This document shows, piece by piece, positions 1 to 64,000 of a stretch of 64,000 nucleotides of DNA; within the stretch, counting starts at the first letter, position 1; each line of letters starts with the position of its first letter. The notes below the pieces were generated by a model that was not told the origin of the DNA, made no database searches, and worked only from the letters and a program-made list of their open reading frames with translations. This DNA is from Micromonospora olivasterospora (lineage in GTDB: Bacteria; Actinomycetota; Actinomycetes; Mycobacteriales; Micromonosporaceae): assembly GCF_007830265.1 (NCBI RefSeq), contig NZ_VLKE01000001.1, positions 5,084,001 through 5,148,000 of the forward strand, given 5' to 3'. The position numbers and the translations under genes were made by a program.

Positions 1-1
1 C

Positions 2-3000
2 CCGGCAAACTGGCGTACCGGCGCGCCGGCAGTGTCGGTGACTGTCGAGCAGCACACCGCAGCCGCGGCCAGCCTGGCAGAAAAGCAGTTCACCGCCCTG
101 GCCCACCGCTACGGTGTCGACCCGGCCGGTCACGCGGCGCTGGTCACCTCGTTCCAGCGGGAGTGGGTGGACGGGTACCACACGGTGCTCGCCTCGGCCG
201 GCGGCAGCGCGACGCCCGGGACCCCGGAGGTCGCCGGGGCCCTCGGTACGGTGCCGGGTGGTGCCGGCTCCCGTGTCGGTGGCATGTCGATCGTCGACGT
301 CGTCAGCGTCGGTGATACGGCGTCGGTCAGTGACGTGTCCGTGGCAAGCGGTGCGGTGTTCAGCCCCGATCTCGGCTCCAGGGACACGGATTCGACCGGT
401 TTCGGGGATACGGGTTCGATCGGTGACGTGTCGGTGCTGGACGAACCGGTCGGTGCCGGCTCTGGCGGTCTCGGCGAGCCGGCCGTCGCGGCTACCGGGT
501 CGGCCGGGCAACGAATCCACGACCTCGCCAGCGGCGGCCACGGCCGTGCCAGCGACGCTCAGCTGCGCCGCCTCGCCGCGGACATCGGTATCCAGGCGGC
601 GTCGCCGGACGGGGTCCTGCCCCGACTGTTCGAGGTTTCCAGGGACATCGTCATGGCGGACACGTTCAGCGGGGTGTACTTCGCAGACCCGGCGGCGGCG
701 GATCCGGACGCGGCGGCGGCGGACCGCACGGCGGCGCGGGCGCTGCCGCGGGTGCGGGGATGGTTCACCATCGCCGGGCACCGGAACCTGGCCGAGCGGC
801 TGGCTGACGATCCGGTGCGTCAGGCCTTGTTCCTCCGGATGCTCACCGCCTCGCCCGCCTGGCGACACGCCGTCGCGCAGGCGCGGCAGCGCGGCGGCGA
901 CGCACCCGACATCTTGCTGGTCTGGTGCGACGCGGCATGGCAGGGACCGGGACAGGTCACCTCCTTCGGTGAATGGCTGCGTACCCGGCTGCGCGCCCGG
1001 CGGCTGATGTCGTCCACGCACGAGGTGGACCAGATGCCCGGCGAGTTGCGGCCACACGTGGACGAGCCGGTGCGGTCGGTGTTGTTCTCGGACGCCTCGG
1101 TGGAGTTGTTCGGACCGGATCTCGTGGAGGCGGTACGGACCGCGGACATCATCGACAACGGCCAGGAACCCGGCGTCCGCTGGCCGGACCAGGAGGACTT
1201 CGCCGCCGCTGGCGGCCGGCACCGGTGGGCCGGCAACACCTCCCACGGCCAGTCGCCCGATCCAGCGCAAGACGGCCACCCGTCTGCTCCTGGCCCGGCG
1301 TCCGCGGCCCAGTGGATGTGGGGCCCGTCGCGGGATCCAAAGGCGGAATTGCCGGTGCCGGGCCCTGCCCTCGGACCGGACCACCCGCAGGGTGAGGACC
1401 TGTCCTGGCTGGACGACTGGGATATGTTGCCGATGCCCGGGCTGGCACCTGCCCCGCCGGCAGGCACGGGGCTGCCCTGGCTGCCCTGGCTGCCCGGGCC
1501 GCTGGACGCCCCGGACGCCCCCAGCGCGTCGGCCTGGCAGGCGGGGCCGGCCGCGCCGGCCTGGACGGCGGGGTGGACGGAACCGGGGTGGCCGGTTTCC
1601 GACATTGATGTGACCACCCACGGTGCTGGGATGTCCACCGACCCCGGCCAGCCGCGCGATCAGGCCGGCGACGGCGGGGATCTCGGCGACTGGGCCACCT
1701 GGCAGGGGCCGGACATGGACTGGCAACCATCCCTCGCGCCCTCCCCGGCGGTGACCCGCACCGACGCCGGCACTGTCCACGCCGGCGACACCCCCCATCA
1801 CCCGGCCGACGAGCCACCCACCACCCCCGCCTCGCTGCACCCCGACCAACCCCAACCCACTGCGGGCAGCCAGTGGGTGCGCAACCGGAATGATGCCCGG
1901 ACGCTGTTCGACCAGCACGCCGACCGCATCGCCACCACAACACAGCAGCGGGAACAGCTGCGGCAGTTGTGGAACGTCCTGATCAACCATATGGGCGCCG
2001 ACGGGATCATCACCGTCAGCGAGTCAGCCCTCGCCGCGGCGACATCCACACCGCGGCCGACGGTGCATGACCGGATCGTGGTATTGCGCGGCCGTGGTCT
2101 GCTGCAGCTGGTCCAGGAAGCACGCCCTGGTGTGGCGGCGCGGTACGGGGTGACCGATCCGGGTCAGCCCCGGCAAGCACCATTGCCGGACCTTCCCGAA
2201 GGCAGCCAGTGGGTACGCAACCGGAATGATGCCCAGACGCTGTTCGACCAGCACGCCGACCACATCGCCACCACAACACAGCAGCAGGAACAGCTGCCGC
2301 AGTTGTGGAACGCCCTGATCAACCATATGGGCGCCGACGGGATCATCACCGCCAGCGTGCCAGACCTCGCCGCGGCGACATCCACACCGCAGTCGACGGT
2401 GCATAAGCGGATCGGGGTATTGCGCGGCCGTGGTCTGCTGCAGCTGGTCCAGGAAGCACACGGTGGCGTGGCGGCGCGGTACAGGGTGACCGATCCGGGC
2501 CAGCCCCGGCAAGCACCGGTGCCGGACCTTCCCGAGGGCAGCCAGTGGGTGCGCGACCCGGGCGAGGCCCGGGTCCTGTTCGACCAGCACGCCGGCCACT
2601 TCGCCACCACAACACAGCAGCGGGAACAGCTGCCGCAGTTGTGGAACGCCCTGATCAACCATATGGGCGCCGACGGGATCATCACCGCCAGCGAGCCAGC
2701 CCTCGCCGCAGCGACATCCACACCGCAGCCGACGGTGCATGACCGGATCGTGGCATTACGCGGCCGTGGTCTGCTGCAGCTGGTCCAGGAAGCACGCCCT
2801 GGTGTGGCGGCGCGGTACGGGGTGACCGATCCGGGTCAGCCCCGGCAAGCACCGTTGTCGGACCTTCCCGAGGGCAGCCAGTGGGTACGCAACCGGAATG
2901 ATGCCCGGACGCTGTTCGACCAGCACGCCGGCCACATCGCCACCACAACACGGCAGCGGGAACCGCTGCGGCAGTTGTGGAATGCCTTGATCGACCGGAT

Positions 3001-6000
3001 GGGCGCCGACGGGATCATCACCGCCAGCGAGCCAGCCCTCGCCGCAGCGACATCCACATCGCAGCCGACGGTGCATCGCCGGATCGTGGCATTACGCGGC
3101 CGTGGTCTGCTGCAGCTGGTCCAGGAAACACACAGTCGCGTGGCGGCGCGGTACGCGGTGACCGATCCGGGTCAGCCCCGGCAAGCACCGGTGCCGGGCC
3201 CTGCCCCCGAACCGGACCGCCCGCAGGGTAGTGAGGATCTGTCCCGGCTGAACCACGGGGATACGTCACCGAGGCCCGGGCCGGCACCTGCCCCGTCGGC
3301 GGGCACGGGTCTGCCCGGGCTCTCAGGGCCGCCCGGGTCGCTGGACGACCCGGACGCCCCCACCGCGTCGTCCTGGCCGGCGGGGTGGGCGGAACCGGGG
3401 TGGCCGGTTCCCGGCATTGATGTGACCGCCCACGGTGCTGCGATGTCCACCGACTTCGGCCAGCCGGGCATCGACGATCAGGCCGGCGAGGGCAGCGGGA
3501 ACCTCGGCGACTGGGCCGGCGATGGCGGGAACCTCGGCGACTGGGCCACCTACGAGGTGGGCCCAGCCGGTTCGCTCGATGTGGACCCGGCCGATCTGCT
3601 CTATCTGCTTGAGGCCGTGGGCACGGAACCCGACCCCGGGCCGCAACCGATGGATCCGTCCCGGCCGCAGGCCCCGCTCGGCCCGACATCGTGGTCGCAG
3701 CCCAGCGGCGACCAGCCCAGCCAGTCCCCAGGGACTCAGTCGTTCCCGCCCGGACCGGGTATGCAGGATCCGGCACCTCAGTCGCCGATGCCCGGGCCGG
3801 CACCTGCCCCGCCGGCGGGCACGGGCCTGCCTGGGCTGCCAGGGCTGCCCGGGCCGCTGGACGCCCCGGACGCCCCCACCGCGTCGTCCTGGCCGGCGGG
3901 GTGGGCGGAACCGGCGGGGCCGGTTCCCGGCATTGATGTGACCGCCCACGGTGCTGCGATGTCCACCGACTTCGGCCAGCCGCGCATCGACGATCAGGCC
4001 CGCGAGGGCAGCGGGAACCTCGGCGACTGGGCCGGCGAGGGCGGGAACCTCGGCGACTGGGCCACCTACCAGGGGCCGGACATGGACTGGCAGCCATCCC
4101 TCGCGCCCTCTCCACCGGTGGCCCGCACCGACGCCGGCACTGTCCACGCCGGCGACACCCTCCATCACCCGGCCGACCAGCCACCCACCACGCCCGCCTC
4201 GCCGCACCCCGACCAACCCCAACCCCAACCCCAACCCACTGCGGACAGCCGGCGGGTGCGCGACCCGGGCGAGGCCCGGAGGCTGTTCGACCAGCACGCC
4301 GGCCACATCGCCACCACAACATGGCAGCGGGAACCGCTGCGGCAGTTGTGGAACGCCCTGATCGACCGGATGGACGGCGACGGGATCATCACCGCCAGCG
4401 AGTCAGACCTCGCCGAGGCGACATCCACACCGCAGCCGACGGTGCATCGCCGGATCGGGGTATTGCGCGACCGTGGTCTGCTGCAGCGGGTCCAGGAAGG
4501 TCGCGGTCGCGGGGTGGCGCGGTACGGGGTGAGCGATCCGGGTCAGCCCCGGCAAGCACCGCTGCCGGACCTTCCCGAGGGCAGCCAGTGGGTGCGCGAC
4601 CCGGGCGAGGCCCAGGCGCTGTTCGACCAGCACGCCGGCCACATCGCCACCACAACATCGCAGCGAAGACAGCTGCCGAAGTTGTGGAACGCCCTGATCG
4701 ACCGGATGGGCGCCGACGGGATCATCACCGCCAGCGAGCCAGACCTCGCCGAGGCGACATCCACACCGCAGCAGAGGGTGCATGACCGGATCGGGGTATT
4801 GCGCGACAGTGGTCTGCTGCAGCTGGTCCGAAAAGGTCACGGTGGCGTGGCGGCGCGGTACGGGGTGAGCGATCCGGGTCAGCCCCGGCAAGCACCGCTA
4901 CCGGGCCCTGCCCTCGGACCGGACCGCCCGCAGGGTGAGGACCTGTCCTGGCTGGACCACGGGGGGACGTCGCCGATGCCCGGGCCGGCACCTGCCCCGC
5001 CGGCGGGCACGGGTCTGCCAGGGCTGCCCGGGCCGTTGGACGACCCGGACGCCCCCACCGCGTCGTCCTGGCCGGCGGGGTGGGCGGAACCGGGGTGGCC
5101 GGTACCCGGCATGGGCGTGACCGACGGGCACGGTGCTGCGATGTCCACCGACTTCGGCCAGCCGGGCATCGACGATCAGGCCGGCGAGGGCAGCGGGAAC
5201 CTCGGCGACTGGGCCGGCGACGGCGGGAACCTCGGCGACTGGGCCACCTATGAGGTGGGCCCAGCCGGTTCGCTCGATGTGGACCCGGCCGATCTGCTCT
5301 ATCTGCTTGAGGCCGTGGGCACGGAACCCGACCCCGGGCCGCAACCGATGGATCCGCCCCGGCCGCAGGCCCCGCCCGGCTCGACATCGTGGTCGCAGCC
5401 CAGCGGCGACCAGCCCAGCCAGTCCCCAGGGACTCAGTCGTTCCCGCCCGGACCGGGTATGCAGGATCCGGCACCTCAGTCGCCGACGCCCGGGCCGGCG
5501 ACTGCCCCGCCGGCGGGCACGGGCCTGCCTGGGCTGCCCTGGCTGCCCGGGCCGTTGGACGCCCCGGACGTCCCCACCGCGTCGTCCTGGCCGGCGGGGT
5601 GGGCGGAACCGGGGTGGCCGGTTCCCGGCATTGATGTGACCGCCCACGGTGCTGCGATGTCCACCGACTTCGGCCAGCCGGGCATCGACGATCAGGCCGG
5701 CGAGGGCAGCGGGAACCTCGGCGACTGGGCCGGCGACGGCGGGAACCTCGGCGACTGGGCCACCTACCAGGGGCCGGACATGGACTGGCAGCCATCCCTC
5801 GCGCCCTCTCCAGCGGTGACCCGCACCGACGCCGGCACTGTCCACGCCGGCGACACCCCCCATCACCTGGCCGACCAGCCACCCACCACGCCCGCCTCGC
5901 CGCACCCCGACCAACCCCAACCCCAACCCACTGCGGACAGCCGGCGGGTGCGCGACCCGGGCGAGGCCCGGAGGCTGTTCGACCAGCACGCCGGCCACAT

Positions 6001-8950
6001 CGCCACCACAACATGGCAGCGGGAACCGCTGCGGCAGTTGTGGAACGCCCTGATCGACCGGATGGACGGCGACGGGATCATCACCGCCAGCGAGCCAGAC
6101 CTCGCCGAGGCGACATCCACACCGCAGACGACGGTGCATGACCGGATCGGGGTATTGCGCGACACTGGTCTGCTGCAGCGGGTCCAGGGAGGTCGCGGTC
6201 GCGTGGCGGCGCGGTACGGGGTGAGCGATCCGGGTCAGCCCCGGCAAGCACCGGTGCCGGCCCCTCCCGAGGGCAGCCAGTGGGTGCGCGACCCGGGCGA
6301 GGCCCAGGCGCTGTTCGACCAGCACGCCGGCCACATCGCCACCACAACACGGCGGCGGGAACCGCTGCGGAAATTGTGGAACGCCCTGATCGACCGGATG
6401 GACGACAACGGGATCATCACCGCCAGCGAGTCAGACCTCGCCGAGGCGACATCCACACCGCGGCGGACGGTGCGTGACCGGATCGGGGTATTGCGCGACA
6501 GTGGTCTGCTGCAGCTGGTCCAGGAAAGGCACGGTCGCGTGGCGGCGCGGTACGGGGTGAGCGATCCGGGTCAGCCCCGGCAAGCACCGCTGCCGGGCCC
6601 TGCCCTCGGACCGGACCGCCCGCAGGGTGAGGACCTGTCCTGGCTGGACCACGGGGGGACGTCGCCGATGCCCGGGCCGGCACCTGCCCCGCCGGCGGGC
6701 ACGGGCCTGCCAGCGCTGCCCGGGCCGCTGGACGACCCGGACGCCCCCACGGCATCGTCCTGGCCGGCGGGGCCGGCCGCGTCGTCCTGGCCGGCGGGGT
6801 GGGCGGAACCGGCGGGGCCGGTTCCCGGCATTGATGTGACCGCCCACGGTGCTGCGAACTCCATCGACTTCGGCCAGCCGGGCATCGACGATCAGGCCGG
6901 CGAGGGCAGCGGGAACCTCGGCGACTGGGCCGGCGACGGCGGGAACCTCGGCGACTGGGCCACCTACGAGGTGGGCCCAGCCGGTTCGCTCGATGTGGAC
7001 CCGGCCGATCTGCTCTATCTGCTTGAGGCCGTGGGCACGGAACCCGACCCCGCGCCGCAACCGATGGATCCGCCCCGGCCGCAGGCCCCGCCCGGCCCGA
7101 CATCGTGGTCGCAGCCCAGCGGCGACCAGCCCAGCCAGTCCCCAGGGACTCAGTCGTTCCCGCCCGGACCGGGTATGCAGGATCCGGCACCTCAGTCGCC
7201 GATGCCCGGGCCGGCACCTGCCCCGCCGGCGGACACGGGCCTGCCTGGGCTGCCAGGGCTGCCCGGGCCGCTGGACGCCCCGGACGCCCCCACCGCGTCG
7301 TCCTGGCCGGCGGGGTGGGCGGAACCGGCGGGGCCGGTTCCCGGCATTGATGTGACCGACGGGCACGGTGCTGCGATGTCCACCGACTTCGGCCAGCCGC
7401 GCATCGACGATCAGGCCGGCGAGGGCAGCGGGAACCTCGGCGACTGGGCCGGCGAGGGCGGGAACCTCGGCGACTGGGCCACCTACCAGGGGCCGGACAT
7501 GGACTGGCAGCCATCCCTCGCGCCCTCTCCACCGGTGGCCCGCACCGACGCCGGCACTGTCCACGCCGGCGACACCCTCCATCACCCGGCCGACCAGCCA
7601 CCCACCACGCCCGCCTCGCCGCACCCCGACCAACCCCAACCCCAACCCACTGCGGACAGCCGGCGGGTGCGCGACCCGGGCGAGGCCCAGGCGCTGTTCG
7701 ACCAGCACGCCGGCCACATCGCCACCACAACATCGCAGCGAAGACAGCTGCCGAAGTTGTGGAACGCCCTGATCGACCGGATGGACGACAACGGGATCAT
7801 CACCGCCAGCGAGTCAGACCTCGCCGAGGCGACATCCACACCGCAGCCGACGGTGCATTACCGGATCGTGGCATTGCGCGACAGTGGTCTGCTGCAGCTG
7901 GTCCAGGAAGGTCGCGGTCACGGGGCGGCGCGGTACAGGGTGAGCGATCCGGGTCAGCCCCGGCAAGCATCGTTGCCGGCCCCTCCCGAAGGCAGCCAGT
8001 GGCTGCGCGACCCGGGCGAGGCCCGGATGCTGTTCGACCAGCACGCCGACCACATCGCCACCACAACACGGCAGCGGGAACCGCTGCGGAAATTGTGGAA
8101 CGCCCTGATCGGCCGGATGGACGACAACGGGATCATCACCGTCGGCGAGTCAGACCTCGCCGAGGCGACATCCACACCGCAGCGGACGGTGCATGCCCGG
8201 ATCGGGGTATTGCGCGACCGTGGTCTGCTGCAGCGGGTCCAGGGAGGTCGCGGTCGCGGGGCGGCGCGGTACGGGGTGAGCGATCCGGGTCAGCCCCGGC
8301 AAGCACCGGTGCCGGGCCCTGCCCTCGGACCGGACCGCCCGCAGGGTGAGGACCTGTCCTGGCTGGACCACGGGGGGACGTCGCCGATGCCCGGGCCGGC
8401 GCCTGCCCCGCCGGCGGGCACGGGCCTGCCTGGGCTGCCCTGGCTGCCCGGGCCGCTGGACGCCCCGGACGTCCCCACCGCGTCGTCCTGGCCGGCGGGG
8501 TGGGCGGAACCGGGGTGGCCGGTTCCCGGCATTGATGTGACCGCCCACGGTGCTGCGATGTCCACCGACTTCGGCCAGCCGGGCATCGACGATCAGGCCG
8601 GCGAGGGCAGCGGGAACCTCGGCGACTGGGCCGGCGACGGCGGGAACCTCGGCGACTGGGCCACCTACCAGGGGCCGGACATGGACTGGCAGCCATCCCT
8701 CGCGCCCTCTCCAGCGGTGACCCGCACCGACGCCGGCACTGTCCACGCCGGCGACACCCTCCATCACCCGGCCGACCAGCCACCCACCACCGCCCCACTG
8801 CACCCCGACCACCCCAACCCCAACTCGCTGCGGGCAGCCGGCGGGTGCGCGACCCGGGCGAGGCCCGGAGGCTGTTCGACCAGCACGCCGGCCACATCGC
8901 CACCACAACACGGCAGCGGGAACCGCTGCGGAAAATGTGGAACGCCCTGA
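2..8950 (+). CDS. Giant tandem winged-helix repeat protein, copy 1 (5' end outside window, frameshifted 3' end)
   Basis: The frame is open to the left edge. Codons from position 2 read PANWRTGAPAVS, matching an internal stretch of the second giant protein (23849-31417, around residue 676), so about 675 N-terminal residues probably lie outside the window; the GTG at 32 is not the true start. Order: short helical region (32-180), low-complexity stretch, conserved globular region of unknown function (about 510-1250), then winged-helix units of 112 aa at 1865, 2201, 2537, 2873, 4244, 4580, 5936, 6272, 7655 and 7991. Each unit has a helix (WNALI.RM), a helix-turn-helix (LAAATSTP..TVH.RI) and a wing ending ARYGVSDPG. 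Pro/Gly/Asp/Trp-rich linkers separate groups. The last about 47 residues are out of frame because of a base loss near 8810. The function is unknown; DNA binding is inferred from the fold pattern. No signal peptide can be assessed. Confidence 0.8.
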   Translation, partial: PANWRTGAPAVSVTVEQHTAAAASLAEKQFTALAHRYGVDPAGHAALVTSFQREWVDGYHTVLASAGGSATPGTPEVAGALGTVPGGAGSRVGGMSIVDVVSVGDTASVSDVSVASGAVFSPDLGSRDTDSTGFGDTGSIGDVSVLDEPVGAGSGGLGEPAVAATGSAGQRIHDLASGGHGRASDAQLRRLAADIGIQAASPDGVLPRLFEVSRDIVMADTFSGVYFADPAAADPDAAAADRTAARALPRVRGWFTIAGHRNLAERLADDPVRQALFLRMLTASPAWRHAVAQARQRGGDAPDILLVWCDAAWQGPGQVTSFGEWLRTRLRARRLMSSTHEVDQMPGELRPHVDEPVRSVLFSDASVELFGPDLVEAVRTADIIDNGQEPGVRWPDQEDFAAAGGRHRWAGNTSHGQSPDPAQDGHPSAPGPASAAQWMWGPSRDPKAELPVPGPALGPDHPQGEDLSWLDDWDMLPMPGLAPAPPAGTGLPWLPWLPGPLDAPDAPSASAWQAGPAAPAWTAGWTEPGWPVSDIDVTTHGAGMSTDPGQPRDQAGDGGDLGDWATWQGPDMDWQPSLAPSPAVTRTDAGTVHAGDTPHHPADEPPTTPASLHPDQPQPTAGSQWVRNRNDARTLFDQHADRIATTTQQREQLRQLWNVLINHMGADGIITVSESALAAATSTPRPTVHDRIVVLRGRGLLQLVQEARPGVAARYGVTDPGQPRQAPLPDLPEGSQWVRNRNDAQTLFDQHADHIATTTQQQEQLPQLWNALINHMGADGIITASVPDLAAATSTPQSTVHKRIGVLRGRGLLQLVQEAHGGVAARYRVTDPGQPRQAPVPDLPEGSQWVRDPGEARVLFDQHAGHFATTTQQREQLPQLWNALINHMGADGIITASEPALAAATSTPQPTVHDRIVALRGRGLLQLVQEARPGVAARYGVTDPGQPRQAPLSDLPEGSQWVRNRNDARTLFDQHAGHIATTTRQREPLRQLWNALIDRMGADGIITASEPALAAATSTSQPTVHRRIVALRGRGLLQLVQETHSRVAARYAVTDPGQPRQAPVPGPAPEPDRPQGSEDLSRLNHGDTSPRPGPAPAPSAGTGLPGLSGPPGSLDDPDAPTASSWPAGWAEPGWPVPGIDVTAHGAAMSTDFGQPGIDDQAGEGSGNLGDWAGDGGNLGDWATYEVGPAGSLDVDPADLLYLLEAVGTEPDPGPQPMDPSRPQAPLGPTSWSQPSGDQPSQSPGTQSFPPGPGMQDPAPQSPMPGPAPAPPAGTGLPGLPGLPGPLDAPDAPTASSWPAGWAEPAGPVPGIDVTAHGAAMSTDFGQPRIDDQAREGSGNLGDWAGEGGNLGDWATYQGPDMDWQPSLAPSPPVARTDAGTVHAGDTLHHPADQPPTTPASPHPDQPQPQPQPTADSRRVRDPGEARRLFDQHAGHIATTTWQREPLRQLWNALIDRMDGDGIITASESDLAEATSTPQPTVHRRIGVLRDRGLLQRVQEGRGRGVARYGVSDPGQPRQAPLPDLPEGSQWVRDPGEAQALFDQHAGHIATTTSQRRQLPKLWNALIDRMGADGIITASEPDLAEATSTPQQRVHDRIGVLRDSGLLQLVRKGHGGVAARYGVSDPGQPRQAPLPGPALGPDRPQGEDLSWLDHGGTSPMPGPAPAPPAGTGLPGLPGPLDDPDAPTASSWPAGWAEPGWPVPGMGVTDGHGAAMSTDFGQPGIDDQAGEGSGNLGDWAGDGGNLGDWATYEVGPAGSLDVDPADLLYLLEAVGTEPDPGPQPMDPPRPQAPPGSTSWSQPSGDQPSQSPGTQSFPPGPGMQDPAPQSPTPGPATAPPAGTGLPGLPWLPGPLDAPDVPTASSWPAGWAEPGWPVPGIDVTAHGAAMSTDFGQPGIDDQAGEGSGNLGDWAGDGGNLGDWATYQGPDMDWQPSLAPSPAVTRTDAGTVHAGDTPHHLADQPPTTPASPHPDQPQPQPTADSRRVRDPGEARRLFDQHAGHIATTTWQREPLRQLWNALIDRMDGDGIITASEPDLAEATSTPQTTVHDRIGVLRDTGLLQRVQGGRGRVAARYGVSDPGQPRQAPVPAPPEGSQWVRDPGEAQALFDQHAGHIATTTRRREPLRKLWNALIDRMDDNGIITASESDLAEATSTPRRTVRDRIGVLRDSGLLQLVQERHGRVAARYGVSDPGQPRQAPLPGPALGPDRPQGEDLSWLDHGGTSPMPGPAPAPPAGTGLPALPGPLDDPDAPTASSWPAGPAASSWPAGWAEPAGPVPGIDVTAHGAANSIDFGQPGIDDQAGEGSGNLGDWAGDGGNLGDWATYEVGPAGSLDVDPADLLYLLEAVGTEPDPAPQPMDPPRPQAPPGPTSWSQPSGDQPSQSPGTQSFPPGPGMQDPAPQSPMPGPAPAPPADTGLPGLPGLPGPLDAPDAPTASSWPAGWAEPAGPVPGIDVTDGHGAAMSTDFGQPRIDDQAGEGSGNLGDWAGEGGNLGDWATYQGPDMDWQPSLAPSPPVARTDAGTVHAGDTLHHPADQPPTTPASPHPDQPQPQPTADSRRVRDPGEAQALFDQHAGHIATTTSQRRQLPKLWNALIDRMDDNGIITASESDLAEATSTPQPTVHYRIVALRDSGLLQLVQEGRGHGAARYRVSDPGQPRQASLPAPPEGSQWLRDPGEARMLFDQHADHIATTTRQREPLRKLWNALIGRMDDNGIITVGESDLAEATSTPQRTVHARIGVLRDRGLLQRVQGGRGRGAARYGVSDPGQPRQAPVPGPALGPDRPQGEDLSWLDHGGTSPMPGPAPAPPAGTGLPGLPWLPGPLDAPDVPTASSWPAGWAEPGWPVPGIDVTAHGAAMSTDFGQPGIDDQAGEGSGNLGDWAGDGGNLGDWATYQGPDMDWQPSLAPSPAVTRTDAGTVHAGDTLHHPADQPPTTAPLHPDHPNPNSLRAAGGCATRARPGGCSTSTPATSPPQHGSGNRCGKCGTP
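1865..3190 (+). repeat. Four head-to-tail 336-nt winged-helix units
   Basis: Units start at 1865, 2201, 2537 and 2873, with exact 336-nt (112-aa) spacing. DNA identity between units is very high. Differences cluster in the putative recognition helix, where the two variable residues before TVH and the one after it are RP/D, QS/K, QP/D and QP/R. Each unit ends with a short Pro-rich joiner (PDLPE) before the next GSQWVR start. Confidence 0.85.
4244..8832 (+). repeat. 1.2-1.7-kb super-repeat: two winged-helix units plus linker, three copies
   Basis: Higher-order repeats start at 4244, 5936 and 7655 (spacings 1692, 1719 and about 1177 nt). Each holds two 336-nt winged-helix units followed by a linker with the motifs EDLSWLDHGG, PGPAPAPPAGTGLPGLPG, TASSWPAGWAEP, GNLGDWAGDGGNLGDWATY and DMDWQPSLAPSP. 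The first two copies also carry the LDVDPADLLYLLEAVG block; a further copy lies at about 3555-3640, just upstream of this array. The third copy lacks it, which explains its shorter length. Near-identity points to recent unequal crossing-over or gene conversion. Confidence 0.8.
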
Positions 8951-9501
8951 TCGACCGGATGGACGGCGACGGGATCATCACCGCCAGCGAGCCAGACCTC
9001 GCCGAGGCGACATCCACACCGCAGACGACGGTGCATGACCGGATCGGGGTATTGCGCGACACTGGTCTGCTGCAGCGGGTCCAGGGAGGTCGCGGTCGCG
9101 TGGCGGCGCGGTACGGGGTGAGCGATCCGGGTCAGCCCCGGCAAGCACCGGTGCCGGCCCCTCCCGAGGGCAGCCAGTGGGTGCGCGACCCGGGCGAGGC
9201 CCGGGCGCTGTTCGACCAGCACGCCGGCCACATCGCCACCACAACATCGCAGCGAAGACAGCTGCCGAAGTTGTGGAACGCCCTGATCGACCGGATGGGC
9301 GCCGACGGGATCATCACCGCCAGCGAGCCAGACCTCGCCGAGGCGACATCCACACCGCAGTCGACGGTGCATCGCCAGATCGGGGCATTGCTGCGCGGCA
9401 GTGCTCTGCTGCAGCTGGTCCGAAAAGGTCACGGTGGCGTGGCGGCGCGGTACGGGGTGAGCGATCCGGGTCAGCCCCGGCGGAACGTGTCAAGGGATTG
9501 A
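8812..9501 (+). pseudogene. Frameshifted tail of giant repeat protein copy 1 (units 11 and 12)
   Basis: Two further winged-helix units (from about 8833 and 9169) continue in the next frame. Sister copies at 4201-4250 and 5890-5940 read GACCAACCCC, but here the sequence is GACCACCCC (8807-8815), so a single A is missing. The second unit runs to PGQPR and then changes abruptly to unrelated sequence, stopping at 9499-9501. The break at about 9481 is where protease-like sequence begins, so the gene has lost its own 3' end. The reading frame from the GTG at 8845 is not expected to be translated separately. Confidence 0.75.
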
Positions 9502-10006
9502 GGCCAGCGGGGTGTTCGCCAGCAACTGGGTCTTCGTCCCGAACTACAACAACGGCGCGGCCCCCTACGGCCAGTGGCCCGCCATCCAGCTCTGGTCCAC
9601 CACGGCCTTCTTCAACAACAACAACGACTTCGCCAACGACGTCGGGTCGGCCGTGGTCGGCCGCGTCAACGGCTGGCGGATCTGCGACTACCTGGGCGGC
9701 CAGGGAATCGGCTGGAACTTCGCGATCGGCCAGTACCTGTACGCCTTCGGATACGACGGCACGGGGAGGCTCGTCGCCGAAAACGGCCCCACGTACGGCG
9801 GTGGGGGCGGCACCATCTACATGGTCAACTACATGACCGGCTTCTCGTCCGGCGGTCCCTGGCTGATGCAGTTCGACGGCAACTGGGGCTACATCAACGG
9901 ACACAACGACTTCAAGTACAACAACCTCCCGCAGTACATGTTCTCGCCGTACTACGGCAACCAGGTGGCGAGCCTGTACAACACCGTACGGAACCTCTCC
10001 AGCTGA
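9482..10006 (+). pseudogene. 3' fragment of a secreted trypsin-like (S1) serine protease
   Basis: From about 9482 (GTCQGIEASGVFASNWVF) to the TGA at 10004-10006 the frame encodes the C-terminal part of a chymotrypsin-fold protease. The nucleophile motif is visible as GFSSGGPWLM at about 9838-9870, followed by a GNWGYINGHND strand. The His and Asp parts of the triad and the signal peptide are missing; the sequence joins directly to the end of the giant repeat gene. The GTG at 9512 could start a 164-aa ORF, but a domain fragment without its triad should be inactive. I infer a deletion fusion of two same-strand genes. Confidence 0.65.
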
Positions 10007-10168
10007 CGGCCGATGTCGACGGGGGCCGAGTCGGGCCCGGCGTCCGTCCACATCGCGCACAACGCCAACCGCTGCGTCGACGTACGGGACTGGGTCTCCG
10101 GCAACGGCGGCAGACTCCAGCTGTGGGACTGCACGGGCAGCGCGAACCAGAAGTGGTCTCGCTACTGA
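10007..10168 (+). pseudogene. Ricin-type beta-trefoil lectin fragment
   Basis: In the same frame as the protease fragment, directly after its stop codon, the sequence reads AHNANRCVDVRDWVSG, then GGRLQLWDCTGSANQKW (about 10052-10160), and stops at 10166-10168. This is one ricin-B repeat with the QxW-type end. An ATG at 10013 would give only 51 aa. It is either the C-terminal module of the protease separated by a nonsense change, or a second truncated gene. The IS1380 target site begins three bases after its stop. Confidence 0.55.
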
Positions 10169-10175
10169 CCCTCAG

Positions 10176-11862
10176 CCTCGATCCACCGACGCAGTTGATG
10201 TCGTTCGCCGGTTGATCATGTTTGGTATTGGGTGATTCGGTGGGCGTGTGGGAGTCGCCGATCACGTGGTCGGCTTGCTCCGGGTGCGGGTTGTTGGGTG
10301 GGGGTGGAGTTGTGGCCTGTGGTCGGGCCGCCGGGGTTCTGCTGGTGGGTGTGGTCAGCCGGGTGTGGTGTGGACGGCGGTGAACAGGTTGTCGAACGCT
10401 GGCTGCCAGGGCCAGTGGTCGGGTAGGTGCAGGTGGATGGTGCGTGCCCGGTGTGCGAGGCGTGCGGCGACGTTGATGATCCTGGTCCGGATTGTTGCTG
10501 GCCGGGCGGTGGCGTAGGCGCCGGCGGCGAGGTGGCCTGCGGTGCGGGTGAGGTTGTGGGCGATCGCGGCGCAGGTCAGCCAGGCGTCGTTGGCGTTGAA
10601 GCGGCCGGAGGGCAGGTGGGCGAGGGGTCCGGCGATCAGGTCGGCGTTGACCTGTTCGATGATCGCGTGGCCGCGGTGCTGGGCTTCGGCCTGGACCAGG
10701 GTGTACGGGCTGTCGGTGAACACCGCGTGATACCGGTACTGGGGCACGAGTTCTTCTTGGCCGGGGATCTGTTGCGGGTCGTCGCGGCGGATGCGGCGCA
10801 CGATCAGCCGGGCGGTCACCGCGTGTCGGGTGCCGGCGAACGCGGTGTAGGTGGTTTCGGCGATCTGCGCGTCGGAGATCCACCGTTGCTCGTCTTCGTC
10901 CCAGACGGCCTGCGGGTACTTGATGTCGACCCACTGCTGTTCGGTGATGCTGTCGCACGCGGCGCGGATCTTGCCGTCGATCCGGGTGGTGACCGAGAAG
11001 CGGACACCACGGCGCCGGCAGGCGCTGATCACGGTCTTGGCGTAGAACGCCGAGTCGGACCGCACGACGATCTCCCCGGTCGCGCCGCAGGATCGGGCGG
11101 TGGTGATCGCTTCGGCGATCATGCTCGCCGCACCTCGGGCGGAGCCGGCGTTACCCGCCCGCAGCCGGGTGGCCGCGATCACCGGCGCCGACAGCGGTGT
11201 GGACAGTGTGGCGAGCAGGGGGTTGTAGCCCCGCAGGTAGACGTTGTAGCCGCCGACCTTGGTGTGGCCGAAGCCTATGCCCTGCTTCTGCTTGCCGTAG
11301 ACACGGCGCAGCATCGAGTCGATGTCGAGGAAACACAGCACGTCGGCGCCGGTCAGGATCGGGGCCCGGCCGGCCAGGCCGATCAGGGTGTCCCGGGCGA
11401 CGGCCTGCAGTTGCCGTACGTGTCCGTGGGTGAACGTGCGCAGGAACGACCCGAGCGTCGACGGCGCGTACACGCTCGTGAACAACGACCCCATCCCACC
11501 GTGGCGGGCGATGTCGAGGTCGTCGATGCTGTCCGCGCCGCTGAGCATCCCCGCCACGATCGTGGCGACCTTCCCGGCAGGGTTGGCGCCCTTGTCCGTC
11601 GGCAGCCGCACCCGGTCGCTGACCGCGTCGCACAGACCGGCCTGCTCGGCCAGGCGCATCACCGGAACGAGGCCGGCACACGACACCAGATTCGGATCAT
11701 CGAACGTCGCGCGCACCACCGGCGCGTCATGGCGTAATCTCACCTGCGAGGTGCCCTCTCGAACCGGCGGAATAGAAGCGTCAGAACTCCTATCCTTCCA
11801 GCTCAGAGGGCACTTTCTATCTCCGGGGTACCACCGCCCCGACACTCATCGGTGGATCGAGG
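10176..11862 (-). mobile_element. IS1380-family insertion sequence, complete
   Basis: The ends are perfect 14-bp inverted repeats, CCTCGATCCACCGA at 10176-10189 and its complement at 11849-11862. They are flanked by a 5-bp direct repeat CTCAG at 10171-10175 and 11863-11867, a target duplication that fits the family. The element is 1687 bp with one transposase on the minus strand. It sits between two convergent genes, and the right duplication contains the stop codon of the synthetase gene. Perfect ends and an intact transposase suggest recent insertion. Confidence 0.85.
10355..11743 (-). CDS. IS1380-family transposase
   Basis: A DDE transposase of about 462 aa. The GTG at 11743 (VRLRHDAPVVRATFDD) is preferred over the upstream start at 11845, because the upstream residues are not family-like and overlap the element end. 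Family-like stretches include PTDKGANPAGKVATIVAGML, DADVLCFLDIDSM-type first-Asp region, EIVVRSDSAFYAKTVI around the second Asp, and HRGHAIIEQVNADL near the catalytic Glu. The C-terminus ends near the left inverted repeat. No frameshift is visible, so the element is potentially active. Confidence 0.85.
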   Translation of the reverse strand: MRLRHDAPVVRATFDDPNLVSCAGLVPVMRLAEQAGLCDAVSDRVRLPTDKGANPAGKVATIVAGMLSGADSIDDLDIARHGGMGSLFTSVYAPSTLGSFLRTFTHGHVRQLQAVARDTLIGLAGRAPILTGADVLCFLDIDSMLRRVYGKQKQGIGFGHTKVGGYNVYLRGYNPLLATLSTPLSAPVIAATRLRAGNAGSARGAASMIAEAITTARSCGATGEIVVRSDSAFYAKTVISACRRRGVRFSVTTRIDGKIRAACDSITEQQWVDIKYPQAVWDEDEQRWISDAQIAETTYTAFAGTRHAVTARLIVRRIRRDDPQQIPGQEELVPQYRYHAVFTDSPYTLVQAEAQHRGHAIIEQVNADLIAGPLAHLPSGRFNANDAWLTCAAIAHNLTRTAGHLAAGAYATARPATIRTRIINVAARLAHRARTIHLHLPDHWPWQPAFDNLFTAVHTTPG

Positions 11863-11863
11863 C

Positions 11864-13690
11864 TCAGTGGCCGCGGTAGAGGGTGGCGATGTCGGCGGCG
11901 CGATGCCGCTGCACCACCTCGCGTCTGATCTTCAACGTGGGGGTGAGCTCACCGTTGGCCTCGGTGAAGTCGTCGGGCAGGATCCGGAACGTCTTGATCG
12001 CCTCGGCGTGGGAGACCGAGTGGTTCGCCTGGTCGATCGCGGTCTGGATCTCGTCGCGCAGGGCGGGGTCGTCGCGCAACTCCGCCACGGAGGCGCGCGG
12101 ATGACCGTGCGCGTCGCGCCATCGGGACCAGGCCTGCGGGTCGATGGTGACCAGGGCGGCGACGTAGGGCTTCCCGTCGCCGATCAGCATGGACTGACTG
12201 ATCAGCGGGTGTGCGCGGATCCGGTCCTCGACCGGGGCGGGCGTGATGTTCTTTCCCTCCGCGGTCACCATGATCTCCTTTGTGCGTCCGGTGATCCGCA
12301 GATAGCCGTCGTCGTCGAGGCTGCCGAGGTCGCCGGTGCGGAGCCAGCCGTCGGCGGTGAACGTCTCGCTCGTAGCCGCCGGGTTGTTCCAGTAGCCACG
12401 GAACACGACGGCGCTGCGGACGAGGATCTCCCCGCCGTCGGCGACGGCCAACTCCACGCCGGGCAGCGGCCGGCCGACGGTGCCGACCCGCATCGCGGAG
12501 GGCCGGTTCACCGCCAGCGCCGGGGACGTTTCCGTCAAGCCGTACCCCTCGAGGATCGTGAGGCCGGCGCCACGGAAGAAGTGGCCGAGTCGTTCACCGA
12601 GGTGAGCCCCGCCGACGACGGCGACCCGGCAGCGGCCCCCGAACGCGGCCCGCAGCTTCCGGTAGACCAGCACGTCGAGGAGGCTCCGCAGCAGCCGGAG
12701 GCCCGTCCCGGGACCGGGCGGCATGTCGAGGGCCCGGCTGTACCGCACCGCCACCTGGTCCGCGACGTCGAACAGCCACCCCCGGTGCCGCGCGGCGGCC
12801 TGCTGCCGCGCCGTGTTGTACGCCCGCTCGAAGACCCGTGGCACCGCGAGAACGAACGTCGGCCGGTACTGGCGCAGCTGCTTCAGCACCCCCCGGGCGC
12901 TGGGGCTGTGCACCATCGTCGCCCGGGTCTGCACCATCCCCACCTGGATCATCCTGGCGAAAGCGTGCGCCAGCGGCAGGAAGAGGACCGTCGACGCCGT
13001 CCGGTTGAACAGTTCGGGCAGCTCCTCGACCGCGTTGCCGACGTCGAGGTGGATGTTCCGGTGGGTCAGTACGCATCCCTTGGGCCGGCCCGTGGTTCCG
13101 CTGGTGTAGACGATCGTGGCCAGGTCAGTGCCGGACACCGCGGCACGCCGGCGTTCGACCGCCTCGTCGTCAACGGCCCGGCCCTGTTCAGCCAGTCGAA
13201 TCAGGTCGCCGGAGTCGATCTGCCACACCTGGCGCAGCTCGGGCAGCCCGTGGCGTACGTCGGCCAGCAGCGCGGCGTGGTCGGCCAGCTCCACCACGCA
13301 CGCCACCGCGCCCGAGTCGGCGAGGATCCAGGCCAACTGCTCGGCGCTCGACGTGTCATACACCGGAACGGTCACCGCGCCGATCGTCCACACCGCGTAG
13401 TCGACCAGGGTCCACTCGTACCGGGTGCGGCTCATCAGTGCGACCCGGGAACCCGGGGTCAAGCCTGCCGCGACGAGCCCGCGCGCGACGGCCAGCACGT
13501 CGTCGCGAAACCGTCGGCAGGTCACCACGGACGGGTCACCGGACGGGTGCGGCCACGACCGGGCGTCCGGGTCGGGGCGCCGGAACTGCACCGCGTCCGG
13601 GGCCCGCCGCGCGTTGTCCCACACCACGTCGGCCAGCCCCACCGACTCCCCGCCGGTGATCTTCGGCTCCACCCTGACGTTGCGCCGCAT
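11864..13690 (-). CDS. AMP-dependent long-chain acyl-CoA synthetase (FACL/FadD-like)
   Basis: A 608-aa ANL-superfamily enzyme that activates a carboxylic acid, probably a fatty acid, as acyl-AMP and then acyl-CoA. The P-loop motif YTSGTTGRPKG lies at about residues 190-200, EGYGLTETSP near 355, and the hinge WLRTGDLGSLDDDGYLRITGR-like segment near 430. The catalytic-Lys region near the end is TLKIRRE. The length fits long-chain synthetases. The ATG at 13690 is chosen; the frame is open further upstream to 14158, but that part is Arg/Pro-rich and not family-like. The stop codon lies inside the IS1380 target duplication, so the 3' end is intact but the downstream region was displaced. The physiological substrate is unknown. 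Confidence 0.85.
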   Translation of the reverse strand: MRRNVRVEPKITGGESVGLADVVWDNARRAPDAVQFRRPDPDARSWPHPSGDPSVVTCRRFRDDVLAVARGLVAAGLTPGSRVALMSRTRYEWTLVDYAVWTIGAVTVPVYDTSSAEQLAWILADSGAVACVVELADHAALLADVRHGLPELRQVWQIDSGDLIRLAEQGRAVDDEAVERRRAAVSGTDLATIVYTSGTTGRPKGCVLTHRNIHLDVGNAVEELPELFNRTASTVLFLPLAHAFARMIQVGMVQTRATMVHSPSARGVLKQLRQYRPTFVLAVPRVFERAYNTARQQAAARHRGWLFDVADQVAVRYSRALDMPPGPGTGLRLLRSLLDVLVYRKLRAAFGGRCRVAVVGGAHLGERLGHFFRGAGLTILEGYGLTETSPALAVNRPSAMRVGTVGRPLPGVELAVADGGEILVRSAVVFRGYWNNPAATSETFTADGWLRTGDLGSLDDDGYLRITGRTKEIMVTAEGKNITPAPVEDRIRAHPLISQSMLIGDGKPYVAALVTIDPQAWSRWRDAHGHPRASVAELRDDPALRDEIQTAIDQANHSVSHAEAIKTFRILPDDFTEANGELTPTLKIRREVVQRHRAADIATLYRGH

Positions 13691-13836
13691 CGCGCTCCTC
13701 GGCTCTCCAGTGCGACGTCTCGCTCGTGTCGGCCCGTACCAAGGCCGCCGCGCCCGACGGCAAGCCCGTACCCGTGGCGCGGGAGGTAACCTCCGGCGCG
13801 CCCCCGGACCCGGTCGACAACGCGGTCGGCCCCGTG

Positions 13837-13953
13837 CTATCGGCCGATCACGTCGTCGCAGCTCTTCCAGTCCTGTTTGCCCATCAGGCGCTCGATGTCG
13901 GTGACGTCGTAGTCCTTCCGCATCGCCTGGCTGTCCGGGTCGTGGATCTTCAT
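13837..13953 (-). CDS. 38-aa hypothetical small protein
   Basis: ATG at 13953 is preceded by an AGGAG ribosome binding site 7-8 nt upstream. The peptide reads MKIHDPDSQAMRKDYDVTDI onwards, through RLMGKQDWKSCDDVIGR. It is acidic and charged, has a single Cys and no membrane segment. The strong ribosome site and sensible composition, unlike the surrounding Arg/Pro-rich frames, argue that it is real. I do not recognise the family. It could be a small regulatory or accessory protein cotranscribed with the downstream synthetase (147-nt gap). Confidence 0.45.
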   Translation of the reverse strand: MKIHDPDSQAMRKDYDVTDIERLMGKQDWKSCDDVIGR

Positions 13954-14399
13954 CGCCGGCTCCTGCCCGTGTGACGGTCGTCTGCCGCGCGATTGCCCGA
14001 GGCGACCGGCGGCAAACGGCCCGCGACATGATCCGCGGCGCCCGTGTTCCCGGCCACCGGGTGGCCTGGTGGATGCCGGGGCCGACCAGCACGACCCGGA
14101 CCGGACCGTACCGTTTTCGGACGATCCGACCGATGTCGGTCCATCCGGCGCCGGTCATGCCGGGGGAGGGGAGGTGCGGCGGGTGGGATCGCCGAGGCGT
14201 GCCGAAGCCGCGCTTGTCGTGCCCGCGGACCCGCCGCCCCGGTGCTGCCCGGGGTGGGCGCGCACATCGAGCCGGCCGGCGCCTCCCCGGCGCCGGCCGG
14301 TCCCGACGTGCCCTCCGCCCCCAGGCGGGCGGTGCGAGGGTCAGGACGGCCCGCGGTGGTTCGCCCGACCGCCCGGCGGTAGGTCGCTCGCCGCTGTGG
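13954..14399. other. Intergenic stretch with no supported gene
   Basis: All long frames here are Arg/Pro/Gly-rich, as expected of noncoding high-GC DNA. The sequence follows the point where the membrane-protein gene loses recognisable coding character, so it probably holds decayed or rearranged 3' sequence. I see no RNA gene or clear terminator. Confidence 0.4.
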
Positions 14400-15014
14400 C
14401 GAGGGCCGTCCCAAACCCGTGCGGGCCGGCACGGCGTCCGGGTTGAAGCCCTCGAACGCCTGCGCGGACCGGGCGCCGATCGCCCAGAACAGGCGCAGCG
14501 CGAGCAGCGGGATCAGCGACAGCAGGGCCAGGCGGGGGCCCATGGGCAGGGTGGCGAGCCAGGACAGCCACGGGCGGTCGGCGCGGCACTGGACATACGG
14601 CACGCACTGCCAGCCGACGAGGTTCATCGTGACGCCGACGATCCCGAGCACGAAGGAGACGGTGAGGCTGCCGGCGAGCACGCGGCACAGCGCGCCCAGG
14701 AGCCCGAACCGGTCGGCCGGCGTCGGGCGCAGCCAGACCGCGAGGTTGCCGAGCATGAACGGCAACAGCAGCAGCATGGAGGCCGTGCGGACGGCCGCCC
14801 CCGCCGTCAGGGCACCCCAGCGGTACGCCTCGACGGCGACTCCCGGGACGGCGCCGCCGGCCGCGCCGGTCCCCGCGCGGGGGCGGTAGAAGCCGGCGTG
14901 CCGGTCGCCGGCGACCCGCACCACGATCGGGTGGTCGAGGATCTTGTCGGCCGACGCGCCGGACACCCCGTGCACGCGCAGTTCGACGGCTTCACCCTCT
15001 GGTGCTCTGCCCAC
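14400..15014 (-). pseudogene. 5' part of a large actinobacterial integral membrane protein
   Basis: From GTG 15014 the frame reads VGRAPEGEAVELRVHGVSG, then LDHPIVVRVAGD and VEAYRWGALTAG, a pattern I recall from large conserved actinobacterial membrane proteins. Hydrophobic segments follow: ASMLLLLPFMLGNLAVWL, VLAGSLTVSFVLGIVGVTMNLVGW and ALLSLIPLLALRLFWAIGA. After about residue 205 (near 14400) the frame turns into Arg/Pro-rich sequence although it stays open to 13950. I read this as truncation or frameshift. Residues upstream of 15014 (to 15128) look noncoding. Confidence 0.5.
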
Positions 15015-15233
15015 GCGGTCAGGGTCACAGATAAGCAGGCCTTCCGCTGCCGATCGGGCAGAAACGGACGCGCCGACCGCGCCTCGGGGCGTCGGTGGGC
15101 GGCGGCGCGCGCCCGCGGGAGCAGCCATGATCCGCCGGCCCGGGCGGCGCGCGTGTCGACCCGGACGACAGGCCGATCACTGTGGACTGTGGTGGTAAGA
15201 AGGAGCCGAATCAAGGCCCCTCAGGAGATCATC

Positions 15234-15430
15234 GTGAATCGTCCCCATCTTTCGCGCCGGTCGCTGCTGGCGACCGGTGGCGCCGCCGTCGTCGCTCTCG
15301 GCGCGGGCGTCGCCGCCCGCCCGGCCGTCGCCGCCGGGGCCGAGCCGCCCGCGGTCACCCCGGCCGAGGCGCTGCGCCGCCTGCTGCACGGCAACCACCG
15401 GCCGCGGCCGGCGGCCCGCCCGGGCAGTGC
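15234..15430 (+). pseudogene. N-terminal fragment of a Tat-exported carbonic anhydrase
   Basis: GTG 15234 follows an AGGAG site. The protein starts with a Tat signal (SRRSLLATGGAAVVALGAGV, then an Ala-rich cleavage region at about residue 34). It continues PPAVTPAEALRRLLHGNHR, which matches the first helix of beta-class carbonic anhydrases (usually ...LL.GN.RF). After about residue 60 the frame becomes low-complexity and ends at 15566, so all zinc-binding residues are missing. The 3' part has been deleted; the DUF4440 gene follows at 15547. Confidence 0.5.
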
Positions 15431-15546
15431 CGGGCGGGCCGCCGGCCGCCTCGGCGGGGGCTCGTCGGGTGAACGGGCGCGATGTGACAGCATCGGGGCC
15501 GGCGACGCGACAGACTGGCCCGTCGACGCGGGATCTGGAGGATGGG

Positions 15547-15924
15547 ATGCCCGACAGCGAACGTGAGGCCGAACTTCTCCTCATGGAACGTCGGCTGCAG
15601 GCGGCGCAACGGGCCGGGGACGTGGCCGCGCTGGACCGGCTGCTCGACGACCACCTCATCGCGATCGGTCCCGACGGCGCGAGGTTCGGCAAGCAGGACG
15701 ACCTGACCGCCTACCGCACCGGGAGTTCGATCATCGACAGCCTCGTCGAGGAGGACCTGGAGCTGATCGTCGAGGGGACGACCGGCGTGACGTTCTTCCT
15801 CGGCCGGGTGGAGGGACGGTTCGGCGGCTCGCCGTTCGGGGCGAGGCTGCGGTACACGCGGACGTGGATCCACGACGACGAGCGCGGCTGGCGCGTACTC
15901 GCGGCGCAGATCAGCGTGGCCTGA
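15547..15924 (+). CDS. DUF4440/SnoaL-like (NTF2-fold) protein
   Basis: A 125-aa protein starting at ATG 15547 with GGAGG nine bases upstream. LLLMERRLQAAQRAGDVAAL is followed by LLDDHLIAIGPDGARFGKQD and ends with RYTRTWIHDDERGWRVLAAQ, the cone-shaped NTF2-like pattern of DUF4440. Members are small ligand-binding or isomerase-like proteins, often of unknown role. The length is normal and no domain is missing. It stands alone between decayed genes, so context gives no function. Confidence 0.75.
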   Translation: MPDSEREAELLLMERRLQAAQRAGDVAALDRLLDDHLIAIGPDGARFGKQDDLTAYRTGSSIIDSLVEEDLELIVEGTTGVTFFLGRVEGRFGGSPFGARLRYTRTWIHDDERGWRVLAAQISVA

Positions 15925-16107
15925 TCCGCCGGGTGCGGCGCGAGCGCACGCCGCGGGCGCCCGAGGGTGCGAGGATGCCGGGCGGGCCGTCGTGGTCCGG
16001 CATCGGAGCCCGCGTTCAGCCCGCCCGGCAGTTTATGGACGAGGGTCGATATCACGGATACTCTGCTCCGTCACCTGGACTGCAAGATATGCGTCTGTGT
16101 TTCGCAG

Positions 16108-16618
16108 GTGGCTGTGTCCAAGACTCATGCCCGGGGACGGGCCGGTGCGGTGGCGCTGGCCGCGGCGTTCGTCCTGGCCGTTCCCGCGATCGCCGCCGCG
16201 GTGCACTTCGCGCTGCGGCAGAACAACGCGTACGTGGCGATGCACGGCCACAACCTCGGCAAGTGGGTCATCATGCCGGGCGGCGGCACCTACCAGGGGT
16301 ACGCGCTGCACGGCTCCACGCAGGTCAACGTCGGCGGGGCGCTGTACAACCACGGGGCGGTCGGGCTGAACCAGGCCGTCATCGACTCCAACGGCGGCGG
16401 TTCGGTCAACCGGCGCACCGGCCCCGGGCACGGGCTACGCGGTCGCCGGCTCGGTCGCCGACGGCGCCACCGTGACGGTCGCCTGCTCGGCCAACGGCAC
16501 CACGCACACCGGCCGGTGGGGCACCACCTCGCTGTGGAACCGGCTGACCGACGGCACCTGGGTCACCGACGCCTACACGTGGACCGGCGCCTCGGGCCCG
16601 ATCAACGGCTGGTGCTGA
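16108..16618 (+). pseudogene. Frameshifted small secreted protein
   Basis: GTG 16108 begins a signal peptide ([27 protein letters not shown]) and a mature part with NLGKWVIMPGGGTYQGYALHG. Coding sense then moves to the next frame from about 16425: GTGYAVAGSVADGATVTVAC, GRWGTTSLWNRLTDGTWVTD and a terminal GPINGWC before TGA 16616-16618. One extra base in the GGCCCCGGG run at about 16421-16429 explains the shift. The C-terminal half resembles SH3-like modules of secreted actinomycete proteins. It is either a true pseudogene or a sequencing error in a homopolymer-like run. Confidence 0.6.
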
Positions 16619-16712
16619 CAACCGTGCGGGCCGGCTTCCGGCCCGACCGTCGACCGGCCGGCGCGGGCCGCACCCGCGCCAGCCGGTCCGGCGGGCCGGC
16701 GGGCTGCCCCGA

Positions 16713-17117
16713 TCAGGACGGTCCGGGGCTCGGCGGCCGGGGCAGCCGCCATGTCCCGACCAGGGCATCGCCGGCGACGCCGTTGTCCGACACCGCCGGC
16801 GCGGCGGCCACGCCGAGTCCCTGCAGGACCGCCAGCACGATCAGGATCCACTCGTTGGTGTCGAGCCCGCCGAGGATCACCGTGGCGAGGACCTGGAGCG
16901 CGGCCAGCAGCGCGGCCACGGCCGACTTGGCCCACGGATACTCCGGGGCGAGCGGCACCAGGTACACGCCGACGGCGCTGACCGCGGCGATCGCGACGGC
17001 CACCCACTCCTCGGGGTCGAGGTGGTTGTCGCCGGAGAGCTTGGCGTACAGGACGGTGAGGACGAAGAACACGGCCGACGCGATGGCCTTGCCGTACCTC
17101 GTGGCGAACGGCTTCAT
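16713..17117 (-). CDS. Holin-like small membrane protein
   Basis: A 134-aa protein; ATG 17117 is preceded by GGGAGG. Predicted membrane helices are IASAVFFVLTVLYAKLSG, WVAVAIAAVSAVGVYLVPLA and, after SAVAALLAALQVLATVI, ILIVLAVLQGLGVAAAPAV. A short charged N-terminus (MKPFATRYGKA) and this topology match phage-holin-like proteins common in actinomycete genomes. It lies 30 nt downstream of a gene for a membrane-anchored coiled-coil protein, so the two look like one unit. No endolysin is nearby, so this may be a remnant of a phage lysis or tail module. Confidence 0.55.
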   Translation of the reverse strand: MKPFATRYGKAIASAVFFVLTVLYAKLSGDNHLDPEEWVAVAIAAVSAVGVYLVPLAPEYPWAKSAVAALLAALQVLATVILGGLDTNEWILIVLAVLQGLGVAAAPAVSDNGVAGDALVGTWRLPRPPSPGPS

Positions 17118-17147
17118 GGCTGCCTCCCAGTGCGGGGATGTCGGGGT

Positions 17148-17558
17148 CTACGGGGAGTCGGGGTGGTGGGTGGGCGCGCGCTCGTCCTCCTCGGCGACCG
17201 CCAGCCGGATCCGGTGCACCGTCGCGTGTGGCGCCAGGATGACGCCGCGCCACCGTTCCAGCGTTCGCGTCAGTTCCCAGACCGTGGCGCGTAGCTGCTG
17301 GATCTCGCGTTGGGACGCGGCCATTCGCTCCCTGACCTCCAGGGCCTCGGCCTCCAGTTCGGACACCCGGGAGCGCAGCGGCTGCACCAGCGTCAGCGCC
17401 ACCTCGGTCAGCGCGCCGGCGGCGTCCGTCCGGAGCTTGCGCCGTTGCACGAGAACGGTGGCGAGCACGCTCAACCCCCCGGCGCCGCCGAGCAGGCCGA
17501 GCGCGGAGATCAGGATCTGCGCCCACTGCGGAGAGCCGGGCGCCTGTTCGGTGATCAT
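17148..17558 (-). CDS. Membrane-anchored coiled-coil protein, possibly phage-related
   Basis: A 136-aa protein from ATG 17558 (MITEQAPGSPQWAQ). The longer frame to 17789 is rejected because the added residues are Arg/Pro-rich. It has one N-terminal transmembrane helix (ILISALGLLGGAGGLSVLATVL) and a long helix with heptad-like pattern (VSELEAEALEVRERMAASQR onward to about residue 105). It precedes the holin-like gene on the same strand. I do not recognise a specific family; a phage lysis-cassette accessory role is a guess from context. Confidence 0.5.
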   Translation of the reverse strand: MITEQAPGSPQWAQILISALGLLGGAGGLSVLATVLVQRRKLRTDAAGALTEVALTLVQPLRSRVSELEAEALEVRERMAASQREIQQLRATVWELTRTLERWRGVILAPHATVHRIRLAVAEEDERAPTHHPDSP

Positions 17559-17964
17559 GGTCGTGGCGCGGGCCGGATCGGTGGGAGGCAGTGCGCCGGG
17601 CCGGCGGCGGGGGCCGTTCGCCCGCGGCCACGGCTCCCCTCCCTGGTGCTCCCCATGGCGCTCTCCCCTCTGTCGCCATGCGGTGCGGGCGTCGACCGGC
17701 GACGGCCCTGTCGCGACCGCCGACCGTCGCGGCGGCGGCAGGGACGCCGCTCGGCAGGCCTGCGGGGGCCGGCCCGCTGGTTCAAACATATACCCATGTC
17801 AAAGGGGTTTCGGCCGGCCGAAGGGCGGGCGCGCCCGGCGCGCGGTCGGTTTGCTTGTCGCGTTCGCGACAGAACGGCGTCCCCCGGCCGTGACCGGTTT
17901 CGTCGGCGGCAATCCCGCACGCGGGTGACTGCCCGGCCCGGGGGTTCGTGACAGGCTTGGGCGC
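17559..17964. other. Intergenic stretch with no supported gene
   Basis: All frames here are Arg/Pro/Ala-rich and none shows domain-like sequence. It probably includes promoters for the divergent flanking genes, but I cannot point to a convincing -35/-10 pair. Confidence 0.35.
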
Positions 17965-18248
17965 ATGGTGACGGAGGAACGATCACAGGAAGCGCGTTCG
18001 GTGCGCGGTGGGGGCCGCTCCGGGAGATCCGGGTGCGTCGCCCCTCCGGATTCGAGGTCGAGCTGGGTGTCGTGCCGGTGAGCTGGGCGGACATCGACCC
18101 GGTCGACCCGGGCACCCGCCGGGTCGTCAGTGACGGGCACCGCGTCGTGCACGACCCGGCAGGTGTGCTGGCCGCGCTGTCCGCGGCGTGCCGCACGGTG
18201 AACGAGGCACCCGCGGGACGCGGGACACCGGGAGACGCACGCTGGTGA
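17965..18248 (+). pseudogene. Remnant of a nucleotidyltransferase-like protein
   Basis: ATG 17965 opens MVTEERSQEARSVRG, and the next frame (GTG 18033) continues RRPSGFEVELGVVPVSWADI then DPVDPGTRRVVSDGHRVVHD and VLAALSAACR. The W...DPVD.GT..VV.DG..V.HDP pattern resembles the C-terminal part of actinomycete nucleotidyltransferase-like proteins. The catalytic GGSxxR..D region is absent, so I read this as internally deleted and frameshifted. The stop is at 18246-18248. Confidence 0.4.
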
Positions 18249-18646
18249 CGCCGGTCCGCGCGGGCTTTCCCCGGGCGGAGCGCGGCTACTGCCGCGCCCG
18301 GGCGAGCTTGGGCGCGCTCGTCGCGTACTCCCAGAACGCGGTCAGCTGCTGAGCCTGTCGCGACCGGGGCCGAAAGGCGGGGCAGCGGCCGCCCTTCGGC
18401 CCCTTCCCGCCCCGGCCGGCGACCCGATGGATGATCTTGCCTCGATCCGATCGGCGGGACGGGGTTGGATGCCAAGGTGACGCGGCCCACCGGGGGGACC
18501 GGATTCCGTGTCGTTCAGTCGGTTTCTGGCACTGGACTATCCACAGAGAGAGGCGGTTCCCTACGGTGACCTCCGGCACGCCGGCGGGTGACGTTGCCGG
18601 GGTCGACCCGGCACGCGATGCGGGCGTTTTACAGGGGGTTGACTAG
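18249..18646. promoter_or_regulatory. Upstream region of the secreted propeller/Ig gene
   Basis: No gene is supported here. The last 60 bases before ATG 18647 hold a GGGGG ribosome site (about 18632-18637). The stretch 18530-18550 (ACTATCCACAGAGAG) is the most AT-rich part and may hold a promoter; I cannot assign -35/-10 boxes with confidence. Confidence 0.3.
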
Positions 18647-21600
18647 ATGCGTTATCGGAGCCGCGCCGCCGCGGGTCTGGTTGCCGCGGCTGTCATGTTG
18701 ACAGGCCAACCGGCGGCCGCAGCCACGGTGGCGGGCACGTCCGCCAGCACTACCGCGCGCCTCGTCGTGGCGGCCCAGGCCGTCCCGGGGCACAGCGGGC
18801 TGGTTTCCAGCACGCCGCGCAACGACGTACCGAGGATCACCGACGGTGAGATCACGGACATCGAGGTGATCGGCAGCCGGGTCTTCGTCGCTGGCTCCTT
18901 CACGTCGATCGCCAACGTCGGCGAGACGCCGCTCGCGCAGCCGTCACTGGCCTCGTACAACATCGACACCGGCAGGATCGACACGAGCTTCCGGCCGACG
19001 TTCGACGGCTCCGTCGAGGCCGTCGAGGCCTCGCCGGACGGCTCGGCCCTGTACGTCGCGGGCTCGTTCAACACCGTCGGCGGTCTCACGAAGCGCAAGG
19101 TCGCCCGGCTCGACCCGGTCACCGGCGCGCCGAGCGCGGCGTTCACCGCCCAGGGCAACGGCCGCGGGACCGCGCTGGCCGTGAGCAACACCGCGGTGTA
19201 CGTGGGCGGCCAGTTCACGAAGATCAACGGCGTGAACCGCCCCGCCCTGGCCGCGCTCAACCCGACCACGGGCGCGGTGGACAGCGGATTCAACCTGCCC
19301 CTGTCCGGCGGCATCGGCGTCGGCGGCATGCTCACCGTGCAGCAGCTCAAGCTGACCCACGACGGCAGCAAGCTGCTGGTCGTCCACACCGGTCGGCAGA
19401 TCGCCGGCCAGGACCGGTACGGCGTCGGTCTCGTCGACACCGCCACGAAGGCCCTCCTGCCGTGGCGCACGCGCCTGTGGGAGGACAACCTCTCCTTCGT
19501 CGGCGGGATCCAGCGGGTCTTTGCCGGTGACATCGCCCCGGACGACTCGTACTTCGTCGTCACCAGCGGCTCGGGCGGCGACCGTCCGCCGATCAACGAC
19601 ACGGCGATGGCCTTCCCGGTGGCCGGCGGCGACCACGTCGAGCCGATCTGGGTGTCGCGCCACTTCGACAGCGTCTACTCCGTCGCCATCACGGAGGCCG
19701 CGGTGTACGTCGGCGGCCACTTCAGCTGGCAGGAGTCGCCGACCTCCAACGTCCCGTGGCCGGGGCTCGACAACGTCGGGTACGGCACGGGCCAGGGGCT
19801 GAGCGGCTACGGCCTCGGCGACCAGGTGGTCCGCCGTGACCACATCGGCGCGCTCGACCCGGCGACGGGCACGGCGCTGGAGTGGAACCCGGGCTCCAGC
19901 TCGTACGAGGGGGACAAGGCCATGCTGGCCACCCCGCGGGGCCTCCTCGTCGGCGGCGACGGCAACACCAAGGGCGGCCTGTCGGTCGGCCGGGTCGGGT
20001 TCTTCGGGCTCGCCCCGGCGACGCCCTCGCCGGTCGACACGGCGATCGTCACGCCCATCGAGGGGACGGTCAAGCAGGCCAACGCGCCGTTCACGATCGA
20101 GGGCCAGGCGACCTCCCCGGCCGGCGTCAAGAAGGTCGGCATCGAGATCCAGGACCGCAACTCCCGGAAGTGGCTGCAGGACGACCTCGTGACGTGGGGC
20201 TCCGCCAAGAGCATCAACGTCACGGTCGACACCGTGAACGCGACCTCGACCTCCTGGTCGCTCACCCTGTCGTTGCCCGTCGGCGAGTACCAGCTCCAGG
20301 CCAAGACCTTCGGCCGGGACGGCGTCGACGACACCACGAAGGCCATCAAGAAGATCGAGACCTTCAGCTTCGACGACCTGCCGCCGGCCACGAAGATCAC
20401 CTCGCCGGGCACGGGCCTGGTCGCCGCCCTGAGCTTCGTCGCCACCGGCACCGCCAGCGACGACAAGGGCGTCACCGCGATGACGTACTCGTTCCGCCGG
20501 TCCGACAACCAGTACCTGCAGGACGACGGGACGGTCGCCCCGGTCTACAACACGTTCCGCGGCGAGCCGGACGTCATCGGCGCGACGTCGACCACCTGGC
20601 AGTACCAGGTGACCCTGCCCACCGAGGGCGACTGGAAGATGACCGCCACCGCCATCGACAACGCCGGTCAGAGCGACCTGCGCGGCGACAGCCGGGACTG
20701 GATCGTCTCGGCGACCGGCGTCCCGCCCACGGTGGCCATCAGCACCCCGGTGCCGATGACCCCGCCCGCCCTCCCCGCGACCCTCACCGTCGCGCCCGGC
20801 GGCACGCTCACCTTCTCCGGCACCGCCAGCGACGACGGCACCCTCAAGTCGGTCGAGGTCTACCTGCGCAACAACAGCACCCGCGAGGCGCTGGCCGCCG
20901 ACGGCACGTGGGGCGTCGACGCGGTCGCGGCCCTCTACCGGATCTCGCCGGTGAACCTCAACGCGCCGTCGTACAACTGGTCCTACACGACCGTGCCGCT
21001 CACGCCCGGTGTGTACGACTTCGCGGTACGGGCCACCGACAACCTGGGCCTGAGCACGTCGACGGCCAACATGGGTCGGCTCGTCGTCACCGCCCAGGTG
21101 CCCGGCGACGCCTTCCCGAACGGCCTGCTGAACTTCACCGGCGTCGACCAGAACATCGACCAGCTGCACCTCGACCTGGCCGGCACCGCGACCGACGACA
21201 AGGGCGTGCAGGCCGTGAGGGTGGCGCTGCGCGACCTGGACACCGGCCGGTACGTGCAGCCCAACGGCACCATGGCGGCGAACTTCGCCACGGTGAACGC
21301 GACGCTCGCCTCGCCCGGCGCGACGAGCACCACGTTCACCCTCTCGATCGACCTGCCGACCAAGGGCGAGTACAGCGTCGAGGCGTGGGCGGTCGACACG
21401 GCCGGCCAGCAGGACGGCTCGACCGTCGGCGCCACCGCCAAGTACCTCGTGTACCCGGGCGACCTCGACCCGCGGCAGGAGCTGAGCCTCCTCGTGCCCA
21501 AGAACGGCGACGTCTACACCGAGTCGAGGATCGTGGTCAGCGGCCGGGCCGTGGACGACGTCGGGATGGCCAAGGTGGAGATCCAGATCATCGACAGCAC

Positions 21601-21811
21601 GGGTAAGGGGATGAACGCCTCCGGTGCGTTCGTCTCGGGCACCGTGCCGTGGATCCCGACCTTCCTCACCAGCCCGGGCTCGCCGGGGTCGAACTTCGCG
21701 TACACGTCACCGGTGGTCCCGGCGGGTGCCTACACCGTCGTGATCCGGGCGGTCGACAACTACGGGCAGCTGCAACAGCCGCCGACGACGGTTTCCGTGA
21801 CCGTCAGCTAG
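18647..21811 (+). CDS. Large secreted protein: beta-propeller plus Ig-like domains
   Basis: A 1054-aa protein with a Sec signal peptide (RSRAAAGLVAAAVMLTGQPA, cleavage near residue 27). Residues about 60-450 form propeller-type repeats of the kind ITDIEVIGSRVFVAGSFT..., LYVAGSFNTVGG and VYVGGQFTKINGV. Residues about 465-1054 hold five or so Ig-like/cadherin-like modules marked by recurring TGTASDDKGV..., L..DGTV/TW and AWAVDTAGQ motifs. There is no membrane anchor or sortase motif, so it is probably released or wall-bound noncovalently. A carbohydrate- or adhesion-related role is likely but no catalytic site is visible. It is monocistronic, ending at a strong hairpin. Confidence 0.8.
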   Translation: MRYRSRAAAGLVAAAVMLTGQPAAAATVAGTSASTTARLVVAAQAVPGHSGLVSSTPRNDVPRITDGEITDIEVIGSRVFVAGSFTSIANVGETPLAQPSLASYNIDTGRIDTSFRPTFDGSVEAVEASPDGSALYVAGSFNTVGGLTKRKVARLDPVTGAPSAAFTAQGNGRGTALAVSNTAVYVGGQFTKINGVNRPALAALNPTTGAVDSGFNLPLSGGIGVGGMLTVQQLKLTHDGSKLLVVHTGRQIAGQDRYGVGLVDTATKALLPWRTRLWEDNLSFVGGIQRVFAGDIAPDDSYFVVTSGSGGDRPPINDTAMAFPVAGGDHVEPIWVSRHFDSVYSVAITEAAVYVGGHFSWQESPTSNVPWPGLDNVGYGTGQGLSGYGLGDQVVRRDHIGALDPATGTALEWNPGSSSYEGDKAMLATPRGLLVGGDGNTKGGLSVGRVGFFGLAPATPSPVDTAIVTPIEGTVKQANAPFTIEGQATSPAGVKKVGIEIQDRNSRKWLQDDLVTWGSAKSINVTVDTVNATSTSWSLTLSLPVGEYQLQAKTFGRDGVDDTTKAIKKIETFSFDDLPPATKITSPGTGLVAALSFVATGTASDDKGVTAMTYSFRRSDNQYLQDDGTVAPVYNTFRGEPDVIGATSTTWQYQVTLPTEGDWKMTATAIDNAGQSDLRGDSRDWIVSATGVPPTVAISTPVPMTPPALPATLTVAPGGTLTFSGTASDDGTLKSVEVYLRNNSTREALAADGTWGVDAVAALYRISPVNLNAPSYNWSYTTVPLTPGVYDFAVRATDNLGLSTSTANMGRLVVTAQVPGDAFPNGLLNFTGVDQNIDQLHLDLAGTATDDKGVQAVRVALRDLDTGRYVQPNGTMAANFATVNATLASPGATSTTFTLSIDLPTKGEYSVEAWAVDTAGQQDGSTVGATAKYLVYPGDLDPRQELSLLVPKNGDVYTESRIVVSGRAVDDVGMAKVEIQIIDSTGKGMNASGAFVSGTVPWIPTFLTSPGSPGSNFAYTSPVVPAGAYTVVIRAVDNYGQLQQPPTTVSVTVS

Positions 21812-21823
21812 ACCGAAAGTACG

Positions 21824-21870
21824 GCGGCCCCCGCCCGGTCCGAAATGGCTTCGGACCGAGCGGGGGCCGC
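21824..21870. terminator. Bidirectional hairpin terminator
   Basis: The arms GCGGCCCCCGC (21824-21834) and GCGGGGGCCGC (21860-21870) pair, with an inner GGTCCGAA/TTCGGACC stem. It lies between the convergent ends of the propeller gene and the binding-module remnant. Confidence 0.7.
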
Positions 21871-21885
21871 TTCATTCAGCGCGGA

Positions 21886-22485
21886 TCAGGACACGTTGAG
21901 CGCGGTGTCGTCGATGACGAACGAGGTCTGCAGCGAGGAGTCCTCCACGCCGTACCAGCGCAGCCGGATCGTCTGCCCGGCGTACGCGGCCAGGCTGAAC
22001 GACTTCTGGCTGTAGCCCGTCGCCTTGTTCAGGTTCGAGTAGGTGGCCAGGGTGCCCAGCACGGTCGAGCCGGTCGAGTTGAGCACCTCGACCCGCAGCG
22101 TGTCGTACGCGGTGGTCGTGGTGGACTCGGCGCTGTCGACGTGCAGCCAGAAGCTGAACGTGTAGCTGCTGCACCCGGAGGGCAGCGTCACGTTCTGGTA
22201 CAGGTAGTCGGTGTGGCTGACGCCGTACCCGTTCAGCCAGGCGTTCCAGGTGCCGCTACGCGTCGGCTGGCCGCTGGCGCCGTGCTGGCCGATCACCCCG
22301 GAGGTCTGCGTCCAGCCGGTGGCGCCGGACTCGAAGCCCGGGTTGGTGAGCTTCTGGCCGGGGCTGCCACACGAGCCGCCGGAGCCGACGGTCAGGGTGT
22401 ACGTCGCGGTGCGGGTCACCGAGCCGGTGCCGGTGACGGTGACGGTGTAGGTGCCCGCCGGGGTGGACGCGGACTCCGCCATCAC
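21886..22485 (-). pseudogene. C-terminal Ig-like plus carbohydrate-binding-like modules of a lost secreted enzyme
   Basis: The frame reads an Ig-like strand (PAGTYTVTVTGTGSVTRTAT), then NPGFESGATGWTQTSGVIG, TDYLYQNVTLPSGCSSYTF and a final SFVIDDTALNVS. Such modules usually sit at the C-terminus of actinomycete secreted peptidases. There is no signal peptide or catalytic domain, and the start (MMAESAS) is inside the Ig module, so the 5' part of the gene has been deleted. The C-terminus itself is complete. Confidence 0.6.
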
Positions 22486-22509
22486 CGGGGACGATAGCCG
22501 GCGGGCGCA

Positions 22510-22845
22510 CTACTGCTGCCAACCAGCCGTCCCGAGCATCATGTTGATGGTCTGTGCCAGCGCGAAGAACAGCCAGAGGAAGGACCAGTACTGCACCGGG
22601 ATCGAGAAAAAGGTGTGCGTGTTGTGATACTTGTCGGGGCCGTCGGAACTCCGGTTCATGAGGCGTCCGACATACCAGGTCGCGATGCCTGCCACGACGA
22701 AACCAAACGGCACCCCGGGATAGCCCAGAAGTTGGTAGCCCACGGCGACTGCGATGGCGGGAAACACGAGAGCCACAATTCCGCCGCCGGTCCACCACAC
22801 AGCGCACCCCCCCCGTAACGCGGCAAAAGTCTGATTGGTCACCAT
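22510..22845 (-). CDS. Small integral membrane protein, hypothetical
   Basis: A 111-aa protein with ATG 22845 preceded by a GAGGCGGAAG stretch. There are three hydrophobic segments: GGIVALVFPAIAVAVGYQLL, VPFGFVVAGIATWYVGRLM and YWSFLWLFFALAQTINMML. A polar loop between the second and third (NRSSDGPDKYHNTH) may face the cytoplasm. I do not recognise a named family. Composition and aromatic residues are gene-like, unlike neighbouring noncoding frames. Confidence 0.6.
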   Translation of the reverse strand: MVTNQTFAALRGGCAVWWTGGGIVALVFPAIAVAVGYQLLGYPGVPFGFVVAGIATWYVGRLMNRSSDGPDKYHNTHTFFSIPVQYWSFLWLFFALAQTINMMLGTAGWQQ

Positions 22846-23056
22846 AGCTTCCGCCTCTGCGCTGGGGTAGTCAACGTCAACCCAGGCTGATCATGTGCCT
22901 GTGAGACACGGTCAGTGCGGGTAGTGAGCCAGGATGTCGACGACCGGCAGGAGCGTGGAACGGTGCGTCAGCGAGGCGGAGCGCCCGCGTCCCCAGCAAC
23001 CAGGAACGCCGTAGATCCCCGACGTCCGCCGAGGACCCGTCGATTGTGGACGGGAG

Positions 23057-23118
23057 TCAGCCGGCCGGCTCGATCTCCTTCGCCAGGTCTATGAAGCCTT
23101 GCCAGCTCGATGGGGTGA
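23057..23118 (-). pseudogene. C-terminal half of a DUF397 gene
   Basis: The minus strand encodes LTFTPSSWQGFIDLAKEIEPAG and stops at 23057-23059, close to the end of the intact DUF397 protein at 32575 (LTFTPASWRGFVDLAKKIG). Upstream of LTF the sequence switches to an ISL3 transposase fragment. The matching N-terminal half lies on the same strand at 32385-32519, so the gene appears split by 9.3 kb of inserted DNA. Confidence 0.65.
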
Positions 23119-23780
23119 AGGTCAGCGGTGATCGACGACCAGGGTCAGGTAGCGTGGCCCTTGCCGTAGGCAACCTCGTCGATGCCGATCCGTTTGAGTC
23201 CGGCCAGTCGATCGGCGCCGGCGGCGGCGTCGACGGCCCGGCCGACGATAGCGACCACGCTGCGCCAGGCGATGCGCAGCAGCCCGGTCACCGCCGACGC
23301 GGACGTGCGCGCGGCCAGCCACGCCGCGGTGTCCTCGAACGCCGTGGTGAACCGGGCACCGTGACGCGCCCACGGCACCGCGATCACCGTCGGCCCGTGC
23401 TCGGCACAGTCGACCCGAGGCACGGCGGCCTCGATGACCACCCGCAGCGTGCCGAAGTCCAGGTGCCGCCACCACCGCCTGCCCCAGCCGCGGTCGTACC
23501 ACGGCGCGCGAGCCCGGCAGCGCCCGCAGCGACGCGCCGCGCCCTTGCGCGGCCGGGCAGAGATCACCAAGACCTCACCGTCGGTGTCGTCATCGAGGCG
23601 CACACCCTCGACGGCGGCCCGTTCCAGCCCTGCCTGTCGATGCAATACTCTGGTCAAACGCACGCCGTTTCCTGATCTTCAGTTCCTGACCTTCGACAAG
23701 CCAGAAACCTGGACGGGACACGGCGTGCCCTGTCGATCAGGGCGTCAACCCACCCACGAGAACATCACAAGAGCCCAAAA
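23119..23780 (-). mobile_element. ISL3-family element, 5' part with one terminal repeat
   Basis: It holds the N-terminal half of an ISL3 transposase. On the plus strand CCCACGAGAACATCACAAGAGCCC (about 23756-23779) resembles CCCACAGAACTAGCAGGAGAGCCC at the end of the other ISL3 piece (about 32361-32384), consistent with the terminal repeats of one element type. The inner end is cut at about 23119, where DUF397 sequence begins. The element is incomplete and cannot move on its own. Confidence 0.55.
23145..23663 (-). pseudogene. ISL3 transposase, N-terminal half
   Basis: 172 codons with the zinc-finger start RRCGRCRARAPWYDRG, then WRHLDFGTLRVVIEAAVPRV and a first catalytic-Asp region LKRIGIDEVAYGKGH. 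A missing C after GGCCAC shifts the frame, after which YLTLVVDHR is encoded in the next frame (23122-23145) before the DUF397 junction. The second Asp and Glu of the DDE site are absent. Confidence 0.7.
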
Positions 23781-23848
23781 TACCGGATCTGTCTTGCCGA
23801 CGCCGAAAGCGGAAGTCCGCTCCGGGGCGGGGAAGGAGCGTTGCGCTG

Positions 23849-26800
23849 TTGGCTGCCGCCGCTTTTTCGACTGTTGAGCTCAGTGAGAGTTCGTTGCGGG
23901 CTTTGGAAGCGTTCACTGGGATGAGGGTGTCCCGGGCGAGGTTGCCGTTGTTGTGGGATGACATCGGCACGCTGGAGATGCTGGCGTATCGGGTGCGTAC
24001 GGTGCTGGGTCCGTTGCTGGAGCAGACGGTCAGGGCGGTCCGGGCGGCGGGGGAGGGTGAGGCCTTCGACCGGTTCGTGGCGCAGACCGTTCCGTTCGTG
24101 GGGAAGATGGCCGAGACGGCCGATCTGATGCTCGCCGTGGTGGAGGCGGAGAAGAAGTTCTTCCTGGAGACGGAGACCGGCAAGCGTACGACGGTGGCGA
24201 TGTTCTCCTTCATGCAGGCCGAGTTCGCCGCCGCCGCCGCGATGTGGTTCTGGAATCCCGTGGGGGCGATGGCGCACCTGGCGGAGGCGCGGACGGTCAT
24301 CCAGGTGGTCCTGCGTTCGGCGTTGGTGCGGTCGGCGGCGAGTGGCACGGCGATGCAGATGTTGTTCATGCCGGGTTCTGCCTTGTTGGCGCAGGTGTCG
24401 ATGATGACCGATGGTTTGCAGTCGGGGGTGAACTGGTCGGCGGTCGGTAAGCAGGCGGCGTACGCGGGGGCGGTGGCGTTGCTGAGCACGGTGGGCGGGC
24501 CGGCGTTGGGCAAGGCCGCTGGCGCGGTCGCCGCCGCGGTCGGCAAACTCGGCCTGTCGGACAGCACCAGGATGCTGTTGACCGATCTGTTGACGCGGCC
24601 GGTGTTGGAGACCGGCACGGAGGGGCTGTTCGGTATCGGTGCCAGCCTGATGGTCGATGGGTACTACGACACCGGCAATCTCGGTGCCGATCTTCTGTCC
24701 GGGGCGCTGTCGGGGGCGGGCGGGGCGGCCGCGAGCGGCCTCGGGCTCGTCGTGAGGCGCGCCATGAATGGGCCCCGGGTTCAGATGCCTCGTATCGACC
24801 TCACGCCCGACGGGAAGCCGGTCATGCCGGTGGCGCCGCCACCGGTTGGTGGAGACACATTCACGGGGTACCGGGCTGGGGTCGATGATCCGAAGGCTGT
24901 GGGTGCCGGCGGGCAGGCCCCGCCGTCCACCCCGCCGCCGCCGCTGCCGGGGTTGAACCTGCCCGCGCCGAAGCTGCTGCACCTGCCCGCGCCGCGCCTG
25001 GACCTGTCGGTGCCGTCGTGGTCGGTGCCGTCGTGGTCGGTGCCGAGCCTGTCGGTGCCGGCTGCGCCGGTGCCGGCGTGGGTTGTGGCAGCGGGTGGGC
25101 CGGTGGTGGAGCGGTGGTATCGGTTCCAGCAGGATCTGGTGGATCGTTACGGTGGGTTGCTGGCCGGGGTGGCTCGGGCGGGCGAGAGCATGGCCGCGCT
25201 CGCCGTGCCGGTCGAGGGGGTTTTCGCCGGGTGGGTCGAGGCCCGGCGGGGTGATCGGGTTGTTGCGGGTTTCCTGTCCGCGGTCGGTCTGCCCGCTGCC
25301 GCGCTGACCGAGGGATTTTTGACGGGTGTTCGGCAGCGGGCGGTGGCCCGGATGGCCGAGGCGTTGGCGTTCCCGGGTGGGCAGGTCCCGGCCGAGGTAC
25401 GGGCGCAGCAGATCGTCGCCGGGCTGCCGGCGGAGTTCGACCGGCAGGCGCTGCGCGCGATTGCGCACCTGGCCGTTCAACACCACATCGACCGGTACCT
25501 CGCCGCCGGCCTACCCACAGGCCCCGGCACGCCGGCAGGCGCTGGCACGTCGTCGGGCGCGGGCGTGCCGTCCGCCGCCGCGGTCGAGGTGGTCGAGAGG
25601 GAAACGCGGAACTGGGTGGACCGAAGCCTCGATGCGATCCTCGGCACCTCCGCGCTGCCCGCAGTGCTGCCCGCAGTGCTGCCCGCTGTGCTGCCCGCTG
25701 TGGTGGCCGGTCCCGACGCCGCGCGGGTCAGTGCCGTGGCGGACGTGGTCCGGCAGGTGGTCACCGACCTGCCCGCCCGTTTCTCGGCTGCGACCATTGC
25801 CGATATCACCGCACCGCACGTCAGCCCGTTCCCGGCGGACGCCCCGGTAAGCTGGCGTACCGGCGCGCCGGCAGTGTCGGTGACTGTCGAGCAGCACACC
25901 GCAGCCGCGGCCAGCCTGGCAGAAAAGCAGTTCACCGCCCTGGCCCACCGCTACGGTGTCGACCCGGCCGGTCACGACACCCTCGCCGAACTGTTCCGAG
26001 GGGACTGGGTGGATGGATACCATCAGGTGCTCACGCAGGCCGACGGCAGCACGCCCGGCATGCCGGGCACTCCGGACACGGCCAGCGCCCGCAGTACGGA
26101 GCCGGGCGGCGCTGCCTTCCGCGTTGACGCCACGCCGATCTACGCCAGCGACACGACCCCGGTCAGTGACGTGTCTGCCGCAAGCGATGGGGTGTTCGGC
26201 CCCGATCTCGGCTCCAGGGACACGGATTCGACCGGTTTCGGGGACTCGGGTTCGATCAGTGGTGTGTCGGTGCTGGACGAACCGGTCGGTGCCGGCTCTG
26301 GCGGTCTCGGCGAGCCGGCCGTCGCGGCTACCGGGTCGGCCGGGCAACGAATCCACGAGCTCGCCAGCGGCGGCTACGGCCGTGCCAGCGACGCTCAGCT
26401 GCGCCGCCTCGCCGCGGACCTCGGTATCCAGACGGCGTCGCCGGACGGGGTCCTGCCCCGACTGTTCGAGGTGTCCAGGGACATCGTCATGGCGGACACG
26501 TTCAGCGGGGTGTACTTCGCAGACCCGGCGGCGGCGGATCCGGACGCGGCGGCGGCGGACCGCACGGCGGCGCGGGCGCTGCCGCGGGTGCGGGGATGGT
26601 TCACCATCGCCGGGCACCGGAACCTGGCCGAGCGGCTGGCCGACGATCCGGTGCGCCAGGCCTTGTTCCTCCGGATGCTCACCGCCTCGCCCGCCTGGCG
26701 ACACGCCGTCGCGCAGGCGCGGCAGCGCGGCGGCGACGCACCCGACATCATGCTGGTCTGGTGCGACGCGGCATGGCAGGCACCGGGACAGGCCACCTCC

Positions 26801-29800
26801 TTCGGTGAATGGCTGCGTACCCGGCTGCGCGCCCGGCGGCTGATGTCGTCCACGCACGAGGTGGACCAGATACCCGGCGAGTTGCGGCCACACGTGGACG
26901 AGCCGGTGCGGTCGGTGTTGTTCTCGGACGCCTCGGTGGAGTTGTTCGGACCGGATCTCGTGGAGGCGGTACGGACCGCGGACATCATCGACAACGGCCA
27001 GGAACCCGGCGTCCGCTGGCCGGACCAGGAGGACTTCGCCGCCGCTGGCGGCCGGCACCGGTGGGCCGGCAACACCTCCCACGGGCAGTCACCCGATCCA
27101 GCGCAAGACGGCCACCCGTCTGCTCCTGGCCCGGCGTCCGCGGCCCAGTGGATGCGGGGCCCGTCGCGGGATCCAAAGGCGGAATTGCCGGTGCCGGGCC
27201 CTGCCCTCGGACCGGACCACCCGCAGGGTGAGGACCTGTCCTGGCTGGACGACTGGGATACGCTGCCGATGTCCGGGCTGGCACCTGCCTCGCCGGCGGA
27301 CACGGGGCTGCCCGGGCCGCTGGACGACTGGGATGCGCTGCCGATGTCCGGGCTGGCACCTGCCTCGCCGGCGGACACGGGGCTGCCCTGGCTGCCCTGG
27401 CCGCTGGACGACCCGGACGCCCCCAGCGCGTCGGCCTGGACGGCAGGGCCGGCCGCGTCGGCCTGGACGGCGGGGTGGACGGAACCGGGGTGGCCGGATC
27501 CCGACATTGATGTGACCACCCACGGTGCTGCGATGTCCACCGACCCCAGCCAGCCGCGCGATCAGGCCGGCGACGGCAGCGGGAACCTCGGCGACTGGGC
27601 CACCTGGCAGGGGCCGGACATGGACTGGCAACCATCCCCCGCGCCCTCCCCGGCGGTGACCCGCACCGACGCCGGCACTGTCCACGCCGGCGACACCCCC
27701 CATCACCCGGCCGACGAGCCACCCACCACCCCCGCCTCGCTGCACCCCGACCAACCCCAACCCACTGCGGGCAGCCAGTGGGTGCGCAACCAGGATGATG
27801 CCCAGACGCTGTTCAACCAGCACGCCGACCACATCGCCACCACAACACAGCAGCAGGAACAGCTGCCGAAGCTGTGGAACGCCCTGATCAACCATATGGG
27901 CGCCGACGGGATCATCACCGTCACCGAGTCAGCCCTCGCCGCAGCGACATCCACACCGCGGCAGACGGTGCATTACCGGATCGGGGTATTACGCGACAGT
28001 GGTCTGCTGCAGCTGGTCCACGAAGCACGCCGTGGTGTGGCGGCGCGGTACAGGGTGAGCGATCCGGGTCAGCCGCCTCGGCCGGCGGGAGCGCCCCGGC
28101 CACGGCCCCGGCAAGCACCGTTGCCGGCCCTTCCCGCGGGCAGCCAGTGGGTGCGCAACCGGGATGAGGCCGAGAGGCTGTTCGACCAGCACGCCGACCA
28201 CATCGCCACCACAACGCAGCAGCGGGTGGATCAGCTGCTGAAGTTGTGGAACGCCCTGATCGACCGGATGGACGACAACGGGATCATCACCGCCAGCGAG
28301 CCAGCCCTCGCCGCGGAGACATCCACACTGCAGCCGACGGTGCATCGCCGGATCGTGGCATTGCGCGACCGTGGTCTGCTGCAGCTGGTCCAGGAAAGTC
28401 GCGGTCACGGGGCGGCGCGGTACAGGGTGAGCGATCCGGGTCAGCCCCGGCAAGCATCGTTGCCGGCCCCTCCCGAGGGCAGCCAGTGGGTGCGCGACCC
28501 GGACGGGGCCCGGAGGCTGTTCGACCAGCACGCCGACCACATCGCCACCACAACACGGCAGCGGGTGGATCAGCTGCTGAAGTTGTGGAACGTCCTGATC
28601 GACCGCATGGACGGCGACGGGATCATCACCGCCACCGAGCGAGCCCTCGCCGCGGAGACATCCACACCGCGGCAGACGGTGCATAACCGGATCGGGGCAT
28701 TGCACGACCGTGGTCTGCTGCAGCTGGTCCAGGAAGCACACGGTGGCGGGGCGGCGCGGTACAGGGTGAGCGATCCGGGTCGGCCTGGGCAAGCATCGGT
28801 GCCGGGCCCTGCCCCCGAACCGGACCGCCGCCCGCAGGGTAGTGAGGACCTGTCCTGGCTGGACCACGGGGATACGTCGCCGATGTCCGGGCTGGTACCT
28901 GCCCCGCTGGCGGGCACGAGCCTGCCCGGGCTGCTGGGCGACCCGGACGCCCCCACCGCGTCGTCCTGGCAGGCGGGGCGGACGGAACCGGGGTGGCCGG
29001 ATCTCGGCATTGATGTGACCGCCCACGGTGCTGGGATGTCCACCGATCCCGGCCAGTCGCGCGATCAGGCCGGCGACGGCAGCGGGAACCTCGGCGACTG
29101 GGCCACCTGGCAGGGGGACCCAGCCCTCGATCCGTTTGATCCGCTCCATCCGGCGTGGGTCGGCCCGCCCACGGCCATGGACACGGAACCCGGCCCCGGG
29201 CCGCAACCGATGGATCCGACCTGGCCGCAGGCCCCGACCGACCCGACATCGTGGTCGCCGCCCAGCGGCGACCAGCCCAGCCAGTCCCCAGGGCCTCAGT
29301 CGATCCCGCCCGGACCGGGCGTACAGGATCCGGCACCTCAGTCGCCGATGTCCGGGCTGGTACCTGCCCCGCTGGCGGGCACGGGGCTGCCCGGGCTGCC
29401 CGGGCTGCTGGGCGACCCGGACGCCCCCACCGCGTCGTCCTGGCAGGCGGGGTGGACGGAACCGGGGTGGCCGGATCTCGGCATTGATGTGACCGCCCAC
29501 GGTGCTGGGATGTCCACCGATGCCGGCCAGCCGCGCATCGACGATCAGGCCGGCGAGGGCAGCGGGAACCCCAGCGACTGGGCCACCTTGCAGGGGCCGG
29601 ACATGGACTGGCAACCATCCCCAGCGGTGACCCGCACCGACGCCGGCACTCTCCACGCCGGCGACACCCCCCATCACCCGGCCGACGAGCCACCCACCAC
29701 CGCCCCACTGCACCCCGACCAACCCCAACCCCAACCCACCGCGGACAGCCAGTGGGTGCGCACCCCGGATGATGCCCGGGCGCTGTTCGACCAGCACGCC

Positions 29801-31417
29801 GACATCGCCACCACAACGCAGCAGCGGGAACAGCTGCCGAAGTTGTGGGACGCCCTGATCGACCGGATGGACGGCGACGGGATCATCACCGCCAGCGAGC
29901 CAGCCCTCGCCAAGGCGACAGTCATACCGCAGCGGACGGTGCATAAACGGATCGTGGCATTGCGCGACCGTGGTCTGCTGCAGCTGGTCCAGGAAGCATA
30001 CGGTGGCGGGGCGGCGCGGTACAGGGTGAGCGATCCGGGTCAGCCCCGGCAAGCATCGTTGCCGGCCCCTCCCGAGGGCAGCCAGTGGGTACGCGACCGG
30101 GATGAGGCCGAGAGGCTGTTCGACCAGCACGCCGACCACATCGCCACCACAACACGGCAGCGGGTGGATCAGCTGCCGAAGTTGTGGAACGCCCTGATCG
30201 ACCGGATGGACGGCGACGGGATCATCACCGCCAGCGAGCCAGCCATCGCCGCGGCGACATCCATACCGGCGTCGACGGTGCATAACCGGATCGTGGCATT
30301 GCGCGACTATGGTCTGCTGCAACTGGTCCAGGAAGCATACGGTGGCGGGGCGGCGCGGTACAGGGTGAGCGATCCGGGTCAGCCTGGGCAAGCATCGGTG
30401 CCGAGCCCTGCCCCCGAACCGGACCGCCGCCCGCAGGGTAGTGAGGACCTCACTGCGGGCAGCCGGTGGGTGCGCGACCGGGATGAGGCCGAGAGGCTGT
30501 TCGAGCAGCACGTCGGCCACATCGCCACCACAACGCAGCAACGGGAACAGCTGCCGAAGTTGTGGAACGCCCTGATCGACCGTATGGACGACGACGGGAT
30601 CATCACCGCCAGCGAGCCAGCCATCGCCGCGGCGACATCCATACCGCGGACGACAGTGCATGACCGGATCGGGGCATTGCGCGACCGTGGTCTGCTGCAG
30701 TTGGTCCAGGAAGGTGACGGTGGCGGGGCGGCGCGGTACGGGGTGAGCGATCCGGGTGAGCCCCGGCAAGCATCGTTGCCGGCCCTTCCCGAGGGCAGCC
30801 AGTGGGTACGCAACCGGAATGATGCCCAGACGCTGTTCGACCAGCACGTCGGCCACATCGCCACCAGAAAACGGCAGCGGGATCAGCTGCCGAAGTTGTG
30901 GGACGCCCTGATCGACCGGATGGACGGCGACGGGATCATCACCGCCAGCGAGCCAGCCATCGCCGCGGCGACATCCATACCGCCGTCGACGGTGCATAAC
31001 CGGATCGTGGCATTGCGCGACCGTGGTCTGCTGCAGCTGGTCCAGGAAGCACACGGTGGCGGGGCGGCGCGGTACAGGGTGACCGATCCGGGTCGGCCTG
31101 GGCAAGCATTGGTGCCGGGCCCTGCCCCCGAACCGGACCGCCGCCCGCAGGGTAGTGAGGACCTGTCCTGGCTGGACCACGGGGATACGTTGGCACCTGC
31201 CCCGCTGGCGGGCACGAGCCTGCCCGGGCTACCCGGGCCGCTGGACGCCCCGGACGCCCCACCGGGTCGTCCTGGCAGGCGGGGTGGACGGACGGACCCG
31301 GGGTGGCCCGATCCCGACATTGACCCCGGCCAGTCGCGCATCGACGATCAGGCCGGCGACGGCGGGAACCCCGGGGCCTGGGCCACCTGGCAGGGGCCGG
31401 ACATGAGGTTTTCCTAA
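23849..31417 (+). CDS. Giant tandem winged-helix repeat protein, copy 2 (2522 aa, 3' truncated)
   Basis: TTG 23849 is chosen because AAGGAG lies 10 nt upstream, though the frame stays open toward the ISL3 end 70 bp away and the true start could be lost. Residues 1-310 form a helical, partly hydrophobic region (FWNPVGAMAHLAEA; LLSGALSGAGGAAASGLGLV) resembling N-termini of large exported or polymorphic-toxin-type actinomycete proteins. Residues 310-430 are Pro-rich with VPSWS repeats. An LPAV x4 run lies near 610. A conserved unknown domain spans 834-1080. Seven winged-helix units start at nt 27770, 28139, 28478, 29744, 30077, 30458 and 30794, with acidic Trp-rich linkers. The end (GPDMRFS) is an IS junction: other copies continue DMDWQPS. 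The 676-1080 region is nearly identical to copy 1. Role unknown; DNA binding inferred. Confidence 0.8.
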   Translation: MAAAAFSTVELSESSLRALEAFTGMRVSRARLPLLWDDIGTLEMLAYRVRTVLGPLLEQTVRAVRAAGEGEAFDRFVAQTVPFVGKMAETADLMLAVVEAEKKFFLETETGKRTTVAMFSFMQAEFAAAAAMWFWNPVGAMAHLAEARTVIQVVLRSALVRSAASGTAMQMLFMPGSALLAQVSMMTDGLQSGVNWSAVGKQAAYAGAVALLSTVGGPALGKAAGAVAAAVGKLGLSDSTRMLLTDLLTRPVLETGTEGLFGIGASLMVDGYYDTGNLGADLLSGALSGAGGAAASGLGLVVRRAMNGPRVQMPRIDLTPDGKPVMPVAPPPVGGDTFTGYRAGVDDPKAVGAGGQAPPSTPPPPLPGLNLPAPKLLHLPAPRLDLSVPSWSVPSWSVPSLSVPAAPVPAWVVAAGGPVVERWYRFQQDLVDRYGGLLAGVARAGESMAALAVPVEGVFAGWVEARRGDRVVAGFLSAVGLPAAALTEGFLTGVRQRAVARMAEALAFPGGQVPAEVRAQQIVAGLPAEFDRQALRAIAHLAVQHHIDRYLAAGLPTGPGTPAGAGTSSGAGVPSAAAVEVVERETRNWVDRSLDAILGTSALPAVLPAVLPAVLPAVVAGPDAARVSAVADVVRQVVTDLPARFSAATIADITAPHVSPFPADAPVSWRTGAPAVSVTVEQHTAAAASLAEKQFTALAHRYGVDPAGHDTLAELFRGDWVDGYHQVLTQADGSTPGMPGTPDTASARSTEPGGAAFRVDATPIYASDTTPVSDVSAASDGVFGPDLGSRDTDSTGFGDSGSISGVSVLDEPVGAGSGGLGEPAVAATGSAGQRIHELASGGYGRASDAQLRRLAADLGIQTASPDGVLPRLFEVSRDIVMADTFSGVYFADPAAADPDAAAADRTAARALPRVRGWFTIAGHRNLAERLADDPVRQALFLRMLTASPAWRHAVAQARQRGGDAPDIMLVWCDAAWQAPGQATSFGEWLRTRLRARRLMSSTHEVDQIPGELRPHVDEPVRSVLFSDASVELFGPDLVEAVRTADIIDNGQEPGVRWPDQEDFAAAGGRHRWAGNTSHGQSPDPAQDGHPSAPGPASAAQWMRGPSRDPKAELPVPGPALGPDHPQGEDLSWLDDWDTLPMSGLAPASPADTGLPGPLDDWDALPMSGLAPASPADTGLPWLPWPLDDPDAPSASAWTAGPAASAWTAGWTEPGWPDPDIDVTTHGAAMSTDPSQPRDQAGDGSGNLGDWATWQGPDMDWQPSPAPSPAVTRTDAGTVHAGDTPHHPADEPPTTPASLHPDQPQPTAGSQWVRNQDDAQTLFNQHADHIATTTQQQEQLPKLWNALINHMGADGIITVTESALAAATSTPRQTVHYRIGVLRDSGLLQLVHEARRGVAARYRVSDPGQPPRPAGAPRPRPRQAPLPALPAGSQWVRNRDEAERLFDQHADHIATTTQQRVDQLLKLWNALIDRMDDNGIITASEPALAAETSTLQPTVHRRIVALRDRGLLQLVQESRGHGAARYRVSDPGQPRQASLPAPPEGSQWVRDPDGARRLFDQHADHIATTTRQRVDQLLKLWNVLIDRMDGDGIITATERALAAETSTPRQTVHNRIGALHDRGLLQLVQEAHGGGAARYRVSDPGRPGQASVPGPAPEPDRRPQGSEDLSWLDHGDTSPMSGLVPAPLAGTSLPGLLGDPDAPTASSWQAGRTEPGWPDLGIDVTAHGAGMSTDPGQSRDQAGDGSGNLGDWATWQGDPALDPFDPLHPAWVGPPTAMDTEPGPGPQPMDPTWPQAPTDPTSWSPPSGDQPSQSPGPQSIPPGPGVQDPAPQSPMSGLVPAPLAGTGLPGLPGLLGDPDAPTASSWQAGWTEPGWPDLGIDVTAHGAGMSTDAGQPRIDDQAGEGSGNPSDWATLQGPDMDWQPSPAVTRTDAGTLHAGDTPHHPADEPPTTAPLHPDQPQPQPTADSQWVRTPDDARALFDQHADIATTTQQREQLPKLWDALIDRMDGDGIITASEPALAKATVIPQRTVHKRIVALRDRGLLQLVQEAYGGGAARYRVSDPGQPRQASLPAPPEGSQWVRDRDEAERLFDQHADHIATTTRQRVDQLPKLWNALIDRMDGDGIITASEPAIAAATSIPASTVHNRIVALRDYGLLQLVQEAYGGGAARYRVSDPGQPGQASVPSPAPEPDRRPQGSEDLTAGSRWVRDRDEAERLFEQHVGHIATTTQQREQLPKLWNALIDRMDDDGIITASEPAIAAATSIPRTTVHDRIGALRDRGLLQLVQEGDGGGAARYGVSDPGEPRQASLPALPEGSQWVRNRNDAQTLFDQHVGHIATRKRQRDQLPKLWDALIDRMDGDGIITASEPAIAAATSIPPSTVHNRIVALRDRGLLQLVQEAHGGGAARYRVTDPGRPGQALVPGPAPEPDRRPQGSEDLSWLDHGDTLAPAPLAGTSLPGLPGPLDAPDAPPGRPGRRGGRTDPGWPDPDIDPGQSRIDDQAGDGGNPGAWATWQGPDMRFS
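27770..28790 (+). repeat. Three tandem winged-helix units
   Basis: Units start at 27770, 28139 and 28478. Recognition-helix variable residues (two before TVH, one after) are RQ/Y, QP/R and RQ/N. Unit 1 has an extra Pro-rich insert (PPRPAGAPRPRP) before the next unit. Units 2 and 3 carry one added residue (RVDQLLKLWN) in the first helix. Confidence 0.8.
29744..31110 (+). repeat. Four tandem winged-helix units
   Basis: Units start at 29744, 30077, 30458 and 30794. Variable residues are QR/K, AS/N, RT/D and PS/N. These units differ from copy 1 by IP in place of TP before the variable pair, and by the wing GGGAARYRVSDPG. The 30077 and 30458 units are separated by a short PEPDRRPQGSEDLTA joiner. 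Confidence 0.8.
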
Positions 31418-31928
31418 CGCTCATGCACCGGGGATCATTGACGATTTGGTGCGCGATAGCTGACCGACCCCGCCTTGATCACGGAAAGGGCCGTGCGGGA
31501 CGATCGTGATTGTGACGTCAGGATGGGCCCGCACGGCCTTGTCTCATCGTATCTGCACGGGGATTCCTCGCCGACGGCTGGCCAAGCTGATCGTCGAGTT
31601 GGCCGACCCATGGACCACGCAGCAGGAGTCAAGGCTGCGCGAACGCCGTGGTCGTGACCGCATCCGCGCTGCCGGCGCCGGCCCCGACCACGACCTGACC
31701 TTCACCGACCGGGTCATCGCCACCCTGGTCGTGCTGCGCTTCCAACTCCCGCACGCCGCCCTGGCCCTGTTCTACAACGTCGACCGCGCCACCATCACCC
31801 GAGCGGTGGACGAGATCCGTCCACTGCCGGCCGCTCGTGGGTTCGCGGTGCCCGGCATGCCCGGCGTACGGCTGCGCACCCTGGCCGACGTGTTCGCCTA
31901 CGCCGCCGCGCAGGGCGTCGAGTTGCAA
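31404..31928 (+). mobile_element. IS5-family-like element fragment
   Basis: The sequence leaves the giant repeat gene at about 31404 (after GACATG) and encodes, from about 31506, the N-terminal part of an IS5-type transposase: LTFTDRVIATLVVLRFQLPH, ALFYNVDRATITRAVDEIRP (helix-turn-helix) and MPGVRLRTLADVFAYAA. The DDE domain is missing because the frame joins ISL3 sequence at about 31928. This insertion removed the 3' end of the repeat gene. Confidence 0.6.
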
Positions 31929-32384
31929 AGGCGCGCGGTGGGCGCTGCGCAAGAACCCGGGTCGGCTGTCCGACACGCAGAAGGCGACCCTCGCCTCGAT
32001 CCAGGCCACCAACCGGCCCCTGTACAGGGCGTATCTGCTCAAGGAACAGTTCCGCGAACTTATCAAGATCAAGGGTGAGGACGGCAAGCTGCTACTGGCC
32101 GCCTGGTTGCGATGGGCCGCCCGGTCGAAGATCCCCGCAATGGCGAAGGTCGCGAAGAAGATCCGCCGCCACCTACCCGAGCTACACAACACCCTCGACA
32201 GCGGACTGTCCAACGCGCGGGTCGAGGCGACCAACACCCACCTGCGCGTCCTGACCCGACGCGCCTACGGCTACCACAGCCCCGACGCGCTCATCGCCAT
32301 CGCCGACCTCACCCGAGGCGGCCTATGCCCACCCCTACCCGGCCGATGATCAACCACCGCCACCCACAGAACTAGCAGGAGAGC
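31929..32384 (+). pseudogene. ISL3 transposase, C-terminal half with terminal repeat
   Basis: The frame ending at 32349 encodes KGARWALRKNPGRLSDTQKA, LYRAYLLKEQFRELI, then GLSNARVEATNTHLRVLTRR and AYGYHSPDALIAIADL, the classic C-terminus of ISL3 transposases including the catalytic Glu in ARVEATN. The N-terminal half is missing and is replaced by an IS5 fragment. A terminal repeat (CCCACAGAACTAGCAGGAGAGCCC, about 32361-32384) abuts the N-terminal half of a DUF397 gene. Confidence 0.7.
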
Positions 32385-32519
32385 CCGATTTTTGGAGTCG
32401 CGGACGAGGACGACGCCGGGCAGGTTGTCGGCCACCTCGACGCAGTCACCCCGTTGTTGCCGCCTTTTGTGCTCTTGCGCCACTGCGCGTCACTCAGGTC
32501 TATGACCGTGCCATCCTCC
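32385..32519 (-). pseudogene. N-terminal half of a DUF397 gene
   Basis: The minus strand encodes IDLSDAQWRKSTKGGNN, then after a 1-base loss GDCVEVADNLPGVVLVRDSK and N, where it meets the ISL3 end. The start codon is ATA instead of the ATG in the intact neighbour at 32575-32775. The missing C-terminal half matches the fragment at 23057-23118 on the same strand. Confidence 0.65.
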
Positions 32520-32574
32520 CGTCAGGTCCAGACCCGTGGGCCCTCCGTTGATTGGGGGCTATGGATTTAAGGGT

Positions 32575-32775
32575 TCAGCCGAGCGGGCCGATCTTCTTCG
32601 CCAGGTCGACGAAGCCGCGCCAGCTCGCGGGGGTGAAGGTCAGCGCTCCGCCGTCTCGGTTCTTGGAGTCGCGGACGAGGACGACGCCGGGCAGGTTGTC
32701 GGCCACCTCGACGCAGTCGCCCTGGTTGTTCCCGCTTTTCGTGCTCTTGCGCCACCGGGCGTCACTCAGGTCCAT
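32575..32775 (-). CDS. DUF397 domain protein
   Basis: A 66-aa protein, MDLSDARWRKSTKSGNNQGD, then CVEVADNLPGVVLVRDSKNR and DGGALTFTPASWRGFVDLAK, a complete DUF397 domain (W.KS..S...G.CVEVA). These small proteins partner XRE/DUF5753 regulators in actinomycetes, and some act as antitoxin-like or developmental modulators. Its ATG (32773-32775) lies inside the 3' end of the regulator gene (10-nt overlap), so translation is probably coupled. Confidence 0.85.
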   Translation of the reverse strand: MDLSDARWRKSTKSGNNQGDCVEVADNLPGVVLVRDSKNRDGGALTFTPASWRGFVDLAKKIGPLG

Positions 32776-33533
32776 GATCGTGCCGCTTCTTTCAGAAGGT
32801 CCAGGGAGCGCCCTCGGGGGAGGGACTCGCCGCGGATGCGTTCCCAGCGTCGCTCTAGGGTAGCAATGCCGGCCGGCTGCTCGAAGATCTGCGCCGTCAT
32901 CTGACTGTCCACGTACGCTACGCGCGCCCCGTCGGGCATCTCCGCGATGGTGAACGGCCCGCCGAGGCCCGGGTACATGCCGACATCGGACGGCACGATG
33001 TGTATCTGAACGGCGGGGAGCTGCGCACACTCGACGAGAAAGTCGAGTTGCTCAGCCATGAGGGCCCGGTTACCGTACGCGCTCCGGCGCAAAACCCCTT
33101 CATCGATCACTGCGATGTAAAGGGGCCCGCCCTGGCGGCGCAGAATGGCATGCCTGGCGTTGCGAGCTGACGCCACTTCGTCGACGCGTTCCGGTGACAG
33201 GCCTTCACCTTCGACCGTCGCCCGCGCATACGCCTCGGTCTGGAGGATGCCCGGCACCCACGCGAGTTGGAAGGCCCGCAGGCTGACGGCCTCGCGTTCG
33301 ATCTCCATCCACGGGCGGAACCAGCCGGGCTCGCGTCGCTTCAGCAGGTCCGGCCAGAGGTCGGAGATTTCACGTTCGAGGAGCGCTGCGACCTTCGCCC
33401 GGTGCCGAGACTGCGGGACGTGTCCCGGATTTGCCCAGCGGGCAGCCGTTTTGGGGTCTACCCCTACCTGCTCTGCAAGACTCTCGGCGGTGTGGCCGGT
33501 GGCGACCATGGCTTCGGCGACAGCTCGGTTCAT
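32766..33533 (-). CDS. XRE-family regulator with DUF5753
   Basis: A 255-aa protein; ATG 33533 is preceded by AGGAG. The N-terminal helix-turn-helix is MVATGHTAESLAEQVGVDPK followed by TAARWANPGHVPQSRHRAKV. The DUF5753 sensor follows from about residue 75: FRPWMEIEREAVSLRAFQLA, VPGILQTEAYARA, and later VQIHIVPSDVGMYPGLGGPF and YVDSQMTAQIF. It acts as a DNA-binding regulator with its DUF397 partner downstream and overlapping. It is transcribed divergently from the small-gene operon at 33745, so it may control that shared 210-nt region. Confidence 0.85.
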   Translation of the reverse strand: MNRAVAEAMVATGHTAESLAEQVGVDPKTAARWANPGHVPQSRHRAKVAALLEREISDLWPDLLKRREPGWFRPWMEIEREAVSLRAFQLAWVPGILQTEAYARATVEGEGLSPERVDEVASARNARHAILRRQGGPLYIAVIDEGVLRRSAYGNRALMAEQLDFLVECAQLPAVQIHIVPSDVGMYPGLGGPFTIAEMPDGARVAYVDSQMTAQIFEQPAGIATLERRWERIRGESLPRGRSLDLLKEAARSWT

Positions 33534-33744
33534 CCCGAATCTCCTGTGGAATGTCCAACTTGGCTGACTCTCAAACTGCTACGCGGTGTGTTTGTATCAC
33601 AACCCTCGGCAAAGTGGGTCCCCAGGACGGCGTGGCCGGTGGAGGAGGCATCATCCCGGCGGTCGCGTCCTGTCACCGGGGGCCGCCGTGGTTTTCCCGC
33701 CGATGGCACGGCGGCCCCTCTCCAATCGACAGGGAGGGGAACCA

Positions 33745-33990
33745 ATGGGAGGGCGTCACCGCTTCCGGCGTGGCCGGCACTGTGCGCCGCGCGACGTACG
33801 CCGGGACGAGCGCAGGCCGACACCGAAGCCCGAGCGCCCGCCGGCCCACGATGACCCACCGCCCTCCGGCCCGATGATCCCGGCACCACGGGTACCCCGC
33901 TACGACGTCGCGACCCAGGTCCTCTGGCACCTGGCCGGTGAGCTGCGCACCCCCGCCCAGACCATGCGCGGATACGGCGATGCCCGGTGA
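33745..33990 (+). CDS. Small Arg/Pro-rich hypothetical protein
   Basis: 81 aa from ATG 33745 with AGGGAGGGGA just upstream. The N-terminal 45 residues are basic and Pro-rich (RHRFRRGRHC...), followed by APRVPRYDVATQVLWHLAGE and LRTPAQTMRGYGDAR. The C-terminal part looks gene-like and helical. Its stop overlaps the next start (GTGA), indicating an operon. No known function. Confidence 0.55.
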   Translation: MGGRHRFRRGRHCAPRDVRRDERRPTPKPERPPAHDDPPPSGPMIPAPRVPRYDVATQVLWHLAGELRTPAQTMRGYGDAR

Positions 33991-34097
33991 CGGCGTACGC
34001 GATCAGGGCGGGCGAAGTCCTGCATCTCACCCGCGCCGCCAGCCCGCAGTTCGTACGCCCGATCGCCAACGTGAACCGGGTCCGGGTGCCGGGGTGA
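33987..34097 (+). CDS. Short hypothetical protein (truncated member of a small actinomycete family)
   Basis: 36 aa from GTG 33987, overlapping the upstream stop by 4 nt: MTAYAIRAGEVLHLTRAASP, then QFVRPIANVNRVRVPG. I recall a family of about 60-70 aa starting with IR.GD.L....AAS.QF..PI; here only its first 30 residues remain. The stop overlaps the next GTG (GTGA). Translation coupling suggests it is still expressed. Confidence 0.5.
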   Translation: MTAYAIRAGEVLHLTRAASPQFVRPIANVNRVRVPG

Positions 34098-34342
34098 GGG
34101 GCCGTCGGGAGCACCTGCCGACCCGTCCCACCTGGCGCTGTCTGGCGTGCGGGATCGCCTGGCCCTGCTCGCCCGCGAAGCTGCGCCTCCTCGGCGAGTA
34201 CCGGGGCAACCGTGCCGCCCTCGGCATCTACCTCGCCGGCCTGATGATCGAGGCCGTCGAGCAACTGGCCGAACTGGACCCGGCTGCGCCTCCGGCGGAC
34301 CTGACGGACCGCTTCCTCGGCTGGCTCCGCCCGCGCGGGTGA
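34094..34342 (+). CDS. Small Cys-pair protein often mislabelled flavin reductase
   Basis: 82 aa from GTG 34094, overlapping the previous stop. RPTWRCLACGIAWPCSPAKL has a CxxC...C arrangement that could bind zinc, followed by LLGEYRGNRAALGIYLAGLM and AELDPAAPPADLTDRFLGWL. Relatives in actinomycetes are commonly annotated as flavin reductase without a flavin site being evident. It is the last gene of a three-gene overlapping unit ending at a strong terminator. Confidence 0.65.
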   Translation: MRGRREHLPTRPTWRCLACGIAWPCSPAKLRLLGEYRGNRAALGIYLAGLMIEAVEQLAELDPAAPPADLTDRFLGWLRPRG

Positions 34343-34359
34343 CCCGAACCCCGCGCGGG

Positions 34360-34398
34360 CCGCCCCGCGCCGTTCAGCTCCTGAACGGCGCGGGGCGG
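34360..34398. terminator. Perfect 18-bp stem-loop terminator
   Basis: CCGCCCCGCGCCGTTCAG (34360-34377), loop CTC, and the exact complement (34381-34398), then TTTCCTC. It lies 18 nt after the small-gene operon and just beyond the possible minus-strand gene at 34404, so it may serve both directions. Confidence 0.85.
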
Positions 34399-34403
34399 TT
34401 TCC

Positions 34404-34628
34404 TCACCGACGCGGACGCGGACCGACGACCACCCCGGGTACGGGGAAGTCGCCGGCCGCGCGCAACGCCGTCAGCTCGTCACCGGAGGGGGGCCGAGGG
34501 CTTCCTGCCGGTGCCCATGGGTCCTGTGGTGGTTGTGGCGGGAAGGCGGCGATAGCACAGACGGGGCAGCTCCACAGGAACCGCACAGACAGCTGACCAC
34601 CCGTCCCCGACGCGCCGGGCATCGCCAC
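34404..34628 (-). CDS. Possible small Cys-containing protein
   Basis: A frame of 74 codons: QLSVRFLWSCPVCAIAAFPP, then PPSGDELTALRAAGDFPVPG. There is a CxxC pair and a helical middle, but the ends are low-complexity. It sits between a terminator and the cyclase gene on the same strand. GTG 34628 or ATG 34622 could start it. Composition is only weakly better than noncoding, so confidence is low. Confidence 0.3.
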   Translation of the reverse strand: MAMPGASGTGGQLSVRFLWSCPVCAIAAFPPQPPQDPWAPAGSPRPPSGDELTALRAAGDFPVPGVVVGPRPRR

Positions 34629-34641
34629 CGTCGACGGCCCG

Positions 34642-35304
34642 TCAGTCCTCGGCGCGCCAGCGGTAGAACTCCTTCGCCAGCGAGTCCTGGTGCCCGCGCC
34701 AGGTCTCCGGCCGGTACGGGCTGATGTACGGGCTCAGCTCCTCCATGACCTTGGCGAACGCCGGCTTGTGATGGTTGTGCCGTTGGGCCTCGGCGACGGA
34801 GGTGTCCTGCTCCAGCAGGTGGACGTACACGTCGTCGATCGAGTACAGCCAGCGCCCGCTCACGCCCAGCTCCCTCGGCAGCGACCCGGCGTCGGACTCG
34901 GCGAAGACGCGCGCCACGTCGGACTCCGCGCCCGGCTTGATCCGGCCCACGATCACGGTCAGCTTCGTGTCGGCGGGCTCCGGCCCGTCCGGCGCCCAGT
35001 GGTAGAACTCCTTCGCCACCGAGTCCGACGGGTTCTTCCAGTACCTCGGGTACGGGGTCACGTACGGCGCGATCTCCTCGGCGATCTTCTGGAACGCGGG
35101 CAGCCCGCGGGTCTGGCCCGAGATCTTGGGGTCCTGCAGGCGCTCGATGACGTGGATGTAGAGGTCGTTGTGCGACAGCAGGCGCCGCCCGATGACGCCC
35201 AGGTCCTGCGGCCGGGTGGCCTTGTCGTAGTGCCCGAAGACCGGGCCGACCTTGTCCTCACTGCCGGGGACCATGCGGCAGACGATCACGTTGCGGAAGA
35301 CCAT
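34642..35304 (-). CDS. SchA/CurD-like (TcmI-type) polyketide cyclase, duplicated domain
   Basis: 220 aa from ATG 35304 with AAGGAG eight bases upstream. It has two tandem about 105-aa repeats: MVFRNVIVCRMVPGSEDKVG... ending KEFYHWAPDG, and KLTVIVGRIKPGAESDVARV... ending KEFYRWRAED. The paired [YH]RW ends and DLYIHVIERL/DVYVHLLEQD strands match the SchA/CurD family found in aromatic (spore-pigment-like) polyketide clusters, where it assists folding or cyclisation. It is the last gene of the tailoring operon, 49 nt after the P450. Confidence 0.75.
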   Translation of the reverse strand: MVFRNVIVCRMVPGSEDKVGPVFGHYDKATRPQDLGVIGRRLLSHNDLYIHVIERLQDPKISGQTRGLPAFQKIAEEIAPYVTPYPRYWKNPSDSVAKEFYHWAPDGPEPADTKLTVIVGRIKPGAESDVARVFAESDAGSLPRELGVSGRWLYSIDDVYVHLLEQDTSVAEAQRHNHHKPAFAKVMEELSPYISPYRPETWRGHQDSLAKEFYRWRAED

Positions 35305-35353
35305 GACGACTCCTTGACTGGGATGGGATGCGGGACGGGTCGGGCGTACGGGA

Positions 35354-36577
35354 TCAGGCGGTGAACCGGACGGGAAGCTCCAGCAGGCCGCGGAACGGCG
35401 ACGCCGCCGGCAGCCGGCGCAGCTCCTCGGCCGGCACCGCCAGCCGCAGGTCGGGCAGCCGGTGCAGCAGCGCCGAGATGGCGATCTGCGCCTCCATCCG
35501 GGCCAGGGAGACCCCGAGGCAGTAGTGGACGCCGTGGCCGAAGCCGATGTGCGGGCCGCGCTCGCGGGTGAGGTCAAGCCGGTCCGGGTCGGCGAAGTGC
35601 GCGGGGTCGTGGTTCGCCGCGTTGATCACCACGCCGACGACCGAGCCGCGCGGGATGCGTACGCCCTGGTACTCGACGTCCTCGGCGGCGATCCGGGGGC
35701 TGGCCACCGGCAGCGGGCCGTCGAACCGGAGCAGCTCCTCGATCGCGGCGGGCAGCAGCTCCGGGTCGGCGCGCAGCAGGGCGAGCTGCTCGGGGTTGGT
35801 CAGCAGGGCCACGGTCGCGTTGCCGAGGAAGTCCGCGGTGGTCTGGTGCCCGGCGAACAGCAGCAGGAACGTGGTGGTGACCAGTTCGGACTCCGACAGC
35901 GTCCCCTGCCGGTCGCAGGCGGCGATCAGGTCGCTGACGATGTCGTCGGCGGGCCGCGCGCGCTTGGCCTGTACGAAGTCTGCGAGGTAGTGGTGCAGCC
36001 GCAGCTGTGCCTCCTGCACGGCCGCCCGGTCCCGCTCGGGGTTCTTCGACGACCCGGACGTGCGGATCACCTGCGTCCAGTCGAGGACCTGGTCGTGGTC
36101 GGCCTTCGGGATCCCGATCAGCTCGGAGATCACCTTCATCGGCAGCGGGATCGCGAAGTCGTGCATCAGCTCGGCCTCGCCCCGCGGCGCGACCTTGTCG
36201 AGCAGCTCGTCCACGATCTGGGCCACGCGCGGGCGCAGCGCCTCGATGCGGCGCGGGGCGAACGCCTGCGACACGATCCGCCGCAGCCGGCTGTGCTCCG
36301 GCGGGTCCGAGTTGAGCATGTTCCGGTTCAGCGCCTCGGAGTTCGGCCCGAAGATCCGCAGGTAGTGCTGGCCGGGCCCGTACAGGTCCTTGGACAGCCT
36401 CGGGTCGGTCAGCGCGGCCTTCGCGTCGTCGAACCTGCTGATCAGGTACGAGTCGAACCGCGGCCCCTTGACCAGGCAGACGGGCGCGTTCTCCCGCAGC
36501 TCGGCGAAGGTGGGGTAGGGGTCGACTGCGAACTCGTCGGTGTAGTACTCGGACGCGGGTACGACGGGCTCGGTCAT
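35354..36577 (-). CDS. Cytochrome P450
   Basis: A 407-aa soluble class I P450. ExxR appears as EELLR (about residue 285) and the haem loop is FGHGVHYCLGVSLARME (Cys at about 355). The I-helix reads LLFAGHQTTADFLG, with Gln where most P450s have Glu/Asp before the Thr pair. The start ATG 36577 overlaps the upstream stop (ATGA). In this operon it probably hydroxylates or couples an aromatic polyketide. It needs ferredoxin and a reductase, neither of which is encoded nearby. Confidence 0.9.
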   Translation of the reverse strand: MTEPVVPASEYYTDEFAVDPYPTFAELRENAPVCLVKGPRFDSYLISRFDDAKAALTDPRLSKDLYGPGQHYLRIFGPNSEALNRNMLNSDPPEHSRLRRIVSQAFAPRRIEALRPRVAQIVDELLDKVAPRGEAELMHDFAIPLPMKVISELIGIPKADHDQVLDWTQVIRTSGSSKNPERDRAAVQEAQLRLHHYLADFVQAKRARPADDIVSDLIAACDRQGTLSESELVTTTFLLLFAGHQTTADFLGNATVALLTNPEQLALLRADPELLPAAIEELLRFDGPLPVASPRIAAEDVEYQGVRIPRGSVVGVVINAANHDPAHFADPDRLDLTRERGPHIGFGHGVHYCLGVSLARMEAQIAISALLHRLPDLRLAVPAEELRRLPAASPFRGLLELPVRFTA

Positions 36578-36888
36578 GACGACTCCTCGCTGCGTACGCT
36601 GTGCAGGACCTGGTAGGTGTTGCGCTGGGCGGACTCGCGCAGGTCGCGGATCACCCGCAGCAGGTGGTCGCGGTGCTCGCTGCGGCCGAAGGCGTCGAGC
36701 CGTTCGCGGTCGGCCCAGTCGCTGATGATCAGGTAGCTGCGCGGGTCCTCGGCGTCGCGAACCAGGTCCTGGCGCAGGCAGCCGTCCAGGTCGCGGATCT
36801 TCTCCGCCGCCGACAGCCACTCCGCCTCGAACTGCTGCTCGCAGCCCTCCCGGGCGCGCATCGCGAGCACGGTGCGCACGGTGGTCAC
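36574..36888 (-). CDS. Antibiotic biosynthesis monooxygenase (ABM) domain protein
   Basis: 104 aa from GTG 36888, overlapping the preceding stop by 4 nt. VRTVLAMRAREGCEQQFEAE, then CLRQDLVRDAEDPRSYLIIS and DWADRERLDAFGRSEHRDHL is a complete ABM ferredoxin-like fold. Family members oxidise anthrone-type polyketides without cofactor or act as cyclase-like helpers. It closely resembles the first ABM domain of the upstream fusion protein, suggesting gene duplication. Confidence 0.8.
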   Translation of the reverse strand: MTTVRTVLAMRAREGCEQQFEAEWLSAAEKIRDLDGCLRQDLVRDAEDPRSYLIISDWADRERLDAFGRSEHRDHLLRVIRDLRESAQRNTYQVLHSVRSEESS

Positions 36889-39173
36889 CGGGCACCCCCG
36901 AACACCAGGTGCAGGTTCTTGCGCAGGGCGTCGGCGTCGACCGGCTGGCTGCGGAACCCGACGTGTCCGTCGGGGCGGATCAGGTACAGGGCGCTGCCGG
37001 CGACGCCGTACCGCGCGCGGAACTCGCCCGCGGCGTCCCGTACGACCGGCGGGTTGAGCATCGCCGGCACGTGCGCGTCGGGGCTGGCCAGCAGGTACGC
37101 CTCGATCTCCCCGCACGCCAGTCGGCGGACGTCGGCGCACAGCTTCTCCACGGCGGCCACCTCCGCTTCCGCGGCCGAGCGGTCCGCGTACACCAGCAGG
37201 GTGTGCCGGGTGCCGCGGGTCAGGTCGCGCAGCCGCAGCGGGTGTCCGACGCCCCGCCGGTGCAGGCCGCCCACGTCGGGGGCCAGGTCGCCGGGCGCGG
37301 GGCCGTCGCGCAGGGCGTCGGGGGCGGACAGTGACTCGCCGACCAACGGGCTGCGCGAGTAGCTGAGCAGCATGCCCATCTCCTGGAGGAACTGCCGCTT
37401 CAGGTCGTCGCGGTCCAGTTCCTCGGTGAAGGCCATCCGCACGGCCCGCCCGACGATTTCCTCGCCCTCCGGGCGGCGCTCGGTCTCGTAGCTGGCCAGC
37501 AGGCCCGGCGCGGCGACACCCCGGACGGCGAGGGCGAGCTTCCACGCGAGGTTCCAGACGTCCTGGATGCCGGTGTTCATGCCCTGGCCGCCCGCGGGCG
37601 GGTGCAGGTGCGCCGCGTCGCCGGCCACGAACACCCGGCCCTCGCCGTACCGGTCCACGATGCCGTGACTGATCCGGAACACCGACGACCAGCGCAGGTT
37701 CGACGCGCGGGTGCCGGGCGGGGCGAGGTGGTCCAGCGCGGCCTGCACGTCGGCGAGGGTCGGCGCGGCGAGTTCCTCGCTGAACCCGGGCGGGGCGTCC
37801 CGCCCGCCGGTCTGCGCGAAGAACCGGGGCGGGGCCAGGGTGGCGATGCGGTACCGGGACTCGCCGCGCAGCGGTACGCACACCAGCATGCCGTCCATCC
37901 GGCCGTCGGTCTCGTGCAGGAACCGCAGCAGGTGGCCCTCGGGCATGTCCCAGTCCACGTCGACGTCGCCCAGCATGAACAGCTGCGGGAACCGGCCCAG
38001 CCCGCCGGTGAACGTCAGCCCCAGCAGCTCGCGGACCCTGCTGTGCGCGCCGTCGCAGCCGACGAGGTACTTCGCGCGTACGGTCTCGGTGCCGCCGCCG
38101 GCCAGCGTGAGCGTGGCCAGCACGCCGTCGCCGTCCTGGGTGAACGTGGTCAGCTCGGCGCCCCGCCGCGGGCGCACCCCGAGCGTGGCCAGCCGCTCGG
38201 TGAGCAGCCGCTCGGTCTCGTACTGGGGAAGGCCCAGGTGCGCGTACGGCAGCTCCGGCAGCTCCCAGCTCATCCGGTGGGTCTCCACGCCGTTGACGAA
38301 CACCATGTTGCCGGTCAGCCAGATCCCGGTGTTCATCGCCTCCCGCACGATGCCCTGGTCCTCCCAGATCTCCATCGTGCGGCAGTGGATGCCGATCGCC
38401 TTGTCGGCCTGCCCGGACGGCATGGCCAGCCTCTCCACCACCCGGCAGTCGACGCCGCGCCGGGCCAGCTCGACGGCGGCGGTCAACCCGGTGGGCCCCG
38501 CGCCGACGATGAGTACGTCCGTTGTCGTGTGCACGTCGATCTCCTTGCCCGTCGTACTGGGTTCCCGCCTGTCGTCGGGGTGGGCCGCCGGATGGAACAG
38601 GCGGCGCCGGAAGTCCTTGAGGAGGAACGGCGCGATCGGTCCCGCCTCCTCCTGCGCGTGCGCCGGGTTGCCGATCCAGCGGTAGAACTCGGCCTCGCTG
38701 CGCCACTCGGCGAAGATGTGGTGGGTGTCGGAGCCGGGGGAGCGCAGCAGTTCCTCCCGCAGGTACCCGGGCACCCCGGCCATCCGCTCGGTGACCTCGG
38801 CGTAGCCGCGGTCGAACTCCGCCCGCCGGGCGGCCGGGACGGTGATCTCGACGTCGACGAAGACCATCGCCGGGGTCGTGCCGTCCGGGTCGCGCATCGC
38901 GCGGTAGTCGCCCGGCGCGGGCGCCTCGCACAGCGGGCGTAGGGCGTCGGCGAGGCGCGCGGCGACCGGCCCGTTCTCGAAGTCGCGCAGCGCGGACTCG
39001 TCGGCCCACTCGGTGACGACGACGAACGCCCGCGGATCGGCCGCGTCCGCCAGCAGTTCCCGCCGGAGGTTGCCGGCCAGGGACCCGCTCTGCCCGGCGA
39101 CCGCCCGCCACGCGGATTCCACGCCGCGCTCGCACCCCGGGCGAGCGCGCATCCGGACCATTGTCCTGATCAT
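36885..39173 (-). CDS. Fusion: two ABM domains plus FAD-dependent aromatic hydroxylase
   Basis: 762 aa from ATG 39173. Residues 1-100 form an ABM domain (IRTMVRMRARPGCERGVESA...) and 105-200 a second (AMVFVDVEITVPAARRAEFD...). From about residue 214 comes a class A flavoprotein monooxygenase: DVLIVGAGPTGLTAAVELAR (FAD site), YLVGCDGAHSRVRE (DG motif), FVAGDAAHLHPPAGGQGMNT (GD motif), then a thioredoxin-like C-terminal domain. Such enzymes hydroxylate aromatic polyketides with NAD(P)H and O2. A good internal ribosome site and GTG at 38534 lie exactly at the domain junction, so a stand-alone 549-aa hydroxylase may also be made. Confidence 0.85.
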   Translation of the reverse strand: MIRTMVRMRARPGCERGVESAWRAVAGQSGSLAGNLRRELLADAADPRAFVVVTEWADESALRDFENGPVAARLADALRPLCEAPAPGDYRAMRDPDGTTPAMVFVDVEITVPAARRAEFDRGYAEVTERMAGVPGYLREELLRSPGSDTHHIFAEWRSEAEFYRWIGNPAHAQEEAGPIAPFLLKDFRRRLFHPAAHPDDRREPSTTGKEIDVHTTTDVLIVGAGPTGLTAAVELARRGVDCRVVERLAMPSGQADKAIGIHCRTMEIWEDQGIVREAMNTGIWLTGNMVFVNGVETHRMSWELPELPYAHLGLPQYETERLLTERLATLGVRPRRGAELTTFTQDGDGVLATLTLAGGGTETVRAKYLVGCDGAHSRVRELLGLTFTGGLGRFPQLFMLGDVDVDWDMPEGHLLRFLHETDGRMDGMLVCVPLRGESRYRIATLAPPRFFAQTGGRDAPPGFSEELAAPTLADVQAALDHLAPPGTRASNLRWSSVFRISHGIVDRYGEGRVFVAGDAAHLHPPAGGQGMNTGIQDVWNLAWKLALAVRGVAAPGLLASYETERRPEGEEIVGRAVRMAFTEELDRDDLKRQFLQEMGMLLSYSRSPLVGESLSAPDALRDGPAPGDLAPDVGGLHRRGVGHPLRLRDLTRGTRHTLLVYADRSAAEAEVAAVEKLCADVRRLACGEIEAYLLASPDAHVPAMLNPPVVRDAAGEFRARYGVAGSALYLIRPDGHVGFRSQPVDADALRKNLHLVFGGAR
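38534..38546 (-). promoter_or_regulatory. Internal Shine-Dalgarno and GTG start inside the ABM-FAD fusion
   Basis: On the minus strand AAGGAG (38546-38541) is followed after 6 nt by GTG (38534), in frame, giving VHTTTDVLIVGAGPTG. The spacing is ideal and the site falls in the linker between domains. It looks like the relic, or still active start, of a separate hydroxylase gene whose upstream partner lost its stop codon. Confidence 0.55.
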
Positions 39174-39487
39174 CAAGTCCCCTTCGACGGCCTGCGCGAG
39201 ACGATCGAGCGGGTGACCCGCCGGAGCCGGTTGACGGGGTTTGAGCTGCACGAACACCGCTCGCCTCAGCAGCGAGTCTGCGGGAGGGGCGTCACCCGGG
39301 CGTCACCGCTCACGGACGGTCCGTAAGCGCCACGGTGACAGTCCACGCCCCCGGCCGGGTCCGGAGCCCGCGATGTCGGCGACCCACCCTCGCCTTCCGG
39401 GAATCGGCCGGACAGCGCGGCCGGCGGGCACGCTGGTCACCGTAGGTGAGCGTGCGGGGGCGCTCCGTCCGACGGAAGGAGACCAGG
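39174..39487. promoter_or_regulatory. Divergent intergenic region of the tailoring operon
   Basis: 314 nt between the fusion gene (minus) and a secreted-protein gene (plus). GAAGGGGAC precedes ATG 39173 and AAGGAG (39476-39481) precedes GTG 39488. Both promoters must lie here. I see no clear operator palindrome. Confidence 0.35.
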
Positions 39488-39996
39488 GTGAGGAAGAGAT
39501 GGGCGGCGGTGGTCCTCGCCGCCGTCGTGGCCGTACGACGGCACCTCCGGCCGGGCCGGTGGCCGCCGCGCCGGATCCCGACCGGATCGTCAGCACCGAC
39601 GCGCGTGCTACCGACGCGCGTGCTACCGACGCGCCGTCCTCGGCCGTCGGCGCGGGTTCCGGGGTCGGCACCGACGCGATCTTCGGCGGCGACGAGCGGA
39701 TGCCGGTGAACCCGACCACCACGTTCCCGGCCAGCGGCACCGTCCTGACCGCGAACCTCGTCTACGTCCAACACGACGCCACCGGCGGGCAGGACGGCAG
39801 CCCCATCTTCTACCGGCCCGACCCGGAGGACCTGTGCCCCCTGCCGCCGAGGCCGCCGTGGCCGTGGCCGTGGGCGCTGCGGACGGTGCTGGGGATCCTG
39901 TCCAGCGGACCATCCGGCGGAGGGCCCGGCGCCGTGAACAACATCGGCACCCGGATCACCCGGGCGGCGTACAACAACCTGATGCTGTGGCGCTGA
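39488..39996 (+). pseudogene. Frameshifted secreted hypothetical protein
   Basis: GTG 39488 with an ideal AAGGAG site starts a signal-like MRKRWAAVVLAAVVAV. Coding sense then moves to another frame within GTGGCCGTACGACGG (about 39530-39545): TTAPPAGPVAAAPDPDRIVS, tandem TDARATDARATDA, and MPVNPTTTFPASGTVLTANL to TRITRAAYNNLMLWR. Each half alone makes no sense, so a 1-base change separates them. It is either a pseudogene or an assembly error. The mature part has no known domain. Confidence 0.5.
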
Positions 39997-40008
39997 GCGG
40001 CACACGAG

Positions 40009-40038
40009 GGGCTTCCGGGGCGGGCCACCCGGAAGCCC
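40009..40038 (+). terminator. Rho-independent-type hairpin
   Basis: GGGCTTCCGGG (40009-40019) pairs with CCCGGAAGCCC (40028-40038), followed by TTCG. It lies 12 nt after the stop of the secreted-protein gene. Confidence 0.7.
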
Positions 40039-40069
40039 TTCGCACGGCATCGAGGAGCATTGACACTAG

Positions 40070-41574
40070 TACGGCAGCCGCCATTGGTGGTCTGACCTCG
40101 CGGGACGCGGTGGGGGCGTGCAACGTGGACGCAGCCGCCTGTCGATCATGTGTTTGTGAGGACTACAAGATCGAAGGCGGCTGCGGTTGCCAGGGTAGCG
40201 GCTGGGCGCGCGGTGCGGGAACGGGCCGGGCTGTTGCAGCGGCTGCGGTCGTGCTTCGCCCGAACGCAGACGTGGCAGCACGCGGGAAGATACATATCGG
40301 CGCTGGTCAGCCAGGTGCCGAAGCGCAACGGGTGGACCATCGCCGAGCAGGTCGGGGACGCCACGCCGGACCGCACGCAGCGGCTGCTGAACCGGGCGGT
40401 GTGGGACACGACGGCCGCGATGAGCCAGGTCCGGCGGTTCGCCGCTGCGGGTCTGGACGAGGCGGCGCGCCGTCGGCGGCGGCGTGGCCTGGTCGTCGGC
40501 GCGTTGGACGAGACGGGCCAGCCCAAGCAGGGCAAGGCGACGTGCGGGGTGAAGCGGCAGTACATGGGGTGCGCGGGCCGGGTCGCGAACGGGATCAACA
40601 CGGTGCACCTGTCCTACGTTCGGGAGAAGACGGGGCACGCGTTGATCGGGGCGCGTCAGTGGATCCCGGCCGAGCACATCACCGACCCCCGGGCCTCGGC
40701 CGGTATGGGACTGCCGCCGGAGGTGGAGTTCCGCACCAAGGGCCAGCTGGCCATCGATATCTGTGCTGATGCGTTCGCCGACGGCCTGGTATTCGACTTC
40801 GCCTGCGGCGACGAGGTGTACGGCAACTGCACACAACTACGGGAGTTCTTCGAGCAGCACGGGCAGGCGTACGTGCTGCGGGTCGCTGCCACCTTCATGA
40901 TCGACCTGCCCTCCGAAGCGAAACTGACCTGCGCACAGGCCGTCACGCTGCTGGTCAAGGACAAGCGTCGGTGGGAGGTCCGCTCGGCCGGTACCGGGTC
41001 GAAGGGACAGCGCTGGTATGCCTGGGCGTGGATCGCCACCGCCTCGCCCCGCCATCATCTGCTCATCCGCCGTCACCTGCGCAGCGGTGAACTGGCCTTC
41101 CACTACTGCCATGTGCCCGAGGGGCAGATCCTGACCAAGACGAGGCTGATCCGCGCTGCCGGGCTGCGCTGGCCGGTCGAGGAAGATTTCGAGTTCAGCA
41201 AGGACCACTTCGGCCTGGACCAGTGCCAAGCGAGGCTCTACACCGCGATCCAGCGGCACACCGTGCTGGTCATGGCCGCCCTCGCGGTCTGCGCGGTCAC
41301 CGCCGCCCACCTCGCCGACCGCACCGACACCCAGGCACCGCCGCCAAGCACACCGGACCAGCCGCCGCCACCCGAGCCCGGAATGATCCCGCTGACCGTC
41401 CCCGAGGTCAAACGACTACTCGCCAACGCCCTCCAGCATCCGAAACCACCCGGCCACGCCACGCACTGGCTCAACTGGCGACGCCGTCACCAGGCCCGCG
41501 CCCGCTGGTTCCACCAACGCACACGGCTGAACCGGGACTACACCCTGGTCAGCTAGCAACTGGCGGCTGCCGTA
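40070..41574 (+). mobile_element. IS701-family insertion sequence, complete
   Basis: Terminal inverted repeats TACGGCAGCCGCCA (40070-40083) and its complement (41561-41574) are perfect over 14 bp. Both sides are flanked by CTAG (40066-40069 and 41575-41578), the characteristic 4-bp target duplication of this family. Length is 1505 bp. The right CTAG touches the left end of an IS982 element. Confidence 0.9.
40150..41556 (+). CDS. IS701-family transposase
   Basis: 468 aa, uninterrupted. Typical stretches are WTIAEQVGDATPDRTQRLLN, VVGALDETGQPKQGKATCGV (first Asp), VFDFACGDEVYGNC (second Asp) and GLRWPVEEDFEFSKDHFGLD (catalytic Glu), with a Pro-rich segment before the C-terminal tail. The first in-frame ATG near the left end is used. 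It appears functional. Confidence 0.9.
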   Translation: MFVRTTRSKAAAVARVAAGRAVRERAGLLQRLRSCFARTQTWQHAGRYISALVSQVPKRNGWTIAEQVGDATPDRTQRLLNRAVWDTTAAMSQVRRFAAAGLDEAARRRRRRGLVVGALDETGQPKQGKATCGVKRQYMGCAGRVANGINTVHLSYVREKTGHALIGARQWIPAEHITDPRASAGMGLPPEVEFRTKGQLAIDICADAFADGLVFDFACGDEVYGNCTQLREFFEQHGQAYVLRVAATFMIDLPSEAKLTCAQAVTLLVKDKRRWEVRSAGTGSKGQRWYAWAWIATASPRHHLLIRRHLRSGELAFHYCHVPEGQILTKTRLIRAAGLRWPVEEDFEFSKDHFGLDQCQARLYTAIQRHTVLVMAALAVCAVTAAHLADRTDTQAPPPSTPDQPPPPEPGMIPLTVPEVKRLLANALQHPKPPGHATHWLNWRRRHQARARWFHQRTRLNRDYTLVS

Positions 41575-41578
41575 CTAG

Positions 41579-42627
41579 ACGACTGATAACCGGAGTTTGC
41601 TGCGCGTTCAGTGGTCGTAGGCGATGAGGCTGCGGGTGACGGGCTGGCCGGTCTTGTGGTTGTGCCAGATGGCGGCGGTCAGGGCGAGCAGGCGTTGAGC
41701 AACGCGGGTCGCGATGCCTTCGAAGGTACGGCCGCCGTGTAGTTCCAGGTCGAGTTGGCCCTTGAGCGTGTCGTTGACCGACTCGATCAGTTGGCGGACG
41801 GCCTTCAGGAGGCCCTGGCCGGGGCGTTGCTTCTCCTTCTTGCGGTTGGGTCGTAGCAGGGTGACACCGCGGTCGGCCAGGTCCTGCTCGAAGCGTTTCG
41901 CGGCGAAGCCCTTGTCGGTGATCAGTAGCAGTCCGGGCCGGCCGGCGAGCAGGGCGGGCTCGCGGTCGAGCATGTACTCCACGACCTCGCGTTCGCCGAT
42001 CTTCGCATCAGCCAGGGCCCACATGATGGGCAGGCCGGTCGGGGTGCAGATCAGGTACAGGCGCAGTCCCCAGAAGAACCGTGAGTGTGACGCGCAGTAG
42101 CCGTAGGTGGCCCAGCCGGCGGCGTCCGAGCGTTGCACGGTGGGCCTCGACCGGCCGCACTCGACCGGGGTGGAGTCCAGGATCCAGTGGTTGTCGAACC
42201 AGAAATCGGTGTCGAAGGCCAACGCTCGGATGAAGTGCTGGATCAGCGGCAGGGCGGCCCGCAGTCGCTTGTTGTAGCCGGGCTGGGACAGCTGGACCGG
42301 GAACAACGCGCGTAGGTTCTTCGCCAGGTAGCGGACCCACCGGCGTTCGGAGCGGATGTTCAGCAGCGACTGCATGACCGCCATGGTGATCAGTTCGGCG
42401 TCCGACAGCACTGGGGTGAACCCGGTCACCGGGCGGGCCGGACGTAGATCAGGGCGGGCTTTCAACTCGTCATCGATCTTCACGTACAGTGCGGTAGCGA
42501 GGGTCTCCAGATCGACGTGCACATGGCCTCCATGGTCATAGTTGCGTAGCAACGTCGATCATGGAGGCCCTCGTCCGTTCACCGCACCTGTGTCCCATCC
42601 ACACAGGCCACCGTGGTTATCACTCGT
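41579..42627 (-). mobile_element. IS982-family insertion sequence, complete or nearly so
   Basis: The left end ACGACTGATAACC and right end GGTTATCACTCGT are inverted repeats with one mismatch. If the repeat extends outward to CTAG on both sides, the element overlaps the IS701 duplication and the stop codon (TAG) of the next gene. I cannot fix the exact ends or find a target duplication because IS701 inserted at the left border. Confidence 0.75.
41608..42522 (-). CDS. IS982-family transposase
   Basis: 304 aa from GTG 42522 (VHVDLETLATALYVKIDDEL) with GGAGG just upstream; an in-frame TTG at 42552 is less likely. DDE residues sit in HWILDSTPVECGRSR, LLITDKGFAAKRFEQDL and RQLIESVNDTLKGQLDLE. It is intact and probably active. 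Confidence 0.88.
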   Translation of the reverse strand: MHVDLETLATALYVKIDDELKARPDLRPARPVTGFTPVLSDAELITMAVMQSLLNIRSERRWVRYLAKNLRALFPVQLSQPGYNKRLRAALPLIQHFIRALAFDTDFWFDNHWILDSTPVECGRSRPTVQRSDAAGWATYGYCASHSRFFWGLRLYLICTPTGLPIMWALADAKIGEREVVEYMLDREPALLAGRPGLLLITDKGFAAKRFEQDLADRGVTLLRPNRKKEKQRPGQGLLKAVRQLIESVNDTLKGQLDLELHGGRTFEGIATRVAQRLLALTAAIWHNHKTGQPVTRSLIAYDH

Positions 42628-43224
42628 CTAGGGCAGCGTCGGCGGCGTCGGGGGCAGCGGCAGGGGCAGGCCGGGCAGGCCGTCGATGCTGGTCGCGACG
42701 TGTTCCTTCCCGGCGAAGTAGTCGCTGAGCGACTCGTCGGTCTCCCGCGCGAACCGCCTCGCGTGCAGGTCCCGGTCCTCGTCGTAGGTCATCAGGGGCA
42801 CGGCGTAGCCGCAGGTGTCCCGGATCAGCTCCGCACGGACCACGATGATCGCCCGCAGCCCGTGCGAGCTGGTGTCGGCGGCGGGGAAGTGGCTGACCAG
42901 TTCAGGCCACCGGGGGTCGTCGCGGAACACCGGCTCGCCGCGCCCGTGCACCCGCACGATGTTCGGCGGCCCCTGGAAGGCGCACCACATCAGGGTGATC
43001 CGGCCGTTCTCGCGCAGGTGAGCGATGGTCTCGGCGTTGCTGCCGGCGAAGTCGAGGTACGCCACGGTGAGCTCGTCCAGGACGGCCCAGGAGCCCGCCA
43101 GTCCCTTGGGCGAGAGGTTGATCGTCCCGGTGGCGGCGAGCGGCGCGGTCGCCGTGAAGAACATCGGCTGCGCCTCGACGAAGTCGCGCAGCCGCCCGGT
43201 GATGTGTTCGTACGTCTTTCCCAC
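42628..43224 (-). CDS. Pyridoxamine 5'-phosphate oxidase-family FMN-binding protein
   Basis: 198 aa from GTG 43224. MFFTATAPLAATGTINLSPK, then AYLDFAGSNAETIAHLRENG and ITLMWCAFQGPPNIVRVHGR is the split-barrel FMN fold of the PPOX group. Such proteins are flavin- or F420-dependent reductases of unknown substrate. The last residues (PPTPPTLP) and the TAG stop lie at the IS982 border, so the natural C-terminus may have been replaced. It is on the same strand as the terpenoid operon, 173 nt downstream, and may be cotranscribed. Confidence 0.75.
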   Translation of the reverse strand: MGKTYEHITGRLRDFVEAQPMFFTATAPLAATGTINLSPKGLAGSWAVLDELTVAYLDFAGSNAETIAHLRENGRITLMWCAFQGPPNIVRVHGRGEPVFRDDPRWPELVSHFPAADTSSHGLRAIIVVRAELIRDTCGYAVPLMTYDEDRDLHARRFARETDESLSDYFAGKEHVATSIDGLPGLPLPLPPTPPTLP

Positions 43225-43397
43225 GGTGCTCTACCGCCTCTCCGCGTCCCGGACTCGCGCCGTTGCCGCGTCTCCGATCGTCCCAGGACCCGGCGGCAGG
43301 CGGACGAGCCAGTTCCCGGTGCGTGGACGTAAGGAGGACCGCGGGACACACGAGTTCCGCGGCCGGGCGGTGTGCCCCACCCGGGCCGCGCGGCGGC

Positions 43398-44699
43398 TCA
43401 GATCGGGAGCTGCGGGCCGAGCACAGTGCCGGGGTCATAGCGGCGCTTCACCCGCCGCCACCGATCGACGGTGGGCACACCGAACTGTGCGCGGTAGAAA
43501 TCCCGCTCCACCCGGTGATAGCCGTGCAGATACTGCCGGCCGCCGAGTTCGTGACAGAGTGCCCCGGCAGCGTCGAAATGCTCCCGGTACTCGTCGACCC
43601 GATCTGGCGGCACGATGCAGTAGAAGCCGAACGTGCGTACCCGGTCGGCGTCGGGCAGCGGACTCAGTGGCGGCCGGGGCCGGTCCCCGGTGCGCAGAAA
43701 GGCGCCGTTGACCACGGGGACCACGGTTGGGTCGGCAAACCGCTCGCGGACCGCAGCGAAGAAGGCGTCAGCTTTCTCCATCGGCAGGAAGAAGTCGCTC
43801 CACAGCCGGCGTGCCTCGGTCTCGTCCGCCAGCAGGCCGGCGGCGACCTGGCCGCGGGCGATGCCGACGGAGAACCCCGCCTCCGCCTCGAACAGGCGCT
43901 GGTGATAGTCGGCGACCAGGGTCTCGTCCGGCTCGGCCGCCACGTTCCGCGCCGACCGGCCGACTTCGACCTTCCACCGGCGGGCGGCGGTGGAGTACAC
44001 CGCACGGCACAGGCGTAGCCGCTCGTCGCGCCACACCTGTTCCGCCACCGTGGCGAGGTCGCCGCCGTCGAGCCGACGGATCAGGACGGCCGGCTGCGCC
44101 GGGACCACCCGGAGCTCGGCTCGGACGATCAGACCCACCTGGCCGAGGCCACAGAGGGCGTACCAGAACAGATCCTGGTGCGGGCCGTCGGCGGTCGCGT
44201 GCACGAGCGCGGCGTCACCCGTGACGACATCCAGGGCCACCACCTGATCAACGACCGCGCCGAGGAAGGGCGACGTCGGTCCGAAGCCGCCGACCGACAG
44301 CGTGCCGCCGACCGAAGCGTGCTCGTTGCTGGTGACGACCGGCAGGGCGAGGCCGTGCTCGTGCAGCCAGCGGTGCAGCGTTCCCCATCGCACCCCGGCC
44401 TCGACCCGCACGACCGCCGCCCCGGTCAGCTCCATCCGGTCCAGCGCGGCGGTGTCCAGCAGCAGACCGTCGGTGAGGGCCTGCCCGTTGCTGCTGCACC
44501 CGTTGCCCCGCGCGACGACCGGCAGGCCGTGGGCGGATGCGTACCGCACCGTCTCCTGGACGTCGGCGGCCCCGGCGGCGAACACGACCGCCTGCGGCTC
44601 CTGGCAGCGGATCCGGCCGAAGTCCCGGTGCCACTCACCGGGCACCGGGCCGAGCAGCTTGCCGGCCAGCAGCCTGGCCAGCGATCGATGCGACGTCAT
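43398..44699 (-). CDS. FAD-linked (PCMH/BBE-type) oxidoreductase
   Basis: 433 aa; ATG 44699 overlaps the upstream stop (ATGA). The FAD domain reads AVVFAAGAADVQETVRYASA, PVVARGNGCSSNGQALTDGL and ASVGGTLSVGGFGPTSPFLG. The position usually occupied by the flavinylated His (GSGHS) is Cys (GNGCS). The end (HRVERDFYRAQFGVPTVDRW..YDPG) is typical of the VAO fold. It is paralogous to the oxidase half of the fusion at 47592. It is the last gene of a ten-gene cluster operon; the substrate is probably a prenyl-linked alcohol or sugar, by inference. Confidence 0.8.
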   Translation of the reverse strand: MTSHRSLARLLAGKLLGPVPGEWHRDFGRIRCQEPQAVVFAAGAADVQETVRYASAHGLPVVARGNGCSSNGQALTDGLLLDTAALDRMELTGAAVVRVEAGVRWGTLHRWLHEHGLALPVVTSNEHASVGGTLSVGGFGPTSPFLGAVVDQVVALDVVTGDAALVHATADGPHQDLFWYALCGLGQVGLIVRAELRVVPAQPAVLIRRLDGGDLATVAEQVWRDERLRLCRAVYSTAARRWKVEVGRSARNVAAEPDETLVADYHQRLFEAEAGFSVGIARGQVAAGLLADETEARRLWSDFFLPMEKADAFFAAVRERFADPTVVPVVNGAFLRTGDRPRPPLSPLPDADRVRTFGFYCIVPPDRVDEYREHFDAAGALCHELGGRQYLHGYHRVERDFYRAQFGVPTVDRWRRVKRRYDPGTVLGPQLPI

Positions 44700-45508
44700 C
44701 ACGCGGTCGTAGCCGGCCGGCTGATCAGGCCCTTGAGCTTCGCTGCGAAGTGGTCGAAGAACGGCACCATGTGGCAGACCGGGTCGCCCTGCCGGACCGC
44801 CGCGACGGCACGATCGCGCCACTCGTCGATCGCGGCGGCGACGTCGGCCAGGTCGACCGCACCCGAGGCGACCAGGTGGGCGAGGTTGCCGTCGCGCTCA
44901 TCAATGTCGTCGAAGTCGACCGCGTCGTCGCCGATCATGTACAGCACGCCCAGCGCCTCGCCGAACTCGCGGGCGGGCGTCACCATCTCGGGGACCCCGC
45001 CGGCCAGGCAGTTGACGGCGGCGTAGTTGGCGAGCATCACCCCGGCCTTGATCCGGGCCGCCGCGATCCAGGACTCGACCGTCGTCGGTCGGGGCGCGCT
45101 GACCTCGACGATCTCCTGCCGCCAGATGTCGCGGTAGTCGTCCTCGAGCGTCCTGAGCACCTCGACCGGCCGTTCCCGGCCGGCCAGCAGCGTCGTACCG
45201 ACCGACAGCAACTGGACCCCGAAGATCTGGTCGCGGGGCGAAAGCGGCTGGTCGTCGTCGATGAGGTCGTCGATCAACTTCACGCCGACCGCGTGGATCG
45301 AGACCCCTGCGCCGAGGTCGGCCCGCGCCCTCGGGTCGCGCACCCACAGTGTCGTGTAGTACGGCGTACGCGGGTAGCCCTGCAGGTCGCGGACGAAGGC
45401 CAGCCCCTGCGGAGACATGCCCAGGCTGGTCAGCTCGGCGAGGCACCGCTGGACCACCCGCGCCTGGCTGTCGTCCATTTCGGCCTTGAACTCAGGAAAC
45501 GTCAACAC
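44699..45508 (-). CDS. MoeN5-like class I prenyltransferase, paralog B
   Basis: 269 aa from GTG 45508. All-alpha isoprenoid synthase fold with two metal-binding motifs, GVKLIDDLIDDDQP (about residue 75) and YMIGDDAVDFDDIDERDGNL (about 195). The stretch ERDGNLAHLVASGAVDLADV closely resembles my recollection of moenomycin MoeN5 (ERDGNLAHLMRTGAV). MoeN5 joins geranyl units to a prenyl phosphoglycerate sugar. It overlaps both neighbours and pairs with a paralog directly upstream. A terpene cyclase role is the main alternative. Confidence 0.7.
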   Translation of the reverse strand: MLTFPEFKAEMDDSQARVVQRCLAELTSLGMSPQGLAFVRDLQGYPRTPYYTTLWVRDPRARADLGAGVSIHAVGVKLIDDLIDDDQPLSPRDQIFGVQLLSVGTTLLAGRERPVEVLRTLEDDYRDIWRQEIVEVSAPRPTTVESWIAAARIKAGVMLANYAAVNCLAGGVPEMVTPAREFGEALGVLYMIGDDAVDFDDIDERDGNLAHLVASGAVDLADVAAAIDEWRDRAVAAVRQGDPVCHMVPFFDHFAAKLKGLISRPATTA

Positions 45509-46307
45509 GGTCGTCCTCCAGGAGAAAGGTGATCAGGCGGTCGGCGAAGTCGGCCATGAAGCCGGCGATCGGGAACTCCGGCGGGAACTCGTCCAGGGCG
45601 CGCAGCGCCTCGGCCCGCCACCAGCGGGTCGCCGCGACGGCCGCGTCACGGCTCACCCGCCCGGTGCCGATGAGGTGGCACAGGTTGCCGCCCGCCTCGC
45701 CGAGGTCGCGATGGTCGCGGATGTCGTCCCCGATCATGAACAGGACACCGAATGCCTCGCAGAAGGCGCGCGCGGCCGGCAGGCGCTCCACGACATCGGC
45801 CGCGAGGCAGGCGGCGGAGGCGTAGCACATCATCATCCGGCCCGACTTGATGCGGGCATAGTGAATCCAGCTGTCGAGGTCGTGGGCCGGGCGTTCCGCC
45901 TCGTTGATCTGCTCCCGCCAGATCACCTCGTAATCCTCGTCGAAGACGCGCAGCACCTCGGCCGGCCGGTGGTAGGCGCCGAACGTCGCCGTGCTGCTCT
46001 GGGTGAGGAACATGCCGAGGATCTGGTCCCAGGGCCGGATCGGCTGGTCGCGGTCCATCAGGTCGTCGACCAACTTGATGCCCATCGCGTGGGTGCAGAT
46101 CGCGATCCCCAGCTCCTGGCGCTGCACGGGATCCGGCACCCAGAGCGAGGCGAAGTACGGGATCCGGGGGTAGCCCTTCATCTGGCGGACGTACTCCAGC
46201 CCGGTCGGGGTCATGCCGACCCCGGCCAGGCGGTCGGTGATCCGCTCCAGCAGGGCGCGCTGCGCGACCGCCCACTCCTCGTCGAGGCCGCTCACTCTGG
46301 AGAGCAC
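45492..46307 (-). CDS. MoeN5-like class I prenyltransferase, paralog A
   Basis: 271 aa from GTG 46307 with a GGAGG-rich leader; it overlaps the glycosyltransferase stop by 16 nt and the next start by 17 nt. Asp-rich motifs are MGIKLVDDLMDRDQPIRPWD and FGVLFMIGDDIRDHRDLGEA, followed by GGNLCHLIGTGRVSRDA. It shares the GYPR.PY...LWV.DP segment with paralog B. The second motif has IRDHRD in place of AVDFDD, so the two may differ in metal binding; a catalytic/regulatory heterodimer or two successive prenylations are both possible. Confidence 0.7.
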   Translation of the reverse strand: MLSRVSGLDEEWAVAQRALLERITDRLAGVGMTPTGLEYVRQMKGYPRIPYFASLWVPDPVQRQELGIAICTHAMGIKLVDDLMDRDQPIRPWDQILGMFLTQSSTATFGAYHRPAEVLRVFDEDYEVIWREQINEAERPAHDLDSWIHYARIKSGRMMMCYASAACLAADVVERLPAARAFCEAFGVLFMIGDDIRDHRDLGEAGGNLCHLIGTGRVSRDAAVAATRWWRAEALRALDEFPPEFPIAGFMADFADRLITFLLEDDRVDVS

Positions 46308-47563
46308 GGCTCCCCCTCCTTCTCGTCGATCGGTAGCGGCGCACCGTCGAGCACCGCGGCCACGGCGGCCACGGTCCGCCGGCGGGCCCGGTCCGGGTCG
46401 AGCAGCGTACGGGCGAGCGCCGCCGCCCGGCTGCGGCGTCGGGGCAGCTCGTCGGGGTCGCCCACCCAGCGGACGGCGACCTCGACCAGCTCCTCCATCC
46501 GGTCGAAGCCCTGGCCGACGCCGTGTTCGGCGAGGAACGGGCCGACCCATTCCTCCATTGGCAGGCCGGAGCGCACCAGCAGTTGCGGAATACCGAAGTA
46601 GAGTCCCTCCAACATGGAGTTCGGCCCGGTCTTGGAGATGAACAGCGGCGCGTCCGCCGCGTTGAGCCAGGAGAGGTACCGCAGGTAGTCCCCCTGCGCC
46701 AGCCGGTCGAAGGTCTGCCAGGCCGGCACCTTCAGCTCAATCAGCAGCTCGGCCGCCTCGGCGGCCAGCGCCGGATTGTCGTACGCGACGAAGACCAGCG
46801 CCGCGTCGGGGTGCGCGCGGGCGATCCGTTCGAGGGCGGCGAGATACTCCCGGCCGCCCCGGTTGGACAGGATCAGTATGCGGGTGCTGGTCGCGGTCAA
46901 CGCCGGATCGAGGGCGCCGACGGCGTCGCCGCTATCGACGGCACCGGCGGCGCCTTCGAAGACCTGGGCGGCCTGGGCCTGCGCGAGCAACCGGCCGACC
47001 GGCACGACCCGCCCGGGCCGGTAGCCGTGCTCGCGGATGAGATAGTCCCTGGCCCGGTCGAACTGCACCAGGTGTACCGGCAGGTGGGGCGCCCGGTGCA
47101 CCGGCAGCCGGAGCAGCCCTTCGTTGGTCACGTAGTTGACCACCGGCGCCGTCAGATCCGCGACCCGCAGCGCGGCGTGACTCAGCCGGGAGATCACCCC
47201 CTTGGTGCCGATCACCAGGTCCGGCTTCGTCCGGGTGAAGTGCTCGACGACGGGTGCCAGCCGCTCGGCGGTCGCCGCCGGCACCGGGTCGTCGTCCAGG
47301 TCCGCCGGCAACCGGCCGGTGAAGTCGGCCATGAGGCGCAGGTATCCTGCCCGGACCTCGTCGGCGGGCAGCCGCGCCGCCACCAGCTCGCGAATGGCGG
47401 CGCCAGCCTCGGCGAACTGCGGAAAGATCGTCTCTGCCTCGACGACGGTGACGTCCGCCTTCTCCAGACCGGCAGCCAGGGTCGCGGCGAGCGTCCGGCC
47501 GGCGAGGAGATTCCCCAGCTCTCCCCAGGTGCGCATCGAGATGACCTGCACGCTGCGGGTCAT
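46292..47563 (-). CDS. GT-B glycosyltransferase (GT28/MGDG synthase-like)
   Basis: 423 aa from ATG 47563 with GGGAG upstream. The N-terminal Rossmann half starts VQVISMRTWGELGNLLAGRT and contains KPDLVIGTKGVISRLSHAAL. The C-terminal half has RILILSNRGGREYLAALERI and the donor-binding loop SKTGPNSMLEGLYFGIPQLL. These features fit MurG/MGDG-synthase-like enzymes that glycosylate a lipid acceptor. Lying between the prenyl-phosphoglycerate-type synthase and the MoeN5-like genes, it probably glycosylates the prenyl lipid at the membrane. Confidence 0.75.
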   Translation of the reverse strand: MTRSVQVISMRTWGELGNLLAGRTLAATLAAGLEKADVTVVEAETIFPQFAEAGAAIRELVAARLPADEVRAGYLRLMADFTGRLPADLDDDPVPAATAERLAPVVEHFTRTKPDLVIGTKGVISRLSHAALRVADLTAPVVNYVTNEGLLRLPVHRAPHLPVHLVQFDRARDYLIREHGYRPGRVVPVGRLLAQAQAAQVFEGAAGAVDSGDAVGALDPALTATSTRILILSNRGGREYLAALERIARAHPDAALVFVAYDNPALAAEAAELLIELKVPAWQTFDRLAQGDYLRYLSWLNAADAPLFISKTGPNSMLEGLYFGIPQLLVRSGLPMEEWVGPFLAEHGVGQGFDRMEELVEVAVRWVGDPDELPRRRSRAAALARTLLDPDRARRRTVAAVAAVLDGAPLPIDEKEGEPCSPE

Positions 47564-47591
47564 GCCCACTCCCTCCGTCGCGTTCGCGGTG

Positions 47592-49727
47592 TCATGCCAG
47601 CAGTCCCGGGTTGAACAGGCCGTGCGGGTCCAGTTCCCGGCGCAGCCGGCGCAGGGCGACGAGGTCGGCCCCGTACATCGACTGCAGGTCCGCCTCGTCC
47701 AGGTCGTACCAGCCGGCCAGGTACGGCCGACCGCCCAGCGCGAGGCACTCGGCCAGCACCCGGCGGTGCATGCCCTGCACCCGCTCGACGCCGGCCCGGT
47801 CGCCGCGCGGAACGCTGAAGTACAGCCCGAAGCCGAGGGCGAGGCCCCGCAGACCGGCTGCCGGGGTGAACGGCACACTCGGGCGCTGCTCCGGGCGGTG
47901 CACGCCCAGCATGAGCAGCCGGCCTCCGCCCTCGCGGTAACCGGGCGTCGCCAGGATCTCCGCTTCGAGGAAGCGGGCGAACTCGACCGCGGCCGGCGAC
48001 GACAGGCAGTAGTCGGCCCAGATGAAGTGCACCGACGGGTCGGCCGGGTTGCGCCGGGACTCCCGCATGGACCGCAGCGGCCAGTCGGCCTCGACGCGGA
48101 TGTCGGCCCGGCCGGGCAGCCGTCGCGGCAGCGGAGTGCCCATCGTCCCGTACGTCGTGACGAAGCCGCCCTCGTAGTGTTGGGCGGAGAAGAGGTCGAC
48201 CGGCGACCGCTGCTCCTCGGCCAGCCACCCGACGTGCTCGACCAGGGCGGGCAGTGACGGGTGCTGCTGCGTCGCGATGGTGGTGAACCGCTGGTAGGCG
48301 ACCGTGCGCAGCACCACCCGGTCCAGTACGCCCAACTGGCCGAGCGACCCGATGCCGTACCGGAACAGCTCCGGCGACTCGTCGGGCGAGCACCACCGGG
48401 CCTGCCCGTCGGGCAGGATCAGCCGGAACCGCTCGACCAGGTCGACCTGGCCGCCGTGCGCGATCGTGCCCTCGCCGTAGCCGCCCACCGACAGGGTGCC
48501 GCCGATCGAGACCGTCAGGTGGTTGGTCAGCACCGGGATGCTGCGTCCCAGCGCGTTCAGGGCCGTCTCGGCGGCGTGCCAGGGAGCCCGGGCGCACACC
48601 TCTGCGGTGCCGTCGTCGTGCAGCCGGACCTCGGGATCCCCCGGCTCGCCGACGATCAGCACCCCGCCGTCGGACAGGCCCTGCAGGCCGAAGGAGTGCC
48701 CGCTGCCGCGCACCGCGACGGGCATCCCGGCCGCGCGGGTGGTCCGCAGGACGTGCGCGACCTCCTCCGCCGAGGTCACCGGAGCGACGACGGCGGGCAG
48801 CAGGTCGTGCAGGCGGCCCACGTTCGTGGCGTACGCCCGCCGACCGACCGGATCGGACCGTGCCGGCCGGCGCAGCCCGCGCTGCAACTCGGCAACGAGC
48901 GCCCGGCGGGCGGCGGGGTGACCGGTGCCGCCGGGCCGGCCGCCCGGGCGGCCGGACAACTCGCGCAGGGTCTCCCGCCAGCCGGCGGTCTCCAGGCCGT
49001 TGCCGACGACGACCCAGTCGGCGCCGCAGTCGTGATAATGGCGGACCTGGCCGTACGAGCGCACGCCGCCGCCGACGAACAGCAGCTGCTGCGGCGCCAG
49101 ACCGCGCCGGTAGGCACGGAGCACCGCCTCGGGGACTCGGCCGTGCCGGTAGAGCAGGTACGCGAGGTCGAAGTCGCCGGTGGCGACCGCCGCCACCAGC
49201 CGGGGCAGTTCGGCACCGGCCTCGGCCGTCGGTGGCGCCCCGACCGCCTCGTGGGTCTTGCCGTCGCTGCCGAACGCGAACGACGCCGACTGCAGCAGTT
49301 CGGGTGCCCCGTCCCCGAGCGCCGCCGCGGCGACGGCGGTCTCGGCCGCGCCGCCGGAGACGAAGAAAGACCGCAGCGAGTTCGGAACCGCATGCACCAG
49401 GACCGCGTCGGCGCCTGGGCAGAGCGGAGCGCCCCGGCCGGGTATCGACGGGAAGTGCAGGACGATCGGCAGGTCCGTCCGCTCGCGCAGGTCGGCGACG
49501 TAGGGTGCCACCTGCCGGTCGAACGCGGCGTTGTCGGTGCTGCCGACGAGCAGCACGGGATGGCCGAGGTCGGCCACCGCCCGCGACTTCTCCACCGCCT
49601 CGGCGAGCGGCACCTTGTACGGGTCGACGACGTGCAGCAGCCCGGGGGCCTGCGCCCGCAACGCCGTCAGCACCGGCGCGGCCACCGGGACCGTGCTCAG
49701 ATTCCCGGGAAGTCGCACTTCGCGCAT
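47592..49727 (-). CDS. Fusion: GGGP synthase (PcrB/MoeO5)-like domain plus FAD-linked oxidase
   Basis: 711 aa from ATG 49727. Residues 1-250 are a TIM barrel of the geranylgeranylglyceryl phosphate synthase family: LLHVVDPYKVPLAEAVEKSR, HPVLLVGSTDN, PSIPGRGAPLCPGADAVLVH and the phosphate loop VGGGVRSYGQ...CGADWVVVGN. MoeO5, a relative, attaches a prenyl group to 3-phosphoglycerate. Residues 295-711 are a PCMH-type FAD oxidase with GSGHSFGLQGLSDGGVLI (flavinylated His) and VSIGGTLSVGGYGEGTIAHG. The frame is unbroken across the PGGRPGGTGHPAARR linker. I know of no described enzyme with this architecture. The start overlaps the radical SAM gene by 31 nt. Confidence 0.75.
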   Translation of the reverse strand: MREVRLPGNLSTVPVAAPVLTALRAQAPGLLHVVDPYKVPLAEAVEKSRAVADLGHPVLLVGSTDNAAFDRQVAPYVADLRERTDLPIVLHFPSIPGRGAPLCPGADAVLVHAVPNSLRSFFVSGGAAETAVAAAALGDGAPELLQSASFAFGSDGKTHEAVGAPPTAEAGAELPRLVAAVATGDFDLAYLLYRHGRVPEAVLRAYRRGLAPQQLLFVGGGVRSYGQVRHYHDCGADWVVVGNGLETAGWRETLRELSGRPGGRPGGTGHPAARRALVAELQRGLRRPARSDPVGRRAYATNVGRLHDLLPAVVAPVTSAEEVAHVLRTTRAAGMPVAVRGSGHSFGLQGLSDGGVLIVGEPGDPEVRLHDDGTAEVCARAPWHAAETALNALGRSIPVLTNHLTVSIGGTLSVGGYGEGTIAHGGQVDLVERFRLILPDGQARWCSPDESPELFRYGIGSLGQLGVLDRVVLRTVAYQRFTTIATQQHPSLPALVEHVGWLAEEQRSPVDLFSAQHYEGGFVTTYGTMGTPLPRRLPGRADIRVEADWPLRSMRESRRNPADPSVHFIWADYCLSSPAAVEFARFLEAEILATPGYREGGGRLLMLGVHRPEQRPSVPFTPAAGLRGLALGFGLYFSVPRGDRAGVERVQGMHRRVLAECLALGGRPYLAGWYDLDEADLQSMYGADLVALRRLRRELDPHGLFNPGLLA

Positions 49728-50533
49728 AGATCGGTCCGTTCCTTTCGCAGCAGGCTGGCGCGGCGGGCCGTGTACTTCTCGTTGTTCCAGATCTCCGCGA
49801 TGGTGTTGTCGTTGACGTTGCCCATGACCTCCTGCACGCTCCAGTCCTGGCAGCACAGGACGACCCGGCCGTCGTGGGTGATGTAGAACTCGTTGAACGG
49901 CCGCACGCAGAACTGGTTGAGCAGCACGGTCGGGCGGCCCGGCACGTTGCCGGCGCGGTTGGTGAGGATGGCGTTCGGATTGCGGTCCACCAGCACCAGT
50001 TCGGGCCGGGCCGGATACTGGCGGACCCTGGCCAGGACCGAGAGGTCCGTGGTGTAGTCGTTGACGACGACGGTGGCGTACCTGGTCAGCTTTTCGGCCA
50101 ACTCCTCGGTCAGCTTGGAGCCGTTGGTCTGGATGGAGATCGACGCCTTGGTCCGTTCCTTGGCCATCCGCACCATCTCGGGCAGCCGCCGGTCCAGCAG
50201 CGGCTCGTTGAACAGGTAGGGGTGGATGACTCCGGTGAAGTCGGCGAGCTGGTCGAGTAGCGACTCGTAGAGCTCCATCGACATCCGGCCGGACGGCATC
50301 TTGATGGTGCCGATCGGACAGAACGAGCAGCGGTAGTTGCAGCCGCTCATCGTCTCGATCGCGATCATGCCGAACTCCGGCGACGTACGGCTGGACTTCT
50401 GCTTGAGCCAGGCGGCGTCGCTGAGCGCCTTGGTTCCGGCACCGTGGAAGTAGGTGCGGGACACTCCGCTGAGCACGTTGAGGACGCCTTTGCCCTGCGC
50501 GCGCTGCTTGATGTACTTCGCGATGTCCGTCAT
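49697..50533 (-). CDS. Radical SAM/SPASM enzyme
   Basis: 278 aa; ATG 50533 overlaps the upstream stop (ATGA). The SAM cluster motif is CNYRCSFC in TMSGCNYRCSFCPIGTIKMP (about residue 57). The C-terminal SPASM-like region has NQFCVRPFNEFYITHDGRVV, LCCQDWS and a final LCAKCDFPGI. Such enzymes perform oxidations, epimerisations or bond formations on peptides, sugars or lipids. No peptide precursor is visible nearby, so a sugar or lipid substrate is more likely here. There is no cobalamin domain, unlike moenomycin methyltransferase MoeK5. Confidence 0.8.
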   Translation of the reverse strand: MTDIAKYIKQRAQGKGVLNVLSGVSRTYFHGAGTKALSDAAWLKQKSSRTSPEFGMIAIETMSGCNYRCSFCPIGTIKMPSGRMSMELYESLLDQLADFTGVIHPYLFNEPLLDRRLPEMVRMAKERTKASISIQTNGSKLTEELAEKLTRYATVVVNDYTTDLSVLARVRQYPARPELVLVDRNPNAILTNRAGNVPGRPTVLLNQFCVRPFNEFYITHDGRVVLCCQDWSVQEVMGNVNDNTIAEIWNNEKYTARRASLLRKERTDLCAKCDFPGI

Positions 50534-51726
50534 GCGGGTTCCCCTCGGGAGATCGTGGGAGACACCGGTAGCGGCGAGGCCGCGGGTTTGGTGTGCCGGG
50601 TGTACGCCGACCAGGGGATCTCACGCCGTGGCCGCCCGACGATCCCGCGAGCCGCGAGCCCCAGCGCGACGTGGCAGAACCAGACGAAGTGGATCGACTT
50701 GAGCAGCCACTTCTTCGCGGCGAAGCGGAGGCCGTGGCCGCGGGCCGCGGGCGCCAGCGGCCACAGTCCGTAGAAGTACATGCGCCAGTACCGGCCGGCG
50801 ACCTCGGCGGGGAAGTCGGACATCAGCACGGCCGCGGTCAGCAGCGAGCGGTTGACGCGGTGCCTGATCTCGCCCGCCGGGCCGCCGGTCAGGTGGTAGC
50901 AGGCGGCGTCCGCGACGATGTGCGTGCGGTGCAGCGGGTTCTCGTGCCGCGGATCGAGTAGCGCGAAGCAGAAGTAGTCGTCCTCGCAGGTGTAGCGGTC
51001 CGGGATGCCGCGGGCCACGAGTTCGGCGTCGACGACCATGCAGCAGCCGTGCGGGTAGCCGAACTTCGGCGTCTTGGTGATGTGCTTGCCCCGGTGCAGC
51101 AACCGGGCCGCCGCGTACGGGTTGGGCCGGGGCACCTTGCTTGCCCCGGCCGAGCCCCGGGCGCCCCGTTCGAGGAAGTCCTCGAGCAGCCGTCCGATGC
51201 AGCCGGTGCTGAATGTCACGTCGTCGTCGACCCAGGCCACGCCGGTCAGGCCGAGGCCGGTGGCCAGTTCGAATGCGGCGTTGAGCATGCGGCTCTTTCC
51301 GGCCTGCGGCATCGCGATCCCGACGAATGTCGGCCCGCCCCCGGAAGCGGTGATCTCGCCCAGCCGCTCCAGCCGCTCGATCGCCTCGTCGTGCTGGTCG
51401 TCGCGCCACTGCATGCCGACGACCAGCACGCGTGGGCGGGCGGCCACCGTCGGCGGCAGATCCGCGAGCTGGGCGAGGAGCTCACCGACGGTCTCGCGGT
51501 GGCTGGACAGCGGTGCCCGAGCCACGTATGTCGGCAGGACCAGGGCGAACCCACCGCCGAAGCCGACGCCGAGCTCCCCGGCGACGGCCGAGACCGGCAG
51601 TCCGGACCGGCTACCGGATGCTCCGGGACGGACCACCACACACTCCGTCGGCGGGGGATCACCGGCGGCGGGCTGATAGCCCCGCCGGATCGCCCAGCGC
51701 ACGGGCCGGGTCATAACCTCGATCAT
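50530..51726 (-). CDS. Family 2-type (GT-A) glycosyltransferase
   Basis: 398 aa from ATG 51726. The core has PTFVGIAMPQAGKSRMLNAA, GLTGVAWVDDDVTFSTGCIG (DDD metal site), then FGYPHGCCMVVDAELVARGI and CEDDYFCFALLD, consistent with an inverting GT-A enzyme. The C-terminus is basic and aromatic (FAAKKWLLKSIHFVWFCHVA), suggesting membrane association. It lies between the ABC exporter and the radical SAM gene. Donor and acceptor are unknown. Confidence 0.7.
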   Translation of the reverse strand: MIEVMTRPVRWAIRRGYQPAAGDPPPTECVVVRPGASGSRSGLPVSAVAGELGVGFGGGFALVLPTYVARAPLSSHRETVGELLAQLADLPPTVAARPRVLVVGMQWRDDQHDEAIERLERLGEITASGGGPTFVGIAMPQAGKSRMLNAAFELATGLGLTGVAWVDDDVTFSTGCIGRLLEDFLERGARGSAGASKVPRPNPYAAARLLHRGKHITKTPKFGYPHGCCMVVDAELVARGIPDRYTCEDDYFCFALLDPRHENPLHRTHIVADAACYHLTGGPAGEIRHRVNRSLLTAAVLMSDFPAEVAGRYWRMYFYGLWPLAPAARGHGLRFAAKKWLLKSIHFVWFCHVALGLAARGIVGRPRREIPWSAYTRHTKPAASPLPVSPTISRGEPA

Positions 51727-51743
51727 CGGTACCTCCGCATTCG

Positions 51744-53516
51744 TCAGTCACTGGCGACGGCGGACCAGAGCCGGCGCAACTCGTCGGAGCTGTCGAGCAG
51801 GTCGTCCAGGGCGCCGACCGCCTCCAGCCGGCCGTCGCGCAGGACCACGACGAGGGCGGCCCGGCGCAGCACCTCAGGCCGATGGGACACCGCCAGGACC
51901 GTGCTCCCACCGTCGCGCAGGATTCCGTCCCACAGGGCGTCGCTGGTCGCGGGATCGAGTGCGCTGGAGACGTCGTCGCACAACAGCAGCGGGGTACGCC
52001 GGACGAGCATCCGCGCCACGGCCACCCGCTGCGCCTGGCCACCGGACAGGCGCAGCCCACGCGGCCCGATCACGGTGTCGAGGCCCTCGGCCAGCACGGC
52101 CAGGTCTGCGTCGAGCGCCGACCGGGACACCGCCTCGGCCAGCCGGTCGTCCGGCAGCCCCAGCAGGATGTTCTCCCGGATCGTCCCGGTGAACAGCCGT
52201 GGCACCTGCGGCGTGTAGGCACACCGCGGCGGCACCAGCACCGACCGGCGGTCCGCAGGCAACGGGACGTCGTCCCAGCGCACCTCGCCGGTGGCGCCAG
52301 GCACCTGGCCGAGTAGGGTGCGCAACAGCGTGGTCTTGCCCGAGCCGACCTGGCCCACCACGACCGTCAGCCGACCGGCGGGCATCGTGAACCCGATGGC
52401 GGACACCCCGTGGCCGGCATCGTCGTGCCGAGCGGTGAGGCCCGCGATCGTGATAGTCGGCGGGCCGCTGGTCGGTGGCGGAGGTGAGGATCCCGGCGGA
52501 GTGCCGACCATCGCACCGGGCCGGGAGTGATCGAGATCCATGCCGTGCCGGGGGTGCAGCCGACCGCCGGTGATCGCGGTCATCCGGCGTAGCGCGACGA
52601 GCACGCGCTGCAACTGGACGGTGAGCACGCCGAGCGAGGCGAGCGTGTCGACGAGCAGCTGCAGGTAGAACGTGAACAGCACCATGTCGCCGATGGACAG
52701 CCGGTTGCCGCTGATGGCCGGTGCCGCGATCAGCAACACGATGCCGGTGCCGAGCGGCGCGGCGTTCAGCAGGGTGCTGCGCTGCACGGCGACCGCGAGC
52801 TCCTCAGAGATGGCGACCCTGGCCCGGACGGCGTTGAGCGCATCCAGGCTCCGGGTGACCGCGTCCTCGGCACGCGCGGCCTGCACGCCCAACGGCACAC
52901 TCATCACCTCGCGCAGTGCCTCGCTGACCAGGGCGGTCTGGGCGCGGCTCTGCTCGCGGTAGGACATCATCCGGCGGTGCACCAGACGCATCACCGCGAC
53001 CATCACCACGAACAGCCCGAGGATGCTCAGCGTGATGAGCACGTCGATGCGGAGCATGATGGTGATCGCGGCGACGGCGAACAGCCAGCGGGCGATGTTG
53101 ATCGGTGACCACACGACGAAGAAGCCGGCGTCCGCGGCATCAGCGCCGACGGTCGTGACCGCCTCGCCCGCGCCGATGTGCCCGGCCTCCGGCGGCGGTT
53201 CGAGCAGCGACTCGAAGAGCGACAACCGCAACGCGCCGACCGTGTGGTATTGCATCCGCGGTTCGAGCCACGGCACGACCGTGCTGAACTGTAGGGAGAT
53301 GCGCGCGGCCTCGATGCCGGCGACGAGCGCGACGAGGCTCCACAGGTTCAGGCCGAGAGTCGACTCGCCGCTGAGGGAGTCGAAGGCCATCTGCATCAAC
53401 AGGCCCAGGGCCAACATGCCCAGCCGCAGCACCGCCCACACGGCGGCGAGCACGGCGTAACGCCGGCCACGGCCGGCAAGCAGCAGGCGTACCCGGTCGC
53501 CTTTCGTCTCGGTCAC
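51744..53516 (-). CDS. ABC exporter half-transporter A (degenerate Walker B)
   Basis: 590 aa from GTG 53516. Six-helix exporter domain (residues 1-310), then an ATPase with Walker [10 protein letters not shown], signature [15 protein letters not shown], and Walker [13 protein letters not shown], where the catalytic Glu is Asp. The H-loop is AVSHRPEV. It starts one base after the stop of half-transporter B, so they form a heterodimeric type IV exporter with one canonical and one weakened ATP site. It probably exports the cluster product or flips its lipid intermediate. Confidence 0.85.
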
Positions 53517-53517
53517 G

Positions 53518-55257
53518 TCAGGACCGCCCCACGGGGAACAGCCGGTCGGCCGTCTCGTCGTCGCTGCCCGTGAAGTCGGCCCGGGGCGCCAGGCGTGCCA
53601 CCCGGCCGTCCTCGACCACCATCACGTCGTCCACGATGGTGAGCGTCTCGGGCCGGTGGGCGATGATGAGCGCCGTACGACCCTCGATGAACTTCTCGAT
53701 CGTCCGGCGCAGCCGCCGCTCCGCGTGCGGGTCCAGCCGGGCCGACGGCTCGTCCAGCAGCACGATGTCGGGATCGGTCAGCAGTGCGCGGGCCAGCGCG
53801 AGCAACTGTTCCTCGCCGGCCGACAACCCCGCTCCGCCCGGTCCGATCCGCGTGTCGAGGCCCTCGGGCAGCGCGGCGTACCAGGTGTCCAGGCCGACCT
53901 CCTCGACCGCCCGGCGCAGCTGCTCGTCGGGCCACCGGTCGTCGAAGAACGTGAGGTTGTCCCGCAGCGTGGCGGCGATGACGTGCACCTCCTGGGTGAC
54001 GAGCGTGATGCGGGAGCGCAGCGCTGCGACGTCCAGCTGCCGGACGTCCGTGCCGCCGATCGAGACCACGCCGGCCTGCGGGTCGTACTGGCGGAACAGC
54101 ATCCGCAGGATGGTCGACTTGCCGCTGCCGCTGCGCCCGATCAGGGCCACCCGGCGGCCCGGCGCGATCGTGAACGACACGTCCGACAGCACCGCGCGTT
54201 CGTCGTAAGCGAAGGTGACGCCGGTGAAGCTCACCGCGCCGCGCCCCGGCGGGAGGGTGCCGTCGCCGTCGGGAACGATGTGGGCCTCGCCGAACAGCTC
54301 CTCGATGCGGCGGACGCTGCCCAGGACGTCTTCCATGTCCTGAAAGCGGGAGGTGATGCTGACCAGGGGCATCCGCAGCAGGATCGCGTACGACAGGCCC
54401 GCGAAGACGGTGCCGACGCTGGCGCCCCGGTGCTGACTGAGCCACACCCCGGTGGCCAGCGCCGCACAGAGGTTGACGGCGGTGAGCACCTGGACCGCCG
54501 CCGGCCAGGTGACCGTGGCCCGCGCGGCCCGTCGGGCCAGTCGGTAGTGGTGCAGGATCCGTTGCCAGGCGCCCTCCAGGGCGTGCGCCGTCCCGCCGTT
54601 GGCCTTGAGGTCCTCCCGCCCGGTCAGGCTTTCCTCGAGATGGCCGAGCAGGCTCGCCTCGGCCCGCTGTCGGTCGGCGATGAGCGGCACCGCGCGGCCG
54701 AGCAGGCGCCGTAGCAGGAGCAGCATCACCGCCGCAAGCGGGGTGAAGAGCACGCCGTAGCGCCAGTCGAGCAGGAAGAGCGCCACGACGATGCCAATGA
54801 TCAGCAGCAGTTGGGCCGCGATGTCGAGCACCAGCTCGGACAGGAGCTTGGCCAGCCGCGTGACGTCGCCGTCCATCCGGTCGACCAGCTCCCCCGGCGA
54901 GTGCCGCAGGAAGAACTTCGGGCCCTGTCGCAGCACGTGAGCGAGCAGGTCGTGGCGCACCTCGTTGGTGGTGCGCCACGCGACCCGGCCAGAGACCCAG
55001 CCGGTGCCGGCCGACAGCGCCTGCCGCACGGCTGCCAGCACCACGAAGACGGCAGCGTAGCCGGCCAGTTCGCCCTGCGACCGGCCGGCCACCGCCGCAT
55101 CGAGGAACCGACGTACGACCTGTGGTGCCACCAGTTGGGTGCCGACGTCGAGCGGTATCAGCGCGGCCAGCAGCAGAAAACTGCGCCGATGGCGGCAGAC
55201 GTAGCCCCGATAGCGGGCCCAGTTCGTCTCGACCGCCCGTTGCTCCTGTGAGGCCAT
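53518..55257 (-). CDS. ABC exporter half-transporter B
   Basis: 579 aa from ATG 55257. Six transmembrane helices, then Walker [10 protein letters not shown], signature [16 protein letters not shown] (LSGGQ changed to LSAGE) and Walker [13 protein letters not shown] with H-loop IIAHRPETL. With A having Asp at the catalytic site and B having an altered signature, both changes would weaken the same composite site (B signature with A Walker motifs), leaving one fully canonical site. It lies 4 nt downstream of idi. Confidence 0.85.
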
Positions 55258-55261
55258 CTGG

Positions 55262-55849
55262 TCAGCCGCGCCCGGCGACCGCGGCCCGGGCGGCGGGGGG
55301 CAGTTCGGCGGCGTCGCCGACGGGCCAGCGACCCGGTACAGGTCCGATTTCGGGCAGCTCGTCGATCTGGAGCCGGCACCACGGCGACAGCGTCTCGTCG
55401 GTGCGGGTCCGTTCCCGGAACGAGTCCCAGCCGACCCACTCGACCTGATCGACCTCGTCCGGGTTCGGCACCGGGTCGCCGGCTGCCTGGGCCACGTAGA
55501 CCGGACACATCTCGTTCTCGACCACACCGTCGAGTTCGGCGCGGTAACGGAAGCGGGGCAGCACCAGGTGAAGGTCGCTCAGGGTGAGTCCCAGCTCGGC
55601 CTGTGCCCGCCGGTGCACGGCGTCGGTCACCGGCTCACCTGGGCCGGGATGGCCGCAGAAGCTGTTGGTCCAGATACCTGGCCATGTCCTTTTTCGCAGC
55701 GAACGCCGCGACATTAGGAACCGCCCGCTACTGCTGAAGACGTAACAAGAAAACGCGAGATGTAGTGGTGTGTCATCGGTGTGAACGGTGCGTTTGTCCT
55801 GCTCGCCGACGGCCCTACCGTCGTGATCGAGTAGCACGACGAGCTCCAT
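55262..55849 (-). CDS. idi: Isopentenyl-diphosphate delta-isomerase, type I (Nudix)
   Basis: 195 aa from ATG 55849 with GGAGGAG just upstream. HLAFSCYVFSSSGRFLMSRR, then KRTWPGIWTNSFCGHPGPGE carries the catalytic Cys (NSFCGHP), and VENEMCPVYVA carries the catalytic Glu. It interconverts IPP and DMAPP in the cytosol, raising the DMAPP pool for prenyl chain synthesis. It is the first gene of a ten-gene minus-strand operon and lies divergent to the polyprenyl synthase, which fits supply of precursors to this cluster. Confidence 0.9.
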   Translation of the reverse strand: MELVVLLDHDGRAVGEQDKRTVHTDDTPLHLAFSCYVFSSSGRFLMSRRSLRKRTWPGIWTNSFCGHPGPGEPVTDAVHRRAQAELGLTLSDLHLVLPRFRYRAELDGVVENEMCPVYVAQAAGDPVPNPDEVDQVEWVGWDSFRERTRTDETLSPWCRLQIDELPEIGPVPGRWPVGDAAELPPAARAAVAGRG

Positions 55850-56172
55850 ACCACTCCTCCGCCAGCCGGATCGGTCGATTTCGCTCGCACAACAATCCAC
55901 GGGAAATTGACTCTCGTCAACCCGGAGCGCAAATCGGTCAACACGGAAAATCGAGGATGAACGAAGTTCCGGGCCCCGGACGGCGCTCGGATCCGCTACA
56001 GTCGATGCCTGACCGGTCGCGGCTGGTTACGCCAAAGAGGGCCACTTCACCCCCGATATTGACAGAAAGTAATCGTGTTTCGGCGACATCCGGCTAGGTC
56101 CTGTCGCTCCAGCCCGCGTGATCGGACACCGGTCACCTGCCGTCGACTTCGCCTCGATCGGACGGAGAACAC
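55850..56172. promoter_or_regulatory. Divergent promoter region of the terpenoid cluster
   Basis: 323 nt with a relatively AT-rich centre (55885-55965). It contains TTGAC-TCTC-GTCAA (55917-55930), a small palindrome that also offers a -35-like TTGACT, and CGGAGAACAC before ATG 56173. Both the idi operon and the synthase-epimerase operon must start here. No cluster-situated regulator gene is seen. Confidence 0.45.
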
Positions 56173-57258
56173 ATGACCTCCACCAGCAAGACCGACCGAG
56201 TCGTGCCCGGCCTCAACGTGCCCGCCCTCAGGGTCGAGGTGGAGAACACGATCGACAGCTTTCTGACAGCCCGGCGGGACATGAACGCCAGCCCGGAGTG
56301 GCGCGACGGGGTCGACGCCCTACGCGCCCTGGCACTCGCCGGGGGCAAGCGCACCCGACCGACGTTCTGCTGCCTGGGCTGGCGCGCGTTCGGCGGCGGT
56401 GACCACCCCGGCATCGTCGCGGCCGCCGCCGCGCTGGAACTGTTCCACCTCTTCGCCCTGGTGCACGACGACGTCATGGACGACAGCGACATCCGGCGCG
56501 GAAAACCGACACTGCACGTGACGATGGCCGAGGCACACCGGCAGCTCGGCTGGCGCGGCAACCCGGAGCACTACGGCCGCAACGCGGCGATCCTCTGGGG
56601 TGACCTCTGCCTGACCTGGTCCGACGAGGCGTTCCACGGCTGCGGCCTGCCGCCGGAGCGGGTGTCGGCGGCGGCGGAGCTGCTCAACCTGATGCGCGTC
56701 GAGGTGCTGCTTGGACAATATCTCGACATCCGCGGCGAGGCCGTCCCGGCGGACCTGGCCGACTGCCTCACGATCCTGCTCTACAAGTCGGCGAAGTACA
56801 CCGTGGAACGCCCACTGCAGATCGGCGCGATGCTGGCCGGCGCGGCCCGACCCGACGTGGAACGGCTTTCCCGCTTCGGCATCCCGATCGGCGAGGCGTT
56901 CCAGCTGCGCGACGACATCCTCGGCGTCTTCGGCGACGACGCGGTCACCGGCAAGTCGGTCCTGACCGACCTGCGTAGCGGAAAGTCCACCGTGCTCATG
57001 GCGCTGACCGGGGACCGGGCGGACGCAGCCCAGGCAGCCGAGATCGCCCAGTGGCACGGCAATCCAAGCCTCGGCGAGCGGGAAGCACAACGGCTACGGC
57101 ACATCGTGCGGGAGACCGGCGCGTTGCGGACGGTCGAGGAGATGATCCGCACCCGTACCGACGAAGCGGTAGCGGCGCTCGACTCCCTGCCCATCGTCGG
57201 GGAGGCACGGGAGGCGCTGGCAGATCTGGCTCGAACGCTGTCGGTCCGGCGCAACTGA
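56173..57258 (+). CDS. Polyprenyl (farnesyl/geranylgeranyl-type) diphosphate synthase
   Basis: 361 aa trans-prenyltransferase. The first Asp-rich motif is LVHDDVMDDSDIRRGKPTLH (DDxxD, about residue 98) and the second FQLRDDILGVFGDD (about 250); GGKRTRP precedes them. A Phe lies five residues before the first motif (LFALVHDDVMD), a position where aromatic residues usually limit chain length, so a C15 or C20 product is more likely than longer ones. It supplies the allylic diphosphate for the GGGP-synthase-like and MoeN5-like enzymes. It leads the plus-strand arm of the cluster. Confidence 0.88.
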   Translation: MTSTSKTDRVVPGLNVPALRVEVENTIDSFLTARRDMNASPEWRDGVDALRALALAGGKRTRPTFCCLGWRAFGGGDHPGIVAAAAALELFHLFALVHDDVMDDSDIRRGKPTLHVTMAEAHRQLGWRGNPEHYGRNAAILWGDLCLTWSDEAFHGCGLPPERVSAAAELLNLMRVEVLLGQYLDIRGEAVPADLADCLTILLYKSAKYTVERPLQIGAMLAGAARPDVERLSRFGIPIGEAFQLRDDILGVFGDDAVTGKSVLTDLRSGKSTVLMALTGDRADAAQAAEIAQWHGNPSLGEREAQRLRHIVRETGALRTVEEMIRTRTDEAVAALDSLPIVGEAREALADLARTLSVRRN

Positions 57259-57302
57259 CAGTCCGCCTTTCCACGCACGTCTCATGACCGGGAGGGACGG
57301 GA

Positions 57303-58247
57303 ATGACCGTTCACGACACCCAGCGCACGGTGCTGGTGACCGGGGCCGCCGGTTTCATCGGGCGACACCTCGTCGAGCACCTGAGCAGCCAGGGTCGGCC
57401 GGTGATCGGCGTCGACCTGCGCGAGGCCCCGGCCTGGCCGGCGGATGCGGCTCCCGTCCGGCACATCGTCGCCGACCTGCGCACCACGAACATCCGTCCG
57501 CTGCTCGCCGGGGTCTCCTCGGTGGTTCATCTCGCCGCGTTGCCCGGCGTCCGGCCGTCGTGGGACCGCTTCGACGAGTACGTCGAATCCAACGTGCTCG
57601 CCACCCGCCGTCTCCTCGAGGCAGCCACGGAGACCGGCCTACGACGGCTGGCGATCGCCTCCTCGTCCAGCGTCTACGGCAACCAGGACGGGGCGATGAC
57701 CGAAGACCAACCGCCCGCCCCCATCTCCCCCTACGCGGTCACCAAACTGGCCGCAGAGCATCTCGCCCTGGCCTACGCGGCTCGCCCCGGCTCCGTACTG
57801 ACCACCATGGCCCTGCGCTTCTTCACGGTATACGGGCCACGGCAGCGGCCCGACATGCTGATCTCGCGGATCATCTCGGCGATCCAAGAGGGCCGGGAGA
57901 TCCGGGTGTTTGGCGACGGTTCGCAGCGCCGCGACTTTGTCTTCGTCAAGGACGCGGTGCGCGCGGTGACGGCAGCTCTCGACGCGCCCGGCCCGAGCCG
58001 CGTGTGCAACGTCGGCACCGGCGAGCAGATCTCGGTCGTCGAGATCATCGCCCTGATCAGTGAGCTGATGGGCCGCCCGGCGACAGTCCGGGCCGAACCC
58101 CACCGGGCCGGCGACGTGGTGTCCACGCGCGCCGACACCACCCGCACCGCCAGGGCACTCGGATTCCGCGCGTCGGTCTCCCTTCGAAAGGGACTCCAGG
58201 AGCACATCAACGCGGCGCGGAGCGACCCGATGCCCGTCGGCGCCTGA
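57303..58247 (+). CDS. NAD-dependent nucleotide-sugar epimerase/dehydratase
   Basis: 314 aa extended SDR. The NAD site is VTGAAGFIGRHLVEHL, the catalytic Ser region is ASSSSVYG and the Tyr-x3-Lys is YAVTKLAAEHLA. TVYGPRQRPDMLISRIISAI and QRRDFVFVKD resemble UDP-glucuronate or UDP-glucose 4-epimerases; moenomycin clusters use such an enzyme (MoeE5) to make UDP-galacturonate. It probably provides the sugar donor for the cluster glycosyltransferases. It lies 44 nt after the synthase, with GGGAGGGA before ATG 57303. Confidence 0.85.
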   Translation: MTVHDTQRTVLVTGAAGFIGRHLVEHLSSQGRPVIGVDLREAPAWPADAAPVRHIVADLRTTNIRPLLAGVSSVVHLAALPGVRPSWDRFDEYVESNVLATRRLLEAATETGLRRLAIASSSSVYGNQDGAMTEDQPPAPISPYAVTKLAAEHLALAYAARPGSVLTTMALRFFTVYGPRQRPDMLISRIISAIQEGREIRVFGDGSQRRDFVFVKDAVRAVTAALDAPGPSRVCNVGTGEQISVVEIIALISELMGRPATVRAEPHRAGDVVSTRADTTRTARALGFRASVSLRKGLQEHINAARSDPMPVGA

Positions 58248-58510
58248 TGGACCGCCGCCCCGCGCTGACCGTGGTCGTGCCGCACTTCCGCGGCGCCACG
58301 TACCTGCCGGAGTCGGTCACCTCCATACCCGGCAGACGTATCGGGACCTGCGGCTCGTGGTCGCGGACGATCACTCGCCGGATGACGACTCAATCACCGT
58401 GCTAGCACCGTGGAAGGGCGGGCCGCGCAGCTCGCCCCCCCCCTGCGGGCGTCGCGCAACGTGGGGCCGCTGCGGCCGAGGAACGCCGTGATCCGGTCGG
58501 TGTCCACGCC
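58247..58510 (+). pseudogene. Decayed family 2 glycosyltransferase
   Basis: ATG 58247 overlaps the epimerase stop (TGATG), so it was translationally coupled. It reads MDRRPALTVVVPHFRGATYL, PESVTS, then a small deletion shifts the frame to QTYRDLRLVVADDHSPDDDS, the canonical GT2 start, and later RNVGPLRPRNAVI in a different frame. The rest of the catalytic domain is absent, replaced by the end of the ABC permease gene. The cluster has therefore lost one sugar-transfer step. Confidence 0.65.
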
Positions 58511-58515
58511 GCGCG

Positions 58516-59226
58516 TCAGGCTCGCTGGTACGGCGTGGCCGCCCGGACCCGCATGTGCTTGCGCCGCCGTAGCCGCACGCTGGCCAGCACCGCCGTGACC
58601 AGGACCAAGCCAGCGCAGTACAGGGCGCCGTGCAGCAGACCCTCGCGCAGGTACTCCGGGTCGCCGTCGCCGAGGCCGTAGGCCCCCACCTGCTGAGTCG
58701 ACCAGAACGGCAGGGCCTTGGCGAGCTTCTGCCCCGGGTCGACGAGGAACTGCAACCCGGTGATCGAGATCAGGACGAGCGTGCCCTCCAGATCGTGCGG
58801 AGCCGCGGCGCTGATCAGTAGGCCCAGCGGAGCGGCGACCACGACCGTAAGCCCGAGCTCGATGGCGACGGCGCCCGGCCGCTGCAAATTGTTCTGGTCG
58901 ACAAAGATGAGCACCCAGTACACCGCAGCGAGCGCGGCACCCAGGGTCAGTAGCGCGGTGAGCGTGCCGAGGTAGAGGTGCGCCGGCTGATAGCCGAGTT
59001 GGCGTAGGCGCCGTTCCACCGCCTTTGTGGTGTTGCTCAGGAACAACCCGGCCGTGCTCACGGCCCAGGCCAGGCCCAGACCGGCGAAGCGAATCGCCTT
59101 CTCCGGATTGCCGTCGTGGCGGGCCATGTAGAACAGCAGTGGAACGAACGCGAGCAGCGCGAGGGCGACCCGCCGCCGGGCGAGGTCCCGGCCCATCATC
59201 TCCGCAATGGTGAAAAGCTTGGTCAT
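58516..59226 (-). CDS. ABC-2-type permease
   Basis: 236 aa from ATG 59226, overlapping the ATPase stop (ATGA). There are about six hydrophobic segments, including VALALLAFVPLLFYM, LTALLTLGAALAAVYWVLIF, IELGLTVVVAAPLGLLISAA and ALYCAGLVLVTAVLASV. A large polar loop (PFWSTQQVGAYGLGDGDPEY) precedes the last helix. With the upstream ATPase it forms a complete ABC-2 exporter; moenomycin clusters have a comparable pair. It is convergent with the epimerase arm. Confidence 0.75.
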   Translation of the reverse strand: MTKLFTIAEMMGRDLARRRVALALLAFVPLLFYMARHDGNPEKAIRFAGLGLAWAVSTAGLFLSNTTKAVERRLRQLGYQPAHLYLGTLTALLTLGAALAAVYWVLIFVDQNNLQRPGAVAIELGLTVVVAAPLGLLISAAAPHDLEGTLVLISITGLQFLVDPGQKLAKALPFWSTQQVGAYGLGDGDPEYLREGLLHGALYCAGLVLVTAVLASVRLRRRKHMRVRAATPYQRA

Positions 59227-59903
59227 GACTCGGCCTCCGCCTTCGCTCCGAGGTCGAGCACGGCGTCGACCCGATCGAGTGAATTCAACATGTGCGTGAT
59301 GACAAGCGTCGACTTTCCGGCGTCACGGCGCTGTAGCACCCAGTCCCAGAAGTCGATGTAGCTGCCCCGGTCGAAACCTTGATAGGGCTCGTCGAGCAGC
59401 AGGATATCGGGGTCAGGCAGCGCGGAGAGAATGAGGTTGAGCTTCTGCTGGGTGCCGCCGGACAGGTGCCGGGCCTGTGTCGCCATGCCGCCGTCCCAGG
59501 CCAGGCTCTTCGCGAGCCGTCGGCCGGTCGCCTGGGCTTCATCCCGGCTCATCCCATGCCCGGCGCCGAACATCGCGAAGTGCTCGTCGGCGGTGAGAAA
59601 ACCCATCAGCCCTGCCTGCTGGGGGCAGTAGGCCATGCTCTTGTCGACTTCGACCACGCCGCTGGACGGGCTGACCAGACCCGCGCAGATCTTCATGAGC
59701 GTCGACTTGCCGCAGCCGTTGGCGCCGATGATGGCGACCACCTCGCCGGCGTGCACGATGAGCTCGACGCCCTTCAGGACGTGATTCTTGCCGTACCGCT
59801 TGTGAATGTTCGAGGCATGGAGTCGAATTGGTGTCGACGAGTTGCCCGCCGCTGGACCGGGCCTGGTGGCGGTCACTTCCGAGGCGCTGTCACTCAAATC
59901 CAT
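59223..59903 (-). CDS. ABC transporter ATPase
   Basis: 226 aa from ATG 59903. Walker A is GANGCGKST, the signature HLSGGTQQKLNLILSAL, Walker B ILLLDEPYQGFD and the H-loop VITHMLN. It partners the ABC-2 permease encoded 4 nt overlapping downstream. A perfect palindrome (GGTGCAC-CCTA-GTGCACC) ends one base from its start codon, suggesting direct transcriptional control by a dimeric repressor. Confidence 0.85.
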   Translation of the reverse strand: MDLSDSASEVTATRPGPAAGNSSTPIRLHASNIHKRYGKNHVLKGVELIVHAGEVVAIIGANGCGKSTLMKICAGLVSPSSGVVEVDKSMAYCPQQAGLMGFLTADEHFAMFGAGHGMSRDEAQATGRRLAKSLAWDGGMATQARHLSGGTQQKLNLILSALPDPDILLLDEPYQGFDRGSYIDFWDWVLQRRDAGKSTLVITHMLNSLDRVDAVLDLGAKAEAES

Positions 59904-59904
59904 A

Positions 59905-59922
59905 GGTGCACCCTAGTGCACC
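59905..59922. promoter_or_regulatory. Palindromic operator at the ABC ATPase start
   Basis: GGTGCAC (59905-59911), spacer CCTA, and GTGCACC (59916-59922) form a perfect 7-bp inverted repeat just upstream of ATG 59903. Its position implies a leaderless or near-leaderless transcript with the operator over the promoter. The regulator is not in the window. Confidence 0.55.
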
Positions 59923-60098
59923 ATCACGGCCCGCAGGGGGACGATCACTGGATCAACGTGTCGTTCCCCGCAGCGTCACTTCGCGCTGGCTGGCCGGTCC
60001 TGCAGATCAGGTCGAGGCAAGCAGCGACCTTGCGCTTCTACGATTGGCCCGCCAAGGGTTGCTTATGTCGTTATTCCGACCTGGACGAGTGATTCCTA

Positions 60099-60370
60099 AC
60101 TGATGTTGGGCGGCGTGTCGGGTTGAGAGTGATAAGACAGGAGGGTATCGGTGGTCGCTCGTGACTGGACCTCGACACCCTCTTGACCGCACTGTACGTG
60201 CTGATCGACGACCACGTCATCCCGGCAGGCCGGCGTCGACCAGGGCGACCGAAGTGGCTCTCGGACGCCGAGTTGGTGTGCCTGGCCGTGGCGCAGGTGC
60301 TGGCAACGCCCTCGGGCAGCCGGGCCTTGGCCAATCGTTCTGCCGGCGGCTGGCGTCGCGGCCGTCCGGG
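60099..60370 (+). mobile_element. IS982-family remnant (5' part)
   Basis: The frame at 60165-60310 reads LDLDTLLTALYVLIDDHVIP, AGRRRPGRPKWLSDAELVCL and AVAQVLATPSG, the N-terminus of an IS982 transposase different from the one at 41608. The DDE domain is absent. Its inner end is joined to the interior of the M14 peptidase gene at about 60338. No terminal repeat can be paired. Confidence 0.6.
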
Positions 60371-60987
60371 TTCTGGGTCGGCACGATGATGGTGACCAGG
60401 TTGTCGTTGCGCTGCCGCACGTCGCAGGACAGGCCGGCGGCCAGCTCGTACAGGGTCTTGAGGGCGGCGTCGGTGCCGCTCTTCTCGCCACCGTGGACGT
60501 TGGCCGCGACCCAGGCGATGGCCGCGGTGTCGGCCGCGATCCGGTCGGCCTCCTTCGGCTTGGTGCGACGCGGGTCCCGCAGGTCGCGGATGTCGTCGGC
60601 GATCTTCCGCAGCGCCTCCGGGCGCACATGGCGCGAGTCGGACACGACGGCGTACGGCAGCGGCTGGCCGAGCACGCTGGTGCTCATGACGCCGGTGACC
60701 ACCCGGTCGGAGGCAACGTCCACGGCGTCCAGGTAGCCGCGCACCTCGGCGTTGGTGACCACGCGCTGCTGGCCGGTGCCGAGGGGGAAACCGAGGAACG
60801 TCTCGGGGCTCGGCACGGTTGCCAGCCGGGCCGTCGGGTCGGTGTCGCACGCCGCCGCGTCGGGCGTTTCGGCGCTTGCCGGGGTGGCGGCGAGCACCCC
60901 CGCGGTGCCGAGCAACAGGACGGTAGCGGCGGTGCTCGCCAGCCGCCGCGCGGGCGCCGCCCGCAACGGGTACGTCGATGGTCGCAT
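60338..60987 (-). pseudogene. Secreted M14 zinc carboxypeptidase, 3' truncated
   Basis: ATG 60987 starts a signal peptide (RRLASTAATVLLLGTAGVLA, cleavage near ATPASA). The mature part includes PETFLGFPLGTGQQRVVTNA, SDSRHVRPEALRKIADDIRD and NVHGGEKSGTDAALKTLYEL (HxxE zinc motif with G-E spacing), then VPTQNPDGRDASRRQN. There it meets the IS982 remnant, so the second zinc His and catalytic Glu are lost. Insertion followed by deletion inactivated the gene. Confidence 0.7.
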
Positions 60988-61086
60988 GTGCCGGTTTCCC
61001 GTCCGGGATATCGATCGAGGCGAATCGGAGCCTGTGGGCTGCGGTTTCGCCGGGCAAGGCTCGGTTTCCGCAGGTCCTCGTACGGC

Positions 61087-61127
61087 GTGACGCCCCGGTG
61101 CCGCGGGAGGCGGCACCGGGGCGTCAC
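61087..61127 (-). terminator. 18-bp hairpin terminator
   Basis: GTGACGCCCCGGTGCCGC (61087-61104) pairs perfectly with 61110-61127 across a 5-nt loop. It lies just after the stop of the first S8 peptidase gene on the minus strand. Confidence 0.8.
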
Positions 61128-61135
61128 GGCGGGCG

Positions 61136-62344
61136 TCAGACGGTGCCGCAGTAGAGCAGCCGGTTGGGCGAGCCGGTGCCCGGGTTGCCGACCACGCCGG
61201 TGGTGGCGTTGGCGACGAGGTGGGCGATCACCTGGCTGGGCGTCCAGGTCGGATGCGCCGAGAGCACCATCGCGACGCAGCCGGCGACGTGGGCGGCGGC
61301 CATCGACGTGCCGCTGATCGTGTTGGTGGCGGTGTCGCTCGTGTGCCAGGTCGAGGTGATGCCCTGGCCCGGGGCAAACAGGTCCAGGCAGGTGCCGTAG
61401 TTGCCGGAGCCCATCCGGGCGTCGGTCGACGTGGTGCCGGCCACGGTGACCGCGGCCGGAACCCGTGCGGGGGAGAAGTTGCAGGCGTTGCTGTTCGAGC
61501 TGCCCGCGACGACGACCCAGGTGATGCCGGAGTTGATCGAGTTGGTGATCGCCGCGTCGAGCGTCGCGCTGGCGCCGCCGCCGACGCCCGTGAGGGCCAC
61601 CGCCGGCTTGACCGCGTTCCGGGTCACCCAGTCCACCCCGGCGATGACCTGGGCGTAGCTGCCGCTGCCGAGGCAGTCGAGCACCCGCACCGGGACGAGC
61701 CGGACGTCCTTGGCCACGCCGTGGAGGTGACCGCCGACGGTGCCGGCGAGGTGGGTGCCGTGGCCGTTGCAGTCGGCGGCGGGCAGGGCGCCGTCGACGG
61801 CGTCGTACCCCCCGCTGACCGAGCCCTGGAAGTCGGTGTGGGTGGCCCGGATGCCGGTGTCGACGACGTACGCGCGCACGTCGGGCGCGGTGTTGGGGTA
61901 CGCGTACCGCTGGTCCAGCGGCAGGAAGCGCTGGTCGATGCGGTCCAGGCCCCAGGACGGCGGGTCGAGCTGCACGCCGGCGGCCAGCGGCGCCAGGTGG
62001 TTCTGCTCGACGTACGCCACGGCGGGGTCGGCGGCCAGCCGCCGGGCGGCCGGCTCGGGCAGCCGGGCCTCGAAGCCCCGGATGGCGGCGTCGTAGACGT
62101 GGCCGCGGGTGCCGCCGAACCTGCCGGTGAGGCGGTCGGCCGCGGCGGCCACCGAGGCGGCCGTCGGGCCGTCGCGCAGCACCACGATGTAGCTGCCCGG
62201 CACGGCGGTGGGGCCGCCGGCGTGCCGGATCTGACCCGACGCGGCGGCCGGGAGCGGGCCGGTTGCCAGGCCGACGCCGACGGTCAGGGCGGCGCCGAGG
62301 ACGAGCGCCAGCGTCCGCCGGCGCCGGATACCAGGAGCGAGCAT
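61136..62344 (-). CDS. Secreted subtilisin-like (S8) peptidase with altered oxyanion site
   Basis: 402 aa from ATG 62344. Signal peptide (RRRTLALVLGAALTVGVGLA), inhibitor I9 propeptide (GSYIVVLRDGPTAASVAAAA ... FEARLPEPAARRLAADPAVA) and catalytic domain with Asp YVVDTGIRATH, His DCNGHGTHLAG and Ser GTSMAAAHVAG. The usual oxyanion-hole Asn (AAGNSG in the sister protein) is Ser here (VAGSSNSNAC), and NMSLGGG is ALTGVGGG. Activity may therefore be reduced. It lies downstream of a close paralog, each with its own hairpin. Confidence 0.85.
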   Translation of the reverse strand: MLAPGIRRRRTLALVLGAALTVGVGLATGPLPAAASGQIRHAGGPTAVPGSYIVVLRDGPTAASVAAAADRLTGRFGGTRGHVYDAAIRGFEARLPEPAARRLAADPAVAYVEQNHLAPLAAGVQLDPPSWGLDRIDQRFLPLDQRYAYPNTAPDVRAYVVDTGIRATHTDFQGSVSGGYDAVDGALPAADCNGHGTHLAGTVGGHLHGVAKDVRLVPVRVLDCLGSGSYAQVIAGVDWVTRNAVKPAVALTGVGGGASATLDAAITNSINSGITWVVVAGSSNSNACNFSPARVPAAVTVAGTTSTDARMGSGNYGTCLDLFAPGQGITSTWHTSDTATNTISGTSMAAAHVAGCVAMVLSAHPTWTPSQVIAHLVANATTGVVGNPGTGSPNRLLYCGTV

Positions 62345-62366
62345 GTTCCGGTCCTTTCCAACGGGA

Positions 62367-62399
62367 CCGGCCCCGGGGGCGAGAGCGCCCCGGGGCCGG
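62367..62399 (-). terminator. GC-rich hairpin between the two S8 genes
   Basis: CCGGCCCCGGGGGCG (62367-62381) and CGCCCCGGGGCCGG (62386-62399) pair with one bulged G and a 4-nt loop. It lies 16 nt after the stop of the second S8 gene and before the start of the first. Confidence 0.65.
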
Positions 62400-62414
62400 C
62401 CGGTCGTCATCGGA

Positions 62415-63650
62415 TCAGAGTGCGGGGGAGCGGTACAGCAGGCGGTTCGGCGAGCCGGCGCCGGGGTTGGTCACCAGGTTCAGGGTGGCGGTGCTGGTCA
62501 GGTGGGAGGCCACCGTGGCCGGGCTCCAGGACGGGTTGCTCTGGAGCACGCGGGCGATCACCCCGGCCACGTGCGGGGACGCCATCGAGGTGCCGCTGAT
62601 GGTGTTGCTGGCGGTGTCGCTGGTGTACCAGGCCGACAGGACGTTCACGCCGGGGGCGAAGATGTCCAGGCAGGTGCCGTAGTTCGACCAGCTGGCCCGG
62701 GCGTCGACGCTGTCCGTCGCGCCGACGGTGACCGCCGTCGCGACGGAGGCCGGCGAGTAGTTGCATGCGTTCGCGCCGGAGTTGCCGGCGGCGATCGCGT
62801 AGCTGACGCCGTCGGCGATCGAGTTGGCCACAGCGGCGTTCACGGAGGCGTCGAAGCCGCCGCCGAGGCTCATGTTCGCCACCGCCGGCACGCCGGCCGC
62901 GTGGTGGGACGTCACCCAGTTGACGCCGGCGATGACGCCCGCGTAGGTGCCGCTACCGTTGCAGTCGAGCACGCGCACGGCGATCAGCCGGACACCCTTG
63001 GCGACGCCGTACGTCGAGCCGCCGACGGTGCCGGCGACGTGGGTGCCGTGCCCGTTGCAGTCGGCGGCCGGCAGGGCGCCGTCGACCGCGTCGTAGCCGT
63101 CGACGGCCCGGCCGCCGAACTGGCTGTGCGTGGTGCGGATGCCGGTGTCGATGATGTACGCGGTGACGCCGCTGCCCGTGGTCGTGTAGTTGTAGGTGGC
63201 CGACAGCGGTCGGTTCGGTTGGTCGATCCGGTCCAGGCCCCACGGCGGGTTGGTCTGGGTCGCGGTCGCCTGCACGGTCTGGTTCTGCGCGACGTAGGCC
63301 ACGGACGGGTCGGCGGCGAGCCGCTTGGCCGCCCGCTCCGGCAGCCGCGCCTCGAAGCCGTTGAGCGCCGCGCCGTACACGTGGCCGAGGGTGGCGCCGT
63401 AGCGGCCGGCGAGGCTCCTGGCCGAGCTGGCCACGGCGGCCTCCTGGGTGCCCGCCCGACCGCCGACGGCGCTGTCCTTGAGCACCACGATGTAGCTGCC
63501 CTGGACCGCGGTGGCGCTGTTCGCGTTCAGGATCCCACCGGTGGCCGGGGCCGCGCTGGCCGGGCCGCCGACCATGGCGGCGGCCATGGCCGAGGCGGTG
63601 AAGACGCCGAAGGCGGCAAGCCGGCGGCGGTTGGTGTGGGGGAGTGTCAT
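62415..63650 (-). CDS. Secreted subtilisin-like (S8) peptidase, canonical
   Basis: 411 aa from ATG 63650 with GGGAGGACCGGGAG upstream. Signal peptide (RRRLAAFGVFTASAMAAAMV, cleavage near ASAAP), propeptide (GSYIVVLKDSAVGGRAGTQE) and peptidase domain with Asp YIIDTGIRTTHSQF, His DCNGHGTHVAG, oxyanion Asn AAGNSGANAC and Ser GTSMASPHVAG. The catalytic set is complete, and the fungal proteinase K-like C-terminus NPGAGSPNRLLY is present. It shares extensive identity with the neighbouring copy, so tandem duplication is likely. Confidence 0.92.
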   Translation of the reverse strand: MTLPHTNRRRLAAFGVFTASAMAAAMVGGPASAAPATGGILNANSATAVQGSYIVVLKDSAVGGRAGTQEAAVASSARSLAGRYGATLGHVYGAALNGFEARLPERAAKRLAADPSVAYVAQNQTVQATATQTNPPWGLDRIDQPNRPLSATYNYTTTGSGVTAYIIDTGIRTTHSQFGGRAVDGYDAVDGALPAADCNGHGTHVAGTVGGSTYGVAKGVRLIAVRVLDCNGSGTYAGVIAGVNWVTSHHAAGVPAVANMSLGGGFDASVNAAVANSIADGVSYAIAAGNSGANACNYSPASVATAVTVGATDSVDARASWSNYGTCLDIFAPGVNVLSAWYTSDTASNTISGTSMASPHVAGVIARVLQSNPSWSPATVASHLTSTATLNLVTNPGAGSPNRLLYRSPAL

Positions 63651-63807
63651 CTCCCGGTCCTCCCTTGCTCTGGCCGCTCCCGCGGGGTTGCGGTCCCTTG
63701 GGGAGACGGTCCGAACCATTGCGACGGAGCCTACAAGTTGCATCCATGGCGATGGATATATCAAAGGATCCATAACACGGCGCTATGGCCGGTCGCCCCG
63801 ACGGCGG

Positions 63808-63838
63808 TTGACCTGGAGTCCACTCCAGCTCCTAGCGC
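63808..63838 (+). promoter_or_regulatory. MerR-type promoter/operator
   Basis: TTGACC (63808-63813) is followed by the dyad CTGGAGT-CC-ACTCCAG (63813-63828), then CTCCTAG. This is the dyad-in-long-spacer layout of MerR/SoxR-type promoters, often found before aldo/keto reductase genes in actinomycetes. It now precedes only the C-terminal part of such a gene. Confidence 0.6.
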
Positions 63839-63840
63839 CC

Positions 63841-64000
63841 GTCGACCTGACCAGCGGCCGGCCCGCGCTGACGCCAGCCCGCTTCGACCCGGCGATCCCC
63901 GGCAACGCCGCCAAGCTCGACGCCGTCGAGCGGCTGCTCGACGTCGCCGGGCAGGTCGGCTGCACGCTGCCGGAGCTCGCGCTCGCGTTCACCACCGCGC
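63841..64000 (+). pseudogene. Aldo/keto reductase, C-terminal fragment (runs off window)
   Basis: The plus frame from about 63844 reads DLTSGRPALTPARFDPAIPG, NAAKLDAVERLLDVAGQVGC and TLPELALAFTTA, matching the helix of aldo/keto reductases just before their last barrel strand. No start codon or NADP/catalytic Tyr region lies between this and the MerR-type promoter only 10 bp upstream. An internal deletion has probably joined promoter to 3' end. It continues beyond the window. Confidence 0.5.

What the first reader, a model, noticed from the sequence alone, without database searches (positions are those of the whole stretch)
1865..31110. Nineteen near-identical winged-helix units with hypervariable recognition-helix positions
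Seen: 12 units in copy 1 and 7 in copy 2, mostly 112 aa. The helix-turn-helix core is almost invariant, but three positions around TVH vary: two before and one after. Copy 1: RP/D, QS/K, QP/D, QP/R, QP/R, QQ/D, QT/D, RR/D, QP/Y, QR/A, QT/D, QS/R. Copy 2: RQ/Y, QP/R, RQ/N, QR/K, AS/N, RT/D, PS/N. In a winged helix these residues would lie on the DNA-reading face. Invariant scaffold plus variable readout is the logic of TALE-like arrays. I know of no described bacterial protein built as a long tandem winged-helix array of this kind.
Basis: partly seen in the sequence, partly recalled or inferred. Interest (0 to 1): 0.93.

Follow-up and report, generated by a model that had tools for sequence, protein, structure and literature searches.

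The report
Tandem DNA-reading domains under diversifying selection
This bacterium and one relative carry giant proteins built from many copies of a DNA-binding type of domain whose scaffold is nearly constant while the few amino acids expected to touch DNA bases change fastest, which suggests a natural bacterial set of many custom DNA readers, although DNA binding itself has not been shown.

Summary
In detail: 19 winged-helix (wHTH) units lie where stated, with exactly the listed residues. The window shows a small part of it. I found 192 unit matches (185 full-length) in 18 giant-gene loci of this genome, G000, and 161 (159 full) in 13 loci of a second Micromonospora genome, G236, probably M. 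inyonensis. Of 160 genus genomes searched, only these two showed arrays.

In G236 the four most variable of 102 columns are exactly 63, 64, 65 and 69. They align with E. coli CRP Ser179, Arg180, Glu181, Arg185; the last three are CRP's base contacts. pN/pS there is 5-9 in G000 (no excess in the 16 closest pairs) and about 20 or more in G236, against 1.0-1.7 elsewhere in the unit and 0.4-1.0 in other domains of the genes. A tandem-pair model puts them at the start of the recognition helix.

Best reading: beads-on-a-string DNA readers diversified like PRDM9-type zinc-finger arrays. DNA binding, targets and role are untested. The papers searched describe no such arrays.

The parts
1..8950 (+). 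Copy 1 main frame: 3437 aa open stop to stop, beginning upstream of the window (G000:C1:5082637); holds 10 of its 12 wHTH units
1865..3178 (+). Block of 4 wHTH units (1865-2170, 2201-2506, 2537-2842, 2873-3178); codes RP/D, QS/K, QP/D, QP/R
4244..4885 (+). Block of 2 units (4244-4549, 4580-4885); codes QP/R, QQ/D
5936..6577 (+). Block of 2 units (5936-6241, 6272-6577); codes QT/D, RR/D
7655..8296 (+). Block of 2 units (7655-7960, 7991-8296); codes QP/Y, QR/A
3179..4243 (+). Long Pro/Gly-rich spacer between blocks (similar ones at 4886-5935, 6578-7654, 8297-8832)
   Evidence: translation; gaps
8833..9477 (+). Block of 2 units in another frame (ORF 8845-9501, ending DPGQPRRNVSRD*); codes QT/D, QS/R
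   Evidence: the same end closes G236 frames of 4379 and 4431 aa
9507..10006 (+). 3' half of a trypsin-like serine protease gene (named by eye from its motifs); the 5' half is at L010:5240-5783, 13.7 kb upstream, and copy 1 lies between them; GCGGG at both junctions
10355..11845 (-). Transposase-like ORF downstream of copy 1 (by eye; IS family not tested)
23145..23663 (-). Transposase relic (ISL3-like by eye) just upstream of copy 2
23849..31417 (+). Copy 2: one open frame, 2522 aa from TTG
23864..24808 (+). N-terminal ~305-315-aa domain found in other family members too; no Pfam or NCBIfam match
25889..27298 (+). Middle region (about aa 681-1150), pN/pS about 0.48 among 13 paralogs
27770..28786 (+). 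Block of 3 units (27770-28072, 28139-28447, 28478-28786); codes RQ/Y, QP/R, RQ/N
29744..30385 (+). Block of 2 units (29744-30046, 30077-30385); codes QR/K, AS/N
30458..31099 (+). Block of 2 units (30458-30763, 30794-31099); codes RT/D, PS/N
31506..32349 (+). Transposase-like fragments in two frames just downstream of copy 2 (by eye)

Best explanation
These are giant proteins that display strings of winged-helix DNA-reading modules. Each 112-aa repeat holds one folded wHTH on a short linker. Residues 64, 65 and 69 of its recognition helix, with 63 just before it, are predicted to read bases in the major groove, while the near-constant T66, V67 and R70 keep the helix and its backbone contacts. 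Blocks of 2-5 units would bind composite sites by avidity. Paralogous genes carry different sets of readers, made by duplication of units and blocks, recombination within a genome and strong diversifying selection on the readout residues. Shown: the units, the arrays, the repertoire in two species, the selection pattern, the alignment to base-contact positions. Inferred: DNA binding, sequence specificity, avidity. Inferred and less certain, the role: recognition of changing non-self DNA (mobile elements, phage) or of DNA in a competitor, because the same N-terminal domain occurs in very large mosaic proteins of the kind met in bacterial conflict.
Confidence: 0.7

Rival explanations
1. The variable face binds protein, not DNA: the wHTH units are a display scaffold whose exposed helix start is diversified for partner choice or to escape recognition.
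For: The N-terminal domain of the family also occurs in giant proteins with other modules, WD40-like repeats among them by eye; net charge near zero; wHTH domains can mediate protein contacts (recalled).
Against: The fastest sites are the CRP base-contact positions rather than a general exposed surface; T66 and R70 beside them stay 96-98% constant; residues at 64 and 69 are mostly polar.
Confidence: 0.12
2. Non-specific or weakly specific DNA coating: arrays package or tether DNA, and the variation is tolerated.
For: Many units per protein, a low-confidence (probably flexible) linker, large copy number.
Against: Tolerance predicts pN/pS near that of the rest of the unit; it is several-fold (G000) to over tenfold (G236) higher at the predicted base contacts.
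Confidence: 0.08
3. The units read RNA or single strands rather than double-stranded DNA.
For: Pfam matches to the SelB winged helix, an RNA-binding wHTH; SelB with SECIS RNA (2uwm) among the Foldseek rows, E 0.026.
Against: The variable positions match the DNA major-groove readout of CRP.
Confidence: 0.06
4. Decaying, selfish repeats: relaxed selection plus gene conversion and IS activity, no function.
For: 15 of 165 adjacent unit junctions out of frame in G000; repeated, IS-rich flanks; copy 1 split into frames and lying in a broken protease gene.
Against: Only 3 of 143 junctions out of frame in G236; middle region under purifying selection; relaxation alone would not raise amino-acid change at four sites while synonymous change there stays low.
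Confidence: 0.04

Closest known systems
PRDM9 / polydactyl C2H2 zinc-finger arrays
   Same: Tandem near-identical DNA-binding repeats; positive selection at DNA-recognising positions and concerted evolution (PMC8925151, passages)
   Different: wHTH, no conserved Cys; 112-aa repeats; bacterial; many paralogous giant genes; DNA binding unproven
TALE and TALE-like proteins
   Same: Constant scaffold plus variable readout; bacterial
   Different: TALE repeats are ~34 aa and pack into a superhelix (recalled); here 112-aa repeats of globular domains with linker pLDDT <50. A published screen for TALE-like repeats tested only 30-43-aa repeats (PMC5472282, abstract and passages) and so could not have caught these
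CRP/FNR family wHTH
   Same: Fold and alignment register; highest structural Z
   Different: One HTH per chain with a cyclic-nucleotide or other sensor domain (recalled); no such domain among the Pfam matches listed here
MarR / HTH_20 / IclR wHTH regulators
   Same: Pfam matches to the units
   Different: Standalone dimeric regulators; no long hypervariable arrays known to me (recalled)
Polymorphic-toxin-type giant proteins
   Same: Large mosaic proteins with a constant N-terminus and varied downstream parts
   Different: No known trafficking or toxin domain detected by Pfam/NCBIfam in the pieces scanned

Membership tests
TALE / TALE-like | 33-35-aa two-helix repeat | tested here: not met
   Repeat is 112 aa with a wHTH fold; TALE repeat length recalled
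TALE / TALE-like | Repeats pack into one continuous superhelix | tested here: inconclusive
   Linker 102-107 has pLDDT <50 and pTM is 0.51
C2H2 zinc-finger arrays | Cys2-His2 zinc ligands | tested here: not met
   No column of 180 units has Cys as its commonest residue
C2H2 zinc-finger arrays | Diversifying selection on DNA-contact residues (as in PRDM9) | tested here: met
   contact positions inferred from CRP
CRP/FNR | wHTH with recognition helix in CRP register | tested here: met
CRP/FNR | N-terminal cyclic-nucleotide-binding domain | tested here: not met
   None among the Pfam matches listed for P0001 (25 of 26 shown), P0002 (16) and three pieces of copy 2 (none)
Diversity-generating retroelement target | Adenine-specific substitution throughout a variable repeat | tested here: not met
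   The first base A of codon 66, between variable codons 65 and 69, is kept in 177 of 180 units
Diversity-generating retroelement target | Dedicated reverse transcriptase and template repeat | tested here: inconclusive
Sequence-specific DNA-binding protein | Binds specific DNA | not testable with these tools
   Needs bench work
Polymorphic toxin / type VII substrate | Recognised trafficking domain at the N-terminus | tested here: inconclusive
   No Pfam/NCBIfam match of copy 2's N-terminal piece at E<=10, no PDB sequence match, AlphaFold model unusable, pLDDT 37
Known anti-phage defence system | PADLOC family match outside the HTH | tested here: not met
   P0002: 4 matches, each within wHTH units and to the C-terminal ends of CARF/Csa3 models; P0014: none; only these two proteins were scanned

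The most novel reading that the evidence does not exclude
Each of these two Micromonospora genomes carries a combinatorial repertoire of custom DNA readers: over a dozen giant genes, each with about 5-20 winged-helix modules that obey a learnable residue-to-base code, evolving under arms-race selection to recognise changing DNA of mobile elements, phages or competitors. It would be a bacterial, winged-helix counterpart of the polydactyl zinc-finger repertoire of vertebrates.
Probability: 0.35. Interest if true: 0.97.

Novelty: categorically new. Interest (0 to 1): 0.9.

Why it matters
If the units bind DNA as predicted, this would be a further natural way, beside zinc fingers and TALEs, of building modular DNA recognition, and its 315 distinct natural unit sequences (175 + 140) are material for learning a winged-helix recognition code. 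It would also pose a clear question: what DNA changes so fast that a bacterium diversifies more than a dozen giant genes to follow it? Binding assays on short blocks make the question testable.

Tried and rejected
Homologues outside the genus: two genome-contig scans with unit alignments found none (the tool says the window's own or very near genomes may be left out). Family search: 2 of 200 genomes matched, G000 and one weak partial match. Order search: 17 of 298, but the 16 besides G000 have one weak match each, E 2e-5 to 9e-4, read here as ordinary wHTH genes without a further test. Genus: 10 of 160; G000 and G236 have arrays, 8 have one weak partial match. These searches score only part of the first-look candidates per genome.

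Diversity-generating retroelement as source of the variation: not supported, because the first A of codon 66, between variable codons, is kept in 177 of 180; reverse transcriptases exist in both genomes but were not typed.

N-terminal domain: no Pfam, NCBIfam or PDB-sequence relative; the AlphaFold model has pLDDT 37 and was neither interpreted nor fold-searched. I recall a likeness to CpnT-type N-termini, and of the middle region to 'lonely Cys' domains; no call confirmed either, and a paper search for 'lonely Cys domain' returned none.

Conserved neighbour genes: the flank comparisons were swamped by shadow frames and IS elements; no partner gene is claimed. A transposon with terminal inverted repeats carrying the array genes was not found; only copy 1 was resolved as an insertion.

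Targeted mutation instead of selection: third bases at codons 63, 64, 65 and 69 are the commonest base in 161-177 of 180, but GC3 of the units is 0.825, so this decides little. pN/pS above 1 in the rest of the unit may partly reflect GC bias; the same-gene controls guard against over-reading it.

Literature: searches list no description of hypervariable tandem wHTH arrays (I judged by titles and abstract starts); the library lacks most subscription papers and all bioRxiv preprints.

Full report
WHAT IS THERE. The window lies at G000:C1:5084001-5148000 of a 7.07-Mb, two-contig genome. Copy 2 is a single 2522-aa frame. Copy 1 is split: its N-terminal domain lies upstream of the window in one frame (L010:8036-9091), ten units lie in a 3437-aa frame, and the last two in another frame.

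HOW FAR IT EXTENDS. A search of the own genome returned 150 matches, which is the number scored, of 230 candidates. A profile search of the fetched regions gave 187 hits, 180 of them full length, in 17 loci. One more locus (G000:C1:2938266) added 5 full ones: 192 matches, 185 full, in 18 loci. In the genus search 10 of 160 genomes had matches at E<=0.001; only G000 and G236 had arrays, the other 8 having one weak partial match each. G236 gave 161 hits, 159 full, in 13 loci, including single frames of 4379, 4431, 4443, 4983 and 10,625 aa. The length of G236 C1 (3,286,777) equals that of the contig carrying P0003, which its source names Micromonospora inyonensis, so G236 is probably that species. 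The counts are lower bounds, because not all candidates were scored and only some regions fetched. Other relatives found are few: P0013 (Micromonospora sp. NPDC048830, 4 units) and P0008 (Micromonospora sp. CPCC 206060, 1 unit).

WHICH SITES VARY. The column statistics use 180 G000 units (7 partial hits and the 5 units of the 18th locus left out) and 157 G236 units (of 159 full; two were dropped by the script because the extended reading ran off or held a stop). In G000 column 69 (the residue after TVH) is the most variable of 102 (2.94 bits, 11 residue types); 65, 63 and 64 rank third, fourth and eighth. In G236 the top four are 69, 65, 63, 64. No unit protein is shared between the two genomes (175 and 140 distinct), and the nearest neighbour of a unit is in its own genome for 323 of 337; this fits concerted evolution or separate expansion. 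There are 94 distinct four-residue codes in G000, 62 in G236, 23 shared; fewer than free shuffling of the four columns would give (127 and 94), as expected of related units. Thinning to representatives under 90% identical outside columns 61-71 leaves the pattern weaker but present: G000 (95 units) 69, 65, 63 on top with 64 twelfth; G236 (33 units) 65, 69, 53, 64, with 63 seventh. Among pairs with at most 2 differences outside 61-71, the code is the same in 11 and different in 1 (G000), the same in 31 and different in 19 (G236); G236_C2_1547872 and 1549696 are identical outside 61-71 and differ at 69.

SELECTION. Pairwise pN/pS at 63-65 and 69 is 5.3 over all G000 pairs, 6.5 for nearest neighbours and 5.8-8.9 in the distance bins from 2 to 20%; outside 61-71 it is 1.04-1.68. 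In the closest G000 bin (under 2%, 16 pairs) the readout sites show no excess (0.93; 3 N, 1 S). In G236 the ratio is 22.8 over all pairs (39,640 N against 618 S) and 26 for nearest neighbours (147 N, 2 S), with 1.15-1.49 outside. Each G000 unit against its best G236 match gives 6.1 against 1.55. Controls in the same genes, 13 paralogs each: middle region 0.41-0.50 and N-terminal domain 0.46-0.97. Counts are of pairs, not independent events. The code follows scaffold relatedness (r 0.26 and 0.17, above permutations) but less than four other variable columns do (r 0.49, 0.58). Adjacent units carry the same code in 8 of 115 (G000) and 5 of 102 (G236) cases, more than the 1.1% and 2.4% of random pairs: neighbours are often recent duplicates, yet most differ in code.

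HOW IT MOST LIKELY WORKS. Blocks of mostly 2-5 units on ~10-aa linkers, and blocks on long Pro-rich spacers, suggest beads on a string: each unit reads a few base pairs weakly and a block gains affinity by avidity. This is inference. Net charge near zero and frequent proline at 63 and 65 count against strong single-unit binding. The array genes share a ~305-aa N-terminal domain. In the genus it occurs in 10 of 160 genomes, two of them weakly: in frames of 1971-14,824 aa in six genomes without arrays, and at the start of a 19,107-aa frame in G236. Later parts of that frame include WD40-like repeats (by eye). This polymorphic design and the selection pattern favour a role in conflict, but neither location nor target is known; PADLOC gives only wHTH matches for the one array protein scanned.

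MOBILITY. Copy 1 sits inside a trypsin-like protease gene. The two halves (L010:5240-5783 and window 9507-10000) match adjacent, 5-bp-overlapping parts of an intact paralog (L144) at 73% and 89%; the 13.7-kb insert is flanked by GCGGG and also holds an IS with its own transposase. How it moved is not settled.

COMPARISON. It works like positively selected zinc-finger arrays (PMC8925151, passages) and shares TALE logic, but is a member of neither (membership table). The literature searches listed nothing of the kind; a TALE-inspired repeat screen was limited to 30-43-aa repeats (PMC5472282, abstract and passages). I rate it categorically new as a system built from a known fold, with DNA binding the untested step.

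Noticed in passing
L010:5240-5783 and window:9507-10006: A trypsin-like serine protease gene is split by a 13.7-kb insert containing copy 1 and an IS; an intact paralog (73% and 89% identical to the two halves) lies at G000:C1:5497500-5499900 (L144), and GCGGG stands at both junctions.
   Followed up: yes
L136-L138 (G236:C1:179000-236900): A 19,107-aa open frame headed by the same N-terminal domain; six array-less Micromonospora genomes hold that domain in frames of 1971-14,824 aa.
   Followed up: partly
P0007 (own genome, 4007 aa): A giant protein with LuxR-type HTH modules plus three diverged wHTH units.
   Followed up: no
P0008 (Micromonospora sp. CPCC 206060): One unit of this family followed by WD40-type repeats.
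   Followed up: no
G000 array loci: 15 of 165 adjacent unit junctions are out of frame, 13 of them consistent with one missing base, against 3 of 143 in G236; sequencing error or real decay was not settled.
   Followed up: partly
G236:C2:3108652-3120067 and 3173062-3182969: Two array loci in opposite orientation share 5992 bp of upstream DNA at 99.98% identity: a recent inverted duplication.
   Followed up: no
Downstream of array genes in L012, L022, L075, L076: A conserved 138-143-bp tail follows the stop of four array genes ending RRNVSRD, and part of the same tail lies upstream of copy 1.
   Followed up: partly
L021:4053-6002 (-): One array gene continues into a C-terminal region with a DGYCVLSA motif that looks like an OTU-type cysteine protease (recalled likeness; the Pfam scan matched only the wHTH part).
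   Followed up: no
G000:C2 (126 kb contig):18647-29233: A 13-unit, 3529-aa (stop to stop) array gene lies on the small second contig, perhaps a plasmid.
   Followed up: no
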